Source: Chloranthus sessilifolius (lineage: Eukaryota; Streptophyta; Magnoliopsida; Chloranthales; Chloranthaceae). From it: a stretch of 64,000 nt of DNA. Every line of letters begins with the position of its first letter. The stretch's first letter is position 1. The notes beneath the pieces were generated by a model. It was not told the DNA's origin, made no database searches, and saw only the letters and a list, made by a program, of their open reading frames with translations. Positions 1-64,000 of the stretch are shown here, one piece after another. The stretch lies in contig CM037588.1 in assembly GCA_021018995.1 (NCBI GenBank), positions 79,953,765 through 80,017,764 on the forward strand, given 5' to 3'. Made by a program: the position numbers and the translations under genes.

Positions 1-480
1 ACCCATTTTCACACCATTTAAGCCATCGAAAGCACGCCAAAGCGAAGGACTTCCACGGTGTAACAAGGGCCCGTGAGCTCCGGCTCACCCCTCTCTTCCT
101 CTACCTTCTTGGTGTCTCCTCCGTCCAAGGATTCAAACCGTTATGCCGCCGAAATATCGGTTTGGCTCAAAGCTTGATAGGACCGTATTGCCTTCAGGCA
201 AGCGGAAACTCTGCCCTTTTATATTTATTTTTGGCCAAAGATAGAGACCGCTACGTGCGGGTTGATCAGGTGCCTAAACCCTTCCCGATCGATAATCGAA
301 GCCCCTACCCTAGAGCCTTTGGCAAAGACCGGTAAATCAGAGTCATATTTAGCACTTCAGTGCTCAAAATATTGATTTATAGGTTTCCCGGGTCACCAAA
401 ACCTCCGGGTGGCGACTCTACATTTCATTCTATTGTGACCGCATCGTCGCGACGGGTTCGAGAGGATCCATGCTCGCACA
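1..480 (+). repeat. 3' portion of the 5' LTR of T1
   Basis: This matches 21382-21861 base for base apart from about 28 substitutions, and ends in the same GCTCGCACA. The terminal CA at 479-480 is followed at once by the primer site, which fixes the LTR end. It corresponds to the R/U5 part; the U3 promoter part lies to the left of the window. Confidence 0.93.
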
Positions 481-482
481 GA

Positions 483-500
483 TGGTGACTCTGCTGGGGA
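483..500 (+). other. Primer binding site of T1 (tRNA-Arg-like)
   Basis: TGGTGACTCTGCTGGGGA begins two bases after the LTR end. It differs by three transitions from the complement of the 3' end of plant tRNA-Arg(ACG) as I recall it (TGGCGACTCCACTGGGGA). Ogre elements are known to use tRNA-Arg. The tRNA identity comes from memory, not from a search. Confidence 0.8.
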
Positions 501-653
501 TTTCATCCTAGCGCTTCCCCTCTTGTTGGCATTTCCTTTTATTTCAGTTTTTTACTAACCATGGCTGTTGTTTTGTTCTAATTTGTTGCTATTTTTTTTT
601 ATTTTTTGTTGTTTTTACTAACGTACTCACCCCTACGATTCAGTCCTTTAAGT

Positions 654-820
654 GCCTTAGTCGATTGGCGGGCCTATGTGCGCCCTTAAATTTTTGTTTT
701 TACAATTCTTGTCATTTAAGCCGCCTTAGCCGTTTGGCGGGCCCGCTCGCACTTACTTTTCACGTCATTTAAATTTCGGTCATTTACGAGCCTTAGCCGT
801 TTGGCAGGCCTACATGCGCT
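654..820 (+). repeat. Three tandem copies of a ~68-bp unit
   Basis: The core GCCTTAGCCGTTTGGCGGGC recurs with small changes at 654, 723 and 790, each followed by a GCGC-like stretch and T-rich sequence with GTCATTTAA. The spacing of 69 and 67 bp shows a tandem array. It sits about 150 bp after the primer site, where packaging signals would be expected, but no function is shown by sequence. Confidence 0.8.
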
Positions 821-1340
821 TTTCATTTCAGTCATCATATCTCACCATTGAACGCCGGCCCGTCGAGGCGGCACGGGCTTGTCATTCCCCGACCCGATTT
901 TGGACTTAACTTTACTCCCCTTTAAAAATCAGTAATTAAAAGTGAACCAACAGTGTGGGGACATAATCAAATCTGTTTTTGCATATTTTGGGTAGTTTTT
1001 TGGGGGGTTTAGGCACAGATATAACTTACCCGATTCCCAGTAAGGCGGCAGCCCTAGTGGTGATGATCCTGAAAAGAACCACCCCTTCCAGTACCTGAGA
1101 AGGCGCTTGCGCGGGAGGTATATCGGTTCGGTTGCCAATTCAGATAAAGCAGTAAAACCCGCATTGGTGAGAGCATAGACAGCCCCGAATTTAATCGTGT
1201 ATCCCTAGGAAACAGAAAGGAGGGACCCGATAACATACACACCAGTCCCCGGGAGCATTCCTCCCAGGAAACCAGTTCAAAGACCCACTTTCGGGCTTGC
1301 TATTCACTGTCAAAATCAACTAACAGAGCTGCTTTAGCCA

Positions 1341-1455
1341 GGCGTATATAATATATACGCCCAGCCAAAATCCCTAGAAAATAGCCAGGCGTATATAATA
1401 TATATGCCCACTTAAATCTACCCCTTTTTGGTCGGGCGTGCATAACATATACGCC
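1341..1455 (+). promoter_or_regulatory. Dyad cluster A: three 47-bp palindromic units (T1 leader)
   Basis: Dyads of 21 bp start at 1341, 1388 and 1435, so the period is exactly 47 bp. The first is perfect: arms GGCGTATATA and TATATACGCC around a single A. The second has one changed base; the third is more degraded but keeps the outer GGCG and CGCC. The same cassette occurs upstream of both antisense genes and in the LTR of this element. A role in transcription is inferred from those positions. Confidence 0.75.
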
Positions 1456-2077
1456 CAGTGTAAACTGGGTCACAGCAACCCGGTCTGAGGCCCAATCCAC
1501 CACCCCAATTCCCCGATTAGCGGTATTAGTGCCCGCAGTAGCCTCCCGCATTCTGTAACACCCAATATGCCTCCGCCTAGTCAAAAGAAGGCAACTTCTC
1601 ATTGATTTGCTCTGAGGGATCGGGTCGTTTGCGTGGATTCCCTCACCTTCAATAGAACGAAGGGGTTCCCTTTCGCTTCTTCTGAAGTGTGTCGGATCCC
1701 GCCGTGGGGCCTTCTAAAGGTGCATATACCATTTAAGATGGGAATTGACCCTGGGCACCAGGTCATCTTTCATCTAGGTAGAGGGGAGTTAATTTCCATC
1801 AGAAAAAAAATCAATCAAAATAAAAAAATCAATCGAAAAAAAATCATCTTCAAAAAGAAAAACAAAAACAAAACAAAACAACCAAAATCATCTTCTAAAA
1901 CTAAAAAAAATCTTTTTCAAAAGCCAAAAAAAAAACCCAAAAAAAAAAAAAAGGAAAAATCAAAATATATTTTTTGTGACCGTCACCACGGCAACCTCAA
2001 ACCCGGTCCGTAGAAGGAGAACCAGGAAAGTATTCGGCCCTTACCCGAGACATCGATGAAACACTAGTTAACGGATC

Positions 2078-5000
2078 ATGTCAAGCGCTGATACATCCCC
2101 GCCATCATCCCCATCCCATTCCCATATAGGAGAAGACCCGGTCCCCGACACCTTCACCCAAACCCGGTTCGATGTCACGGGTCCATTTGGGGCACCCGTG
2201 TTCGCATCCACCTCGTCCCCCGCCCTTACATTTTCCCAACATGCCCCTACCTCATCCTCTACTGAAACACCTCATTTCCCAACCAACTCATACACCCCCA
2301 CTCCCCATCCGTACACCCTTGCCGCACCCCCTTATTCTCAAAGACCCCATCGGGAGCCCCATCCCCCGTCTACCTCCCACCTCCCATCCACCTCATCATC
2401 CATGCCCCCTACATCTTATATCCCATCCACATTATCTCACATACCCCCCACATCACATGGCCCATCCATATCCCAACATACCTCCCTATTTACCCAAGTC
2501 ATGCCCAACTTTTCCTGTGTGACCAGAACTGCCATCTTCCATAACCATACATCCACACCCTCCAAGCACAATCACTCATGCCCCCCATACTCGGGTCATG
2601 CCCAATTTCACCCAACCCCCTCTGTCCTCGAATGGGCCATCACCCTCCAATCTCACACCTGAATCCATGCCCTCAATGGAGGACATGCGAATGATGTATG
2701 CCCTGTGGGCTACCTCTCGAAATCCTACGTTCCAAACCCCACATCTAGGTCTCCAAAACCTCCATACCCCATTCCCCCATGACCATGCCCAACCACCAAT
2801 CATTCACACCATTCAAGATCCCCCACCTCAATTCCAGGCCCATTCCCAAGCCCAACAGACCCAAGCCCACTCACCTCAGGATAAAACCCACATGAATCCA
2901 TGGGCCCAGGCCCAAACCCAGGCTCAGGCCCAAGCCAAACAGACCCAGACCCAAGCCCAAAATCCTCAAGGCCCATGGGCCCGAGACCAAGCCCAATAGA
3001 CCCAGGCATAGACCCGAAATCCTCAAGGCCCATGGTCCAAAGCCCAAACCCATTAGACCCATGCCTAAGTCTAAAATCTCCAAAGCCCATGGGCCCAAAC
3101 CCAAACACATCAAAACCCTCAAGGCCCATGGCCCCAAACGCAACCGACTCAGGCCCGGGCCCAAAATCCTCAAGACCCATGGCCCCAAGCCCAAACCCAT
3201 CAGACCCAGGCCCAGGCCCAAAACCCTCAAGGCCCATGGCCCCAAACCCAACAGACTCAGGCCCCGGCCCAAAATCCTCAAGGCCCATGGTTCCAGGCCC
3301 AAACCCCCCATACACAAGCCCAGGCCCAAGCCCATCAGATCCAGGCGCAGTTCCAAACCCCCCAGGGCCCTTAGACCCAAACCTACCAAACCCAAGCCCA
3401 AGGCCCATCATCCCACACCCAATACCCACATGGCCCATTAGCCCAAACCCAGTAAGGCCCAGTGGCCTAAAATCATACCAACCTCCACGCCCAGGCCCAA
3501 GGCCCATCAACCCAAGCTTTCCTAAACCATCAAGCCCAAACCCAAGGCCCATCCACCCACACTCACCAAGGCTCGTTCACAAACCCCATACCCCCTCACC
3601 AGTACCCTTCATTCACCTATACCCCTTATGCCCCCATCCCGCCTCCAACAGAAAATCTGATCCACCGCATTCCCCAGAACCACGCCTACAACATCCCGCC
3701 ACATCAACCACACCCCCATCACCCCCAGAATGTGCACCCAGCTCAGCACATCACTCACCCACAAACCACTCATCCATTCACTCCCCCCCATCCCTTACAA
3801 GCCTTGTGGCCCCACCAGGTCATCCAACCCATTACCCCCCAGGTCCAAATAGCAGACCTCGCCCCTCACCAATACAATGACCAACAGTACGAGGAAGACG
3901 AGATCTGCAATAGCGAAGGAGCCACAAGTTTCACCCCCCCAGGCCCATCATCGTCACACCCAGGGCCGAACAAAATTAGGGGCAGGTAGTCCCAGCTACA
4001 TCCTCAAAAGAATCAGAGCAGCTAAAAGAATAGATTGACAGAATACAAAAGCAGCTGACGAAGATGGGAGGAGTAGAACTGTAGTCGACAGACTTCTCAA
4101 ACTTATGTCTATTCTTGGATGTCCCCTTGCCATAAAAATTTAAGATGCCATCATTCGATAAATATAATGGCACTGGCAACCCCATCGCCCACTTAAAATC
4201 TTACTGTGGGGACATGTGCCAGTACGGCAGAGATGAACGACTCCTCATCAAAGTGTTCTAAAAGAATCTAACGGGACCGGCACTAAGGTGGTTCACATCC
4301 CTAGAACCATCCATGACCAAAACTTGGAAAGGTCTGACACACTTATTCCAAGAACAGTATGTCTATAGCATGGACATAGAGCCAAGGAAGTCGGATCTGG
4401 CCCGTTTGAAACAAAGGCATGATGAAACTTTCAGTGCCTACTTAGGAAGTTTGAGGGCATTGGCCGCCCAGGTGACCCACCGGATTCCGGATGATGAGCA
4501 GATTGAGTTAATAACCAAGGGAGCGCTCCCAGTCATCGCAGAATTCTTGGTATATTAGCAGCAGTCCTGTTTTGCTGATCTGGTCTGAAATGCCAACCGT
4601 TGTGAAGACGCCGTCAGAAAAGGCAGATTAGGAAAGAGTATGGCCAACGGGGCCGTTGGGGTTCGGAAAGCTGCCGAACCAAGGGTTGAAAGGAGGGCAG
4701 GGGCAGAAGTGTAGAACATCATTTATCCCCAGGCCAATACCACCCCGATACAGCTCCAGGCTGCGCACCCACCCCCGGCCCATTTCGAACAAGTGCCAAG
4801 GCCGAGTAACGGACCGAGGGCCCCGTTCACCCAGGAACAGATGAAAGCATGATTCAAACGGGTCTTCACACCGTTAGGACATTCATTAAGTGTCTTATTG
4901 CCAGTGTTGCTACAGAAGGGTCTGGTCAATTTACTCTAGCCTCGCCCAACCCCCAATCCGATACTAAGGAACTACGACCCGAACCTGCATTGTAACTTCC

Positions 5001-5998
5001 ACCAAGGGCCAAGTCACCCTACGGACCGGTGCTTCCCACTAAAGCACGCAATCTAAGATTTAATAGAGGCGGGAAAAATTGTTCCCCCACCGCTTCCTCA
5101 GGGGCAAAACCAGAACATCCATCAAGCCCCTCTGCCACCGCATCCAGGAGGCCCCAGGCCTAACATCCACTGCGTAGAAGAGGAAGAGTTCGACCCCTCA
5201 GATTACATCAATAATCAAGAAGAGTTTTCATTTACCGGGTTGAACGAGGATGAACCAATTGTAGGGGTAATCGAGCCATTGTATTTAGCCGATTACTTCC
5301 CCGTGCCGGCATACCAAGAGGAGCCCTTAGATTTAGGGCAATATTTTTCTACTCCCGCTCCCACCTATAAAATCCAAACGGGCACAGCCCCGCCGCAGTC
5401 ATACGCATATCCACCCCACGCCCAATTTACTGCATACACCTCCCCGTCATACCCGAATCACCCCATACCATACATAATTCCGCCATCCTCATATTATCCT
5501 ACCCCATACACACCCCCAAATATCTCCACCCAATACACTACTCCGCCATCCCCAAATCACCCCGCTCCATGCACAACTCCATCATCCCCAATCTACCCCA
5601 TTTCATCCACAAACCCATCATCACCCCACCATGCCACCCCCTATACAAACCCTTCATATCCCTATCACCTCGCTCCACCCGCACCTCAGACGTCTCCCCA
5701 TCCCTCCATCCCAGTCACACTCCCGCCATCCCTTCGTTATTTTGGCCCCAATCCAACTCCACCGCCACCCAAGCAAGCAACCCTTCAACCAATCCCCTTA
5801 CCACCCGCTCCCAATCACCACTGGTCTTACCAAGCCTGTAATACAACCCCCCCACCCACAACCAACCTCAATTCTCGCCACTGCCATTCCGCCCCCTATT
5901 GGAGTCAACCTGGTTGGACTCGAGAAACTGGCATGTCAAACCCAATCCTCCCCAGAATCACCATACACTCCTTTCCTCATTCCGAAACCTGCCTATGA
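2078..5998 (+). pseudogene. gag: gag of T1 (broken)
   Basis: The ATG at 2078 opens a Pro/Ser-rich N-terminal region. Frame 2 then carries the proline-rich repeats, a short coiled-coil-like stretch (about 4000-4070), and the conserved gag core beginning near 4145 with MPSFDKYNGTGNP, then LTGPALRWFTSL and the retrotransposon gag helix region up to 4558. Around 4985-5070 there is a zinc-binding-like Cys/His stretch (HCNFHQGPSH...DRC). A second Pro/Tyr-rich region (5240-5998) follows. Nonsense codons at 4031, 4082, 4133, 4259 and 4556 all fit CAG/CAA to TAG/TAA. One frame change between about 5840 and 5950 leads into the protease frame. Gag would form the particle and bind RNA. Confidence 0.85.
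2961..3310 (+). repeat. Proline-rich minisatellite inside gag
   Basis: Units starting AAGGCCCATG repeat about seven times. Unit lengths I counted are 57, 57, 39, 51 and 57 bp, all multiples of three, so the gag frame is kept and each unit encodes 13-19 residues such as SRPMAPNP. Because the unit is made of CCCAAA/CCCAGG words, most frames of both strands are free of stops here. Confidence 0.85.
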
Positions 5999-6035
5999 CC
6001 CGCATCAGGTGCCGTTAAGCTATGAACAGACGGAC

Positions 6036-6986
6036 ATGAATGCTGGTTGCAACCAAGAGGAGGCTATTGAATTTGTTACTAGGTCAGGTCGAATTTCTAC
6101 ACAGCCGAAAGCATCAGGGGCCGTCAGAGGAGAAGAGAAGAAGAAAGAACAGGCCGCAGGGAATCCCTTTGAAAAAATGGCTAGAGAGCACATACTGGAG
6201 ATATAGCTCAAGAGAACACCCGCACATATCATTGTGTGGGATTTGTTAATCACGTCCCCACTCCATTTCCAAGCCTTAATGGGAGCACTCAAGGACGCAC
6301 ATGTCTCCACCCACGTAACTCTAGATGAAGTAGGAGAAATAATAGGGCAAGTGTTGGCCCCAAATGCCATCTCATTCACTGATGCAGACCTACCGATCGA
6401 GGGGAATGACCACTCTAAGACCCTGAATATAATAGTGGAAGTAGGAAACCTGGTGGTGCCGTTGGTCTTAATAGACAACGGGTCGGCGCTGAACGTGTGC
6501 CCTCTAAGGACGGTAATCAAAATTGGTGCGAACCATCCATATCAAGCGCCAGGGGATTCGACAACACCAGAAGAGATCATAGGAGAAGTAGACCTCGACC
6601 TGATCCTCGGGCCGCAAACCTTCACCACCCCCTTTCAGGTGATGGACATTAAGTCTACGTTCAATCTACTGTTGGGTCGGCCATGGATACATAAGCTCGG
6701 AGCAATACCATCGACTCTACACCAAAAGCTCCGATTTATTTTAGAGGAAAAGATCGTCACCATCTTGGGTGAGAGCAGAGAAGATAGGGAAAGAAGCACT
6801 CTGCATATTGAAAATCTGAAAGTGCTAAACATACAGCAGATGACGCCGATCTCCACCGATTCGAGTATGACTTCTCGATCGTTACACTCGGGCCAATTGA
6901 GAAAACTCCTGATAAAACTGGAGGAGGAATGGATGCAGCTGTGTTCATGCTCCATAAATGGGGCCACCAGAAAGGAAAGGGGCTAG
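6036..6986 (+). pseudogene. Aspartic protease region of T1
   Basis: The stretch VLIDNGSALNVCPL holds the catalytic Asp (codon 6474-6476) in the D-N-G-S form usual for the Tat lineage. It is followed by the flap region and by NLLLGRPWIH, the conserved second half of the retropepsin fold. Upstream in the same frame, VTRSGRI marks the gag-protease linker. A TAG interrupts the frame at 6204. The enzyme would cut the gag-pol polyprotein. The frame shifts again near 6930, where the G-patch part starts. Confidence 0.85.
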
Positions 6987-7477
6987 GCCTGCACCTTCAA
7001 GGAAGAAGAGACCCCGTCAGGGCTAAGGGGCAGCAAACCAGATTTAGCCTTAGCTATAAGCCCGATGAAAAAGCGAGAGAGGCCAAAGAAAAGATGAGAG
7101 CTGCAGCAGCCGCCAAGGCCAGGGGAATCGACCTGGAAGAAGAGCCTCCCGCCCGGCCCCACATCCGCCAAACCTTTGTAAGTGTCGGGGTGGTAAAGAT
7201 CGATCTAAATGGGGAGACGAGGATAACCCCACACAAACTTGTTTCAATCCACCCCACCAACCCTTACATCATCCCCCCAGACCTCGAGGTAGACTTGGCC
7301 GCCCTCTCCTTATTTGAGGAAGAAACCCCCGGGCCTGCCCACCACTCTAGCCTCAGCCACTTTGGGCCCACCCTAACCTTCAAAGACAGGATCCCAGAGG
7401 TTCCCTCCATAAACATGCTGAGGGGGGAACTGCAAGAGCCTACTGATGCCATTTCCAACAGAAAGGGTAAAGGCTAA
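6929..7477 (+). pseudogene. G-patch-like module after protease (T1)
   Basis: The segment HKWGHQKGKGLGLHLQG has the glycine spacing of a G-patch (GxxxGxGLGxxxQG), an RNA-binding module. It is followed by a basic Ala/Lys helix and an acidic linker towards reverse transcriptase. Position directly after protease agrees with what is known for some retroelement proteases that carry a C-terminal G-patch. The match is by eye; no profile search was run. Confidence 0.65.
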
Positions 7478-7653
7478 GCCTCGCAGGTAAGTAACTGGGC
7501 ATCTTTGCCCTAACTCCTAGGAGTCGCCCAATGCCGTGAATATGGCGTCAACTCCCCAAAAAAAAACAACCTGTACGAAGTGAGGTTAGCCTCTGGGACA
7601 CTCTACCCTGTATATATAGAGATCCACCTCGCCAGGGGCTAACCTCTGACAAA

Positions 7654-8820
7654 TTGCGAAAAACCATAAAAATAGAAAAAATACCAATTCCAAAAATATT
7701 GTCCTTTAAAATTCCTAATAAAATTGAAAAATACATCACGATACTCGTCCCACGTGAAGCCGACCCCTTCCCTGTAGAAATACAAGAAGAGGTAGGAGTC
7801 ACAAGTCTGGACGAGGAAGGTCAAGTCGATGAGCTCCCCAATGAGCTCCTCAAACAATTTGCTGATTTTGAGCATGGCCCTACCCCGATTGTCGAAGAGA
7901 TAGAGGATGTTAATTTGGGCACCAAAGAGGCCCCTAGAATCACCAAAATTAGAACATCGCTGTCCCCTGCAGAGAGAAAGGGTATGATAGACTTCCTCCG
8001 GTCATACCAAGACGTCTTCACATGGTCGTATGAAGACATGCCTGGTTTGGATACCGATCTGGTTGAGCATGAGTTGCCACTCTACCCTGATTGCAAGCCG
8101 GTTAAACGGAAGCTGAGACATCTCCGACTTGAATGGATGTTGAAGGTGAAGGATGAGGTCATTAAGCAGTATGATGCAGGTTTCCTCATGGTATCTAAGT
8201 ACCCCCAGGGGCTGACCAATATCGTCCTCGTTCCGAAGAAGGATGGAAAGGTTCGAATGTGCATTGATTTCTGAAATCTCAATAGGGCAAGCCCTAAGGA
8301 TGACTTTCTGCTACCATACATCGATATCTTGGTCGATAACACTGCAAAGCATGGAATTCTCTCATTTATGGATGGATTCTCAGGCTACAATTAGAATAAG
8401 ATGGCAGAGGCCGACCGAGAAAAGACTGCGTTCATCACCCCCTAGGGTACCTTCTATTACAAGGTAATGTCGTTCGGGCTCAAGAATGCTGGGGCAACCT
8501 ACCAGAGAGCAATGACGACCTTATTCCACGACATGATGCACCGAGAGATTGAAGTGTATGTCGACGACATGATTGCCATATCACCAGAAAGGGACGACCA
8601 CTTGTTCGAAAGCTGTTCGAGAGGTTGAGAAAGTACAAGTTGTGGTTGAACCCCCAGAAGTGCACGTTCGGCGCTATGTCCAAAAAACTGTTGGGCTTTA
8701 TTATCAGCAGGAGAGGGATTGAGGTCGATCGGACCAAGATCAAGGCCATCACGGAAATGCCATCACCATCTACAGAGAAGGAAGTCAGAGGCTTCTTAGG
8801 CAGAATCCAATACATCAGCT
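7654..8820 (+). pseudogene. Reverse transcriptase of T1
   Basis: Conserved boxes appear in order: an N-terminal region ending in a Tat-like SYEDMPGLD, then VPKKDGKVRMCIDF, LSFMDGFSGYN, MSFGLKNAGATYQR, the catalytic YVDDM (8557-8571) and LWLNPQKCTFG. Internal stops at 8272 (CGA to TGA), 8392 (CAG to TAG) and 8443 (TGG to TAG) sit in otherwise conserved boxes. A one-base frameshift near 8605 moves the last part to another frame. The enzyme would make cDNA from the element RNA. Confidence 0.92.
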
Positions 8821-9330
8821 AGTTAATTGCACAGTTAACTCTGATATGTGCACCAATCTTCAAGCTATTGAGAAAGGACTCCCCAGTTGAGTGGAATGAT
8901 GATTGCCAAGCTGCATTTGATAAGATTAAGGGTTACCTCCTAAATCCTCCAGTATTGGTACAACCTGTACCTGGTAGACCCCTAATAATGTACCTGTCCA
9001 CGACAGAGTTTTCCATGGGCTGTGTGTTAGGGTAGCACGATGAGACAGGAAGAAGAGAGCAGGCCATCTACTACCTGAGCAAGAAGTTCACTGATTACGA
9101 GATGCGCTACTCTCATCTGGAGAAAGCATGCCTAGCGCTTGTGTGGGCTACTCAAAGACTTCGACACTACCTGTTATCCCAAGCCGTCCTACTTCTAGCG
9201 CGGATGGATCCCTTGAAGTACCTGTTCGAGAAACCTGCTCTTACCGGTCGAACTGCGCGATGGTAACTATTGTTTTCTGAATTCGATATCACGTACGTCA
9301 CTTAGAAACCGATCAAGGGACAGGTGCTCG
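8821..9330 (+). pseudogene. First RNase H module of T1
   Basis: Translation in the frame of the preceding segment gives a connection region, then the typical LIMYLSTTEFSMG...REQAIYYLSKKFTDYEMRYSHLEKACLALVWATQRLRHYL order of a gypsy RNase H, with the Glu of the LEKACLAL helix in place. The first catalytic Asp is not obvious (YLSTTEFS where many elements have YLAVSE or DAS), which is common in the Tat lineage, where this module has degenerated. In-frame stops lie at the start of the segment, after VLG, and around 9265-9305. Confidence 0.8.
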
Positions 9331-9399
9331 CCAATCATCTTGCTGAGAACCCTTTCCCTGACTACGAGCCATTAAGAATCAAATTCCCAGATGAAGACA

Positions 9400-9870
9400 T
9401 CTTGTTCCTGACCGAAGATGATACAGAGGAAGCAGAAGAATCATGGGTAATGCACTTTGACGGTGCATCGCATGTCTAAGGCCAAGGAGTTGGCGCCATC
9501 CTAATTTTGCCAAAAGGATCCCATGTACCGATCTCTATCAAGCTCAACTTCCCCTGCACTAATAATATGGCTGAGTATGAAGCTTGCGCTGCCGGTCTAT
9601 AGGCAGCCCTTGATCTGAATGTAACTCACCTTCGAGTTTTTGGCGGTTCACATTTAATCGTATGCCAGATGAATGGTGATTGGAAAATGAAAGACGAGAA
9701 ACTGATCCCCTATCATGAATACCTCGAGGATCTAATAGCTTGCTTCCAAGATGTAACTTTCTCATACGTCCCTCGGATAAGGAATCGCTTTCCCAATGCA
9801 TTAGCAACTTTGGCCTCAATGATCGAAATCCCCTATGGTGTTGAGATGAAGCCGATCATGATCGAGCAGT
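9400..9870 (+). pseudogene. Second, archaeal-type RNase H of T1
   Basis: WVMHFDGASHV (Asp codon 9459-9461), NNMAEYEAC (Glu codon 9573-9575) and VFGGSHLIVCQM mark a second RNase H. The third acidic residue, usually GDS, is GGS here, so the active site is damaged. The C-terminal FSYVPRIRNRFPNALATLASM is the usual end of this module. A second RNase H located between the first and integrase is a known hallmark of the Tat lineage. Stops at about 9478 and 9600 fit CAG to TAG. Confidence 0.85.
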
Positions 9871-9997
9871 AGAATGAGCCGGCCTTCTGCCTCCAGATTG
9901 AGGAACCTACAAAGCCTGATGATGAGCCACCTTGGTTCTCAGATATCAAGAATTTCCTCGAGACCCTGACTTTCCCAGAGGGTACATCCAAGACGGA

Positions 9998-11050
9998 ATG
10001 AAAGAAATCCACGAGGGAGTATGCAGAGCCCACGTCAGTGGTCACATGCTCGCTAAGAAAATCCTACGATAGGGATACTATTGGACCACCATGGAGTCTA
10101 ATTGTTGCAAACATGTTCAAAAATGCTATAAGTGTCAGGAACACTCCAGTTTGATACACGCTCCTACCATTGATCTTCACTGCATGACCACACCTTAGCC
10201 ATTTACTACCTGGGGCCTCGACGTTGTCGGAATGATTAATCCGAAAGCTTCGAACGGACATCGGTTCATCCTCATTGCCATTGAATACTTCACCAAGTAG
10301 GTAGAAGCGGCGTCATATGCCAACATCACGGCCAGTCACGTTGAGAAGTTTCTCAAGAATAATATTGTGTGCTGATTTGGAGTACCTAAAGATATCATCA
10401 CGGACAATGGCACAAACTTTGCGAATAAGCGCATCCGAAACTTCTGCGAGCAATACAAGATCAAGCATCATCGATCATCCCCGTATAGGCCTTAAACGAA
10501 TGGAGTCGTAGAGGCGGCCAATAAAACTCTGATCCGCATTCTTGAGAAGATGGTAGTCACTTATAGAGATTGGAGTGAGCAGTTACCCTTCGCACTTTAG
10601 GCCTATAGAACGTTGATCCGTACCGCTATAAGGGCAACACCATTCTCCCTTGTGTATGGAACCGAGGCCGTCCTCCTAGTGGAGGTTGAGGTACCCTCAC
10701 TCCGAATCCTCATGGAATCAGGCTTACTCGAAGCAGAGAAAGAGAGATCACGCTTTGATCAGCTAAACTCTTTGGATGAAAAGAGACTCCTAGCCTTGTG
10801 TCACACTCAAGTTTACCAAGGGAGGATCGCACGCGCTTACAATAAATGTGTCCGCAGTCGAGATCTAAAGGTGGGAGACATTGTGCTGAAGAAGGTGTTC
10901 CCATCCCTCCATGCCGATCCAAGAGGAAAGTTTAAGCCGAACTGGGAAGGACCATACGTCATTTGGGAGGTGCTGCCGGGATACCCCATCCGCCTCGCCA
11001 CCATGGACGGAGATCATCTTCCTGAGCCCATCAACGCTGGATACGTCTGA
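9998..11050 (+). pseudogene. Integrase of T1
   Basis: The zinc-binding His/Cys region is AHVSGH followed by CCKHVQKCYKC. All three catalytic acids survive: Asp 10220-10222 (GLDVVG), Asp 10403-10405 (ITDNGT) and Glu 10511-10513 (VVEAAN), with exactly 35 residues between the last two (DD35E). The C-terminal part has the chromodomain-free gypsy end KFKPNWEGPYVI...EPINAGYV and stops with TGA. The stretch that normally links the second RNase H to the zinc region is missing, so a deletion occurred just before 9998. Six TAG codons inside fit CAG or TGG changes. Confidence 0.92.
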
Positions 11051-12235
11051 CGGTTCTACGCTTAGTCTATCTCAATAAGGTAAGTATTGATGAAACAAAT
11101 ACGTGACTGCTTAAGAACCACCCAAAAGAAGTCATCATTCCAAGCACAGTGGCCCAAAAACACCCCTAAAATGATGATACCCCTTGCTACCCCATTTGAG
11201 CCTGGACCGTTCTTTCAATAAACCCATTTCCCCCAGAGAAAGTATATGTGCACATATGCAAAAAAAAAAGAGAAGGATACATGTGCATAAAGGCAAAACC
11301 TCAAAAAGGAATTGCCCAAAATAGAGGAAGAATAACAACAAAAAAAACAAAAAAAAATGTGTATAGAAGAATCACGGGGCGTATACAGTAAAAACCCCCA
11401 AGAGGAAAGTATGCTGAGAAAATTGGAGCCGTACCAAGGAAACACTTTTTAGCCCAGCATACCTTCAAATCCTGGCCTAACCCATGGCCAAGCTACACCC
11501 AGAAGGAAGCCCTCTTCGTAGGTACGCAAGCAGTCATAATATCTGTTAAGTCAACATGAGCTAAGTTGTGAGATGACACCAGAACCACATCCAGCCGACT
11601 ATGATGGAATCTCTGTCTATGACGTGACTTTCTGGTTTTTAAAAAAAAAAAGAAAAGAAAGAAAATTAATTTGAGTTCAAAGCAAGATGGACGTGGTGAA
11701 AACCCGCAAAGGCACCCGGGTAAAAATAGCGAACTCACGCGGACCAGGTGAAAACCTGAAAAGGTGCTTGGGATAAGAGAGCGAACCCATGGACGTGGTG
11801 AAAACTCGAAAGGGCGCTACGGGTAAAAACAGGGATGACAGGCATGGAGAAAACCCGTCTTGGGCGCAGTGACCAAAAATGTCGAAAAAGGAGAGATTAA
11901 GAGAGGATCTATTTCGACCCGCTTATTTTTAGTCTGGACCCCCTGAGCCCCTTCCCCCTCCTTTTGATCGGGCCACTCATGTTAAAATTAGATCGGATCC
12001 TAATCAAGTATGTCGTCTCTACCGCATCGTCTGACACATGACCAAAGGTAAGGCCAGAAGACCAATCAATCTCGGGGAAGTTGACTTATCCGCATTTAAA
12101 AAAAAACAACACCGAAAACTCCTGAACAGGATTCGACCATGCTCAGAAAAAGGACCCGCCAGTTGGCCTTGAAAATATTGATATCACAAAAAGGAGAAAA
12201 TTTTCAAAAAACAGATAATGAACTTAAAAAAAAAA
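11051..12235 (+). other. Non-coding spacer between integrase and antisense region (T1)
   Basis: There is no coding region. At about 11690-11880 four units share GGTGAAAACC...AAAGG.GC..GGGTAAAAA with spacing near 60 bp; a similar word follows pol in other Tat-type elements as I recall. The rest is A-rich. Its position at the tail-to-tail junction of pol and antisense gene 1 makes it a candidate site for transcript ends in both directions. Confidence 0.55.
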
Positions 12236-12500
12236 ATAATAGATTTTCCTTTCCCATAAAAAAGCCTCACACTGTGAGGGAGAGAATTTCAAAAACAAAA
12301 GAGAAGAAAGGAAGGGGGATAATAGATTTTCCTTTCCCATAAAAAGCCTCACACTGTGAGGGAGAAGATTTCAAAAACAAAAAGACAATGGATTTCCCTT
12401 TCCCATAAAAGGCCTCACCCTGTGTGGGAGAAAAACAAAAAAAAAGAAGATAATAGATTTTCCTTTTCCCTAAGAAAAACCTTACGTTGCGAGACGTATG
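12236..12500 (+). repeat. Four tandem 65-80 bp units with internal hairpin
   Basis: Each unit has ATAATAGATTTTCCTTTCCC, then ATAAAAAGCC, then a short palindrome (CCTCACACTGTGAGG in copies 1 and 2) and an A-rich tail. Copies begin near 12236, 12319, 12386 and 12450 and become more diverged to the right. The array lies at the 3' end of antisense gene 1 and could act in transcript ending; that is a guess from position. Confidence 0.75.
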
Positions 12501-12769
12501 GAAGAAAATTTGAATACCAAAAAAAAAAAATGTATATATGTATATATAGCAGATTTCATTTCTTTTCTTACAAGCATCACGTATGAAGTGTCACGTCCCA
12601 AAAAGATAACAACATGACACACTTTCTACTGTATAAGTATAAAACAACAAAAAAAGGAAAATAACCCAAAAAGAGATCTCTGTTATGGGGCATCAGCCCC
12701 CCTCCGTGCATATGATCTATGGTATGTGCAGGAACAGGTCAAGGGCAGGAACCACGCTTCAAAGCACTG

Positions 12770-14237
12770 ATCTCTGCAAGAAGAGAGTCCTCATGAGCAT
12801 TTCGATCAGACATCCAGCTACTATGAAGACTCTTCTGCCGTCTTCGCGAAGCGTCGGCTGTACTGCGAGATTTAGTCAAAAGCCCAGTCAACCGAAGAAT
12901 CTCACTCTACCGTCAGCCTCGCAATCTCAATCTCGGCTTCCCCAAAGCCTCAGTCAAAGATAATTTCTCTACAAAAAGAGACTCAATCCTAGTTCGAAGC
13001 ATTGTTTCCTTACATGGCCAAGGCCCCGTCTCTATCACATCTGCCAAAACTGGGCTAGGGGCAGGTAATTCCTCATATGCCAGCCAAACCTCGTAATCAG
13101 AAGAGACTACGTCCCCTTGAGTTAAGCTACACATGTGCGCCGATTGACGAGTCTCCCAGAGGATGGCTATGCGGTCTAGGTCATTGAGAGAACCCCGAGA
13201 GAATACAGAGAGCACAAAGGTGGCCTCACAGAGCATGGGACATGTTGAGTATACCTGAATTGACGAAGCACCCGAGAGGGGAAATAATATGTGCTACCAG
13301 TCAACCCCAAAAGTGTGATACCCTCACAATCCCGAGAGCGGACAATCGGAAAGGTACCATCCAACCAGGGAAGTTGCCAGATCAGCTCTGAATCAGATAG
13401 CGACAGGTTCAGTTCTTCGATGCTCCCATGGGGCAGCCTCGAGTAGCGTGTTAGAAACCCTCGGGCCACATCCCCTCTCCCTAAGAAAAACCTCGGTACA
13501 TGCCCCATGATAGCGAAATGCTCTCCTAGCCAAATCTGAATGAGGCGTGGACTCCCGCGAAGAATCCCAACCCGGCCCGAGGCCGAGGCATCCAAGCCCC
13601 GATACATCTCAGCCAAGACTAGGTGCACCAATGAGCGGCCTCCCTCCAATTCGGTCAAAACATCGCATAGCCCGAGAGAAAAGGTCTCGCCCCCAGTAAA
13701 GAAGAGAACTTTCGATAGCAAATAAAGGGCAAAGGCCTTCACATTGAAAGGATCTCGGATAGGCAACTGGCGGAGACTTGGGTCGCCAAAAAGTTCTCTC
13801 AGGAATTTCACTGAGCACCTAGAGGGCCCGCCGGCAAAGCCCTTCTCATACCCACCCTTTTTCAAACCAAGAACTGCGTAGACTGCCTTTGCATATCCCG
13901 GTTTAGGCACCACTTTGGCAAGCCCCCGATGCATCCTCAAGCCGATGATAGAGGCTAGCTCCACCAAGGTTGGGGTGAGCTCCCTCGACCCGAATCTGAA
14001 AACATGAGCCCTATGGTCCCACAATGCTAAAGCTGCCTTCAGGAGGTCGGGAAACAAAGGAACAACAAGGAGAGAGGAAAGGCGGGTTAACCCGAGGCGA
14101 TCCAGAGCAGCGAGATCGCCCTCAGCCAAGCTAGCGCACCACTGTTGCAAAAAGCTGGGCCCCGAGTCCAAACAGGGAAGTACACTAACCCCATCCCCCG
14201 TATGAGAATTTAGGCCGGGAAGCGGGTCCATAGACAT
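12770..14237 (-). CDS. T1 antisense gene 1: plant-mobile-domain-like protein
   Basis: An ATG at 14237 opens 353 codons on the strand opposite to gag-pol. Residues 73-100 read WDHRAHVF..GSRELTPTL..LASIIGL, the signature of the plant mobile domain family (WDxxxHxFxFxxxELTPTLEExxxLxGL). Later parts, such as the Leu-rich helix region and DCEGITLLGLTGSTYYFP, also fit that family. A one-base frameshift near 13190 moves the end into another frame, which continues with LNDLDRIAILWETRQSAHMC to 12913; homology with T2 goes on to about 12770. No intron is seen. The dyad cluster B lies 180-290 bp upstream of the ATG. Antisense genes of this type are known in the Tat lineage; their molecular role is not established. 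Confidence 0.85.
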
Positions 14238-14415
14238 ACAAAGATGTCCTATAAAGCTCAGTCAATGTAGGACGATGGACCCGCTTATCGAAGAGAAAGA
14301 AAGAAAAAAAGAGAGAAGGAAAAAGAGGAGAAAAAAAGGCAAAGCCTGAGTAAATAGCGAAGCAAAGAGGGCTAGGCGCGGGTTATAGGGAACCCGCTGG
14401 GCATCAGTCATAGGA

Positions 14416-14531
14416 GGCGTATATAATATATATGCCCAGCCAAAAATTCAAATTTTTAGCCAGGCGTGTATATTATATACGCCAGGGTAATGTGGCAATT
14501 ATGTTTGCCTGGCGTATGTAATATATACGCC
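14416..14531 (-). promoter_or_regulatory. Dyad cluster B: three palindromic units upstream of antisense gene 1 (T1)
   Basis: Dyads start at 14416, 14463 and 14511 (spacing 47 and 48 bp). All keep GG at the left end, CC at the right end and a TATA-rich centre; the arms differ from perfect by one to three bases. The cluster sits just outside the leader of the antisense gene 1, whose ATG is at 14237. Promoter function is inferred from position and from the same arrangement in T2. Confidence 0.78.
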
Positions 14532-14900
14532 TAGTTAAAAGCAAGGAAGTTAAGGCTTCCCTCGCTTTAGTCCTTTTTTGTTCCCCAAGGAGGAACATTT
14601 TTGCTTAGCCCACTTTTTCATCTCGGGGCAGTCCACAGGCGGGCATGCTCACGCACCCATGGGGAACCTTCAGATGACACACCGTCCGTAGGTTATATAC
14701 GGAGAACCACCTGCAAGATCAACCCCATCATTGGAGGGTGCCGACCCGTTTCAGGTCCAAAAAAGGAAACCATCAAAGCAAAGGGATAACCAAACGAAAC
14801 ATTCATAAAAATCATAAAAATTATAAACCATCCAAAAAATTGTTGTTTAAAAATTATTACATATCCCCCAATAACGCCAAGTCTAAATTGTTTCATTGTT

Positions 14901-17310
14901 TCAAATTTTCAGAAAATGAGCTAGTCCTGGGTAGCCCCCTTTGATTTCTTCCGACGCCGGGTCGCACTTTGAAAGGTACGGGTCTCCCCCACCCGAGTAC
15001 ATGCCTGAGAAATGCGGCCAAGCAGAGAGCGCGACTCCTTTTCACGAGCACGCTGCATAAGCACGCGAAGGGCCATCAGTTAGGGAAACAAGTAGAAAGT
15101 AAATGTGAGTTAGGGAAACAAGCAGAAGGTAAATATGAGGATGACCAGATATGATCAATATCCACTCACCACCTCAACCTCCCTAAGACCGACAATGTTA
15201 CGGTAATATTCGGCTTGGTTTATGGCTGACTCATAATCCTCCAGTAAAAAGATAAAGAGAGAGGTATCAGTCACACAGGCCATCAGATGTAATCTGAGAA
15301 AACAGAAGTGCAAGGGAAGGATTACCCCAGGGATCAGCTCAAGAGGTGGAACCCAGATAGCATTAGTAGAAATGCATGCCTTTTCAGCCACATCGGCACA
15401 CATACGCGACAGAAAGGCATCATCCAAGCGCCTAAAGGTCCCCTGGACCTCAGTTGATGAGTTGCCGGAAGCACCAACACCAGAAGGATCGGAAGGTCCT
15501 GCACCAGTAGCCTCACCAAGAACAGCTGCCTCAGCCCCCTCATCTGAATCATCATCCTGTCCAAACTATAGAGAGAAACGGTCTTTGTTCAAAAGCCAAG
15601 CAATTGAGGCAACCATATGGAAGGCTTCTAATAGAAGGAGGAAAGAGCATTACCTGGGATCGCGGACCACCAAAAGCCAAAAAGTTGGCACCAGGCATGA
15701 ATCGGGGCAGCAGGGAATGATAAGGCAGAGACTCATACCACATCTGGTATCCCCCAGGAAAGAGGAGATCATCAATGGGGACCCCATGGTGGAGAAAGCG
15801 AGCAGTGAGCATCTCAATAAAACCATTGGGAGCTAGTACATCGTCTGGAGGAGCCTGAGGCACTGCAAAAAGAGGCCGATACTGATGAACCACCCTCTCT
15901 CCTAAGTAATAGGCCTTAGCCCAGGATCCGTAGAAGAAAATGATGCGCCGATCTAACAAAAGGCGAGAGCGGCCCACTGCTGCTAGGTTCCAGAAAGGAG
16001 ATCCGACATAGGGATCAAGTATGACCTGCTCGACAAAAAAGGAGGAAAAATTTATACATTCAGTCAGAACCTGCTAGCATAAAAGAGCCATCAAATTTGC
16101 GAAGAGAGAAAGTGTTATACCTGCTCTGGGATCAGCAGATCGAACTGAGAGCGCAACCCTAACTCCAAGTGCTTCGCATGCCAATTGCTCATTTTGGGGA
16201 ACGTGGGAACTTCCGAGATAAGCAGAGGGCGACCAGGTTGGAAATGCAGATACCCCCATACCTGAGAGAGCAAGCAGATAAAACAAATATGCAAAAAAGA
16301 AGGGGGAATGAACTGGGACCAAAGGATAAATTACCTCAAGAACGGGCCAGAAGCCCACAACGGAACTGGAATCCCCAAGAACGGCTCGCACCAAGCTAGA
16401 CATGAGCACCGCGTAGCCAGCACCTCCCCAATCGAACTGATGCACGGTGTCCCAGTTCACCATAAGGTTGAGTAAGGACAACGAGACCCGCTCTCCGCTG
16501 GTGTTTGAGAGGAGAGTCTTTCCCAAGAGGAACAACAGAGAAATGCGAGCTAGCATCAGCGCACGCTCTGCCTCGAGGTAAATGGCCGCATCAAGCTGGC
16601 CTAGGTCCACTAACTCGTGAGGCTCAAACAAACCCACCAACCAGGATAGCTTAACCTCGGAGCCACGAACGTTCCCAGAGGACGGGTAGGCCCCTATCAG
16701 CCGAGTCACCTCCTCCCTATCAGGCATACGGGCAGGTATCACTGACACCCCTCCAACACGAACCGCAGTGATCAGGGACCAGTCGGCGGGCGTGAGGGTC
16801 ATCTCGGCCATAGCCATGTGAAATGTCATGGTCTCGGGGCGGAAGCGCTCTATCAAGGCCTTTAAATAGGCCGTGTCAGCCCTCACAGCGGGGCACGAAA
16901 TGAAGTCCCCAAAACCAGCTTGGGCGAGTAGGTCCTTCACCACCTGGGGGAGATAAAGTACGAGGCGCTAAAGGTCAAACCAACCACCCCATAACATAAT
17001 GTGTGGTAGGGGCTGCAAACAAAAGGCATTAATCAAATAAGGGCGAAGTGGTATATCGAAGGCATCAAAGGAAAACAAAAGAAAAAAGGGGCTTGTTTGT
17101 TTACCCGACTAGCGATCCCAAAGTTGAAGGAGGCCAAGACAATGAAGGGCAGCCACCTTGCATTGCATTTTGTACCAAGGTTGGGAAGAGCGCTGTGAAA
17201 CGATGAACTGTTCCCTGTGAGGACCATAGGCCATCTCTGGCCCCCCCTGGGGATCCTGCTCTTCATGGTCAGACATTTGGAAATGAGGAACACATCAGTA
17301 TAATAAAAGG
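14901..17310 (-). CDS. T1 antisense gene 2: spliced plant-mobile-domain-like protein
   Basis: Splice sites and frames support these minus-strand exons: 17310-17105 (ATG 17276), 17012-16335, 16261-16121, 16025-15654, 15565-15326, 15238-15170 and a last exon from about 15079 or 15054 to the TGA at 14901. From the second to the sixth of these the joins are all phase 0 with GT..AG ends, and introns are 70-95 bp. The big exon carries LIERFRPETMTFHMAMAEMTLTP, a plant-mobile-domain signature. The last exon ends in a basic QSATRRRKKSK tail, possibly a nuclear signal. Damage: an extra G in a G7 run in the first coding exon, a net 14-bp loss near its end, a TAG in WFDL*RL, and AA instead of AG before the last exon. 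T2 has the same exon order. Confidence 0.82.
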
Positions 17311-17313
17311 CTG

Positions 17314-17936
17314 CTAAAAACAAGAAGAAGAAGGGGGAATAACAAAAAAATGCACTAATTCGTCATAAAAAAAAAAAAGAGAAAAAGAGGAATGGAAAAA
17401 AATGAATAGGAGAAAAATGCACTACAAAAAAAAGAAAGAACATCAAGTATCCCAAAAAATATATATATACAATAATAACAAAAATGAAAAAAAGAGAGAA
17501 ATGCAAAAAAAAAAAAAACAATAACACATATGCACTGATCCATAAAAAAAAAACAAACAACAAAACCAAAAAGGAGGCATCACATATACCAAAAATATAC
17601 AATCAAAAAAAGAAGAGGAAAGAGCATCACATGTATGAAAAAAAGAAGGCAAAAAAATAAAAAAAAAGAGGGCATCACATATACAAATAAAACAAAACAA
17701 AAGCAAAAAAAGAGAGAGGGCATCACATAAACGAAAAAAGAGAGAGGCATCACATATAAAAAACAAACATATACAAAAAAAAACTAAAATAAGCATCACC
17801 TAATAACACAAAAAAAGGAAAAAAGAGAAAAAAAAGAAAAGAAAAAAGAGCAACAAAAAAGGGGAAAGCATATATACCAAAAAAAAAAAAAACAACAATA
17901 GCAAACAACAAAAAGGAAGAAGGAACCTCCAAAAAA

Positions 17937-17987
<51 letters not shown>

Positions 17988-18035
17988 AAAAAAAACAAGC
18001 AACAACATCAAAAATTCCAAGGAAAGATCGATTAC
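17314..18035 (-). other. First intron of antisense gene 2 (T1), low complexity
   Basis: The region lies between a splice donor TTGAAG|GTAATC (exon end 18036) and an acceptor TTTTTAG or CAG at 17315-17311. It is A-rich on the plus strand (T-rich in the transcript). It includes many copies of GGCATCACATATA between 17575 and 17760 and a (TA)n run at about 17941-17977. All longer open frames here are made of Phe/Leu/Tyr low-complexity and are not genes. Confidence 0.7.
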
Positions 18036-18230
18036 CTTCAACGGGACAAGAAATAGATTCAATTGGCGGAGGATAAATGTCTCTTGATCCGTACACGCAA
18101 CTCCCGTTAATAGAAATCAAGAACAATCGAACGCCAAAACCCTAAGGGGCTGTCCCGGACTGGAGAAAGAAGGAGGGAAGAAGTTAGAGTTTGGAAGAGA
18201 GGGGGTCCCTTTTGTGCTCGAGCTCGAACG
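18036..18230 (-). other. 5' untranslated exon of antisense gene 2 (T1)
   Basis: The exon ends in TTGAAG followed by GTAATC. T2 has the matching TTGAAG|GTATTC at 51586. Conservation of a donor far upstream of the first ATG, in a region that otherwise differs, is what supports a non-coding first exon. Its 5' limit is not defined; the dyad cluster C starts 28 bp beyond the limit given here. Confidence 0.65.
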
Positions 18231-18257
18231 GTTTAAAAAAACTGCCAATTCTAGTCA

Positions 18258-18326
18258 GGCGTATATAATATATACGCCCGGCTATTTTTCGTTGCATTTT
18301 GGTCAGGCACATATATTATATACGCT
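18258..18326 (-). promoter_or_regulatory. Dyad cluster C: two palindromic units upstream of antisense gene 2 (T1)
   Basis: A perfect 21-bp dyad starts at 18258 (arms GGCGTATATA and TATATACGCC) and a damaged one at 18306, 48 bp later. The expected third unit near 18353 is absent. The pair lies immediately upstream of the 5' exon of antisense gene 2. In T2 the equivalent place holds three units. Confidence 0.77.
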
Positions 18327-18339
18327 GGACCAGAAACGG

Positions 18340-20231
18340 CAGTTTTTAAAACTGCCCGGCCATTTTTCTACTTTGAGGCCCGACGGCCCCCCTTGCATGC
18401 TATAGGCTACGGCCCGGTCTCCCTTAGAAGCCCACACACCATCAAGTGATGGTGCACGCATCACCAAATGGCCCTTCGAGCTCTCTTCGACTAGCCGAAA
18501 GGAACCGTGCCACAATAAACGAATCTAGATCTGCAAGCACCCGCTAAGTGCTCCATAAAATCATAAGATTCAAAACAAAAAAGGAGAAAAAAAGAAAAAA
18601 AAAAAAAGAAAGAGAATTGCTTAAATGACACTAGTTCTCAAAAGAGCATCGCAATGACCATTTGTGTCGCTTTGAGAACCGTGTTAAATCAATTCGGAAT
18701 GATTGGGTTCACCCGAAAGTTCTCAAACCCTATTTTATACAGGGACACCCCATACCTGATTCGGCAGGCAAATGAACTTCATCCATCACCGGTTACTCCT
18801 AGGAACATACACCTAGCTCAAGATCTTCCCCGGCAGAAGTCGAGACCTGATCCGGCAAGCAAACCAAGGACTTATCACCGGAGTGCACACGTCCTTAAGG
18901 TATATCAACATGGCAAGTTGACCTGCCTAAGGATACATGCAAAAATAAAAATAGTTTGAGCATGCTCAAAATCTCGAACTAACATGTGCAAAAAAAGAGA
19001 AAAAAGAAAAAGAAGGAGAAGGTTCGGAATAACAACCTGTTTGTTAAGTAGATAAAATCCTGAGTAGGTTGACCCCACCTTCCATGTATTGGTTCTGACC
19101 ATCCACCCTCTGATCCATGATTGACCAAGGGTGCACCCGACTTCAGACCATTCAAAAAGTTTATTGTCAGTTGAAACTAACACGTCAAAAATGAAATTAC
19201 CACCAACCAAACTATGTGCAAACATACAGACCGAAGGGCTCATTCCCTTTTATTTTCTTTTACACAGGCTTAAAACCTGTATAGGCACGGTGTCCCTGTT
19301 TACGCACTTGCGTATGGGTATCCGCAGGATGGTCGTTTGTCCTCGTAAATTGTACCTTAGGGAAAGCTTCCGAGGCTTATTCGGCCTATTATTTGTACGT
19401 AAGATGTGATTTCATTAGGGACGGAGGCTAGAATTGACCATCTCTTTCGATGGATGTTTGGTTCTAGCTCGATCCTTTTTAACATTATCTCGAGTTAAGG
19501 CATTTCGGTTCATGTGAATCAGGAGCACCTCGCCACCAGAACGAGCACATCCCCAAGGTGTACCCATCCCCGATAGCGCGTACGCATTCTTAAAGAATTA
19601 TGCAAGAATAAAATTGGTAGAGGTCCTTGAGCTTCGTTTAGAGGCCTCGAAACAAAAGAAAATTAAAAAAAAAAACAAAAAAAAAACAAAAACATAAAAA
19701 ATTACTCTGAAAATGGGCATGCATTCCCAAGAAGTATTGCGACATCAATATTCGCTCCACTCGGGTAAATCATGTTAAAGCAACCTCGAGGTTGATGGGT
19801 TCACCTAAAAAATTTGAGCCTTACCTAGGTAAGGGCACCCGTGGCCAATCCAATGGAGCTGTCAATACCCCATAGGATTGGACACATTGTTTAGGCCTTT
19901 ACTTTGCGTGCTTCACATCGACTCTAAGGCATAGATCGATCATCCCGTTTCATGGAGCTGTCTAGTTCAGATTAATACTCAACATCACAAATCTATCATT
20001 TCCCTCAAGAAGTGGACGATATCCCGACTAGCGGGCTTACACTTTCTGTGATCATCGCAGTTATGCCCAGTAATGTCGCAATGCGCTTGGGGATTATTAG
20101 CTTTAAGGAACGGATGATATCCCGAAATGAGAGGGCTTACGTACACTCACCATCACCATGAATGTTTGAGAATTGAGTTGAACCAGGCAGACCCACCAAA
20201 CATGCCTTGGACCTCCTCGGATGTCTCTTGT
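18340..20231 (+). other. Non-coding region between antisense gene 2 and the 3' LTR (T1), with an internal duplication
   Basis: No gene is seen. A block near 18640-18760 (ATCGCAATGACCATTTGTGT ... ATGATTGGGTTCACCCGAAA) is related to 19735-19850 (GCGACATCAATATTCGCTCC ... TTGATGGGTTCACCTAAAAA), so one module is present twice. T2 has one copy at about 52200-52320. The last 250 bp before the LTR, including ATGTCTCTTGTCTTTGGCAT, are conserved with T2. Confidence 0.65.
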
Positions 20232-20276
20232 CTTTGGCATCCGATCATTAGTGATCGAATACCAAAGAGGGGCATC
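20232..20276 (+). promoter_or_regulatory. Stem-loop and polypurine tract before the 3' LTR (T1)
   Basis: CTTTGG (20232-20237) pairs with CCAAAG (20262-20267), and inside it CGATCA pairs with TGATCG around a TTAG loop. The right arm runs straight into the polypurine tract AAAGAGGGG (20264-20272), followed by CATC and the LTR. The polypurine tract primes plus-strand DNA. The outer stem recurs in T2 and, with paired base changes, in TC. Confidence 0.75.
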
Positions 20277-20662
20277 TGTAGACACCCAAATTCGGCCCAA
20301 GGCCCGATCAATCTGTACTTTGAGAGAGATGTACCCCTGTGCTTCCGATGGCACCCTCTAACCCTTAGGAACCTATCTAGACCTTTAGAAATCACCTAAA
20401 ACCCATCAGAACCATTCCCCCAACCCTTAGAGATCGCCCATAAACCCTAGGATCCCTTCCCAAACTCAATTTAAACCCTTCTGAGAATTTGATGGGAGGA
20501 GAGCTATAAATTTTTATACAGACTACTACTAAGGATAAGCCACATACCATTGGAAGGAGATCTTCTCCAGCTTTGCAACGAGCCAAAGATCACCCAATTT
20601 AGAGTTGTGGTTCAAAAGTTATGACCGTTTGAAGTTTCACATAAAATGACAACTTTTGCTCA

Positions 20663-20869
20663 GGCGTATGTATTACATACGCCCAGCCAATTTGGCCCTA
20701 GATTGGTCAGGCGTATATATTATATACGCCTGACATTTTTGGAACAAATTTGGTCGGGTGTATATAATATATACGCACAACATAGATGTGATACGGGCAC
20801 CCATCTTCTCGATTTCCCCACGTTTTCTTAATTTTCTTGTGCATAAAAGCTGGTATGTAATATATCGCC
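20663..20869 (+). promoter_or_regulatory. Dyad cluster D: four palindromic units in U3 of the T1 3' LTR
   Basis: Units start at 20663, 20710 and 20757 (47-bp steps) and a degraded one at about 20851, two steps further. The 20663 unit has arms GGCGTATGTA and TACATACGCC: both arms changed together and the dyad is still perfect. The 20710 unit extends to 14-bp perfect arms GTCAGGCGTATATA / TATATACGCCTGAC (20706-20734). The cluster is about 280 bp upstream of the TATA box, the place of an upstream activating region. Confidence 0.82.
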
Positions 20870-21151
20870 CGACTTAGCTATCTGATATCTGTCATCAAAT
20901 GCTCAAAATTCCTCCATCTGGTTTGACCCTTTGACCATCCCCTTGGTTAAGGTAGGTGTCTTGAGGTTGGTTGCACCCCCTTTGAGCTTATTGGCAACCC
21001 TTAGGTCACCCATGGTCTCACCCCATCATCCGCCATTAAAATCAGTTTTCCAAAACCCTAGGACCTTGAAAACCTAGAAAACATAAGATGGGGGATTACC
21101 TAATTGCTAAACCAATTAGCTCTTAAGTAAGCCTCTAACCCACCTCTTCTC

Positions 21152-21159
21152 TATAAATA
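21152..21159 (+). promoter_or_regulatory. TATA box of the T1 LTR
   Basis: TATAAATA in the context CTCTATAAATAGAGAGG is a strong plant TATA box. Transcription would be expected to begin about 30 bp downstream. T2 has the same box at 53589. Confidence 0.8.
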
Positions 21160-21861
21160 GAGAGGCCCCCCTCTTCCCAAAGGGTTGAATTTTTTGGTGA
21201 AAGATTTGAGAGCTCTTAAGAGAGAACCCTAGTGAGAGAAAATGCCACTTATTTTCCAGAATTCTAGCAAGCTTAGTTCATCTTTTTCAATCCATTTCCA
21301 CCATTAGATCACTCCCTTTAGCTAAAGTCTAGCCTTTGGCCTCACCCTACACTTCCTATTTTATTGAATCCTAGCATTAGAACCAATTTTCACACCATTT
21401 AAGCCATCGGAAGCACGCCAAAGCGAAGGACTTCCACGGTGCAACAAGGGCCCATGAGCTCCGGCTCACCTCTCTCTTCCTCTACCTTCTTGGTGTCTCC
21501 TCCGTCCAAGGATTCAAGCCGTTATGCCCTCAAAATTTCGGTTTGGCTCAAAGCTTGATAGGACCGTATTGCCTTCGGGCAAGGGGAAACTCTGCCCTTT
21601 TATTTTTATTTTTAGCCATAGATAGAGACCGCTACTTGCGGGTTGATCGGGTGCCTAAACCCTTTCCGATTGATAACCGAAGCCCCTACCCTAGAGCCTT
21701 TGGCAAAGACCGGTAAATCAAAGTCATATTTAGCACTTCGGTGCTCAAAATATTGATTTAAAGGTTTCCCGGGTCACCAAAAGCTCTGGGTGGCGACTCT
21801 ACATTTCATTCCATTGTGAGCGCATCGTCGCGACGAGTTCGAGAGGATCCATGCTCGCACA

Positions 21862-22440
21862 GCTGAGGACTCCAAAAAAAAATTGCCAAATTCACAACAA
21901 GTTTGCATTTCTCGAAGAATCGCCCGAACGGCTCCAACAGTCGTCTCGCTCCCTCAACTAGAGGAAACAATTCTCCCATCGCCCCTTGAGGTGACCAACC
22001 CTGTACCATATTTATTGTCAAAAATAAAAAAAATAGAAAAAATAGAAAACCTTGAAAATTCATAAATACAAAATCTAAAAAAATCGTAAACCCAGAAAAG
22101 AAAGGGAACCCTTCATCCCAAACCAGATTTGTGGCCAATAAGGAGATTTTTCTCCTAAGGTTTCCATCCCATTCCCCGCACGAGGACGTAAAACATCCCG
22201 CCTAAACAACAAGCTGGTGATCATACTAGACAAGATACTTCATGACTTTGAGAGAAGAATCTGTAGTTTGACCTTCAACTTACCAAAGCTCTCTTAGTCA
22301 TAGATTGTGCTGGTGAAGGATTACCTTTCGCAAATTTGAATCTCCTGTGTAGCAATTTGCAATATATGAACTTATCAAGGATGAAGAAAGAACACCAGAT
22401 GGCGAGGAGGCATTGGACTTCTAGTGGGTTATCAAGCATT
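21862..22440 (+). other. Junction region between T1 and the TC pol
   Basis: No recognisable gene. The part from about 22390 reads into the pol N-terminus (a stretch similar to the linker before reverse transcriptase). The first bases, GCTGAGGACTCC, would contain the right target duplication of T1; the left copy is outside the window so it cannot be checked. Confidence 0.4.
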
Positions 22441-23700
22441 TCGATGAGCAAGCCCAAGCTACTGTAAAACCACAAAAGAACTTAACTTTGGCAGTGAAGA
22501 GAAACCTAAGAAGCTACTGATTAGCGCAATGCTTAACTATAAGGACCGCCGACAAATGGCACAAGTCCTGCAGGAACACCTTGACTCTTTTGCATTGTCC
22601 TATGAGGACATACCCGATTTATACCAAAGTTTAGTAGAACATCGCCTCGTCTTAGAATCCGATGCAAAGCATGTTAAACAGAAACTCTAGAGGATGCACC
22701 CACAAACTGCCCTTCAAGTTAAAGAGGAAGTTGACAAATTACACAAAGCCAAATTTATTTGAGTCGTTCTTTACCCTAAGTGGGTTGCCAACATAATACC
22801 TGTCACCAAGAGAGAGGACAGAGTACGAGTTTGCATCAACTTTCGAAACCTCAACCAAGCATGCCCAAAAGATGACTTCCCACTCCCACACATTAATACT
22901 AGTCGACAACACCGCTGGACATGAGATGCTATCCTTTATGGACGGTTTCTCTGGATATAATCAGATCAAATTAGCAGAGTCCAACTAAGAGAAGACTTCC
23001 TTCACCACACCATGGGGAACTTACTGTTACGTCATTATGCCTTTTGGCCTTATGAACGGAGGAGCCACATATCAACGTGTCCTGATGGCTATCTTTCATG
23101 ACATGATGCATAAGTGCATAGAAGTCTACGTCGATGACATATTAGTAAAGTCCCAAATGTGAGTAGGACATGTTGAAGAGCTCTGACTAGTTTTACAGAG
23201 AGCTAAGAAATATCAGCTAAAATTGAACCCAAAGAAATGTGTCTTCGGGATCACTTCTAGAAAATTACTCGGTTTCATAGTTAGCAAGCGAGGGATTGAA
23301 GTTGACCCTGTAAAAGTCAGAGCCAACCTTGAGATGTCGCCTCCCTATAATATCAAAGAATTACGAGGCCTGATAGGAAGATTACAATTTGTCAGAAGAT
23401 TTATCTCCCAGCATTCGAATAGATGTGATCCATTCTACAGGCTACTTAAAGGAGGAGCTGAGTACAAATGCGATGACCAGTGTCAACAAGCCTTTGACAA
23501 CATCAAGAAGTACCTCCTTAACCTAGCAATACTATCTCCACCTGTCCCCAGAAGACCCCTAATTCTATACCTCTCAGCGAACGATAAAGCAATGGGAGTA
23601 ATCCTCGGACAATATGAAGAAGACGGCAAGAGAGAGAAGGCTATCTACTACCTCAGTAGGATGATGGTCGAATACGAATGAAAATACACTTCAATTGAGA
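22441..23700 (+). pseudogene. Reverse transcriptase of TC
   Basis: The order is LSYEDIPDLY, VKEEVDKLHKAKFI, VRVCINFRNLNQACPKDDFPLP, LSFMDGFSGYNQIK, MPFGLMNGGATYQR, YVDDI (23127-23141) and LKLNPKKCVFG. The catalytic Asp pair is intact. A frameshift near 22900 and TAG/TAA/TGA codons at 22688, 22760 and around 22985 and 23160 break it. Several fit C-to-T changes (for example KL*RMHP from CAG). It is Tat-type but distant from T1. Confidence 0.9.
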
Positions 23701-24410
23701 AGACTTGCCTCACATTAGTGTGGGCCTCCACCAAATTATGACACTACTTCAGAGCACATAAAATACTAGTACTACCCTGAATAGAGCCTCTGAAGTATGT
23801 ATTTAAAAAGCTAGCAACATCAGGAAAGATCGCTCGCTGGCATATGCTATTACAAGAATGCGATATCACTTATGCCACATAGAAGTCGATCAAAGGATAA
23901 GCAATTGTCGCTTACCTCACAGATCTCCCACTCTTTAATGATGAACCCATACACGCGGATTTTTCCAATTAGGACCTATTCACAATTCATAACGAAGATC
24001 CCGATAAGACCTCATGGACCCTTTATTTCAACGATGCTCTAAATCACAAAGGAAAAGGCATCGGGATAGTCTTCCTAAGCCTAGAAGGAACTGTCATTCC
24101 TAAAGCTTTTCAATTAGATTTTTTTGTCACTAATAATGTCACAGAATATGAAGCCTTCATAGCTGGACTACTAGCGGCGCTTCAATTAGGTGTTAAACAG
24201 TTAAAAACCATCAGTGATTTCAAACTAATAATTTCACAGGTCATAGGAGAATGAAAAACTAAGGAAAGGACACTAATGGCATACCTAGAAATCACTCAAT
24301 ATTTAGTAAAGAAATTTGAACGAATCTCTTTTACGCACATCCCTAGATTAGAAAATAAGCTCATAGATTCCCTAGCCACACTAGCCTCAGTCATCCAAAT
24401 ACCCATCGGA
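23560..24410 (+). pseudogene. Two RNase H modules of TC
   Basis: The first module is seen as LILYLSANDKAMGVILGQY...KAIYYLSRMMVEYE*KYTSIEKTCLTLVWA. The second, archaeal-type one (about 24008-24410) has YFNDALNHKG where FDGA is expected, so the first catalytic Asp is Asn and the Gly is Asp, both G-to-A type changes. Glu in NVTEYEA and Asp in ISDFKLI are kept. The end ERISFTHIPRLENKLIDSLATLAS matches the equivalent part of T1. Confidence 0.85.
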
Positions 24411-24619
24411 CAAAATACTAAAACCTACTTCATTGAAAAGTTGTCAGTGCCCGCCCACGAGGTAGCATGGACCATTAAGAGAGAGAAGAAGCAATCACCT
24501 CAGAAAAGCACGTCAAGACAGAAACTGAAGTCGCTATGTTCAGATTTGAAAAATCACTGACCGATGATGGACAACCATGGTATTTTGACATCTGAAACTT
24601 CTTGAAATATCAACACGTC

Positions 24620-25841
24620 CCTCCATATGCCATGAAGATCGAACAGAAGACTATAAGGAACCGATGAGCCCGATTCTGCATACTCGATGAAACATTATAC
24701 AAAGAAGCCTTCACTAAAGGAGTACTACTACGATGTGTCACGACTGTCGAAGGACAATATATCATCCGAGAAGCACACGCCAGTGCCTGCAGCGCCCAAT
24801 CTGGTAAACAATGACTCACTGATCAAGTTACACGACAAGGCTATTTCTGGCTGACAATGATCAGAGATTGCCACCTCTACGTCCAATCCTACATGCAATG
24901 CCAAGAACAAGCCTTACTCATCAAAGCTCTATCAGTTGCAGTGAATACTATGACCTCGTCATGGCCATTCTCGATGTGGGCCTTCGATGTCATTGGACCT
25001 TTCACAGACACCGTTGGGAACACTCACAAGCACGTGTTCATTCTTACAGCGACTGAATATTACACCAAATGGGCAGAAGTTGAATCCTACGTCAGAATCA
25101 CCGCTTCAACACTCGCAAGGTTTATCATTCGGAATATCATCACTAGGTTTGGAGTACCCAGGATGTTTCTCACTGACAGCGGACCACAGTTTATCGCTGA
25201 GAAGACGAAGAAGTTATGCAAGAAGTACGACATCGATCTATGCCACTCATCATCGTTCAACCCTCAAGGCAATGGACAAGCAAAAGCTATAAATAAAATG
25301 CTAATTCGAATCCTAAAATACACAGTAGAAATAAGCAAGGGAGCTGACTGGCCTGAACGACTATCAGAAGCACTCTGGGCCTATAGAACCTCTATTCGTA
25401 TGGCCACTGACCAACTCTTTACCTCCTTACCTACGGGATGGAGGCAGTCCTACCATGTGAGATACAAGTACCATCCTTACGGATTCAATTGGATGATGAG
25501 TTATCCTTTGATGAGAGGAGAATTGCCCTACTCACACAGCTAGAGCAGCTCAATAAAACATGTCAAAGGGCAGCTGATCACGCTCAAGTATATCAGTGGA
25601 GAGTGGCCAAGGCTTACAATAAGAATGTCCTTGAATAAACCTTTAATATTGGAGAATTAGTCTTGAAGAAAATTATGCCTTCCAAGCACGCCCACCCAAA
25701 AGGAAAATTGAAATCGAGCTGGGAAGGCCCTTATGTCATAATGGCCGCATACCCTAGAAATGCCTACAAACTGGCGAACCAAGATGGGGAAGAACTCTCT
25801 AGCCCATGGAGCACCATGTACCTTAGAAAATATTACCCTTA
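24620..25841 (+). pseudogene. Integrase of TC
   Basis: A degraded zinc region (EAHASACS...CHLYVQSYMQCQ) is followed by the catalytic core. Asp codons are at 24986 (AFDVIG) and 25175 (LTDSGP). The third acid, expected 36 codons later, is AAA (Lys, 25283-25285) instead of GAA, a G-to-A change that removes catalysis. A frameshift near 25430 leads to MEAVLPCEIQVPSLRI in another frame. The C-terminus GKLKSSWEGPYVI...YLRKYYP ends at 25841. One TAA at 25636 interrupts the tail. Confidence 0.9.
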
Positions 25842-27382
25842 GCCATGCGATCATCACATCCCATGGTTAAATACTTATACTTATCACCTCTGTAGTCGTC
25901 ACGACTCATTCATTGGTCGTACGCCTTCAATTCTCAGAATATCCTTAAGACCTCCGATTTATCGCCCACCTTTTTCTCACTCGGGCAATTTGATTAAAGG
26001 ACTAGGGACCTATCTAACCCCTTTCAAAAGCATAAGTAACACCTGATCCTAATTTCCCTTCCCCCGCCATTGGAGGAGATGTTAGAGCAAAAAAAAATAA
26101 AGATGTTAGGTTCAATCAAAACTCATCATTCTTGTGCTAGCAGGATGCATTCAAATGCATTTATATGTCAAAAGTTGAGTAAGAGCATTACGAGGAGTGA
26201 ACAAGTCAATGTACTCAGGGAAGCATAAGCAGATCGTAAGGACACCCCTGGTAATGTTACTAGAAGTGTATAAGCAAGCTGCGAGGGCACCCTTGATGTC
26301 CCCATACTATTAGATGTCGTCGTAAGGTGGCGGGAGGAAGATAAACACCTGCTAACCATAGAATATGAGATTTTGATGATGCCGAAACATGGCAAAGAGC
26401 TCGATCATGGCATCCTATATCCCCTCAGAGAAAAAGATTATTACTCATCCCTTTTGGGAAGTACTAGATACAAACTATTCCTAGCATCACTGAGCCTTAC
26501 AGGGTACTCCTAGAAATGAAACCGAAAACCAATGAATGATGACTGAAGCAATCACCTACTATACCTGCCATACTTCTCCCTAAGAACCACGGGATAGGAT
26601 GACCACCACCCTAGAATAGACCCCCGTATACAACTGATCTAAGCAAAGAGACCTTCCCCGGTTCGGTGACAGTACTGATCAACTTTTTCTTCAAAACTAA
26701 CTCACCAATTACCCATGACTACTTATAAACCCAAAGTGCTCATCTTGAAACCCTAAAAAGCTCCATTGCATCTTGATGCTGGGGTATTTTTTTGGATTAG
26801 AAGAAGAATCATACTAGAAGTGTCAGCTTATTCATAAAGAAGATAAGAAACGACGAAGTTACCATTCAGAAAGTGCTACCAAAGATACCATATTGCCAAT
26901 CCTATCACACTCCTACACTAGGGCATTTTATTTTTTATTGTTTTGTTATTATTTCTATCTTAGCTAATTGCTTTCCTTGTTGCATTGTTATCATTTTAAA
27001 AAAAAAAAAGAAAAAAAGAAAAGAAAAAAGAAAAAGAAAAAAAAGAGAAAAAAAAGAAAAAAAGAGCACATATCCATTTGTTGCTACCAGACTCCGGTTT
27101 GAGACACTTACCCCCCTTGACAACTAGCAAGGGGGACAATAAAATTACTAACACCATTACTCTCACATGTGCAGATGTGAGGCAACCTTCAACCGTCACC
27201 GGGCTAGCTCAGGAAGCATCTAAGTTCCAATGACGATCGATGGCGCTAAAGCAAAAAAAAGAAGTAAAAGTAGACGTAAGAGGTAACTAAGAGAAAAGGA
27301 GCCAATCAGGTACATTTAAATGAAAAAATCTCTTTATATATATATATATATGTCAAAATCTTTTTCTTTTTACACTTATCAC
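25842..27382 (+). other. Non-coding spacer after TC pol
   Basis: No gene is visible. Around 26215-26320 two copies of a roughly 60-bp unit occur (GCATAAGCAGATCGTAAGGA and the related TGTATAAGCAAGCTGCGAGG). The A-rich run at 26998-27065 gives only low-complexity frames. A short (TA)n tract lies near 27336-27352. Confidence 0.5.
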
Positions 27383-27399
27383 TAGGGGCATCCCCCCTA
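27383..27399 (-). terminator. Hairpin at the 3' side of the TC antisense gene
   Basis: TAGGGG (27383-27388) and CCCCTA (27394-27399) form a stem around CATCC. It is one of three related hairpins in TC, each followed on the plus strand by (T)ACAAC and lying downstream of antisense-strand coding remnants. A role in transcript ending is inferred; plant polyadenylation does not need hairpins. Confidence 0.45.
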
Positions 27400-27584
27400 T
27401 ATATACAACACACACATACACACACCTACTCCCTACGCTGTCGTTGGGATGGTCGAGCGCTGCTGTCCCCGATATCATCAGCTCGGAGGTTCATAGACTG
27501 GTCCTCTAAAAATATAATCCCAGCACTCGGAGTCCTCGGAACTTCTAAATGACAAGGCCCCGCCACAGATCCCCCCTCACTCGT

Positions 27585-29687
27585 CTAGCTAATAGACCGC
27601 CTCGATCGAGAATGAGGAGGATACCTCGTAAGAACCATACGAACAATAGGATCCTCATGAGCATCACCTCTAGCACAATCATGTGTCGTGTGATGAGACT
27701 GCCCAACTGAGGAACCCACAGCCCTCGAATCCGATCCACCAAGGTGATGAGCTAACCTATATATCCTTCGCTCACTCCTCATCAGATGATACTGCAGCTG
27801 ATCTAGGGATGCTTGCATCTTCGCCCGTGTTGTTCGACGAGTAGCCTCTAATGCCTTGGTCTGAATCTTCTGTGTGGCCATCATCTCGACAAACAAGTCC
27901 TTCCTATTCTGCGTCACCCAAAGGACTGGTCTCACCCCAGAAGTGGCTCGCACTCGTGCAGCCTCTAGACGTGCCTCCTCTAGTTGATGAACCTGCATAA
28001 CCACACCAAGTCAAAGTAAAACTAATATATGCATGAACAAAATAAGAAACTTTGAAAAAAAAAGGGAAAGGATTATACCAAGGCTTACCTCTCCTCCAGA
28101 AGTCGCTCGACCGTCTCAGCAATCACTGGATTAGCAGGAGGCATAGAAGGAACAGCAAACGTAGGCGGCTGCAACAAGAACAAACAGATACATATGAAAA
28201 TACTATAATGACAAATAAACTACAAACATAATAACTGAAACATACCTGAGTAGGGATAGGAACAGACACTTGAGGGGGAGCCTCGGGAGAAGAGTCCGAA
28301 ATAGCCTGCACGAAGAACCAAACAAACCAACACAAGATATGTCAGAATAAAATAAAGATGGAATAACCGAAATAGGATTACACCACACCAAAAACTATAC
28401 CTGACTCTCTGGATGTAGAGAGGTAGCAGTCGCCCCCTTCGTCTGAAGATCCTCGGCAACCCGAACGCTGAAATACTGCATGATGTTAGTAAGCTACTAA
28501 GAAAGCAAAACAATGACATCCAACAAACTAATGCAATGACACAAATCGGACAAAAGATTGAATGGAACTTACCATATGATCTAGCTCGGCTCGAAGTTGA
28601 GCCATGCTGGATCCTCCCGACTAGAGGAAGCAATTGAAGATGGATCAAATACTAGGGCGGAACCTCCAGCGGTGAGCTCGGCCCTCTACGAATAATAATA
28701 AGCATATCAGTTGGGAAGCTGACAATGCTAACAATTAAATAAAACCATACTTGTTAAGACACTTATCAATCGATCAATCTCAGATCGTAAGCTAGCCTCC
28801 ACCTCTCTGTCGGCCAGCTGCTGACCGCGTAACAACTCGATCATCGCCATCTGAAGAGCAACCTCATCCTCCCTCAAAGACTGTCCAAAATTAAATAAAA
28901 TGAGGCACCACAACCATGTCAGAATGACCAGAAGATTGAGTCCAGATAATATAAAAAAACATAAATTAACTCACCAAGAGCTGTCGAGTCTCTGCTAGCC
29001 AACTCATCCTCCGCTCCCCTGGCCTAAGCAACCAAGGAGGCTAAGGAGTGCAGCATCTCCTCATTCGGACGAGGAGCACACCCCATCGGCTCCATCGCCC
29101 TATGGAGAGTGTCTAATGCCCCCCACACGCTTGTGATGAGATGGCCCTATTCTAACGCAGCCAACCTCTCCCTCAAAGCTGACACCGACTCCGGCTCACC
29201 AATTATGAAAGAGCCACTCCCATGGAAGGAACGTGTGAAGAGGCACCCGCCACCCAACGCACTAATCCACCACACATACTCCTGGGCATCTGCCTCATCA
29301 CTTGCCCCCCTAACCCTGGTCCCCCAGCTCTAAAATCTGCTCTTTGATGCACCATCCGCTCCGTAAAATTTTGGCCAGGAGGGTTGGTCATCCTCTTCGC
29401 CACTCTATGGCGAATCTCTGCAGGGACTCCCTGAGCGAGCCCTAGCTATCGCACTACTCGAGAAGTGTGAATCTTCTCTCACCCTCATCCTCATTGACCC
29501 CCTACTCAATCTCGAGCACCTCCTCCTTGACCCCCATCTGGTCAACCTCCAACACCTCCTCTCTAACTACCTCCCCAACATCCACCTCCTCGACAACGTC
29601 GGTTCGAACCTTAGAAGTCTCACCTATCTCCACCCCTAACATCCTCTCCAACTCAATATCATGCCTATCACCACCCTCAGACTCCAT
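27585..29687 (-). CDS. TC antisense gene: multi-exon, unknown coiled-coil protein
   Basis: The ATG at 29687 opens an acidic stretch (MESEGGDRHDIELERMLGVE). Later minus-strand exons with GT..AG ends are 28880-28751, 28685-28573, 28475-28401, 28305-28246, 28168-28089 and 27992-27585 (TAG). The first exon reaches a donor at 28975 but is broken by a stop after VLEIE and again later. Introns are 70-130 bp. Exons contain heptad-like Leu/Glu/Arg segments (EDEVALQMAMIELLRGQQLA; HQLEEARLEAARVRA) and a Pro-rich hinge, so a coiled-coil protein is likely. The last exon has RRTTRAKMQASLDQL and a His/Arg-rich end. I do not recognise the family. Not all exon phases fit, so this copy is probably broken. Confidence 0.65.
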
Positions 29688-29699
29688 TCTAGAATGAAG

Positions 29700-29987
29700 A
29701 GCTAGAAGAACTAAAGAAAACAAAAGAAATGGTGCCTAAAACGGATGAACGGATCACAAAATATCACGAAAACACGAAAACTAGAGCACCAAGAAACAAA
29801 GAAATAGAGAATTGAAGACTAAGACAGATCGCACGACGAAAATGAAAAATTTTAAACTATTTATAAGACACGCCAAAATCACATGCTTAAATTCTAACGC
29901 TCAAACCAATCACGCGTTACTCCATCCGCAGTTAATTAGGAATACACGACCGACCTTGGGCGCGTAACAGGATGCACGCAACCAGGA
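29700..29987 (-). promoter_or_regulatory. Upstream region of the TC antisense gene with GCG-type motifs
   Basis: No gene. Words such as AATCACGCGTTACT, GGGCGCGTAACAG and ATGCACGCAACC cluster upstream of the ATG at 29687. They resemble the GCGC words near 32020-32160, 41305-41420 and in the TC LTR (44190-44610). Promoter role is inferred from the position. Confidence 0.4.
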
Positions 29988-30348
29988 TTAAGTGTTAAAC
30001 AGTGAAAAATACCATTTTTTCACCTCATAATTGGACCTTTGGAAGACCCTTGAGGTGTTTAATAATGTATTTTAAGTAGGTTTTATAGATAAGCAATAAA
30101 TTGCAGCCTTAGCACAGTCAGCCAACAAAAAGGGCCAAATAAGCAATCTGCAGCCTCAACCTGTGCTCAAACTCTAACAATCCACAAAGCCTTAGAAACT
30201 CATTGAAGGCCATGAACCTAATTGGGTGCACCTGAGATGAAGTACAATGCCAAGGAATGAAGATTGAATCCACCCAAAGGTGACTGAGGGCAAGACAGAT
30301 GAAAGACAACACATTAGAGGTGCATGCCAGTCAAGAAAGCATATAAAT

Positions 30349-30700
30349 CAAGCTATCGAGGGGTTCTCTTAAGCTACCGAGAGGATCTGGTGCCTAAATG
30401 AGAAGATAGTGAGAGGATCGATTCACATGTCGAGAGGTTCAACTGAATCCGTCGTGCAGTACACTCAATCCTGTCGATACCTGCTAGGTGTGGTCCTCGA
30501 GAGGACGAAAGGAAGTTGTCGACAGGATCTGCGACAACCAACCGACGAGTCGACCATAACCTATCGAGGGGATGAATGAAATGATTTTCAATCCTATCGA
30601 CGAGCACTGTCAATCCTCTCGATAGGTCTACAAACTTGTAGATTTGTATGCAAAGCTAAATAGAACCTGTCAAGAGGATCCCAAAACCTCTCGACACTCG
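30349..30700 (+). promoter_or_regulatory. Array of short CG-centred dyads in the solo LTR U3
   Basis: About 12 copies of a 14-16 bp word related to AACCTATCGATAGGTT occur here, for example CTCTCGATAGG, ATCCTATCGA, GTCCTCGAGAGGAC and AACCTGTCAAGAGGATC. Half-sites appear in both directions. The array is about 260 bp upstream of the TATA box at 30966. A1 has the same array in the same place. Confidence 0.65.
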
Positions 30701-30965
30701 ATTTGGGGAACTACTTAGTTCCTTCTTCAATAGCTGTCCATGCCAGAACCCTGTGCACGTGTTCCAAAGCATGTCAGCGACCCCTGGGGGTATTTTTGGG
30801 ACACAATGGGCCATGCACGGAAATCCTAACGGTATCACATATAGTTGTCAGATGAGAACTAATGGGAGAAGAGCTTCTAAAAGAGAAATTGGCCACATCA
30901 GCATAACAGAATTATTCCCTTGCGTTCTGATTGGCTGAAACGGATTTGAGGATAGAGGAGGAGAG

Positions 30966-30973
30966 TATAAAAA
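30966..30973 (+). promoter_or_regulatory. TATA box of the solo LTR
   Basis: TATAAAAA in the context GAGAGTATAAAAACTTGG lies in the middle of the LTR downstream of the dyad array, as expected for an LTR promoter. Confidence 0.65.
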
Positions 30974-31945
30974 CTTGGAAAAAATGTAAAAAAAATGATC
31001 CAAAAATTGAGAAAACCAGAGCTTAGGGCGAGATCCAATTTTCCAAAATTCTCCCTTCTTCTTCCTCCTTTCTCCCTTCTCTCTTTAGCCAATCATGAGT
31101 GTCTAAACTCTTCTCAGTAGTTAGGGTGAGGTCTTAAGCTGTAAATTGAGAGATTCAAAGGCATTGTATGGAACTGTAAGATGCACAGATTACAGATCTG
31201 AGCATAATCGTGTTGTAATTTTGTAATAAAATTATCGATTTTGAAGGTGATTCTAATCTATATTTCACTTTTTTGTATTTGTTTTCCCTAGGTTGGATAT
31301 TCTTGTAGACGTTAGCCTATGAGAGTCTCATATCCTGGCATCTATTCTAATCAAGATCTTTGAAGTGAAACAATCATTCGGATGGTCTGTGACCATTAAA
31401 GTGGATAGATCATAGCCTTAGGATTGCTTCAATTCTTTAATTGAAATTGGATTCTTATACCTCACCTCTCCAGGGTAACTTGGGAAGCTGGGAGCCAGAA
31501 AAGAGGATTGTAGCAAATTAGATCTTAGCATTGCCATTGATTCCTTTGATTGTCAGTGAGAGACAAATACCCCTAGCTGCTATTCTCATCCTTTGATTTT
31601 TTCATCTCTTCTATATCTCCCCTGATCTTTGTGTTGAATTAGATCGTGATCAGTAGCACTTAATTTTGTAGTTTGTAGTTAAAGTGGCAAAATCCCGAAA
31701 CCTCTCCTCTTTCTTAGATTAGAATAGAGTGTCAGATCCACTATGGATCTGGAGATTTACGGAAAGTTAGACCACATTTTCCTATGGACATACCCTTACT
31801 TACCCTTTTAATACTTGATGCAATAGCTCTGAATACTTGCAGGTCTGTGAGTCTATTTGCCTTGGTGTGTGTGCAATCCATAGATTCCATAATTGTTTGA
31901 TTTTAAACCCCTTTTCGAGCACAAGGTAAACGATCCAACATTAAG

Positions 31946-32719
31946 CACGCAATCACTTCAAGCATCCATACAGTGGCGCGTGAATGCCAATGGTTGCCCG
32001 TACAGTGACCAGCCACCGCCTTAATCATGCGCTCAGTACCTTGCGTTTAATTCGGTCAAATGACCGAAAAATGGCGCATAATTATCTTCTGACACTCTGA
32101 ATATGTGTACTCTCTCCGGCATGCAATTAATTTATGCGCTCGAAGTGAAGTGCGCAATTCCGCAGAAACTCATAAAAAAAAAGAAGAAAAATGCCCAGAA
32201 CATCACATTCACAGGCCTTGAAATAGTTGATCTCCGACACTAATTATCAGCCTAAACCACGCCCCTGGTAAGTCCGATCCAAAACATTCCATGCATAAAG
32301 AAATATCCACCCCGATAACTAAAAGAAAATGCACCAGACCAAACAAAAAAAATGCCCCAACAATACCTATACACTCCAACTAATACCAAACCAAAAAAAA
32401 ACTTAAAAAAAGTGCCCCCCCATCATCCATTCATTTGAAGCAAAACTAATCAAAACAAAAAACACTTGCCCCAACTAAGGCGAAACTAAACAAGAAAAAT
32501 ATCTCCATCGTCCATACACTCCAACCAAGCCCAAACTAAGTCAAAACAAAGAAATGCTCCTAACATGCCCCGATCTAAAGTAAATAAATTAAACAAGTAA
32601 ACTTCACACTCAAAATAAATCAAATAAGCTGCAAAGCAAACTAAACCTGAATTTATAAAAGAAATTAAAATCATAATCCCTTCTTAAATAAATAAAATGA
32701 TTACAAAATACATCGAGGG
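31946..32719 (-). other. TC sequence between solo LTR and LARD
   Basis: No gene. The first part (31975-32160) has GCGC/AATTA words (for example TTAATCATGCGCTCAG and TTATGCGCTCGAAGTG). The second part is A-rich with repeated AAATGCCCC-like words and resembles 40110-40800, so this block is probably an old duplicate within TC. Confidence 0.5.
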
Positions 32720-32724
32720 CATGC

Positions 32725-34560
32725 TGTTGTTGTTCTGAGTGTGTATGATTTATTTGTGTTTTGAAAACATACTTGCAAATGATGCATTGTACTGAATATT
32801 AAAAGGAATATGAAAATATCAGCACAGAGAGAACATAATTAGCCTGCAAGATCAGGGCCAATTGTAGCAAGTTTTAAATGTAAGTGAGTAAAAGATCGTC
32901 CACAGGGAATTGATTTAAAATTTAAGATAAACCTCCAGATCTGAGCTACCAGATCTGACCTTTGATCCTATCTACAAAGCACATAAGATGGGAGGTTGAA
33001 TTTGTCACATTAACTAAATGATAAAAGTAAAAATTAAACTAAGTGATCCAGATCTGAGTTGGGGAAACGTTTGAAGTAAACTTATAAAAATGGAAGTAAT
33101 ATCTAACTCGATTTGGTCTTTGAAATCTAATGAGAATAATGCTGACTCAGAGGTGATCTAATCTTCATCGGCTACAAGCACGGATGTAAGAGAGATAAAT
33201 CTAATTCAAGGATTAGGCTTACACTTATGGCTATAGTGCATCCACTTTAATGGCCACAAACCATCCAATAGTCTTTAATCCAAATCCTCAATTCAGAACA
33301 AGAAACATCACTACAAATGCTGTAAGAGACTAGGTTACAAACACTAATTCTCACTGGATTAATGAATCAAGGGAAATTGCATGCAAAATAATGAATCTAA
33401 AGGAGTCTAATGTACTAAGGAGATCAGAGGGAACCCTTGACATGAGTCCAATGGAGAATGCATAGTTTATAGCAACCTTTTAAAATTCATCTTTACAATT
33501 TACAGAGCACGGCTTAACAGCTCTCGGATTTGCAGTCTTGGATGCAAACTCTCCTTTGAGTTACAGCAGTATCTCACAGCTCTCAAATGCAAGTACAAAG
33601 TAGGCTATTACAAGGATTGCAGACAAGCTGTCTGGCTGGGAAATGGGGGATTAGAAATGAAACTCAAAATCTGGATGCCCAAATTGGGCAAATGCTTCGT
33701 CTATTTATAGCTTTCCCCAGGTCCAGCTCAGATGTGTATCAACCAATCAGAGGTTCTCAGATCTGTATTGACCAATGGTAGTCGAGCACGGGGATCCAGA
33801 TCTGTTCTGGCCAATCATAATTCCTCGATCTGGTTCACCCAATCAGGTGAAAAAGGCATCAATTCTATTATGCATTTTGAAAGTTTGTTAGAGTTTCTAG
33901 AAGTTCCTGCCAAGTTATTCCCTCTCTAGGTGCTCACGTGGGGTGGAATATTCCTTCGCTTCATGCTTAGAACCGTCTGGAATGTCCCTAGGTTTTAAAA
34001 TGCATTGGGACGCGTGCAATAGATTACTGAATTGCCCTTGTTAAAGCTGCAAATCTCCAGAATGCCTCTTCGCACAACTTAGGGGCCTTTTCGCAAAGTG
34101 TTGTGACTCCTGAAGCTCTTTTCGCAATGTTTTGGTTCTATTTGAATTGTGTTTTCTTCTTTTCGCAAAGTTCAATCCTCTCTTCGAACAGTTCAGATGC
34201 TCTTCGAATGCTACGCCTAGAGTTTTATTCCTTTTCGCAGAGTTTCAGGTTCTTATGAAAATCTGTTCTTCTTGAAAAGGACTCGTAGTGCATTTTTCTG
34301 TCAATTGTTCCATACTTCTCTTCCAGGTCTTTGCTTCTTCTATTCAGACCTTTCAACAACTGATGAGGTTGTTTCTTCACTTTCTTCCTTTGGATTGACA
34401 TGGATTGTCATCTTATTGGCACTTTTAAGCTGCTTTTATGGTTAAGCCTGTCTTTATTGTTAGCTGCAACATAAGCACTTAAAACACTTATTTAGTTCTC
34501 TCAAAGGTCTATCAAGACTCAAGTTCAGGGGTGAAAAATGGTATTTTTCACTTGTCAACA
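32725..34560 (-). repeat. LARD LTR A (3' LTR in element direction, 1836 bp)
   Basis: It matches 37785-39598 along its whole length with few substitutions and several short indels, including about 33 bp present here near 33470-33500 and absent from the other LTR. The U3 array lies at about 34060-34280 and a TATAAATA box reads on the minus strand at 33719-33712. The polypurine tract (minus strand GGTCTGGGGG) adjoins it at 34563-34572. Confidence 0.93.
34063..34280 (-). promoter_or_regulatory. TTCGC-type motif array in LARD LTR A
   Basis: Words such as CTTTTCGCAAAG, CTCTTCGAACAG and CCTTTTCGCAGAG repeat about eight times. They are short CG-centred near-dyads located upstream of the TATA box in the direction of the element, at the same relative place as the arrays of the solo LTR and A1 but with a different sequence. 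Confidence 0.6.
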
Positions 34561-37500
34561 CACCCCCAGACCTAAGCTTTGCTAGTCCCTGACCAAAGAA
34601 AAAATAAAAATAACAAAGTAAAGAGCCACTTTTGTAGGGAGCACAGTTGCATTTAGCATATGCAACAAGCCTTTTAAACCCCTAGGTGATCCCTAGTGGA
34701 GGAGTGAAGTCTCCTGGGGGTTTTCAGTGAAGGTACCCACAAACTTCTTCAAGAAGTTAGTTAAGATCGCGGTTACATTACTGACCACTTTCCTCAATTG
34801 ATTATTCACACCTGCATCAGTTATTTTGTAAGAAGGTTTTTCAAGAAAGATATCAGTTTAAAACTAAAATTCTGCAGTAATTCTTGTTACTACTCAGTCG
34901 ATTTATGTCAGAGGCCATTTACAAGGAAAATTAACGAACAGCTAGCCTTTGATTTAGGAATCCAGCTTCGATGTTGCCCTAATCAGTTGATTTTAAACCC
35001 AATTCTCACCAGGATTTTCACTCAATAAGCAAATGAGAGGGTTATACTATTTCACACAGCTCAAGAGCAGTTACAGTCCTCAAATAGGATTGTAAGCAGG
35101 AGCATAGGCATTGCTTTTAGTTATAAATTCTCTGCTCCTTTTACCATAGATTACCCAAATTCTTATCTCCATGTGATAGCTCAATCCATCATTGATCAGT
35201 AAGGACTTTTACTTGGGTTTTATTGTGGCTTATGGGTGAAATTTCTCAAAAGGGTTGGAATGGTGTTCATATTTGAGAAGTCAGTCAAGGTCAGGAGGTT
35301 ATATACAAACCCACTCTTCTTCAGCATAGTTTCATCTTCTTCTTTTGAATTTCCAGAGCCAAAGTGGCCATCTTTTTCTCTTTCTTTTTCAAACTTCTAA
35401 TGAAAATGCCTTCTTTCTTTTGTTTTGCTCAAATATTTTTCTTTTCTTTTTCGAATTAGCACTGACTGCATGCCACATTCCCTCTGCTGTTTCATCATTG
35501 CCTTCAACTTTTACCCTTCTTTTGCTATTAAATTGTTACTCAATTCTCCTTCCTCAGCTTCCTTCCCTTTATCTTCTGCCTTCTCAGGGTAGGGTTAGGC
35601 TAAATGAGGTTGATGAGGTTTATTGGGGGAGATTTCAAAGGAATCATAGATTTATTTAGCTCAAATGGTGTGTATCAAGGGCAGTTTCAAAAGGTGGGGT
35701 TTTGTAAGGTTCAAACTGTCCAAAAGGAGGCCTTACATCATGTCTTTAATATCATGATTGCTATCAAATTATTTCGATTTGGATATGTGTAACTTCTAGT
35801 GTAAGTAAGCAGATTCACATAGTCCCAAAAAGAAAAAGATTGCCAAAGCATACCTCCAAAGAATACATTTCAGGCCCAAACCTCACTGGGTGTGGTTTTA
35901 TATCAACTTCTTGAGGTATATCTTCACTGTTTTCCTTCATTTTAGGTTTACTAAAACATCAATTTTATTTTGGAAATTTTCTGACATTCACTTCATGAAA
36001 GTATTAGAATTACACTAGAAATTAATTTTAAAAAGTTTTAACTTCCTCATTTTTCAAAAAAACAGGTGTGAGATTACTTCATTTTCAAAATTACGATCAT
36101 AAGTCGCACCAAGCATTAACTTATTTTATTGGCATACCGCCATATACCCTAAACCTAAGATGAACATTGTCCTCAACGAGCGTGACGAGGATAAAAGAAG
36201 AATGGAAAACTAAGCAGAAAAAAAAATTTGCAGCTATGTGTAGCAGAAAAATAAAGAAAATAACACTGAATATATGAGCAGGAAAAGGGAAAAAAAAAAT
36301 GTTATATAAATATAGGAAATTACTGATAAAACAGAAAAATAACAAAACTAAGCTAGAACTGCTACAAAATAAAATCTAAAAACTGAATATATAATCAGAA
36401 AAATAAAAGAACTGCAAAGCAAATGGAAGGAAACTAATGCTAATAACAGAGAAACAGTAAAAGCAAGGTAAGGGACTGAATACAAAGTTAAAAAAAGAAA
36501 AAGAAAAGTGTTGATACAAAAACAGAATTTCTAAATGCAAAATAGGAAAACAAAGTTAGAAACTAACTATACTCACAGAAAAATGACGAAAATCAGTAAA
36601 ACGAGGACACATTAACCTAAGAAAGAAAAAAAATCAGCGATCTAAAAACAGAATTTGAAACTAAAATTCCTAAAACAGAAAATCTAATGCCAAATGATAC
36701 ATCCTAAGCTCAAAGAAAAAAAAAAAAAACAAAAGCCTGAGATACTTATGAATCTAAGTGATTATAAAAATGATTAGCAGGAATACAGTGAAAGGCAAGA
36801 TTCATAAGACTGACCCCTTTGTTGATGATGTGTATGAATAAAAAAAAAGAATAATGAAGCATGGGAGCACATATTAAAAACAGGGTTCACACACAGCTGA
36901 GACCCATTTATGATGAAGAAATCTCGAAGGAAAATAAAATCAGTGGGTCCATTGAATATTCAAAACAGCCTATGATTCACTACTCATTATCCTACATGAT
37001 TCCTAAAAAAGAAAAAATGATCTCGAGTCGGATGGGAAAAGTGGATGCAAATGGAGAAAACATTATCCTGGAAGATATCTATATATATATATATATATAT
37101 TTTTATTTTTTATTTTTATTTTTAATTTTTATTTTACTTGTTTTGATCGCTCAACAAGAGCCCTTATTTACTCTGAAAATAATGAGAAACAACTTCGAGA
37201 GATTTTCTATTTGTGTTTCGACTTCTTTTATTTTGTATTTGGTTTTGTAAAAAAAAAAAATCGGCATGCCTAAAAGGCAAGAGAAATTATAATCAAAACA
37301 AACATTAAACACATGAGCTAGAATCTGGTTCTCAAGAATTTAAAAATAGAAAATGAATGCAAAGGAGAAGGGGATGCAAACTCAAGCAGATCTGCTCCAG
37401 CTTTAGTCCAGATGCTCCTTGTTGGACGGCTGCTCCAGATCTGCAAAACTCCAAAAACTGCAGCAGTACCTTATTCAAGTATTGACAAAAATAAAAAGAA

Positions 37501-37784
37501 AAACTCAGGCTACTGTCCAAATTTGACAAAAAGACAAAAGAGTGGCAGCATCATTTATTCAAATAACTAGAAGGCAAAGAATAAAAACTCAGAAAAATAA
37601 AAAAAAAAATTCTACTGCAGTAAAACAGGTTTTCTATACAAAACTGCAGTAGACATTTAATCAAGCACTTGGAATGCAACGTGCAGTTTTCAAGCAAAAA
37701 TTAAAATGAAATCAAATCTACAAAATTGAAAAACTTAGGTCTACCAATTTTAAAATCTATTCCCCGGCAGCGGCGCCAAAAACT
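34561..37784 (-). other. Internal region of the LARD, no genes
   Basis: It contains only short, low-complexity frames and I see no gag, protease, polymerase or integrase motif. Near the polypurine end is CCCAGACCTAAGCTTTGC...CTGACCAAAG, a word pair that could fold. The remainder is A/T-rich with a (TA)n tract near 37078-37100. The region between about 36100 and 36830 is unusually A-rich and not coding. Confidence 0.75.
37761..37778 (-). other. Primer binding site of the LARD
   Basis: On the minus strand it reads TGGCGCCGCTGCCGGGGA, six bases after the LTR end. The same 18 bases form the primer site of A1 (58242-58259). It matches the tRNA-Asp-type primer site known for Athila with one difference as I recall it. 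Confidence 0.93.
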
Positions 37785-39598
37785 TGTTGTTGTTCTGAGT
37801 GTGTATGATTTATTTGTGTTTTGAAAACATACTTGCAAATGATGCATTGTACTGAATATTAAAAAGAATAAGAAAATATCAGCACAGAGAGAACATAATT
37901 AGCCTGCAAGATCAGGGCCAATTGTAGCAAGTTTTAAATGTAAGTGAGTAAAAGATCGTCCATAGGGAATTGATTTAAAATTTAAGATAAACCTCCAGAT
38001 CTGAGCTACCAGATCTGACCTCTAATCCTATCTACAAAGCACATAAGATGGGAGGTTGAATTTGTCACATTAACTAAATGATAAAAGTAAAAATTAAACT
38101 AAGTGATCCAGATCTGAGTTGGGGAAACGTTTGAAGTAAACTTATAAAAAATGGAGAAGTAATATCTAACTCTGATTTGGTCTTTGAAATCTAATGAGAA
38201 TAACTGCAGCTCAACAGAGGTGATCCAATCTTCATCTGGCTACAAGCACAGATGTAAGAGAGATAAATCTAATTCAAGGATTAGGCTTACACTTATGGCT
38301 ATGGTCTGTCCACTTTAATGGCCACAAACCATCCAATAGTCTTTAATCCAAATCCTCAATTCAGAACAAGAAACATCACTACAAATGCTGTAAGAGACTA
38401 GGTTACAAACACTAATTCTCACAGGATTAATGAATCAAGGGAAATTGCATGCAAAACAATGAATCTAAAGGAGTCTAATGTACTGAGGAGATCAGAGGGA
38501 ACCCTTGACATGAGTCCAATGGAGAATGCATAGTTTACAGAGCACGGCTTAACAACTCTCGGATTTGCAGTCTTGGATGCAAACTCTCCTTTGAGTTACA
38601 TCAGTATCTCACAGCTCTCAAATGCAAGTACAAAGTAGGCTATTACAAGGATTGCAGACAAGCTGTCTGGCTGGGAAATGGGGGATTAGAAATGAAACTC
38701 AAAATCTGGATGCCCAAATTGGGCAAATGCTTCATCTATTTATAGCTTTCCCCAGGTCCAGCTCAGATGTGTATCAACCAATCAGAGGTTCTCAGATCTG
38801 TATTGACCAATGGTAGTCGACCACGGGGATCCAGATCTGTTCTGGCCAATCAGAATTCCTCGATCTGGTTTAGCCAATCAGGTGAAAAAGGCATCAATTC
38901 TGTTATACATTTTGAAAGTTTATTAGAGTTTCTAGAAGTTCCCGCCAAGTTATTCCCTCTCTAGGTGCTCACGTGGGGTGGAATATTCCTTCGCTTCATG
39001 CTTAGAACCGTCTGGAATGTCCCTAGGTTTTAAAATGCATTGGGACGCATGCAACAGATTACTGAATTGCCCTTGTTAAAGCTGCGAATCTCCAGAATGC
39101 CTCTTCGCACAACTTAGGGGCCTTTTCGTAAAGTGTTGTGACTCCTGAAGCTCTTTTCGCAATGTTCGCTTACTGAATTGTGTTTTCTTCTTTTCGCAAA
39201 GTTCAATCCTCTCTTCGAACAGTTTAGATGCTCTTCGAATGCTACGCCTGGAGTTTTATTCCTTTTCGCAGAGTTTCAGGTTCTTTGCGAAAAGTACAGG
39301 TTCTTTGCGAAAAGGACTCTGTAGTGCATTTTTCTGTTCGAATTGTTCCATACTTCTCTTCCAGGTCTTTGCTTCTTCTATTCAGACCTTTCAACAGCTG
39401 ATGAGGTTGTTTCTTCACTTTCTTCCTTTGGATTGACATGGATTGACATCTTATTGGCACGTTTAAGCTGCTTTTATGGTTAAGCCTGTCTTTATTGTTA
39501 GCTGCAACATAAGCACTTAAAACACTTATTTAGTTCTCTCAAAGGTCTATCAAGACTCAAGTTCCGGGGTAAAAAATGGTATTTTTCACTTGTCAACA
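37785..39598 (-). repeat. LARD LTR B (5' LTR in element direction, 1814 bp)
   Basis: It has TG...CA ends identical to LTR A and adjoins the primer site. The TATA box on the minus strand is at 38744-38737 (TATAAATA). The TTCGC array (about 39105-39345) is more regular here, with about ten words and two consecutive TTCTTTGCGAAAAG copies, whereas LTR A has lost part of these. Confidence 0.93.
39105..39345 (-). promoter_or_regulatory. TTCGC-type motif array in LARD LTR B
   Basis: Ten words such as CTTTTCGTAAAG, CTTTTCGCAATG, CTTTTCGCAAAG, CTCTTCGAACAG, TTCTTTGCGAAAAG (twice) and CTGTTCGAATTG occur, in both directions. They lie about 365 bp upstream of the TATA box in element direction. Confidence 0.65.
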
Positions 39599-39603
39599 CA
39601 TGC

Positions 39604-40799
39604 CCTCTGAATATACAACTTAAAACAAGAAACTTAAAATCCACACGTTCAGGCAATCCCTGAATCCAGATTTATTCGAGAAACTAGAAATCTTGGAGAA
39701 ACATGGAGAAAGGAAGCACCCTGAACGAATTCTAGCCATAATAACATCTTGCCCTTGCCCCGAGCCAGCATAAAAGAAAGAGTGGCTCACGGAAAGCCAC
39801 CTAGGACCCGCGGGATTCGCCCTTACAAGCTCTCCTTGTAAACCATAACAAGAAAGAGCAACTAATACGGGATCTGCAGAGCCTACTGAGGAAAAATAGG
39901 CATTGGTCACGAGAATTCTGACCCTGCCTTAACCTTGGGTTTTCTTTTCTATCAACTTTTTCTCCTCCATCTCTTTCATTAGCATGGCAGCAATTCGACC
40001 GCTACCTTGTATTCCCAATCCCATCCATTCTCAAGAACCCACGCAATAAACACAGCTCTTCGGGTCCAACACTCGGGATACAGAAAAGAAAGGAAGAAAA
40101 GACATTAATAAAAAGAAAATGCCCCAAAACAAAATACAAAAATTCCCCAAAACTTTTAATCCCAAGCTTAAAATAAAATTCCAAATAACAAGAACCCAAA
40201 ACTTTTAAGTCACACATTTATAAACTATACTTTCTTAAACCATAGAAGGACAAGTGCCACACCTTTAAACCTTCCAATCTAATTAAATCCAAACCGAACA
40301 CATACCCCCTTTGAAAGACCACAATCCATGACAAACTTAGATGAACCAATAATTACACCACACTTAACCCCCCTTTGAAACACCAATCCCCCCAAGCCTA
40401 GATAAACCAATAGGATTTAAACAGTTAACACCCATCTAGAACTGTTAAAAACTCACACCTTTTAACAAGTGTCACCTCCAATCAAACAAGAGACCAAAAC
40501 AAAGAACCTTAAACTTTGAACAGAAAATTCTCTCAAATGCAACCCTAAGTTTTTTGAGACCCTACCAAGAAAAATGCCCCCAACTAACCAAACAGAACCA
40601 AAAAAAAAACTCTCTAAACAAAACCCACTAAAACAAACCCCATAAAATAAACTAATCTCAAGTTAAACTAAATCAGAAATAAGTTAAGTAAATCAGATAA
40701 ATCCAACTAATTCGCTAATAAATTTAAACGAATAAACAAGTACGACAAAACAAAAGAAATGCCCCTTCATTTAAAATTTAAAATTTTACAACTATCACC
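39604..40799 (-). other. TC remnant with a minus-strand coding-like stretch
   Basis: Minus-strand 40080-39620 looks coding-like in composition (it reads WVLENGWDWEYKVAVELLPC, then a frame ending near 39620), but I do not recognise it and it is short. Between 40100 and 40800 the DNA is A-rich with AAATGCCCC-like words and no gene; this part resembles 32170-32700. Confidence 0.4.
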
Positions 40800-40813
40800 A
40801 GAGGCATACCTCT
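40800..40813 (-). terminator. Second TC hairpin
   Basis: AGAGG and CCTCT form a stem around CATA, followed on the plus strand by TGAATTTACAAC. Its context matches the hairpin at 27383 and the palindrome GAGGGCATGCCCTC that the LARD split at 32715-32724 / 39604-39607. Function is inferred from repetition and position only. Confidence 0.45.
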
Positions 40814-40876
40814 TGAATTTACAACCCAAAATGAAAACCTAAAACTTTAACCTACAACCTAAAACGAAGACTGGGT

Positions 40877-41170
40877 TCAAAATTGAGACGAAGCGAGGAG
40901 CGGATCCTGCCTGGAGCATCCAATTAGAGACTTCAGGGAGCATTGGTTGGGAAACACATCCCTCCACTTTTTACACCTGCTCTCCACTATCTTCGCCTCC
41001 TCCACCGCCGCCGCTTCAATGCTACCGTCACTGCTCCCTAAAAAGGATCGATGTGAAGACAAGCGCACTCATTCCCAATACCGCCCATTCCCATAATAGC
41101 ACCGTTCACGAGCATCACTTCGAAATGGAGATCGCGCGAAATAACAAATATAGGAAGAAATGACATCGCT
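40877..41170 (-). other. Minus-strand coding-like remnant in TC
   Basis: A 63-codon frame (MRLSSHRSFLGSSDGSIEAA...) ends at 40877. Upstream of it is GGGAATGGGCGGTATTGGGA, related to GGATGGGATTGGGAATAC near 40015, so this and the 39604-40100 stretch are probably duplicates. No family is recognised. Confidence 0.35.
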
Positions 41171-41284
41171 ATCAGATGGTCGGATCACTCGATATCACTA
41201 AAACATGAATTTCAGAACACAAGATATAGAGAAAAGGTCAAAACTTGAGATTTTATCAGGGAATGAAAAACAACTGAAGCTCTG

Positions 41285-41700
41285 TTGCTTATATAGAGTA
41301 CGAACTCAATCACGCGCCTGAACACGTGCGCTTAATTAGATCACGCGCCATGCACGTGGTGCACGACCTAAAACACGCACTCCGATCTGAGGGCGTAATG
41401 AAATCATTGCCCACGCAACACGACACTCTAATCATGCATAGTGCATGAACCACACAAATTGATCAAATGATGCACTCAGATGCACAATAGGAAAGGTCAC
41501 CTGTACACTGACCTGGTGACGCCTCGATCATACGCTATGATTATGGCAGATAATCCAATTGCATGCACACATAAATGTGTGTAAACGACCCATAAAGCCT
41601 GAGATCGCACGCCTGAACGCAGGCACGCAATCACATTGAGCACCCACAAACAAGCGCATAATACCCGACTTTGGACGAAATTTACACTCTCAAGACCTTC
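41285..41700 (-). promoter_or_regulatory. GCGC/AATTA motif region of TC
   Basis: No gene. Loose dyads such as AATCACGCGCCTGAACACG followed by TGCGCTTAATTA (41307-41338) and a run of ACGCGCC, GTGCACG and GGGCGTAAT words lie upstream of the minus-strand remnant ending at 40877. The same word set occurs in the TC LTR U3 at 44190-44610. Confidence 0.4.
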
Positions 41701-42480
41701 TATCCCATTATGGTCAAGACTTTCTTGTCCCGTCGCGTAGCCTCATAGGCTGTCCCAACAGAATAGAAGGACCTATTCACCCATCCTATAGCGTCGATCA
41801 TCCCCTAGTCCCATCGCGACAAGACATATACCCCTTACTGTAATACCCTCGCGATCCCACCAGAGAAGGAGGACCCCACCGTGATAACATGCACACATGC
41901 GATATCACCTCAACACCCAGTCCCATCATAATAAACTAACCGTACCCTAATAACCCATCCTGAAAAGTTGGAAGCAAACCGTCCAAAGATGAAGGCAATC
42001 ATGACGTAACCACAACATGATCTCTTTTATAACCCAAGATCTACCAAAGAAAGACACCAACGTCCCATCGCGCTAATATCCCACCAGCACACCATCACTA
42101 ACTATGTTCAATCGACATGCCATCGCGAATATCACTACCTAGAAAAGAAAGCTCAGACAGCACATGCCACGCCATATGACGAAAAGAGGGAAAGATTGAC
42201 CATGTCCCATCACTAAGGCAAAGGTCTCTCACTCCCTCTCTCCCGAATTCATCCCCACGTCCCACTAGGACTCACCAAGCACGCAGTCAAAGAGAGGGAG
42301 AATCCCCAGGTCCCATCGCGACATCATTTCTCCCAAGACATCGCATCACAACTTCCAAGCCCTGCCACATCAGCCAAAGGGAAGGAAGAAATCCCCAGGT
42401 CCCATCGCGACTCATCATCCAGAGCCCTGCATCACAATAATAGCCCCAAAGTCCCATCACGGTACTATCACGACACTACA
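41700..42480 (+). repeat. Dispersed GTCCCATCGCGAC motif region
   Basis: The word GTCCCATCGCGAC, complete or with one or two changes, recurs at about 41812, 42063, 42204, 42306, 42400 and 42450, with half matches elsewhere. Two flanks share GAAATCCCCAG before it (about 42300 and 42390), which suggests a 95-bp duplicated unit. No coding region is present. Confidence 0.6.
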
Positions 42481-42560
42481 ACATCACCAATCCTGCCACA
42501 AGCTATGCACAACCTAGGTAAGTACTACCCACTTTTCCTTTCAATTACTCGATATTCCTC

Positions 42561-42561
<1 letters not shown>

Positions 42562-42606
<45 letters not shown>
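42562..42606 (+). repeat. (TA)n microsatellite
   Basis: About 22 uninterrupted TA repeats. No gene nearby; the DNA from 42480 to 43120 is otherwise unremarkable, with an A-rich run at 42905-42975. Confidence 0.9.
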
Positions 42607-42609
<3 letters not shown>

Positions 42610-43119
42610 GCTATGAGTAAGTCAAATATTTTCAAAACTCGTCTTTCTCAACTCGCGAATCACTGTAGTCCTCCTATAAAAGACAATCATCAGTATTCGT
42701 CGAGAAGGTTAGATGGAGTATTCGGCATGTCAAGTGTCATCTTGACAACCACAATAACGGTCGAGTCCACAAATCTCGTACCGGTGGATCTACTCAGCGA
42801 CGTCTCGAAAGCCATGTTCTCTACCGTTTTACCACCGAATTGATCTTAAGTTAAAATCTCTAAAATTTTAAAATCTCAAAACTCCTTTATTTTAAAAACC
42901 CTTACTTCACAAAGCAAAAACAAACAAAAAAAAGTAAAAAAAAAAAGCAAAAGAAAAAAAAAGCAAAAAAAGAAGAACAAAGCAACAAGTTGAATAGACC
43001 TAGCCCACCTTTCTTTAAATACCACAAAAAAAAACTGATTAAGCGCCCCATCACCCACTCATAATAAATTACACCTAAAACCCAACCTGTAACTCCTAAG
43101 ACTACTTGAACTTTTAATC

Positions 43120-43440
43120 AAGCACATATTCCACTGCGCAGAATTAGATCGAACGCAAACGCCACTGCGCAGAATCATTTGTTCAGGCACATTAGGACTA
43201 GATTACCCAATGTAGAATACCCAACTCAGAATACCCAATCTACAGACTAACCCCTAAGCTCGCAATCAAGCGCATATCCCACTGCGCGAAATTGGATGAA
43301 GCGCACACTCCACTATGCAGAATCATTTCTTCAGATGCATTAGGATTAGAATTCCCAACTTAAAGGCCGAATCCTGATGAATCGAGCGCACGCGCCACTG
43401 CGCAGAATTCAATTGAGCACACCTCACAAGACTCCCACCT
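43120..43440 (+). repeat. CACTGCGCAGAAT repeats
   Basis: CACTGCGCAGAAT or close variants occur at about 43132, 43162, 43281, 43312 and 43391, usually preceded by a GCGCA or ACGC word. The core TGCGCA is a palindrome. Pairs are about 30 bp apart and the pairs themselves about 150 bp apart. No gene is seen. Confidence 0.65.
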
Positions 43441-43865
43441 CTTATCTCACCCAAACTAGCTATTCCCCTGGGAAACTGAACATTGAGAATATTTACTCTA
43501 AGAATTTACAAATGCTTATTGGAAAAGGAACGCCTAATGCACATTAGTGTGGGCAATGACGTGCCCGGTCTGACATGATTTGTAAAAGCCTTCGATATTA
43601 CATGATACTTCATCTTTTTATTATCGGTCCCTGGACCTTGTTTTGGACATTTGATTGACGCTTCGGTACCTCGATTGCATAAAATCTCTCTGTTAGCTTG
43701 CGCCATGAGATGGGATGTGCCATGCACACACAGACCCAGAATGCGCCCTTTGACAGCTACCATTTGCCCTTAAAATGCTCCATTTTAGCTTATACTGATA
43801 GATAAGAAAGCCAAGCATCTCATGTCAGCATCACCAATTCACATTTGTGAATTCCTAAGAGAAAC

Positions 43866-43897
43866 AAGTAGACACCTCGAATGAGGGGTGTCTACTT
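43866..43897 (+). repeat. Perfect inverted repeat close to the TC LTR
   Basis: AAGTAGACACC (43866-43876) and GGTGTCTACTT (43887-43897) are exact complements around a 10-base loop. The arm GTAGACACC equals the start of all three Tat-type LTRs in this window (TGTAGACACC), 47 bp upstream of the LTR itself. Confidence 0.8.
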
Positions 43898-43913
43898 TTT
43901 CGACGCATTCTTA

Positions 43914-43943
43914 CTTCGGAAGAGAGCGCCGAAGAGGGGCATC
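43914..43943 (+). promoter_or_regulatory. Stem-loop and polypurine tract before the TC 3' LTR
   Basis: CTTCGG (43914-43919) pairs with CCGAAG (43929-43934), which runs into the polypurine tract GAAGAGGGG and CATC, then the LTR. T1 and T2 have CTTTGG/CCAAAG in the same place, so the stem is kept by a paired change. Confidence 0.75.
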
Positions 43944-45400
43944 TGTAGACACCCCTATTTTAACTTCTTGGAATATATATTTTATTTGGTCAACCTTTGA
44001 CCTCATTTCTGTAATATGAGAATCATGCAATGAAATAATAGTACATGGCTGAACACAGGCTGAAACAATAGCTCTGTGGCTCAAATCCCAACATGGGGAG
44101 ACTATATACTGAAACAATAGTTTATAGTCAGAATGAAGACTGAAAGAATAGTCTTGAAATTCAAACTAGAGACCAGACCCGAACAACCCCGAATTAAGCG
44201 CCTGAAACTCCGCACATAATTCGATTGCACGTCAAACCACAAGTGCGCATTCAGTCCCCCTTTCAGACCAAACGTCCTTTCTCAGACCATTTCGAGACTC
44301 GATCATGCGCCTAAAATCAGACGCGCGATCAGATTGCATGCCAAATCACTAGCGTGCAATTGGCCTACTTAGGACCTAGCCTCACAGTCCCTGACCCCTA
44401 AGTTTCTGTGATTGAGCGCTTCTGAAGAGATGCTTAATCAGATTGCGCACATCCTACCAAGCGCACCATTAGCCCTAAAACTATTAGGACTAGGAAACTC
44501 GCTGAAGAAGTCAGCCGGTTGCTCACTGAGTCGGTGACCGACTCAAAGTGATTAAGCATCGGTAAACTAGCACACAATTCAGTTAAACGCCTGGAAAAGG
44601 GCGCATAATTGAAGAAAAACCTATAAAAGATTTTTTTCTTAATTCGCCCAAGGGGGGAGGTTGGAAAAAGGCTGGCAATTTTTAAGAGAGAATGGATTTT
44701 TTCGAGATTCCGAAACCAGAGATCTTCGAGGACAAATCCATAGAGCACCTTTATCATGGTTTCGAGATTCAAGCTTCTAATCTTCGAGATTTCTCTCTGC
44801 AGCTCCGACCCTTAGGTAATGATTTAATTTTTAGTTCCAACCATAATTTCTAGCCTATAAATTTAGGATTCTTATTACTTTTAATCATAGATTTAAATGT
44901 TTAGTCAGAGACTGTAGCACCCTTTTTAGACCGCAAATAATTTATATGTGGTTTTAATTCTCTGAATTCGAAACCAGTTCTTAATCCGACGATCTAATTC
45001 ATCGATCCTAGGCTCTAATCCTGTTCTAAAATCTCAGTCCATAATCCTATCATTAATTTCTAGTTTTAATCCTTTGATTCAGAACCAGTCTTTAATCATA
45101 CGATCTGATTTTCTGATTTCGAACCTGAATTCAGTCTTAAAAATTAATTTTAATTCCTCAATTTAATATTTCTAAAAATCCTAAATATTATTTTAGTTTT
45201 TTATAATTCTAGTTCATTGTTTAATTCATAATTAATATTCTGAAAGAAATTTTGAAAAATCAAAAAATACTATTTTACGATCCAAAAATTTAATTTATCT
45301 TTAATCTCAGCCATCCGATTTGCCCAAGGGAGCTTACGGAGGGTACTCGGGAACGAAGCCAATCCTCCTTAGCATAGCGGGCCTAAAACCCTTTTTTTTT
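43944..45400 (+). repeat. 3' LTR of TC (left end certain, right end uncertain)
   Basis: It starts TGTAGACACCCC right after GAAGAGGGGCATC, the same junction as T1. U3 holds GCGC-type loose dyads (44190-44610), a perfect palindrome TGAGTCGGTGACCGACTCA at 44525-44543 and the TATA box TATAAAAG at 44622-44629. No clear CA end is found: the sequence becomes an AT-rich repeat field after 45400, and T2 DNA begins by about 46250. Confidence 0.75.
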
Positions 45401-45420
45401 TTAGAATTTTAGAAATAATT

Positions 45421-46090
45421 AATTGCTTTTATTTTATCTTTTTAGTATAATTAATTAGTAGGTTTATCTTATTTCAGCATATTTAATTAATTAAGTGCCT
45501 TAAATCTTAGTATGACTGATTAATCTCTTAAAATCAGAATTTAATTGATTAATTCTTTGCTTTAATTAGAATTTAGTATGATTAATTTCATTGCTTTAAT
45601 TAGATTTTTAGTATAATTAATTGATTGCTTCAATTAGAATTTCAATAAAATTAGTTTACTTATTTCAATTAGATTCAAATAAAAATCAGTTTATTTGTTT
45701 TAATTATAAAAAATTAATTCATTTGCTTTAAATTAGAGTTTCAGTATAATTAGTCTTCCATTTCAATTAGAATTTTAGTAGGACTGTTATAATTGCTTTA
45801 GTTAGAATTTCGATACAATTAGTATACTTTATTTAATTAGAATTCCAATACAACTAGCATACTTGCTCTACTTGGAATCCTAGTACAATTAGCATGCTCA
45901 AATTAATTAACGTTTCACTAGAACCAACATGCTTGAACTCCTAATACGATTAGGAGACCTGAGCATAATTAGACTTCTAATGGGATTAGGAGACTGAAAT
46001 TCATTGGGCTTTTAGTAGTACTAGAATGCTAATATTAATTAGACTTCTAATGAAACCAAGAAATTAACATTAACCGAACTCTTAATAGGA
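45421..46090 (+). repeat. Degenerate tandem array of ~35-bp AT-rich units
   Basis: About 18 units of roughly 30-40 bp follow the pattern AATTAGAATTT.AGTA.AATTA, then a variable tail with TGCTTT. The left units are almost pure A/T; units towards 46000 have more G and C (for example AATTAGACTTCTAATGGGAT). There is no coding potential. It lies in, or just after, the TC LTR. Confidence 0.7.
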
Positions 46091-46276
46091 TTAGAATAAA
46101 CCTATATAACTAAATCAAGAACAGAATCAAGGGATCCTAAACTAACCAAAACTATAATCACGAAGGGAAATAAAAGGGGAAATTGAACTATATAAATTAA
46201 GGAAAAGACATTGCTGCTGACGTTCTTAGGCAGACGATTCAGTATTGAAGTAACCCATACCTGCTCTTAAGCATGA

Positions 46277-47926
46277 TCATTGACGTGTTGAAGTGTCGAT
46301 AAATATCTGCAGCAGGCAATCGCAACAAACTTGGAACCTTGCTAGAAACCCCTTTATTTTTAACATTCCAAATGCTGCATCGCTAGAGTCCACTAGGACA
46401 GAATTGGAAGCCACTGATTCAACGGGAACCGAGAGGAACCCATAAAGAGCGTGCACCAATAGTAAGGTGTCCTCCCGAACATCCCGCTCTATCATCTAGC
46501 AGCCATGAAGACTCCTATGTCATTTCTTGGAAGCATTAGTAGCATGCAGAGTGTCACTCAAAGCCCCTTCTAGATGAAGGACCTCACACTCAACTACATC
46601 AGCTCTGGCTTCTGTTGCTTATGTTCTAACCTTTTATTTCTCTAAATGATCATGCAAAGTTTGCTTCTCATCCACCACCAGCTCAATACAAGATCGAAGC
46701 ATCGACTCCTTCTTTGGCCATTGTCCTCCTATCTCACTACACTCAGGCTGATCCAAGTGATAAGCAGAGGGCCTCTTAGATAGCAGCCAAGACTCAAACT
46801 CTGGAGAGGTCAAATCTGAATTCCCCTGCTCTAGATCGCACATATACATCGACTGGCGCTTTTCCCATAGAGCAGCTATCCTATCCAACTCTCCAAGGGA
46901 TCCCTAATAGAAAATCAAGTGGCATAAGGATGGGGTCACCGCAAAGGGCACCTGCTGAGACCAACCAAACTAGTGCACTACTCGAAATGGGAAATAGTAA
47001 GTGCTACCGGTAAGACCAAGGAGAGTAATGCCCTCATAATATCTGGAGTGAACCACTAGGAAAGCCTTATCTAACTAGGGAAGCCTCCACACCAATTCAG
47101 CTTTAGCCCTTGTATATCCCCCTGTGGAAGCATGTGGCATCTACCTAAAAAGCAGCGGGCCACCTCACCTTGAACACATAAAAGCGGGGCGCGGGTCCCA
47201 AGATTATAAGATTCTCCCCAAGCCAAATTTGGAGCAAGACGGGACATCCCCGGAGGCCCTCCACCTTGCCTAGAGCGAAGACATCAAGGCAACGATAAAG
47301 CTCTGCCAGCACCATATGCATCACATAACGACCTCCCTCTAACTCCGCCAAAACATTGCAGAGTGCAGAGAAACTCTCTCCCCTAGTATAGAAAAGAACC
47401 TCGGAGATAAGGCAAAGGGAAAAGGCCTTCACATTATGATGATTTTTCATCAGTAATTTTCACAGTCTTTCCTCTCTAAAAAGTTCTCTCAGGAATTTCA
47501 TCGAACACCTTGTGGGCCCACCAATGAGACTTTTCTCATAATCATTTTTCTTCAAGCCTAAGGTGATCTGGACTGCCTTTGCGTACCCGATTTCTGCAGT
47601 ACTCTGATAAGGTCTCTATGCAGCCTCAAACCCAATAGATTGGGGAGCTACTCGAGAGTAGGAGTCAACTCACGATTCCCAAAACATAAGACATGGGTGT
47701 TAACTCCCCAAAATGAAGTCGCTGCATAAATGAAATCCCAAAGAGGAGGAACTTCAAGGAAAGACGAGAGATGGGCCAATCCAAGCCGATCCAAACCTTC
47801 GAGCTCGCTCTCATTAAAGCTCTCAAGCCACTTACTTAGAAAATTGGGCCCCACGACCAAAGTGGGAAGTATAGTGGTCCTGGACCCCCCACGAGAGGCG
47901 GGGTTAGAAAGCGGGTTCATTATCAT
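46277..47926 (-). pseudogene. T2 antisense gene 1 (plant-mobile-domain-like, broken)
   Basis: It matches T1 antisense gene 1 in order: ATG at 47926, GLDRLGLAHLSSFLEVPPLWDFI, WGVNTHVLCFGNRELTPTLE, then (47450-47145) VKAFSLCLISEVLFYT...VLAELYRCLDVFALGKVEGLRG, then LGELDRIAALWEKRQSMYMC near 46888 and RSLHGC near 46500. Several frame changes and stops separate the pieces, for example a TAG right after ELTPTLE. No intron is seen. Dyad cluster E is 165 bp upstream of the ATG. Confidence 0.82.
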
Positions 47927-48089
47927 ACAAAGATGTTCCCAATATACAATTCAATATAGGACGATGGACCCACCCTTGGGCAAGCAAAAGAAAAAAGGGC
48001 AGCAAAACATATCAAGTCTAAAACAAAGGAGGGAAAAATAAGTGCATTCTCGGGCTTAAAAGGCCCCACATTTTTCCTAGATGGCACTT

Positions 48090-48204
48090 GGCGTGTATAA
48101 TACACACGTCAAGCCTGTTTTGGCCAGATTTGGCTTGGCATGTATAATATACATGCCAGGCTATTTTTGGCTCAATTTGTCCTCCGCATATATTATTACA
48201 CGCC
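48090..48204 (-). promoter_or_regulatory. Dyad cluster E: three palindromic units upstream of T2 antisense gene 1
   Basis: Units start at 48090, 48137 and 48184, an exact 47-bp period. The middle one is perfect with different arms from T1: GGCATGTATA and TATACATGCC. Compared with the GGCGTGTATA form both arms changed together, but both changes are CpG-type transitions and could have arisen by decay. Spacers keep AAGCC...TTTGGC...GATTTGGCTT-like sequence. Confidence 0.8.
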
Positions 48205-48625
48205 AAGACCACTACTGCCACCCAAAGAGAAAAAGAGAGGCTAGGGGAGGTCCTTTTTGCTCCTCCCAGGCCAGCCCATCTGCATTTCCTATAATTTATT
48301 TTTTAAAGCATCCTAGACCACATGCTGGGATACAGGGGATTAGCATCTAACCATTATATAACTATCTTCTTCCAGGAATAGTCCGTACAAAGATTAAAGT
48401 CTTGGCTGAAATTAACCAAGGCATAGCTTGAGAAAGAAAAGGTCAAGGCCATCCTGCAAATGATCCAATATACTACAGCAAGGAAGATGGGGATAGAGCA
48501 TGCAATAAAAAAGAGGGCACTAACATTCATCAAAAGCTAAAAACCATCGAAAACATAGTGGCTTATCATCCATTACATATTTCTAAGAAAACAAAAAATG
48601 TGTATGTCCCCAAAGTCTAAGTAGT

Positions 48626-51018
48626 CTAAATCAAATCAAAACAGGCATAATCCTTATCTGCACCCTTGGATTTCTTACGATGGCGCGAGGTACTGTGGTA
48701 TGTCTGAACCTCTCCCACCCGAGACCACGCCTGCGATAACCTCCCAAGCAATGATCCCGACCCCTTCTCACGAGCACGCTGCAAACCTCACACCAAGAGG
48801 TCAGCTTGAGTAGAAGTAAGAGCAGCAAACCAAGAAGTCAGAGCTGATCAACAAAGCACTTACCATCTCCACATCCTGAAGATCTGTGATATTGCGATAA
48901 TACTCAACTTGATTCAAGGTCGACTCGTAGTTCAGCACAAAAAGGGATATCAGCTACAAGGGCCATAAGTGCAAAAATAGGCATTTCTCGAAAAAGAAAA
49001 TGTACAAGAAAGAAAACTCATTCCTGGGACCAATTCAGGAGGAGGGACCCAGACCGCTTCAGCAGATAGGCGGGCCAGCTAGGCAACATCAGTGCATAAA
49101 CTCGAAAGAAAGGCATCATCAAGGTGTCTGAAGGTCCCCTGAATCTCAGTAGTCGAACTACAAGAAGCACCCATGCCAGAGGGGCCTGAAGGACCAACAC
49201 CCATAGCCTCAGCAGGACCTGCCTTCGTCTCATCATCATCATTAGAATCATCTCCTCTGTCGAACTATGAAAAGAAGCAAGGATTCGGTCAGTAGAGATA
49301 AAATTGAATTAAAACCATTAAAAACTTGCCTAAAGAGCAAGGAGAACTACCTAAGATCGCAGACCGTCGAAGGCTGAAAAGTTGGCGCCAGGTACAAAAT
49401 GCGGAAGGAGGGACCGATAAGGCAGGGACTCATACCACATCGGGTATCCTCCAGGCATGAGAAGATCATCAATAGGGACCCCATGATGGAGAAATCCGGT
49501 GGAGAGCTCCTCGATAGTACCCTCAGGAGACATAACATCCACAGGAGGAGCCTACAACACAATAAATTGATCCCGGTACTGATGTAGCACCCTCTCCCCC
49601 AAGTAATATGCCTTGGCCCAGGCCCCATAAAATAAAATGACACAACGATCAACGAAAAAGTGAGACGAACCCACGGCGGCTTGATCCTAGAAAGGAGAAC
49701 AAATGTAGGATCAAAGATGACCTGCAATGAAAAAAAAAGAATCCTATCAGTCAATAGCCACCATCAGACCTTGAAAGAGGGAGAGAAGAGGAAAGTATCC
49801 ATACCTGCTTTGGGATCAACAAGTCAAATTGAGACCTTAGGCCCAGCTCTAAATGCTTCATTTCGTCATCCCTACGGTGACTCTTGTGTTAGTTACTCAT
49901 GAGTGGATAAGTGTAAACATAGGATAAGAGGAGAGGGCAACCAAGTTGGAAGTGCAGGTACCCCCAAATCTGAAGAGAACAATAAACATAAGTGATGTGT
50001 TGAAGGCAGGGTAAATGACCTGTAAAAAAAAAGAGAAGAAACAAGGGAAGTGAGTCAGGGGTTACCTCAACCGCAGGCTAGAAACCGACCACTAAACCTA
50101 GGTCCCCAACTGAGGCTCATGCCAGGGTAGACAGTAGCATGGCATATCTGGCCCCACCCCAATCGTACCAGTGGACATTGCCCTAATTGCCCATGATACT
50201 AAGTACGAACAATGAAACCTAACCTCTGCTGGTACTGGCAAAAAGAGTTTTGCCCAAGAGGAAGAGGAGCGAGCTGCGAGCCAACATCAAGGCATGCCCA
50301 AGCTCAATAGGGATATTTGAATTCGGCTTATCCAGATCCACCAATTCATTCTCATTATATAAATTGGCCAGCCAAGATAACTTAACCTCAGTGCCATGCA
50401 TATGTTGGGAGGAGGGGAAATCCCCGATCAATTGAACCACCTCAACCCGACTTGGCACCGAAGGCCGGTCACCAGTGTCCCCCTATCCTAATCCCCGTAA
50501 TCATCGACCAATCAACCAGGGTGACGGTCATCTCGATTATCGGCATGTGAAAGGTCATGGTCTCGGGCCGGAAGTGTTCGAGAAGGGCCTTCAGATAGGC
50601 TGAGTCGCCCCTCATGGCGGGACATGAAAGGAAATCCCCGAAAATGGCCTAGGCAAGAAGTAACTTCACAACCGGGGGAAGGTAGAGTTAAAGGCGCTGG
50701 AGGTCAAACCAACCCCCAAGGAATGTGATCGATAGCAAGGCTTGTATCAAAATAAAGAAGTATCAGATCCTAAAAATAAAGCAAGTTCACACACAGAAAA
50801 GACAAAGCGGCAAAATAAACTTGTTTTACTACCTTGCCGGCAATCCAAAAGTTTGAGATATGGATATGCTGTTGTTCAAGTAGACTGGCATGGGCTGCCT
50901 TGCCCTACATCTCATACCAAAGACAGGAAGAGCGTTGCACTGCAAAAAATTGCTCCCCCGGGGACCATAGACCACCTCAGGCCCCTCTTCTTGCCCTTAC
51001 TCCTCCTTGCTCGACATT
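48626..51018 (-). pseudogene. T2 antisense gene 2 (spliced, plant-mobile-domain-like, broken)
   Basis: The exon order of T1 is repeated: ATG at 51017 (MSSKEE) with acceptor CTCAG before it and donor GGCAAG|GTAGTA near 50831; the GGWFDLQRL exon from about 50720; LEHFRPETMTFHMPIIEMT; the YLGER-type exon around 49740-49380 (WYESLPYRSLLPHFVPGANF); the QVEYYRN exon with donor GAGATG|GTAAGT; and a last exon RAREKGSGSLLGRLSQAW...SRHRKKSKG ending at TAG 48626. Stops and one-base losses occur, for example in a C/G run of the first exon. The shared splice sites are the best support for the gene model in both copies. Confidence 0.8.
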
Positions 51019-51770
51019 CTGAGGGAGACACAAGCAATAATATCGAGATATGTCAGTAGTAGGAAATCGGTAGCTACGAGCCAAAAGAAGGTAAGTATGC
51101 CCCCTTTCATTTTCCATCAATCATATTTATTGTCATTTTTAAATGAATGCATCAAAAAAAGGGGGAGGGGAGTCCCAAGCCCCCAATTAAAAAAAAACAC
51201 TCCATGGGGTACGTGTAAACATACATAAACAAAAAAGAGAAAAAGCTCTAAAAAAAATATAACAATATGTATATGCATACATAAATCAAAAAAGAAGAAA
51301 AAGTTCCAAAAAAAATAAAAATAACAATATGTATATGCATACATAAACTAAAAAAAAAAATGAAGAAGAGAAAGAAGATTCAAAAAATCCAATGAAAAAA
51401 AGAGAGAAGGATAGGGCATCATTCAAAATCATCACAACCAATCCACATAAAATGAAATCAAATGGGTCATAAATAATCACACTTGCAAAAAATCATTCAT
51501 TCATCATCTAAAAATGCAATAATCTTAACCACATTACAAATAATTCAAGAAGAATCAAAAGAAACAAGGTTAAAACAATGAATACCTTCAAGAAAATGGT
51601 TCGTTAATTTGGCGTAGAACGTATGTTTGATTGGCAAGAGCGGACGCCGGTAATGAAACGAGGTTCAAATCGATTCAAAGGAACCCTAGGAGGGGGTCCC
51701 ATTTTGGTTTAGAAATGGGGGGAGGAAGAGATTTTGAAAAAATACCCTTTTGGCTCGGGCTCGACTGGTT
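51019..51770 (-). other. First intron and 5' exon of T2 antisense gene 2
   Basis: The exon (about 51770-51586) ends TTGAAG|GTATTC, the counterpart of the T1 donor at 18036. The intron runs to the CTCAG acceptor at 51019. It holds two copies of a 65-bp block with AACAATATGTATATGCATAC (about 51261 and 51327) and is A-rich. No other gene is seen. Confidence 0.65.
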
Positions 51771-51793
51771 TAAAACCACCCCTGTTTTGGCTT

Positions 51794-51908
51794 GGCGAGT
51801 ATAATATACTCGTCAAGCCTCTTTTGGCTAGATTTGGCTTGGTATGTATAATGTACACGCTAGGCTATTTCTGGTCCAATTTGGCTTGGCGCATATATTA
51901 TACCCGCC
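51794..51908 (-). promoter_or_regulatory. Dyad cluster F: three palindromic units upstream of T2 antisense gene 2
   Basis: Units start at 51794, 51841 and 51888, again exactly 47 bp apart. The first has arms GGCGAGTATA and TATACTCGTC: compared with the GTGTATA form the arms changed T-to-A and A-to-T together, a paired transversion that CpG decay cannot explain. The units are flanked by CTTGGC and GCCAAG, which extends the dyad in this element. Confidence 0.82.
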
Positions 51909-51909
51909 A

Positions 51910-52707
51910 AGACTGATCCTCCTTTCCCCCCCTCTAGTGCACACACCCCCGAGAAGCATGTCAACTTCCATGTGATATGCTCGAGAGGCTGCACTAAAAT
52001 AAATGGTCTGGGATCGATGAGCATGCTCAAACATCCTGAACAAACATATATAAAATAACAAAAAAATCCACATAAAATAATAAAAAAATCCACATAAAAT
52101 AATAAAAAATCCACATAAAATAAAAAAATTTAAATAAAATAACAGAAAACATAAAAAATACACATATATATGTGACTTTCAAAAAGTGACACGTACTCCC
52201 AAAAAATGTTGCGACATCAATTTGCTCTGCTCAGGAAGTCATGCTAAATTAACTTCGGGATCGTTGGGTTCGCCCAAAGACCTCGAACCTTACTTCATGC
52301 GGGGGCACTCGTGGCCGGTCAAATGGGGCAATCAATACCTCGTATGATTGGACACAAACTGTGGATCTTCGCATATTAGCTTTGTGCCTATCTCTCAGTA
52401 TGGGTCGATCACACTCTCACTCACGGAGCTGTTATATTAAGAATGAAACTTAAGCATCAAACATCTTCAATCATCTAGAGAAGTGGATGTATTTCTCAGC
52501 ATAATGGGCTTTCACAACTCGTACCATCTCGGTTATGCCCAGTAATGTCGCTAAGCACTTGGGAATAGATAGCCTTGAGGAACAGACATCTTTTTTGACA
52601 TACCGGGCTTCCGTTTACTCACCATGTTACCCAACTTATGTTTGAGGTTCTTTTTGAATACAGTAGACCCGTTAGTGATGCCTTGGGCCTCTTCGGATGT
52701 CTCTTGT
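51910..52707 (+). other. Non-coding region before the T2 3' LTR
   Basis: No gene. An imperfect array of ATCCACATAAAATAATAAAA lies near 52065-52140. From 52200 the DNA matches the block at 19735-20231 of T1 (GCGACATCAAT...GTTGGGTTCGCCCAAAGA), a conserved non-coding module in front of the 3' LTR. Confidence 0.6.
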
Positions 52708-52752
52708 CTTTGGCATTCGATCATTAGTGATTAGATACCAAAGAGAGGCAGC
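52708..52752 (+). promoter_or_regulatory. Stem-loop and polypurine tract before the T2 3' LTR
   Basis: CTTTGG (52708-52713) pairs with CCAAAG (52738-52743). The inner stem is weaker than in T1 (CGATCA opposite TGATTA). The purine run AAAGAGAGG follows, then CAGC and the LTR start TGTAGACACAC. Confidence 0.72.
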
Positions 52753-53105
52753 TGTAGACACACAAATTTGGCCTAAGGCCCGATCGAAACATACTTCGAG
52801 AGACATGCAGCCCCTGAGCTTCTGATAGCATCCCCCATACCCTTAGGAACCTTCACAAATCCTTAGAAACTTACCTGAACCCTTTGGAATTACCCCTAGC
52901 TTCCCCACACCCATAGTTAACCCACCGGGGCAATGGTTAGAGAGAGATGTATAGGGCTGCCAAAGACCTCTCTTGAGATAAAATTTTATACCATTGAAAA
53001 GTAGAAGATCCCAGCTTTCCGACAATCCAAGAATCACCTCAATCCTAGTTGTACGTCAAAAGTTACAACGATCCAAAGCTTCGATCTCAAAACCACACCT
53101 TAAGT

Positions 53106-53311
53106 GAACCTCTCGAGAGGTTCTTGAGAGGATGGGCATGCTTGGCGCATATAATACATGCGCCAAGCCATTTTTAGGAAGAAAATTGCCCATTTTTTCC
53201 CAAAAATGGCTTGGCGTGTATATTATACACGCCAAACATGGATGGGTCCCCTAGTGGGCTCTAAACTTCTCTGTTACTGTACATATGCGTGGCGTAGATA
53301 ATACATGCTCC
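53106..53311 (+). promoter_or_regulatory. Dyad cluster G in U3 of the T2 LTR
   Basis: An 18-bp perfect palindrome GAACCTCTCGAGAGGTTC (53106-53123) precedes dyads at 53144, 53213 and 53291. The 53213 unit is perfect, with arms GGCGTGTATA and TATACACGCC; the 53144 unit has GGCGCATATA opposite TACATGCGCC with one mismatch. Spacing is 69 and 78 bp, so the 47-bp rule is lost here. The cluster is about 280 bp upstream of the TATA box, as in T1. Confidence 0.78.
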
Positions 53312-53588
53312 AGGCTTAGCTATAGTAACTGTTGATTTTTGCTCGAAATTCACTTTTGGGGTTTGACTTGTTGACCATCCCAATGTTTAGGGTGGGTTTC
53401 ATTAGGACTATTGCACCCTCATTTACCCTATTTGCAACCCTCTAGTCATTTGAAACCTCACCCTATCATCTACCTTGAAGACCATTACCCACTTTTCCAA
53501 GCCTTTAAGATCCAAAGAAACCTTAGATTAGAAGATTACCTAATTGCTAACCCTAATTCTTAAGTACCCTCCTAACCTCCCTTTTTCC

Positions 53589-53596
53589 TATAAATA
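53589..53596 (+). promoter_or_regulatory. TATA box of the T2 LTR
   Basis: TATAAATA in CCTATAAATAGAGAGGC, the counterpart of the T1 box at 21152. Confidence 0.8.
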
Positions 53597-54318
53597 GAGA
53601 GGCACCCCTCCCATTACAAAGGCTTGAAAAATTTCCAAGAGACAGAAAGAGATTAAGAGATCCCCTCCTCCCCCTTGGTACACCAATACTCATACAAATT
53701 CCAAAATTCTAAAATCTCCCTTAGACCCCATCTTCCATCAAAACCCTTTGAGTTTAGGTCAGAGTTATCCCTTAGCCCTATCCTCCTACCTCTTAGCCAT
53801 CAAGCCTTAGAGGATTAGAACCCCCTACTCTATCTTTCCAAGCTATCGGAAGCTCACCAAGTGCACCAACGCGAAGGTCCACAGCTATGCAACAAGGGCT
53901 CGAGAGCTCTGGCTCTCCCCTCTATTCCTCTACCTTCTTTGTTTTTCCTTTATCCAAGGATTCAAACCGCTACACCGCCGAATTTTTGGTGTTTGCGGAG
54001 AGCTTGATAGGATTATAAGTGCCTTCAGGCAAGAGAAAGTGCTCTTTTCATTTTATTTTTCCCTTTATTTTGGCCATAAGCAGAGACTGCTTTTGAGCGG
54101 ATTGATCGGGTGCCTAACACCTTCCCAATTGATAACCAAAGCCCCTACCCAAGAGCCTTTGTTGTTAGACTGGTGAATCAAAGTCATATTTGGCACTTCG
54201 GTGCATTTAATATTGATTTGAGGTTTCTCGGGAAACCCAAAGCTTTGGGTGGCGACTCTAATTTTTTATTAAACGAGCACATCGGCACGATGGACTCGCG
54301 AGAGCCCAAGATTTCACA

Positions 54319-55413
54319 GTATTGCAATCGGGATTTTTTTGGCCACCGCTATTTAAGGATGCCCAGAATTTTTGCTAGGCTTGCGATCGGTGCCAAAAGT
54401 CAGGTGCCATGTCTCGAAGGAACATGATGCCCCTTCAACTGATTTTGGTCACAGAATCAATATATACTTGAACTCAATGAGCTAGATTTCATGGGTCTAG
54501 AACTCAATGAGCTAGACATATGGGGCATAGATTTCATGGGTCCTTTTCCACCTTTATTCGGATTCACGTATATACTTGCAGCCGTTGACTATGTATCAAA
54601 ATGGGTGGAAGCGACGGCCATAAAAACAAATGATCATAAAGTGGTAGTCTCTTTCATAAGGGAAAATATATTTGCATGATTTCCCCATGAGCTATTATAA
54701 ATGATGGAGGAAGCCATTTTTGCAACAAGTATTTTGAGAGCATACTAAAAAAATACGGTGTTACTCATAAAATCGCAACCCCCTATCACCTGCAAACAAG
54801 TGGGCAAGTTGAGGTTTCCAACTGAGAAATAAAGAAGATTTTGGAAAGAACTATATGACTCGATAGGAAAGATTGGTCCTTGAGATTACATGATGCCCTA
54901 TGGGCATACAGAACGACATATAAAACACCTATTGGCATGTCTCCTTTCCTACTGGTGTACAAGAGAGCTTGCCATTAACCTATGGAGTTAGAACATAAAG
55001 ATCTATGGGTCATCAAATCATTGAATTTTGAGCTGGATGCATCTAGGGAATAACAAAAACTTGAACTCAATGAGCTAGAGGAAATTCGCAATGATGCCTA
55101 CCAAAATGCTCGAATTTATAAGGCCAAAACCAAAGCATTTCACGATAAGCACATTCTAAGAAAGAGTTTTAAGCCGGGCTAACAAGTTTGGCTATATAAT
55201 TTAAGGTTAAAATTATTCCCAGGAAAATTGTGGAGTCATTGGGACAAACCTTATAATGTTGTAGAAGGATTCCCCCATGGGGCTGTGACCATTCAAGATC
55301 CCAAGGATAACCATACGTTTAAGGTTAATCGGCAGAGACTCAAACTGATAGTATCATTAGAAGAAAAAGGGACAGTAACCACATTGTCATTAAAAGACCC
55401 AGAATATGTCTGA
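54319..55413 (+). pseudogene. A0: Athila-type integrase remnant
   Basis: Fragments of the zinc region and MPLQLIL precede [38 protein letters not shown], a nearly perfect Athila integrase core start with its first catalytic Asp. DGGSHF and the GQVE box follow in shifted frames, then [31 protein letters not shown] and a C-terminal region to the TGA at 55411. A filler of about 55 bp made of copied pieces sits at 54462-54516. It is related to the A1 integrase (63144-63950) but clearly a different copy. Confidence 0.88.
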
Positions 55414-56184
55414 TATATCACCGGGGATTGTCGAGCTATCGACTCATCCGTAGCAGTATGTGTATACTAATTAGGTGTAATCATGGTAATTTCCATAGTA
55501 ATATATGTTATTAGGATATTAAACAAGTATGTTACTAGGTACGATTTCTTATACCAAAGAAGTTCTCCCATTAAAAATCGTAGTGATTATGATTGATGAG
55601 AGAATAGGCTGTCCGAGTCTGCATATTTCACTATCGATAGGGAGCAATTGCAGATAACCAAAGCGTCACCTCGATTCCTGCTGCGCAGCCATGACTAATC
55701 AAGGAGTTAATAACACCTCCAACCAATTCACATTCTTCAACACCAGCCATAATACATATGAATGGTGACTAATCATATCCCGTGGTTATAAATATACATT
55801 CCTTTCCATTCCATCTCCAACACTCTTGCCTTGGCTAAACCACCGAGTTTGTCAGAGATTTTTGAGGCATTTGAGAGGCTTCTCCAGCGGGATGCTGAAG
55901 CCATCTCTGCACTCCTGGAGGAGAGGAGACAGCTGATTGATGAATTTATAACCCTTCTCCCCAAACGAGAAGCCACTGACGAAACACCACCCCCATCCCC
56001 CAAACTTCAAAAATCTTCCCCATCATCACCCCCTCCATCTTCACGAGCCTTTTCTTTCCTATTTCCTCTTCTATTGGACGCACCCATCCAGGAAGAGATT
56101 AATCATCTTTTAAAGGCAGCAACATTTTTGTTAGAAGTCGAGGACCGATCTTTATCGAAGACATTTTCTCTCGAACGTTACTAC
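55414..56184 (+). other. Downstream part of A0 with a small open frame
   Basis: From about 55831 an open frame of roughly 118 codons (…LSEIFEAFERLLQRDAEAIS…) runs to 56190, beginning at a non-ATG codon, with heptad-like Leu/Glu spacing, a Pro/Ser-rich centre and a short hydrophobic stretch (FSFLFPLLLDA). A TATA-like TTATAAATA lies about 45 bp before it. I do not recognise the family; it may be a remnant of the extra 3' region of Athila-type elements. The 55414-55780 part shows nothing recognisable. Confidence 0.4.
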
Positions 56185-56399
56185 TATTAAGTGGTGAAAA
56201 ATGCCACTTTGCACCCTTTAACCTGACCTTTCATGGACCTGCAAGCACACTAATAAGCCTATGTTGAGTGCATTTTGTAGCTAGCAGGAAAATCTGGTAA
56301 TAATGCAGCAAACCACTTAAAAATGCCCATAAAGAAGTCAGCTCTCAGCATCATGCAAACCCAGCAACAGAATAAGGTGAAGGAAGCAAGAATAGGTTG

Positions 56400-56880
56400 A
56401 TAACATCCTATCGATTAGTCACCTGAAGGATTCGACAGGATCAGAGAGCAGTAAAAGGAAGAATTCGTGCAGAAGTGAAGAGTTTGACAGGATCCAAGAC
56501 CCTATCGAGCAGTTGAAAGAGAAAGATGATTCAACCTATCGAAAGCTAGCTGAGGGAAAAAGGAGACCTATCGGAAGGTTCATTCAACCTATCGAATGGT
56601 TCACTGATCCTATCGAAATAGAAATGCTGAGACAGCACCTGTCGTAGAATGATCTGAACCTTTCGATAGGAACAAAGGGCATCCGATCGAAGCGACAAAA
56701 TGCAAATATTCAACCTATCGAATCACTCTTCCAACCTGTCGAAAGCCCCAGATCAAGCACAGTGAAGCTAAATTCAACCTATCAGATTCTATCGAAGAGA
56801 CCACTGAACCTATCCAAAGGAATTGCAAGCTTACTTCCAACCTGTCAGAAGCCTCTTCAACCTGTCGAAATCGTGTGCTG
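56400..56880 (+). promoter_or_regulatory. Array of CCTATCGA-type dyads in the A1 LTR
   Basis: About 16 copies of AACCTATCGA/AAGGTTC-like words occur in both orientations, for example AACCTATCGAATGGTTC, AACCTTTCGATAGGAAC and ATCCTATCGATTAG. The idealised form CCTATCGATAGG is a perfect palindrome. The array is about 200 bp upstream of the TATA-like box and matches the array of the solo LTR in motif and place, although flanking bases differ. Confidence 0.7.
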
Positions 56881-57080
56881 AACTTCTCAGAAACCATGCT
56901 ATGCACACGTTGAGACTTGGTGACCTATTGCATGCAAACCGAGGCACCTTGGTGACTAGCACGATGCTCTAGAAGATGCCCTAGGAAACCCTAACCGACC
57001 CATGTGCTTTAATAGAACTCTAACAAATTCTGACAACCTTCTAGAAGGGATTTTTGGTGGGAAAAGTAGAGAAGGAAAGC

Positions 57081-57088
57081 TATATATT
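57081..57088 (+). promoter_or_regulatory. TATA-like box of the A1 LTR
   Basis: TATATATT in AAGCTATATATTGGAACC occupies the position of the TATA box of the related solo LTR. It is a weaker match than the boxes of T1, T2 and the LARD. Confidence 0.5.
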
Positions 57089-58241
57089 GGAACCCCCAAT
57101 TGCCATTGGGGGAGATCAAATTTTTGAGCAATTTTCCAAAGACCAGAGATTGCAGCGATATTCCCTTTTCCCTCCTTTAGCCCAACCATGGTTGGCTAAA
57201 CTCCTTGGAGCAGCGAGGAGTAAGTTAGATCTGTAATTGGGTGAGTTTAAGAGTGTTGCTGGGGTTAATTGTTGCATAGACTACAAATCTGAGAGCATTC
57301 CATTGTAAGAGTGACCTAGTTTGCAATGTAAATATTGTTTCTAATATTTTAATTAGATCTAAAGCTCTTTTGATTCCTCTTGGTGCTCAATCGGATTTGT
57401 GTAGAGGAGTTGCTTGATCAGCTCACCCACATAACTGGTAGACCTTTTGGATATCATCTGAATTCCCTAGATCTGATATCCTTGTAATTTCCTGTGTCTG
57501 TGTCCTGGAAATTGCAGCATCTATAGTGGTTTTAATTGTTCTAATTGAGGCCCTACTCTGTAGCATATCTCTAGGATGGTCTGTGACCATTAAAGTGGAC
57601 AGATCATAACCTTAAGGTAAATCTGAGCTCAGGCCTTAATTGGATTTATCTACTATAATTCATGGATTCGATAAAGGCTATAGGATAGTCTGTGACCATT
57701 AGAGTGGACAAATCATAGCCTTAAGGCCAGGTGGATCCTATGATTTGGAGTGGAAGTTTTACCCTGCAACTGTGTTTGCGGACAATGCCTGTGGCCAGCT
57801 GAGGGACTTATGTGCTCTTGAACCCCTGTGACATGCTTAGCTCAACCTGATTATAGTGAAAACAATCTCCAAGCTGCTCTTCTCCATTTTTTGAGTTTTT
57901 AAACCTTTCATCAGCAAGATCGGAAGCTCCAGATTCGATCTAAAACAATCTGCATTTTATTTGTAGTTTAGTTTAAGTGACAACTCATTTCAAAACTCTC
58001 CCCTATTTTTTAACTAAAGTAGGCATAACTAGGGTGTTAGATCTCTTATAGATCTAAAGATTTATCCTATTTCTAAACAACCTCCCTGTGGACATTCCCT
58101 TACTCACCATTCTTTTAAAGCTTGCTACAAAGGACCCTGTATCTTGCAGGCCTAGGATATTTTAGCTGTGCTGAATCCGTCTCTATTTTCTCTTGATTTT
58201 TACACCATAAATCAGCACACTAGAAATCTACAACAAGTTTT

Positions 58242-58259
58242 TGGCGCCGCTGCCGGGGA
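58242..58259 (+). other. Primer binding site of A1
   Basis: TGGCGCCGCTGCCGGGGA, identical to the LARD primer site, six bases after the LTR end. Athila elements are known to use tRNA-Asp, whose complement is nearly the same. Confidence 0.93.
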
Positions 58260-58545
58260 GGTAGATTAGAAATTGATAGATCTAAGTTTTTATCATAGTT
58301 TTGTAGTTTTTGTCTGAATTTACTAACTGCATTTGTGAGTTTTGCTATTTTCCAGTATTCTTTGTTTCCATTTTAGCAGATCTAAGTACAGAATGAGAGG
58401 AGAGCTATGCTGAAGGCTGCTCTATAGTTTGCATCTCTTCTTCCCTGTCTATTTTCAGATCTATTGATTTTGTAGATTAGTTAATCAATTGTGTGTTCCT
58501 ATTTGTTGGGTGAAGTTTTACTCTAATTTCAGTTGTGGGAGTTGT

Positions 58546-59870
58546 ATGTTTGGTAGGAGAACTCTTCAACCAGAGATTATTCCATTAAATCCAGAGGTTG
58601 AAAGACTTCTCAGAACTAGACAAACTACATCCACAGCTGTTGAATTTGAAGCTGTCGAAATGGGTGAGCAGCAGCAGCCTCGAACTCTCAAGGAATTCAA
58701 TGCACTAGGGGTCTACAATTCCCCCTTCTGCATTCAGTTCCCTGCTGCTCAAGGAAATTACGAGATTAAATCGTCCATCATTCAAATGTTGCCTTCATTT
58801 CATGGCCTGACCAAGCAGGATCCCTATAAGCATATAGATGAATTCTTAGGACTGTGCACTACCTTCAACATCACAGGTTTGGGGGAGGAGGCCACCAAGA
58901 TGAGACTCTTTCCTTTTTCATTAAAGGACAGAGCCAGAACCTGGTTGTCTCTGCTTCCACCTAACAGCATACAGTCCTGGAGTGATCTCCAATGTCAGTT
59001 TTTGGCCAAATTCTTTCCTATGTCAAAGACCAGTCAGTTGAGGAAGGGTATTATTTCTTTTACCCAAGATCCAACTAAAGATTTTCATCAGTCCTGGGAG
59101 AGATTCAAAGAACTCCTCTAGAAATGCCCCCACCATCAAATCCCTGAATGGCAACTGGTTCAAAGCTTTTACCAGGGAATTGATTCAAAAAGCAGGGACA
59201 TGATAGATGCCTCTTATAGAGGCACTTATCTTCATAAAACTGCTGAGGAGGCATGGGAGCTCTTTGACATCATCAGTGAAAATTCTATGTAAAGAGAAAC
59301 CTTGCCAAGAGATTTAGAACCATCTAAACTGATGAAAGAGAACACCTCAAGAGGAAAGATATATGAAGTGAATTGGAAAGGAAAGTGGATAACTTAACTC
59401 TAAAGTTTGACAGGCTCATGGGAGCAATGCAGCCACCTGTGGCTGCTAGAATAGAGGATGCATGTGCTATATGCCAGTCCCCTGCTCACTCCCTAGATGG
59501 CTGCCCCTCAGCTGCCAAATTTCCTGAGTTCATAACAGAGCAAGTGGCTGCAACTCAAACCTATGGGCAGCAGCCTGCTACTGGGTATCAATGGAGAAAC
59601 CACCCCAATTTGAGGTGGAGACAAGATGGATACCCCAGTCAACAGCAGCAGCAGCCCCAGCAGCCCATGCCCTATAAAAATGCTCAGCCCTATCGAGATG
59701 GTTATGTCCCAAGACTTCAATATCAACAAACCATGGCCCAACCTCTAACACCTCCTGTGCAGCAAGTTGCACCTACTTCAGCTGTGAGAACACCATCTTT
59801 TGAGGAACAAGTTCTATTTTCATTACAGAACCTGAACACCCTAACCCAAATTGTGCATTCTCATAACTAG
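58546..59870 (+). pseudogene. gag: gag of A1
   Basis: I place the start at the ATG 58546 (MFGRRTLQPEI), because the Athila-like region EVERLLR follows and no ATG lies upstream in frame. The core reads MLPSFHGLTKQDPYKHIDEF, LFPFSLKDRARTWLSLLPPN and KFFPMSKTSQLRKGI, typical retrotransposon gag. A TAG at 59119 and further stops around 59290 break it, and the frame changes before 59373. The second part has a zinc knuckle CX2CX4HX4C (CAICQSPAHSLDGC) and a Gln/Pro-rich tail (QQQQQPQQP). Gag forms the particle and binds the RNA. Confidence 0.9.
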
Positions 59871-60386
59871 AGCATCAAAAAGATAGAGGACCAGCTTGGT
59901 CAACTGTCTGATGCTCTGACTAGGAGAAAAGGAGGAAGGTTACCTAGTGAGCCACAAGATAATCCACGAAGACAGTTTGTAGTGGGTGAAGTTTCGACCA
60001 CATTTGAGGAAGCCAAATCTGTTACAACTTTGAGAAGTGGTAGGCTAGTAGATAATCAAGTGGGCTGTGAGCCTGTGAAAAGTCTGAAGGAAGATAATGG
60101 AAGGAGTTTTTCGAGCACACAACAGAGGTCACCAGTGGTGGACTTGCAGGAATAACCCAGTGTCAATAAAGAGGATGGCATGGATCCTCAAGAAAATGAA
60201 AAAATTAGAAAAAAAGAAGCCCCATTGGCTAAGGCTGCAAGTGAAGGAGCAACCCCACACTTGCCATTTCTCAAGGCATTGCAAGGACCCTCCCCTTTTG
60301 ATAAAGGGCAGGGCAAAATTGAGGAAATGATGGAGACTTTCAAGCAAGTAAAGATCAATCTGCCTTTACTGGATGCCATTAAATAA
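59871..60386 (+). pseudogene. gag-protease linker of A1
   Basis: Continuing in the same frame after the TAG at 59868, it reads IEDQLGQLSDAL, VTTLRSGRLVDN and, after a TAA near 60153, a Lys/Glu-rich part and KINLPLLDAI before TAA 60384. LRSGR and INLPLLDAI are conserved marks of Athila polyproteins. All three stops fit C-to-T at CAG or CAA. Confidence 0.75.
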
Positions 60387-61000
60387 GTCCCAGCTTATGC
60401 CAAATTCTTAAAAGACCTATGCACCCATAAAAGACAATCCAGGATACACCTATCCAAGAAAGTCTTTTCAGCAGAAAAAGTAAAGCATATACTGTCCATT
60501 GCAACTCCTCCCAAACTCCAAGACCCTGGACTCCCCACCATCCCTTGCATCATTGGGGATCATACCATTGACAAAACCCTATTAGATCTGGGAACCAGGG
60601 TAAATTTTCTTCCATATTCAGTCTATGAGAAGCTGAGTTTAGGAAAACTAAAGTCCACACAAGTTGTTCTACAACTGGCCGACAGATCTAAAAGGAGACC
60701 TGTGGGGGTTATCGAGGATGTTTTGGTGGGAGTTAACAAATTCTTTTTTCCTGCTGATTTCTTGGTGCTGGATATGGAACCTAGCAGAAATGACATTTCC
60801 ATCCCTGTGATCCTAGGCAGACCCTTTTTGGCCACAGCTAATGCATGTATCCAATGCAGGTCTAGGATAATGGAGGTGTCATTCGGGAATATGAAGGTCA
60901 AACTGAACGTATACAATGCAGCCACCCAACCTCATCCTGATGAGGATTGTTTTTCTCTAGATATAATAGATGAAGTGGTGCAAGAAAATGTGAACCTAAT
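60387..61000 (+). pseudogene. Aspartic protease of A1
   Basis: PTIPCIIGDHTIDKTLLDLGTRVN has the catalytic Asp (codon 60585-60587) in the D-L-G form typical of Athila. VVLQLADRS, PVGVIEDVLV, FPADFLVLDME and VILGRPFLATA complete the fold. There is no stop between 60387 and 61445, so this is one of the best-preserved parts. It would process the polyprotein. Confidence 0.9.
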
Positions 61001-62370
61001 ACTGCATGGTAAGGAATGGTCAAATGAGCTCGCGGCAGCATGGAAGGAACCAGAAGAAGTAACATTTTTCACCCCTAAAACTGGGCATGTTCAATTTGTC
61101 TCCTCCGGAGCAGAACCAGCAAAGCTCCATCCATGGAGGCCTACTTTGCTGCCCCTTCCACCTCCCTCCAAGACACCCCTATTGCCCTCCCTCATCAGCC
61201 CCCCAGAGGTGGAGTTAAAGCAACTCCCGCAAACTTTGAAATATGCCTTTTTAGGAGACAACAACAAATTACCTGTGATAATCTCTTCTTCCCTCACCAT
61301 TGAGCAGGAAAGAGAGTTACTTGTTGTGCTCAAAAGGCATAGGAGGGCAATAGGATGGACCACTGCAGACTTAGGGGGGATTAATCCTGCTGTGTGCATG
61401 CATAAGATTCATCTCGAGGAAGGTGCCAAACCTTCTCGAGAGATGTAGAGGAAACTTAACCCTCACATGCAGGAAGTTGTGATGAAAGAGGTAGTTAAAC
61501 TCCTTGATGCTGGCATCATATACCCTATCTCGGATTCCCAATGGGTGGCAACTACCCAAGTTGTACCCAAGAAATTTGGCATCACGGTTGTGGAAGCAGA
61601 TTTAGTAGAGCTGATTCCAACCAGACAGACCACTGGTTGGAGAGTATGCATTGATTACAGAAAGCTAAATGAAAAAACTAGCAAGGACCACTTCCCACTA
61701 CCTTTTATAGACCAAATCTTGGACAAGTTGGCAGGTAAGGCATATTATTATTTTCTTGACGAATATTCAGGGTACAATCAGATCCCTGTCTACCCCCAAG
61801 ATAAAGAAAAAATTACATTCACTTGCCCATTTGGGACCTTTGCATACAGGAGGATGCCATTTAGACTGTGTAATGCACCTGTCACTTTCCAACGATGCAT
61901 GTATGCCATTTTTTCTGACATGATTGACAAATTTTTGGAGATCTTCATGGATGATTTCTCCATTTATGGAGATGATTTTGGCCAATGCCTACACCATCTT
62001 GATTCTGTGCTATAGAGGTGTGAGGAAACTAACCTGGTCCTAAGTTGGGAAAAGAGACACTTTATGGTGACTCAGGGCACTGTCCTTGGACATGTGGTCT
62101 CCCACAAGGGAATAGAGGTTGATCAGGCTAAGATTGACTTAATTTCCCATCTTCCCCCTCCCAAAACTATCAAACAAGTCAGGTTTTTTTTGGGCCATGC
62201 TGGGCTTTATTGGCGATTCATTAAGGACTTCAGCAAAATTACCAAACCCCTGTGCCACCTACTGTGTCAAGAGGTACCCTTTGAGTTCAATGATGACTTC
62301 CTGGCTACTTTTGAGCAGCTAAAAACTTGCTTGACTACTGCCCCTATCCTACAAGCTCCTGATTTCTCCT
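61001..62370 (+). pseudogene. Reverse transcriptase of A1
   Basis: After an Athila-type linker (LKYAFLGDNNKLPVIIS, HRRAIGWTTADLGGINP) come VVKLLDAGIIYPISDSQWV, WRVCIDYRKLNEKTSKDHFPLPFIDQ, YSGYNQIPVYPQDKEKITF, MPFRLCNAPVTFQRCM and the catalytic FMDDF (61944-61958). The TAG codons at 61446 (EM*RKLNP) and 62013 (SVL*RCEE) fit CAG to TAG. The thumb region IEVDQAKIDLI...FLGHAGLYWRFI follows. One conserved Gly/Ser change (YSGYN kept, CNAP kept) suggests only modest decay. Confidence 0.92.
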
Positions 62371-62760
62371 TACCATTTGAGCTAATGTGTGATGCATCAG
62401 ACTTTGCTATGAGGGCTGTTTTGGGACAAAGAAGAGACAAGGCACCATGTGTGGTGGCATATGCTAGTAAATCAATGGTTGATGCTCAATTGAACTACAC
62501 CACGACTGAGAAGGAGCTGTTAGCCATTGTCTTTACCTTAGAAAAATTTCAATCGTATGTGTTAGGCTCAAAAATCACTGTGTTCACTAACCACTCAGCC
62601 TTGAAATACCTCTTGTCTAAGAGGGACACCAAAGCAAGATTAATCAGATGGATTCTCCTTTTGTAGGAATTCCATTTGGAGATTAAAGACAAGAAGGGGG
62701 TGGAGAATGTGCTTGCTGATCATCTATCAATGATCCAAGTTGCAGAAACAGAGAGCCTAC
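62371..62760 (+). pseudogene. RNase H of A1
   Basis: The order is FELMCDASDFAMRAVLGQ (Asp codon 62391), VVAYASKSMVDAQLNYTTTEKELLAIVF (Glu present), then FTNHSALKYL, where the third acid is Asn (AAC 62589-62591) instead of the usual Asp, a G-to-A change. The end is RWILLL*EFHLEIKDKKGVENVLADHLS, with TAG 62664 in place of a Gln codon. It would degrade RNA in the RNA-DNA hybrid. Confidence 0.9.
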
Positions 62761-62829
62761 CCATCAATGATTCCTTTCCAGACGAGCAGCTGTTTGCCGT
62801 AGAGATCAATATGCCTTGGTTTGCTAATA

Positions 62830-63960
62830 TAGTGAACTACCTTGCTGTGAAAAGGATCCCTCCACATTGGAACAAGAATGATAGAAATCTATTTTTCTCT
62901 CAGATCAAGCACTATATATGGGAGGACCCTTACATTTTTAAGTAGTGTTCAAACCAAGTCATTCGACAGTGTGTATCGGAGACAGAGTTCCACCACATTT
63001 TAACCATGAGTCATGAACAGGCTTGTGGGGTCCACTTCAGCGGTAACAAGATTGCTGCGAAAGTGCTTCAGAGTGGTTTCTATTGGCCTACTCTGTTCAG
63101 AGATGCCAGACAACATTGTAAAGCCTACCCTCAATGCCAGTAGATGGGAAGTATTACTAAGAGGAATTCCATGCCTTTGCAACCCATGCTGGTGGTCGAA
63201 TTGTTTACTGTCTGGGGCATTAATTTTATGGGACCATTTCCCCCTTTTCGTGGATATAATTTCATCCTTGTAGCGGTGGACTACGTGTCCAAATGGGTAG
63301 AAGTCATGGTTACAAGGACAAACGACCACAAAGTTGTCATTAAATTCCTCAAAGACAACATCTTCTCCAGGTTTGGCATCCCCAAAGCCATCATCAGCGA
63401 CGGGGGAAGTCACTTCTGCAATAAACCTTTTGACAAGCTATTGGAAAAGTACTCTGTGACCCACAGGGTAGCCACCCCCTACCACCCACAAACCAGTGGA
63501 CAGGTAGAGATTTCCAACAGAGAAATCAAACACATTTTAAAGAAGACCGTGAGAAGTGATAGGAGGGATTGGTCCATGAAATTGACAGATGCCCTATGGG
63601 CTTATAGGACTACCTATAAGACCCCCATAGGTATGTCCCCATTCAGACTAGTTTAAGGCAAAGCATGCCATTTGCCTGTTGAATTGGAACACAAAGCATA
63701 CAGAGCTATTAAAGCAATAAATTCTGATTTCAACTCTGCTGGTATACACAGGAAATTGTAGATGGCGGAGCTAGAGGAGCTCAGATTGGAAGCATACACC
63801 AATGCTCAGATCTACAAAGAAAAAACCAAAGCCTTCCATGATAGACACCTACTACGGAAAGAATTCAAACCCAATGACAAGGTGTGGTTGTTCAATTCTA
63901 AATTAAAATTCTTCCAGGTAAGTTGCAGTCCAGATGGGATTGACCCTTCATAGTTGTACA
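62830..63960 (+). pseudogene. Integrase of A1
   Basis: A zinc region (near 62990-63140) precedes the core [37 protein letters not shown] and [16 protein letters not shown]. The first catalytic Asp is Asn (AAT 63222-63224), a G-to-A change; the second (63399) and the Glu (63507) are intact with the DD35E spacing. Stops at 62943, 63138, 63654 and about 63757 interrupt the frame. The C-terminal [25 protein letters not shown] matches A0. The gene is cut by, or ends close to, the window end. Confidence 0.92.
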
Positions 63961-64000
63961 TGTTTCCCCATTTGGAGCTATTGAAGTTAGAGACCCTACA

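What the first reader, a model, noticed from the sequence alone, without database searches (positions are those of the whole stretch)
1341..53311. A 47-bp palindromic cassette repeated at the transcription units of two Tat-type elements
Seven clusters (1341-1455, 14416-14531, 18258-18326, 20663-20869, 48090-48204, 51794-51908, 53144-53311) hold 2-4 units each. A unit is a 21-bp dyad (10-bp arms around one A/T) plus a 26-bp spacer with AGCC/TTTGG words. Starts are 47 or 48 bp apart in six clusters, and 94 bp (two steps) to the last copy at 20851. Clusters sit upstream of antisense gene 1, upstream of the 5' exon of antisense gene 2 and in LTR U3, in both T1 and T2; T1 has one more in the leader. 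The same cassette at every start region of one element suggests coordinated control of sense and antisense genes, perhaps by a dimeric protein, possibly the element's own. I do not know of a described equivalent.
Basis: partly seen in the sequence, partly recalled or inferred. Interest (0 to 1): 0.9.

Follow-up and report, generated by a model that had tools for sequence, protein, structure and literature searches.

The report
Shared palindrome arrays in jumping genes
A very abundant plant jumping gene carries the same short palindromic DNA site, usually repeated every 47 bases, in front of its main promoter and both of its backward-facing genes, which looks like a built-in switch that could control all its genes together, perhaps worked by a protein it encodes itself.

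Summary
Seven clusters of a 21-bp dyad lie where stated; 17 of the 20 strict matches in the window fall inside them, against 0-4 in random windows. The host is an unnamed 2.17-Gb plant genome. T1 and T2 are related LTR retrotransposons (T1: Tat type with Ogre features) with two antisense plant-mobile-domain (PMD) genes each. Genome-wide the T1-type pattern occurs 8961 times, its reversed control never. The first 15 listed sites (11 clusters) all lie in T1/T2-type elements, at U3, leader or the antisense-2 promoter. Of 15 upstream regions of antisense gene 1 chosen by protein alone, 15 carry 2-4 dyads, 46-49 bp apart. None of 24 other PMD loci has one. Arrays differ by whole units. Dyads are among the best-conserved stretches at the antisense promoters, but not in U3 or leader. 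T1 and T2 use different symmetric versions, each shared across its clusters. Best reading: binding-site arrays for a symmetric DNA-binding factor linking the LTR and antisense promoters. That the factor is the element's own PMD protein is inferred, not shown. Nearest analogue: the VANC system of VANDAL transposons.

The parts
1341..1455 (.). T1 leader cluster: dyads at 1341, 1388, 1435 (steps 47, 47), between PBS and gag
   Evidence: same place in copies L013, L017, L042, which were found through the dyad
14416..14531 (.). T1 cluster upstream of antisense gene 1: dyads at 14416, 14463, 14511 (steps 47, 48)
   Evidence: 15 of 15 copies chosen by protein carry 2-4 dyads there
18258..18326 (.). 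T1 cluster upstream of the presumed 5' exon of antisense gene 2: dyads at 18258, 18306 (step 48)
20663..20869 (.). T1 3' LTR U3 cluster: dyads at 20663, 20710, 20757 plus a decayed fourth near 20851; the fourth scores 9/10 in T1's own 5' LTR
48090..48204 (.). T2 cluster upstream of antisense gene 1: 48090, 48137 and a weak 48184 (step 47)
51794..51908 (.). T2 cluster upstream of antisense gene 2: 51794, 51841 (weak), 51888 (step 47)
53144..53311 (.). T2 U3 cluster: 53144, 53213, 53291 (weak) (steps 69, 78)
13176..14261 (-). T1 antisense gene 1, open frame with plant mobile domain
   Evidence: Pfam PF10536 E 5.9e-14; 12290 candidate places in the genome, 113 scored
15155..16967 (-). T1 antisense gene 2: PMD in 16074-16967, further open pieces 15552-16073 and 15155-15565
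   Evidence: Pfam PF10536 E 3.2e-20 for 16074-16967; frames; whether the three pieces form one gene was not tested
46916..47935 (-). T2 antisense gene 1 remnant (48-60% identical to the T1 protein, in pieces)
   Evidence: tblastn
49342..50696 (-). T2 antisense gene 2 remnant (55-71% identical to the T1 protein, in pieces)
   Evidence: tblastn
20277..21861 (+). T1 3' LTR (1585 bp); GCTGA flanks both ends of T1; TATA box at 21151
483..500 (+). T1 primer binding site (tRNA-Arg type by recall)
   Evidence: sequence
8446..9869 (+). T1 RT, RNase H and second RNase H (RVT_3) pieces in that order
   Evidence: Pfam

Best explanation
The clusters are arrays of binding sites for one symmetric (dimeric) DNA-binding factor. 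They act as upstream regulatory elements that tie together three promoters of a Tat retrotransposon with Ogre features: the LTR promoter for gag-pol, and the promoters of two antisense genes encoding plant-mobile-domain proteins. A further array lies in the leader. TATA-like sequence follows about 20-30 bp past the nearest dyad at the antisense genes, and a TATA box about 280 bp past the last dyad in U3. Shown here: the arrays, their places, their whole-unit copy-number changes, their conservation at the antisense promoters, their confinement to these elements in the loci sampled, and a family-specific version shared by an element's clusters. Inferred: that a protein binds them as a dimer and changes transcription or chromatin. 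More tentative (about 0.3): the protein is one of the element's own PMD proteins, so the element regulates or un-silences itself as VANC-encoding transposons do.
For: Genome counts: 8961 T1-type and 108 T2-type dyads against 0 for the reversed patterns; 9321 for a looser pattern, control 0. First 15 listed sites (11 clusters): 15 of 15 in T1/T2-type elements, at U3, leader or the antisense-2 promoter, none of the 15 at antisense 1. Upstream regions of antisense gene 1 chosen by protein only: 15 of 15 carry 2-4 dyads, the first 155-168 bp from the match, steps 46-49; length differences are whole units. Dyads there are 0.91-0.94 identical against a mean of 0.80 for 41 other 21-column windows; at antisense 2, 0.85 and 0.97 against 0.69. 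The unpaired centre is about as fixed as the arms, which argues for DNA rather than an RNA hairpin. TATA-like sequence follows the nearest dyad in both families. Window units of one family are more alike across places (0.748) than units of the same place across families (0.651); the grouping ranks 1 of 35. Pooled over both families, arm position 5 changes symmetrically in 22 units against 8.9 shuffled (maximum 16). 0 of 24 other PMD loci have the dyad.
Against: No transcript-start, binding or methylation data. Within a family, symmetric double changes are not above shuffled expectation except weakly at arm position 3 in T1; pooled, position 11 is not above shuffles either (19 against 18.0). 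Most T2-type loci were fetched with a symmetric T2 pattern, so part of the T2 version is selection. In U3 and leader the dyads are not clearly better conserved than neighbours: 38, 14 and 28 of 79 U3 windows, and 4, 32 and 41 of 47 leader windows, do as well or better. The leader array has no known promoter. PMD has no shown DNA-binding activity; the best PDB matches by sequence had E 0.3 and 0.4; the structure model was useless. The published motif linked to host PMD proteins (CATGCAGTTT, PMC9899485, passages) is unlike the dyad. One copy that lost both antisense genes keeps dyads, but its deletion junction was found nowhere else among the scored places, so it says nothing on action in trans.
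Confidence: 0.6

Rival explanations
1. The dyads are binding sites for a host transcription factor that the element exploits, as with stress elements in plant LTRs; the element's own proteins are not involved.
For: Common precedent (recalled); PMD has no shown DNA-binding fold.
Against: A host factor would not be expected to change its site in step within one family, yet T1 and T2 use different symmetric versions. None in the flanks of 24 other PMD loci. If the list is in coordinate order, the first 56 Mb of C1 hold no match. Host gene promoters at large were not searched.
Confidence: 0.3
2. The dyads are themselves core promoter sequences: TATATAATATATA arrays serving as bidirectional TATA boxes.
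For: The TATAWTATA centre is nearly invariant in the antisense-1 alignment.
Against: A separate TATA box (CTATAAATAGAG) lies at 21151 and 53588, about 280 bp past the last U3 dyad; TATA-like sequence also follows the antisense arrays; the GC ends and the 47-bp repetition are unexplained.
Confidence: 0.1
3. The dyads work in RNA (hairpins or dimerisation of the genomic RNA, e.g. packaging); all clusters lie in the sense transcript.
For: All arrays, including the leader one, should be part of the genomic RNA (inference from their places); the arms can pair.
Against: A one-base centre would force a smaller stem; the would-be loop bases are about as conserved as the arms; RNA packaging gives no reason for arrays at antisense promoters.
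Confidence: 0.1
4. Neutral by-product: a short palindromic tandem repeat that expands by slippage and is homogenised by gene conversion within the element, without function.
For: Whole-unit gains and losses; similarity within an element can come from conversion; tandem arrays of unknown function are common in Retand elements (PMC11963269, section 12); U3 and leader dyads are not clearly better conserved than neighbours.
Against: Neutral spread does not explain the same places in two families whose antisense proteins are only 48-71% identical, nor the higher conservation at the antisense promoters.
Confidence: 0.15

Closest known systems
VANC / VANDAL21 anti-silencing system of Arabidopsis (PMC5735166 passages; PMC10398659 abstract)
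   Same: Transposon-specific short motif in tandem arrays in noncoding regions, introns and upstream of its genes; arrays vary by unit and evolve together within a family; motif rare elsewhere.
   Different: VANDAL is a DNA transposon (recalled) and its motif is a directional 9-mer; binding by the element's protein was shown there. Here it is an LTR retrotransposon, a 21-29 bp palindrome with a 47-bp period, and the binder is unknown.
Tat/Ogre retrotransposons with plant mobile domain extra ORFs (PMC6317226 passages: PMD in 57% of Ogre elements)
   Same: PMD extra genes, a second RNase H, large element with long LTRs, 5-bp target duplication.
   Different: The passages read do not mention dyad arrays; the paper was not read in full.
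Retand antisense TRP28 genes and Grande gene23 with its own promoter (PMC11963269, section 11 first part and section 12; PMC7264820 passages)
   Same: Antisense genes between pol and 3' LTR, a suggested regulatory role, tandem repeats nearby.
   Different: Different protein domain (TRP28 against PMD); no motif shared by LTR and antisense promoters in what I read.
MAIN/MAIL1 host PMD proteins and the DOWN promoter motif (PMC7156037 and PMC9899485 passages)
   Same: PMD proteins tied to transcription of genes with a promoter motif and to transposon silencing.
   Different: The motif CATGCAGTTT differs; direct DNA recognition was left open in those passages as well.

Membership tests
Tat clade, Ogre lineage (element T1) | second RNase H between RNase H and integrase | tested here: inconclusive
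   T1: RVT_1 8446-8819, RNase H 8823-9263, RVT_3 9603-9869 in that order; no integrase match was obtained for the pieces given from 10305-11047, so the integrase side is not shown. Not tested for T2.
Tat clade, Ogre lineage (element T1) | plant mobile domain extra ORF (57% of Ogre elements in PMC6317226) | tested here: met
   two antisense PMD frames in T1, PF10536 E 5.9e-14 and 3.2e-20; T2 pieces by tblastn only, with no Pfam match of their own
Tat clade, Ogre lineage (element T1) | tRNA-Arg primer binding site | tested here: inconclusive
   TGGTGACTCTGCTGGGGA at 483-500; match to a tRNA-Arg of this host not computed
Tat clade, Ogre lineage (element T1) | reverse transcriptase phylogeny | not tested
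   T1 RT is in pieces; no tree built
VANC-type self-recognition system | element-specific motif in tandem arrays at noncoding regions | tested here: met
   (sampled loci)
VANC-type self-recognition system | motif bound by a protein encoded by the element | not testable with these tools
   needs EMSA or DAP-seq; structure prediction failed
VANC-type self-recognition system | loss of DNA methylation over the element when the protein is present | not testable with these tools
   no methylation data
VANC-type self-recognition system | VANC protein family homology | not tested
   Pfam gave PMD for antisense 1 and 2; no VANC protein was compared

The most novel reading that the evidence does not exclude
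The antisense PMD proteins of Ogre-type retrotransposons are sequence-specific dimeric regulators (activators or anti-silencers) that recognise their own family's palindrome arrays at the LTR, the leader and their own promoters, so that each family is a private positive-feedback regulon whose protein and site diverge together. This would be a first molecular role for transposon PMD proteins and a VANC-like system in an LTR retrotransposon.
Probability: 0.3. Interest if true: 0.88.

Novelty: new variant of a known kind. Interest (0 to 1): 0.72.

Why it matters
Antisense genes are reported as common in Tat retrotransposons and their function as open (PMC11963269, PMC7264820). A family-specific palindrome shared by their promoter regions and the LTR gives a concrete, testable target for these proteins. 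It would also bear on why PMD proteins affect promoters and silencing, and on how a family with thousands of dyad sites coordinates its genes or escapes silencing.

Tried and rejected
Chance palindromes: rejected (and the reversed-pattern controls). A motif of any PMD gene: rejected, 0 of 24. A motif of every LTR of this general kind: the LTR start at 43944 has none nearby. Two steps of 47 to the fourth U3 copy: rejected, 100-101 bp in other copies. A mobilised PMD-less derivative as evidence for action in trans: not supported, the junction of L019 was found only at its own place among 40 scored of 769 candidates. Structure of antisense protein 1: failed, pLDDT 43.7 with 10 sequences, so no fold search was run. 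PDB by sequence: nothing usable. Covariation inside a family: mostly not above shuffles. Tandem repeats in one other PMD locus (L069): low-complexity arrays, no dyads. Papers: the listings showed no title or abstract start describing such dyad arrays; only open-licence papers are held and most were not opened, so this is not proof of absence.
Full report
WHERE IT IS. The window is G000:C5:79953765-80017764 of an unnamed 2.17-Gb genome in 32 contigs. T1 has both LTRs and a target duplication but a broken pol. Its 3' LTR is 20277-21861, its 5' LTR begins left of the window and is split by a nested insert of about 8.2 kb, and GCTGA flanks both ends. T1 has RT, RNase H and a second RNase H in that order, and two antisense frames with plant mobile domains. 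T2 (about 46.9-54.3 kb) is a diverged relative seen from antisense gene 1 to the LTR, with its antisense genes in pieces.

THE OBSERVATION. All seven clusters exist. Seventeen of 20 strict dyads in 64 kb are in them; 20 random windows gave 0-4. A motif-blind scan found 22 palindromes against 2-10 in 10 simulations, with 12 of the 22 in the clusters. Steps are 47 or 48 in six clusters; the T2 U3 cluster is irregular (69, 78), but other T2-type U3 copies also show 46-48 bp steps. The fourth U3 copy is decayed in the window, scores 9/10 in T1's own 5' LTR, and lies 100 or 101 bp past the third in other copies.

GENOME-WIDE. The T1-type pattern occurs 8961 times with no match for the reversed control; the T2-type 108 times, control 0; a looser pattern 9321 times, control 0. 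The 50 T1-type sites listed, all on C1, form 33 clusters. Their gaps often repeat the order U3, leader (about 2 kb), antisense 1 (about 13 kb), antisense 2 (about 3.7 kb), U3 (about 2.6 kb), as at C1:79331107-79352561; 6 of the 33 have no neighbour within 25 kb. Fifteen loci came, the first listed, in 11 distinct clusters. All 15 align to T1/T2-type elements, at U3, leader or the antisense-2 promoter and none at antisense 1. L019 belongs to a copy that lacks both antisense genes.

AN INDEPENDENT SAMPLE. Antisense protein 1 has 12290 candidate places, 113 scored. I fetched 500 bp upstream for 15 of the 113, taken from near the top of the list without looking at dyads: 15 of 15 have 2-4 dyads, the first 155-168 bp from the match, steps 46-49. 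The alignment shows gain or loss of whole units, and TATAA about 30 bp past the nearest dyad in 14 of 16 sequences, T1 included. As a control, 24 other PMD loci (top hits of the Pfam model; three full-length host-gene-like, the rest not classified) with 1.5 kb flanks have none.

CONSERVATION. In 16 aligned antisense-1 upstream regions the dyads are 0.906-0.942 identical; 41 other 21-column windows average 0.799, and 3 of the 41 reach the dyads (neighbours). At antisense 2 (5 copies) the dyads are 0.848 and 0.966 against 0.693; 4 and 0 of 45 windows reach them. In U3 (8 copies) 38, 14 and 28 of 79 windows, and in the leader (4 copies) 4, 32 and 41 of 47, do as well or better than the dyads. Apart from the window, the U3, leader and antisense-2 copies were found through the dyad, so they are not independent. 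Of dyad changes, 24 of 81 in T1 and 24 of 104 in T2 are CpG transitions (distinct 21-mers), as methylation would give.

FAMILY VERSIONS. T1 units read mostly GGCGTATATAWTATATACGCC; T2 units mostly GCTTGGCGTGTATAWTATACACGCCAAGC (95 and 40 distinct units, picked by core and ends, not by arm pairing). The families differ on both arms at position 5 (A, G) and position 11 (mixed, T). Pooled, symmetric change exceeds shuffles at position 5 (22 against 8.9), 6 (3 against 0.4) and weakly 3, but not at 11 (19 against 18.0). Within a family it does not, except weakly at position 3 in T1. A bias: all T2-type loci were fetched with a symmetric T2 pattern (one of them, L056, aligned to T1 and was counted there), and part of the T1 loci with the T1 pattern. 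The window units are free of that bias: one family at different places shares 0.748 identity, the same place in different families 0.651, and the true grouping ranks first of 35 relabellings, the best possible rank for seven clusters.

ANATOMY AND MECHANISM. Counting in the printed sequence, TATA-like sequence begins about 29 bp (antisense 1) and 20 bp (antisense 2) past the nearest T1 dyad, and about 28 and 18 bp in T2 (TTTTAA type). Pyrimidine-rich sequence follows. At antisense 2 a conserved AAGGTAATC in T1, L012 and L044 could be a splice donor. In U3 CTATAAATAGAG lies about 280 bp past the last dyad in T1 and T2. This is the layout of upstream regulatory sites rather than of core promoters. 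The fixed TAWTA centre argues against an RNA hairpin, where it would be loop. A symmetric, family-specific site shared by all clusters suggests a dimeric factor whose preference differs by family. The element's own PMD proteins, 48-71% identical between T1 and T2, are natural candidates. That step is inferred.

COMPARISON. PMD extra ORFs in 57% of Ogre elements are published (PMC6317226, passages). The function of antisense Tat genes is reported as open (PMC11963269; PMC7264820). The nearest working model is VANC (PMC5735166, passages). Host PMD proteins are tied to a different motif (PMC9899485, passages). I therefore call this a new variant of a known kind.

LIMITS. One genome; no expression, binding or methylation data; no other plant genome could be searched here; the structure model failed.

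Noticed in passing
left of the window, L009 (T1 5' LTR): T1's 5' LTR is split by a nested insert of about 8.2 kb lying between the third and fourth U3 dyads; LTR retrotransposons are reported to target palindromes often (PMC6911290, title and abstract start in a search listing only).
   Followed up: partly
43944: Another LTR start with the same first bases (TGTAGACACCC) and a similar polypurine tract but no dyads nearby.
   Followed up: partly
L064: A plant mobile domain frame lies in the same direction as, and next to, a frame that looks like a gypsy integrase by eye, unlike the antisense arrangement of T1; no dyads.
   Followed up: no
L019 760-1720 (C1:61.249 Mb): A T1-type copy lacks both antisense genes but keeps dyads at U3, leader and the antisense-2 promoter; the deletion junction was found only there among the scored places.
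   Followed up: yes
18237-18347: The antisense-2 dyads are framed by a further inverted repeat (AAAACTGCC/GGCAGTTTT).
   Followed up: no
6812-7477: G-patch domain (PF01585, E 1.1e-05) in a sense frame of T1 upstream of the reverse transcriptase.
   Followed up: no
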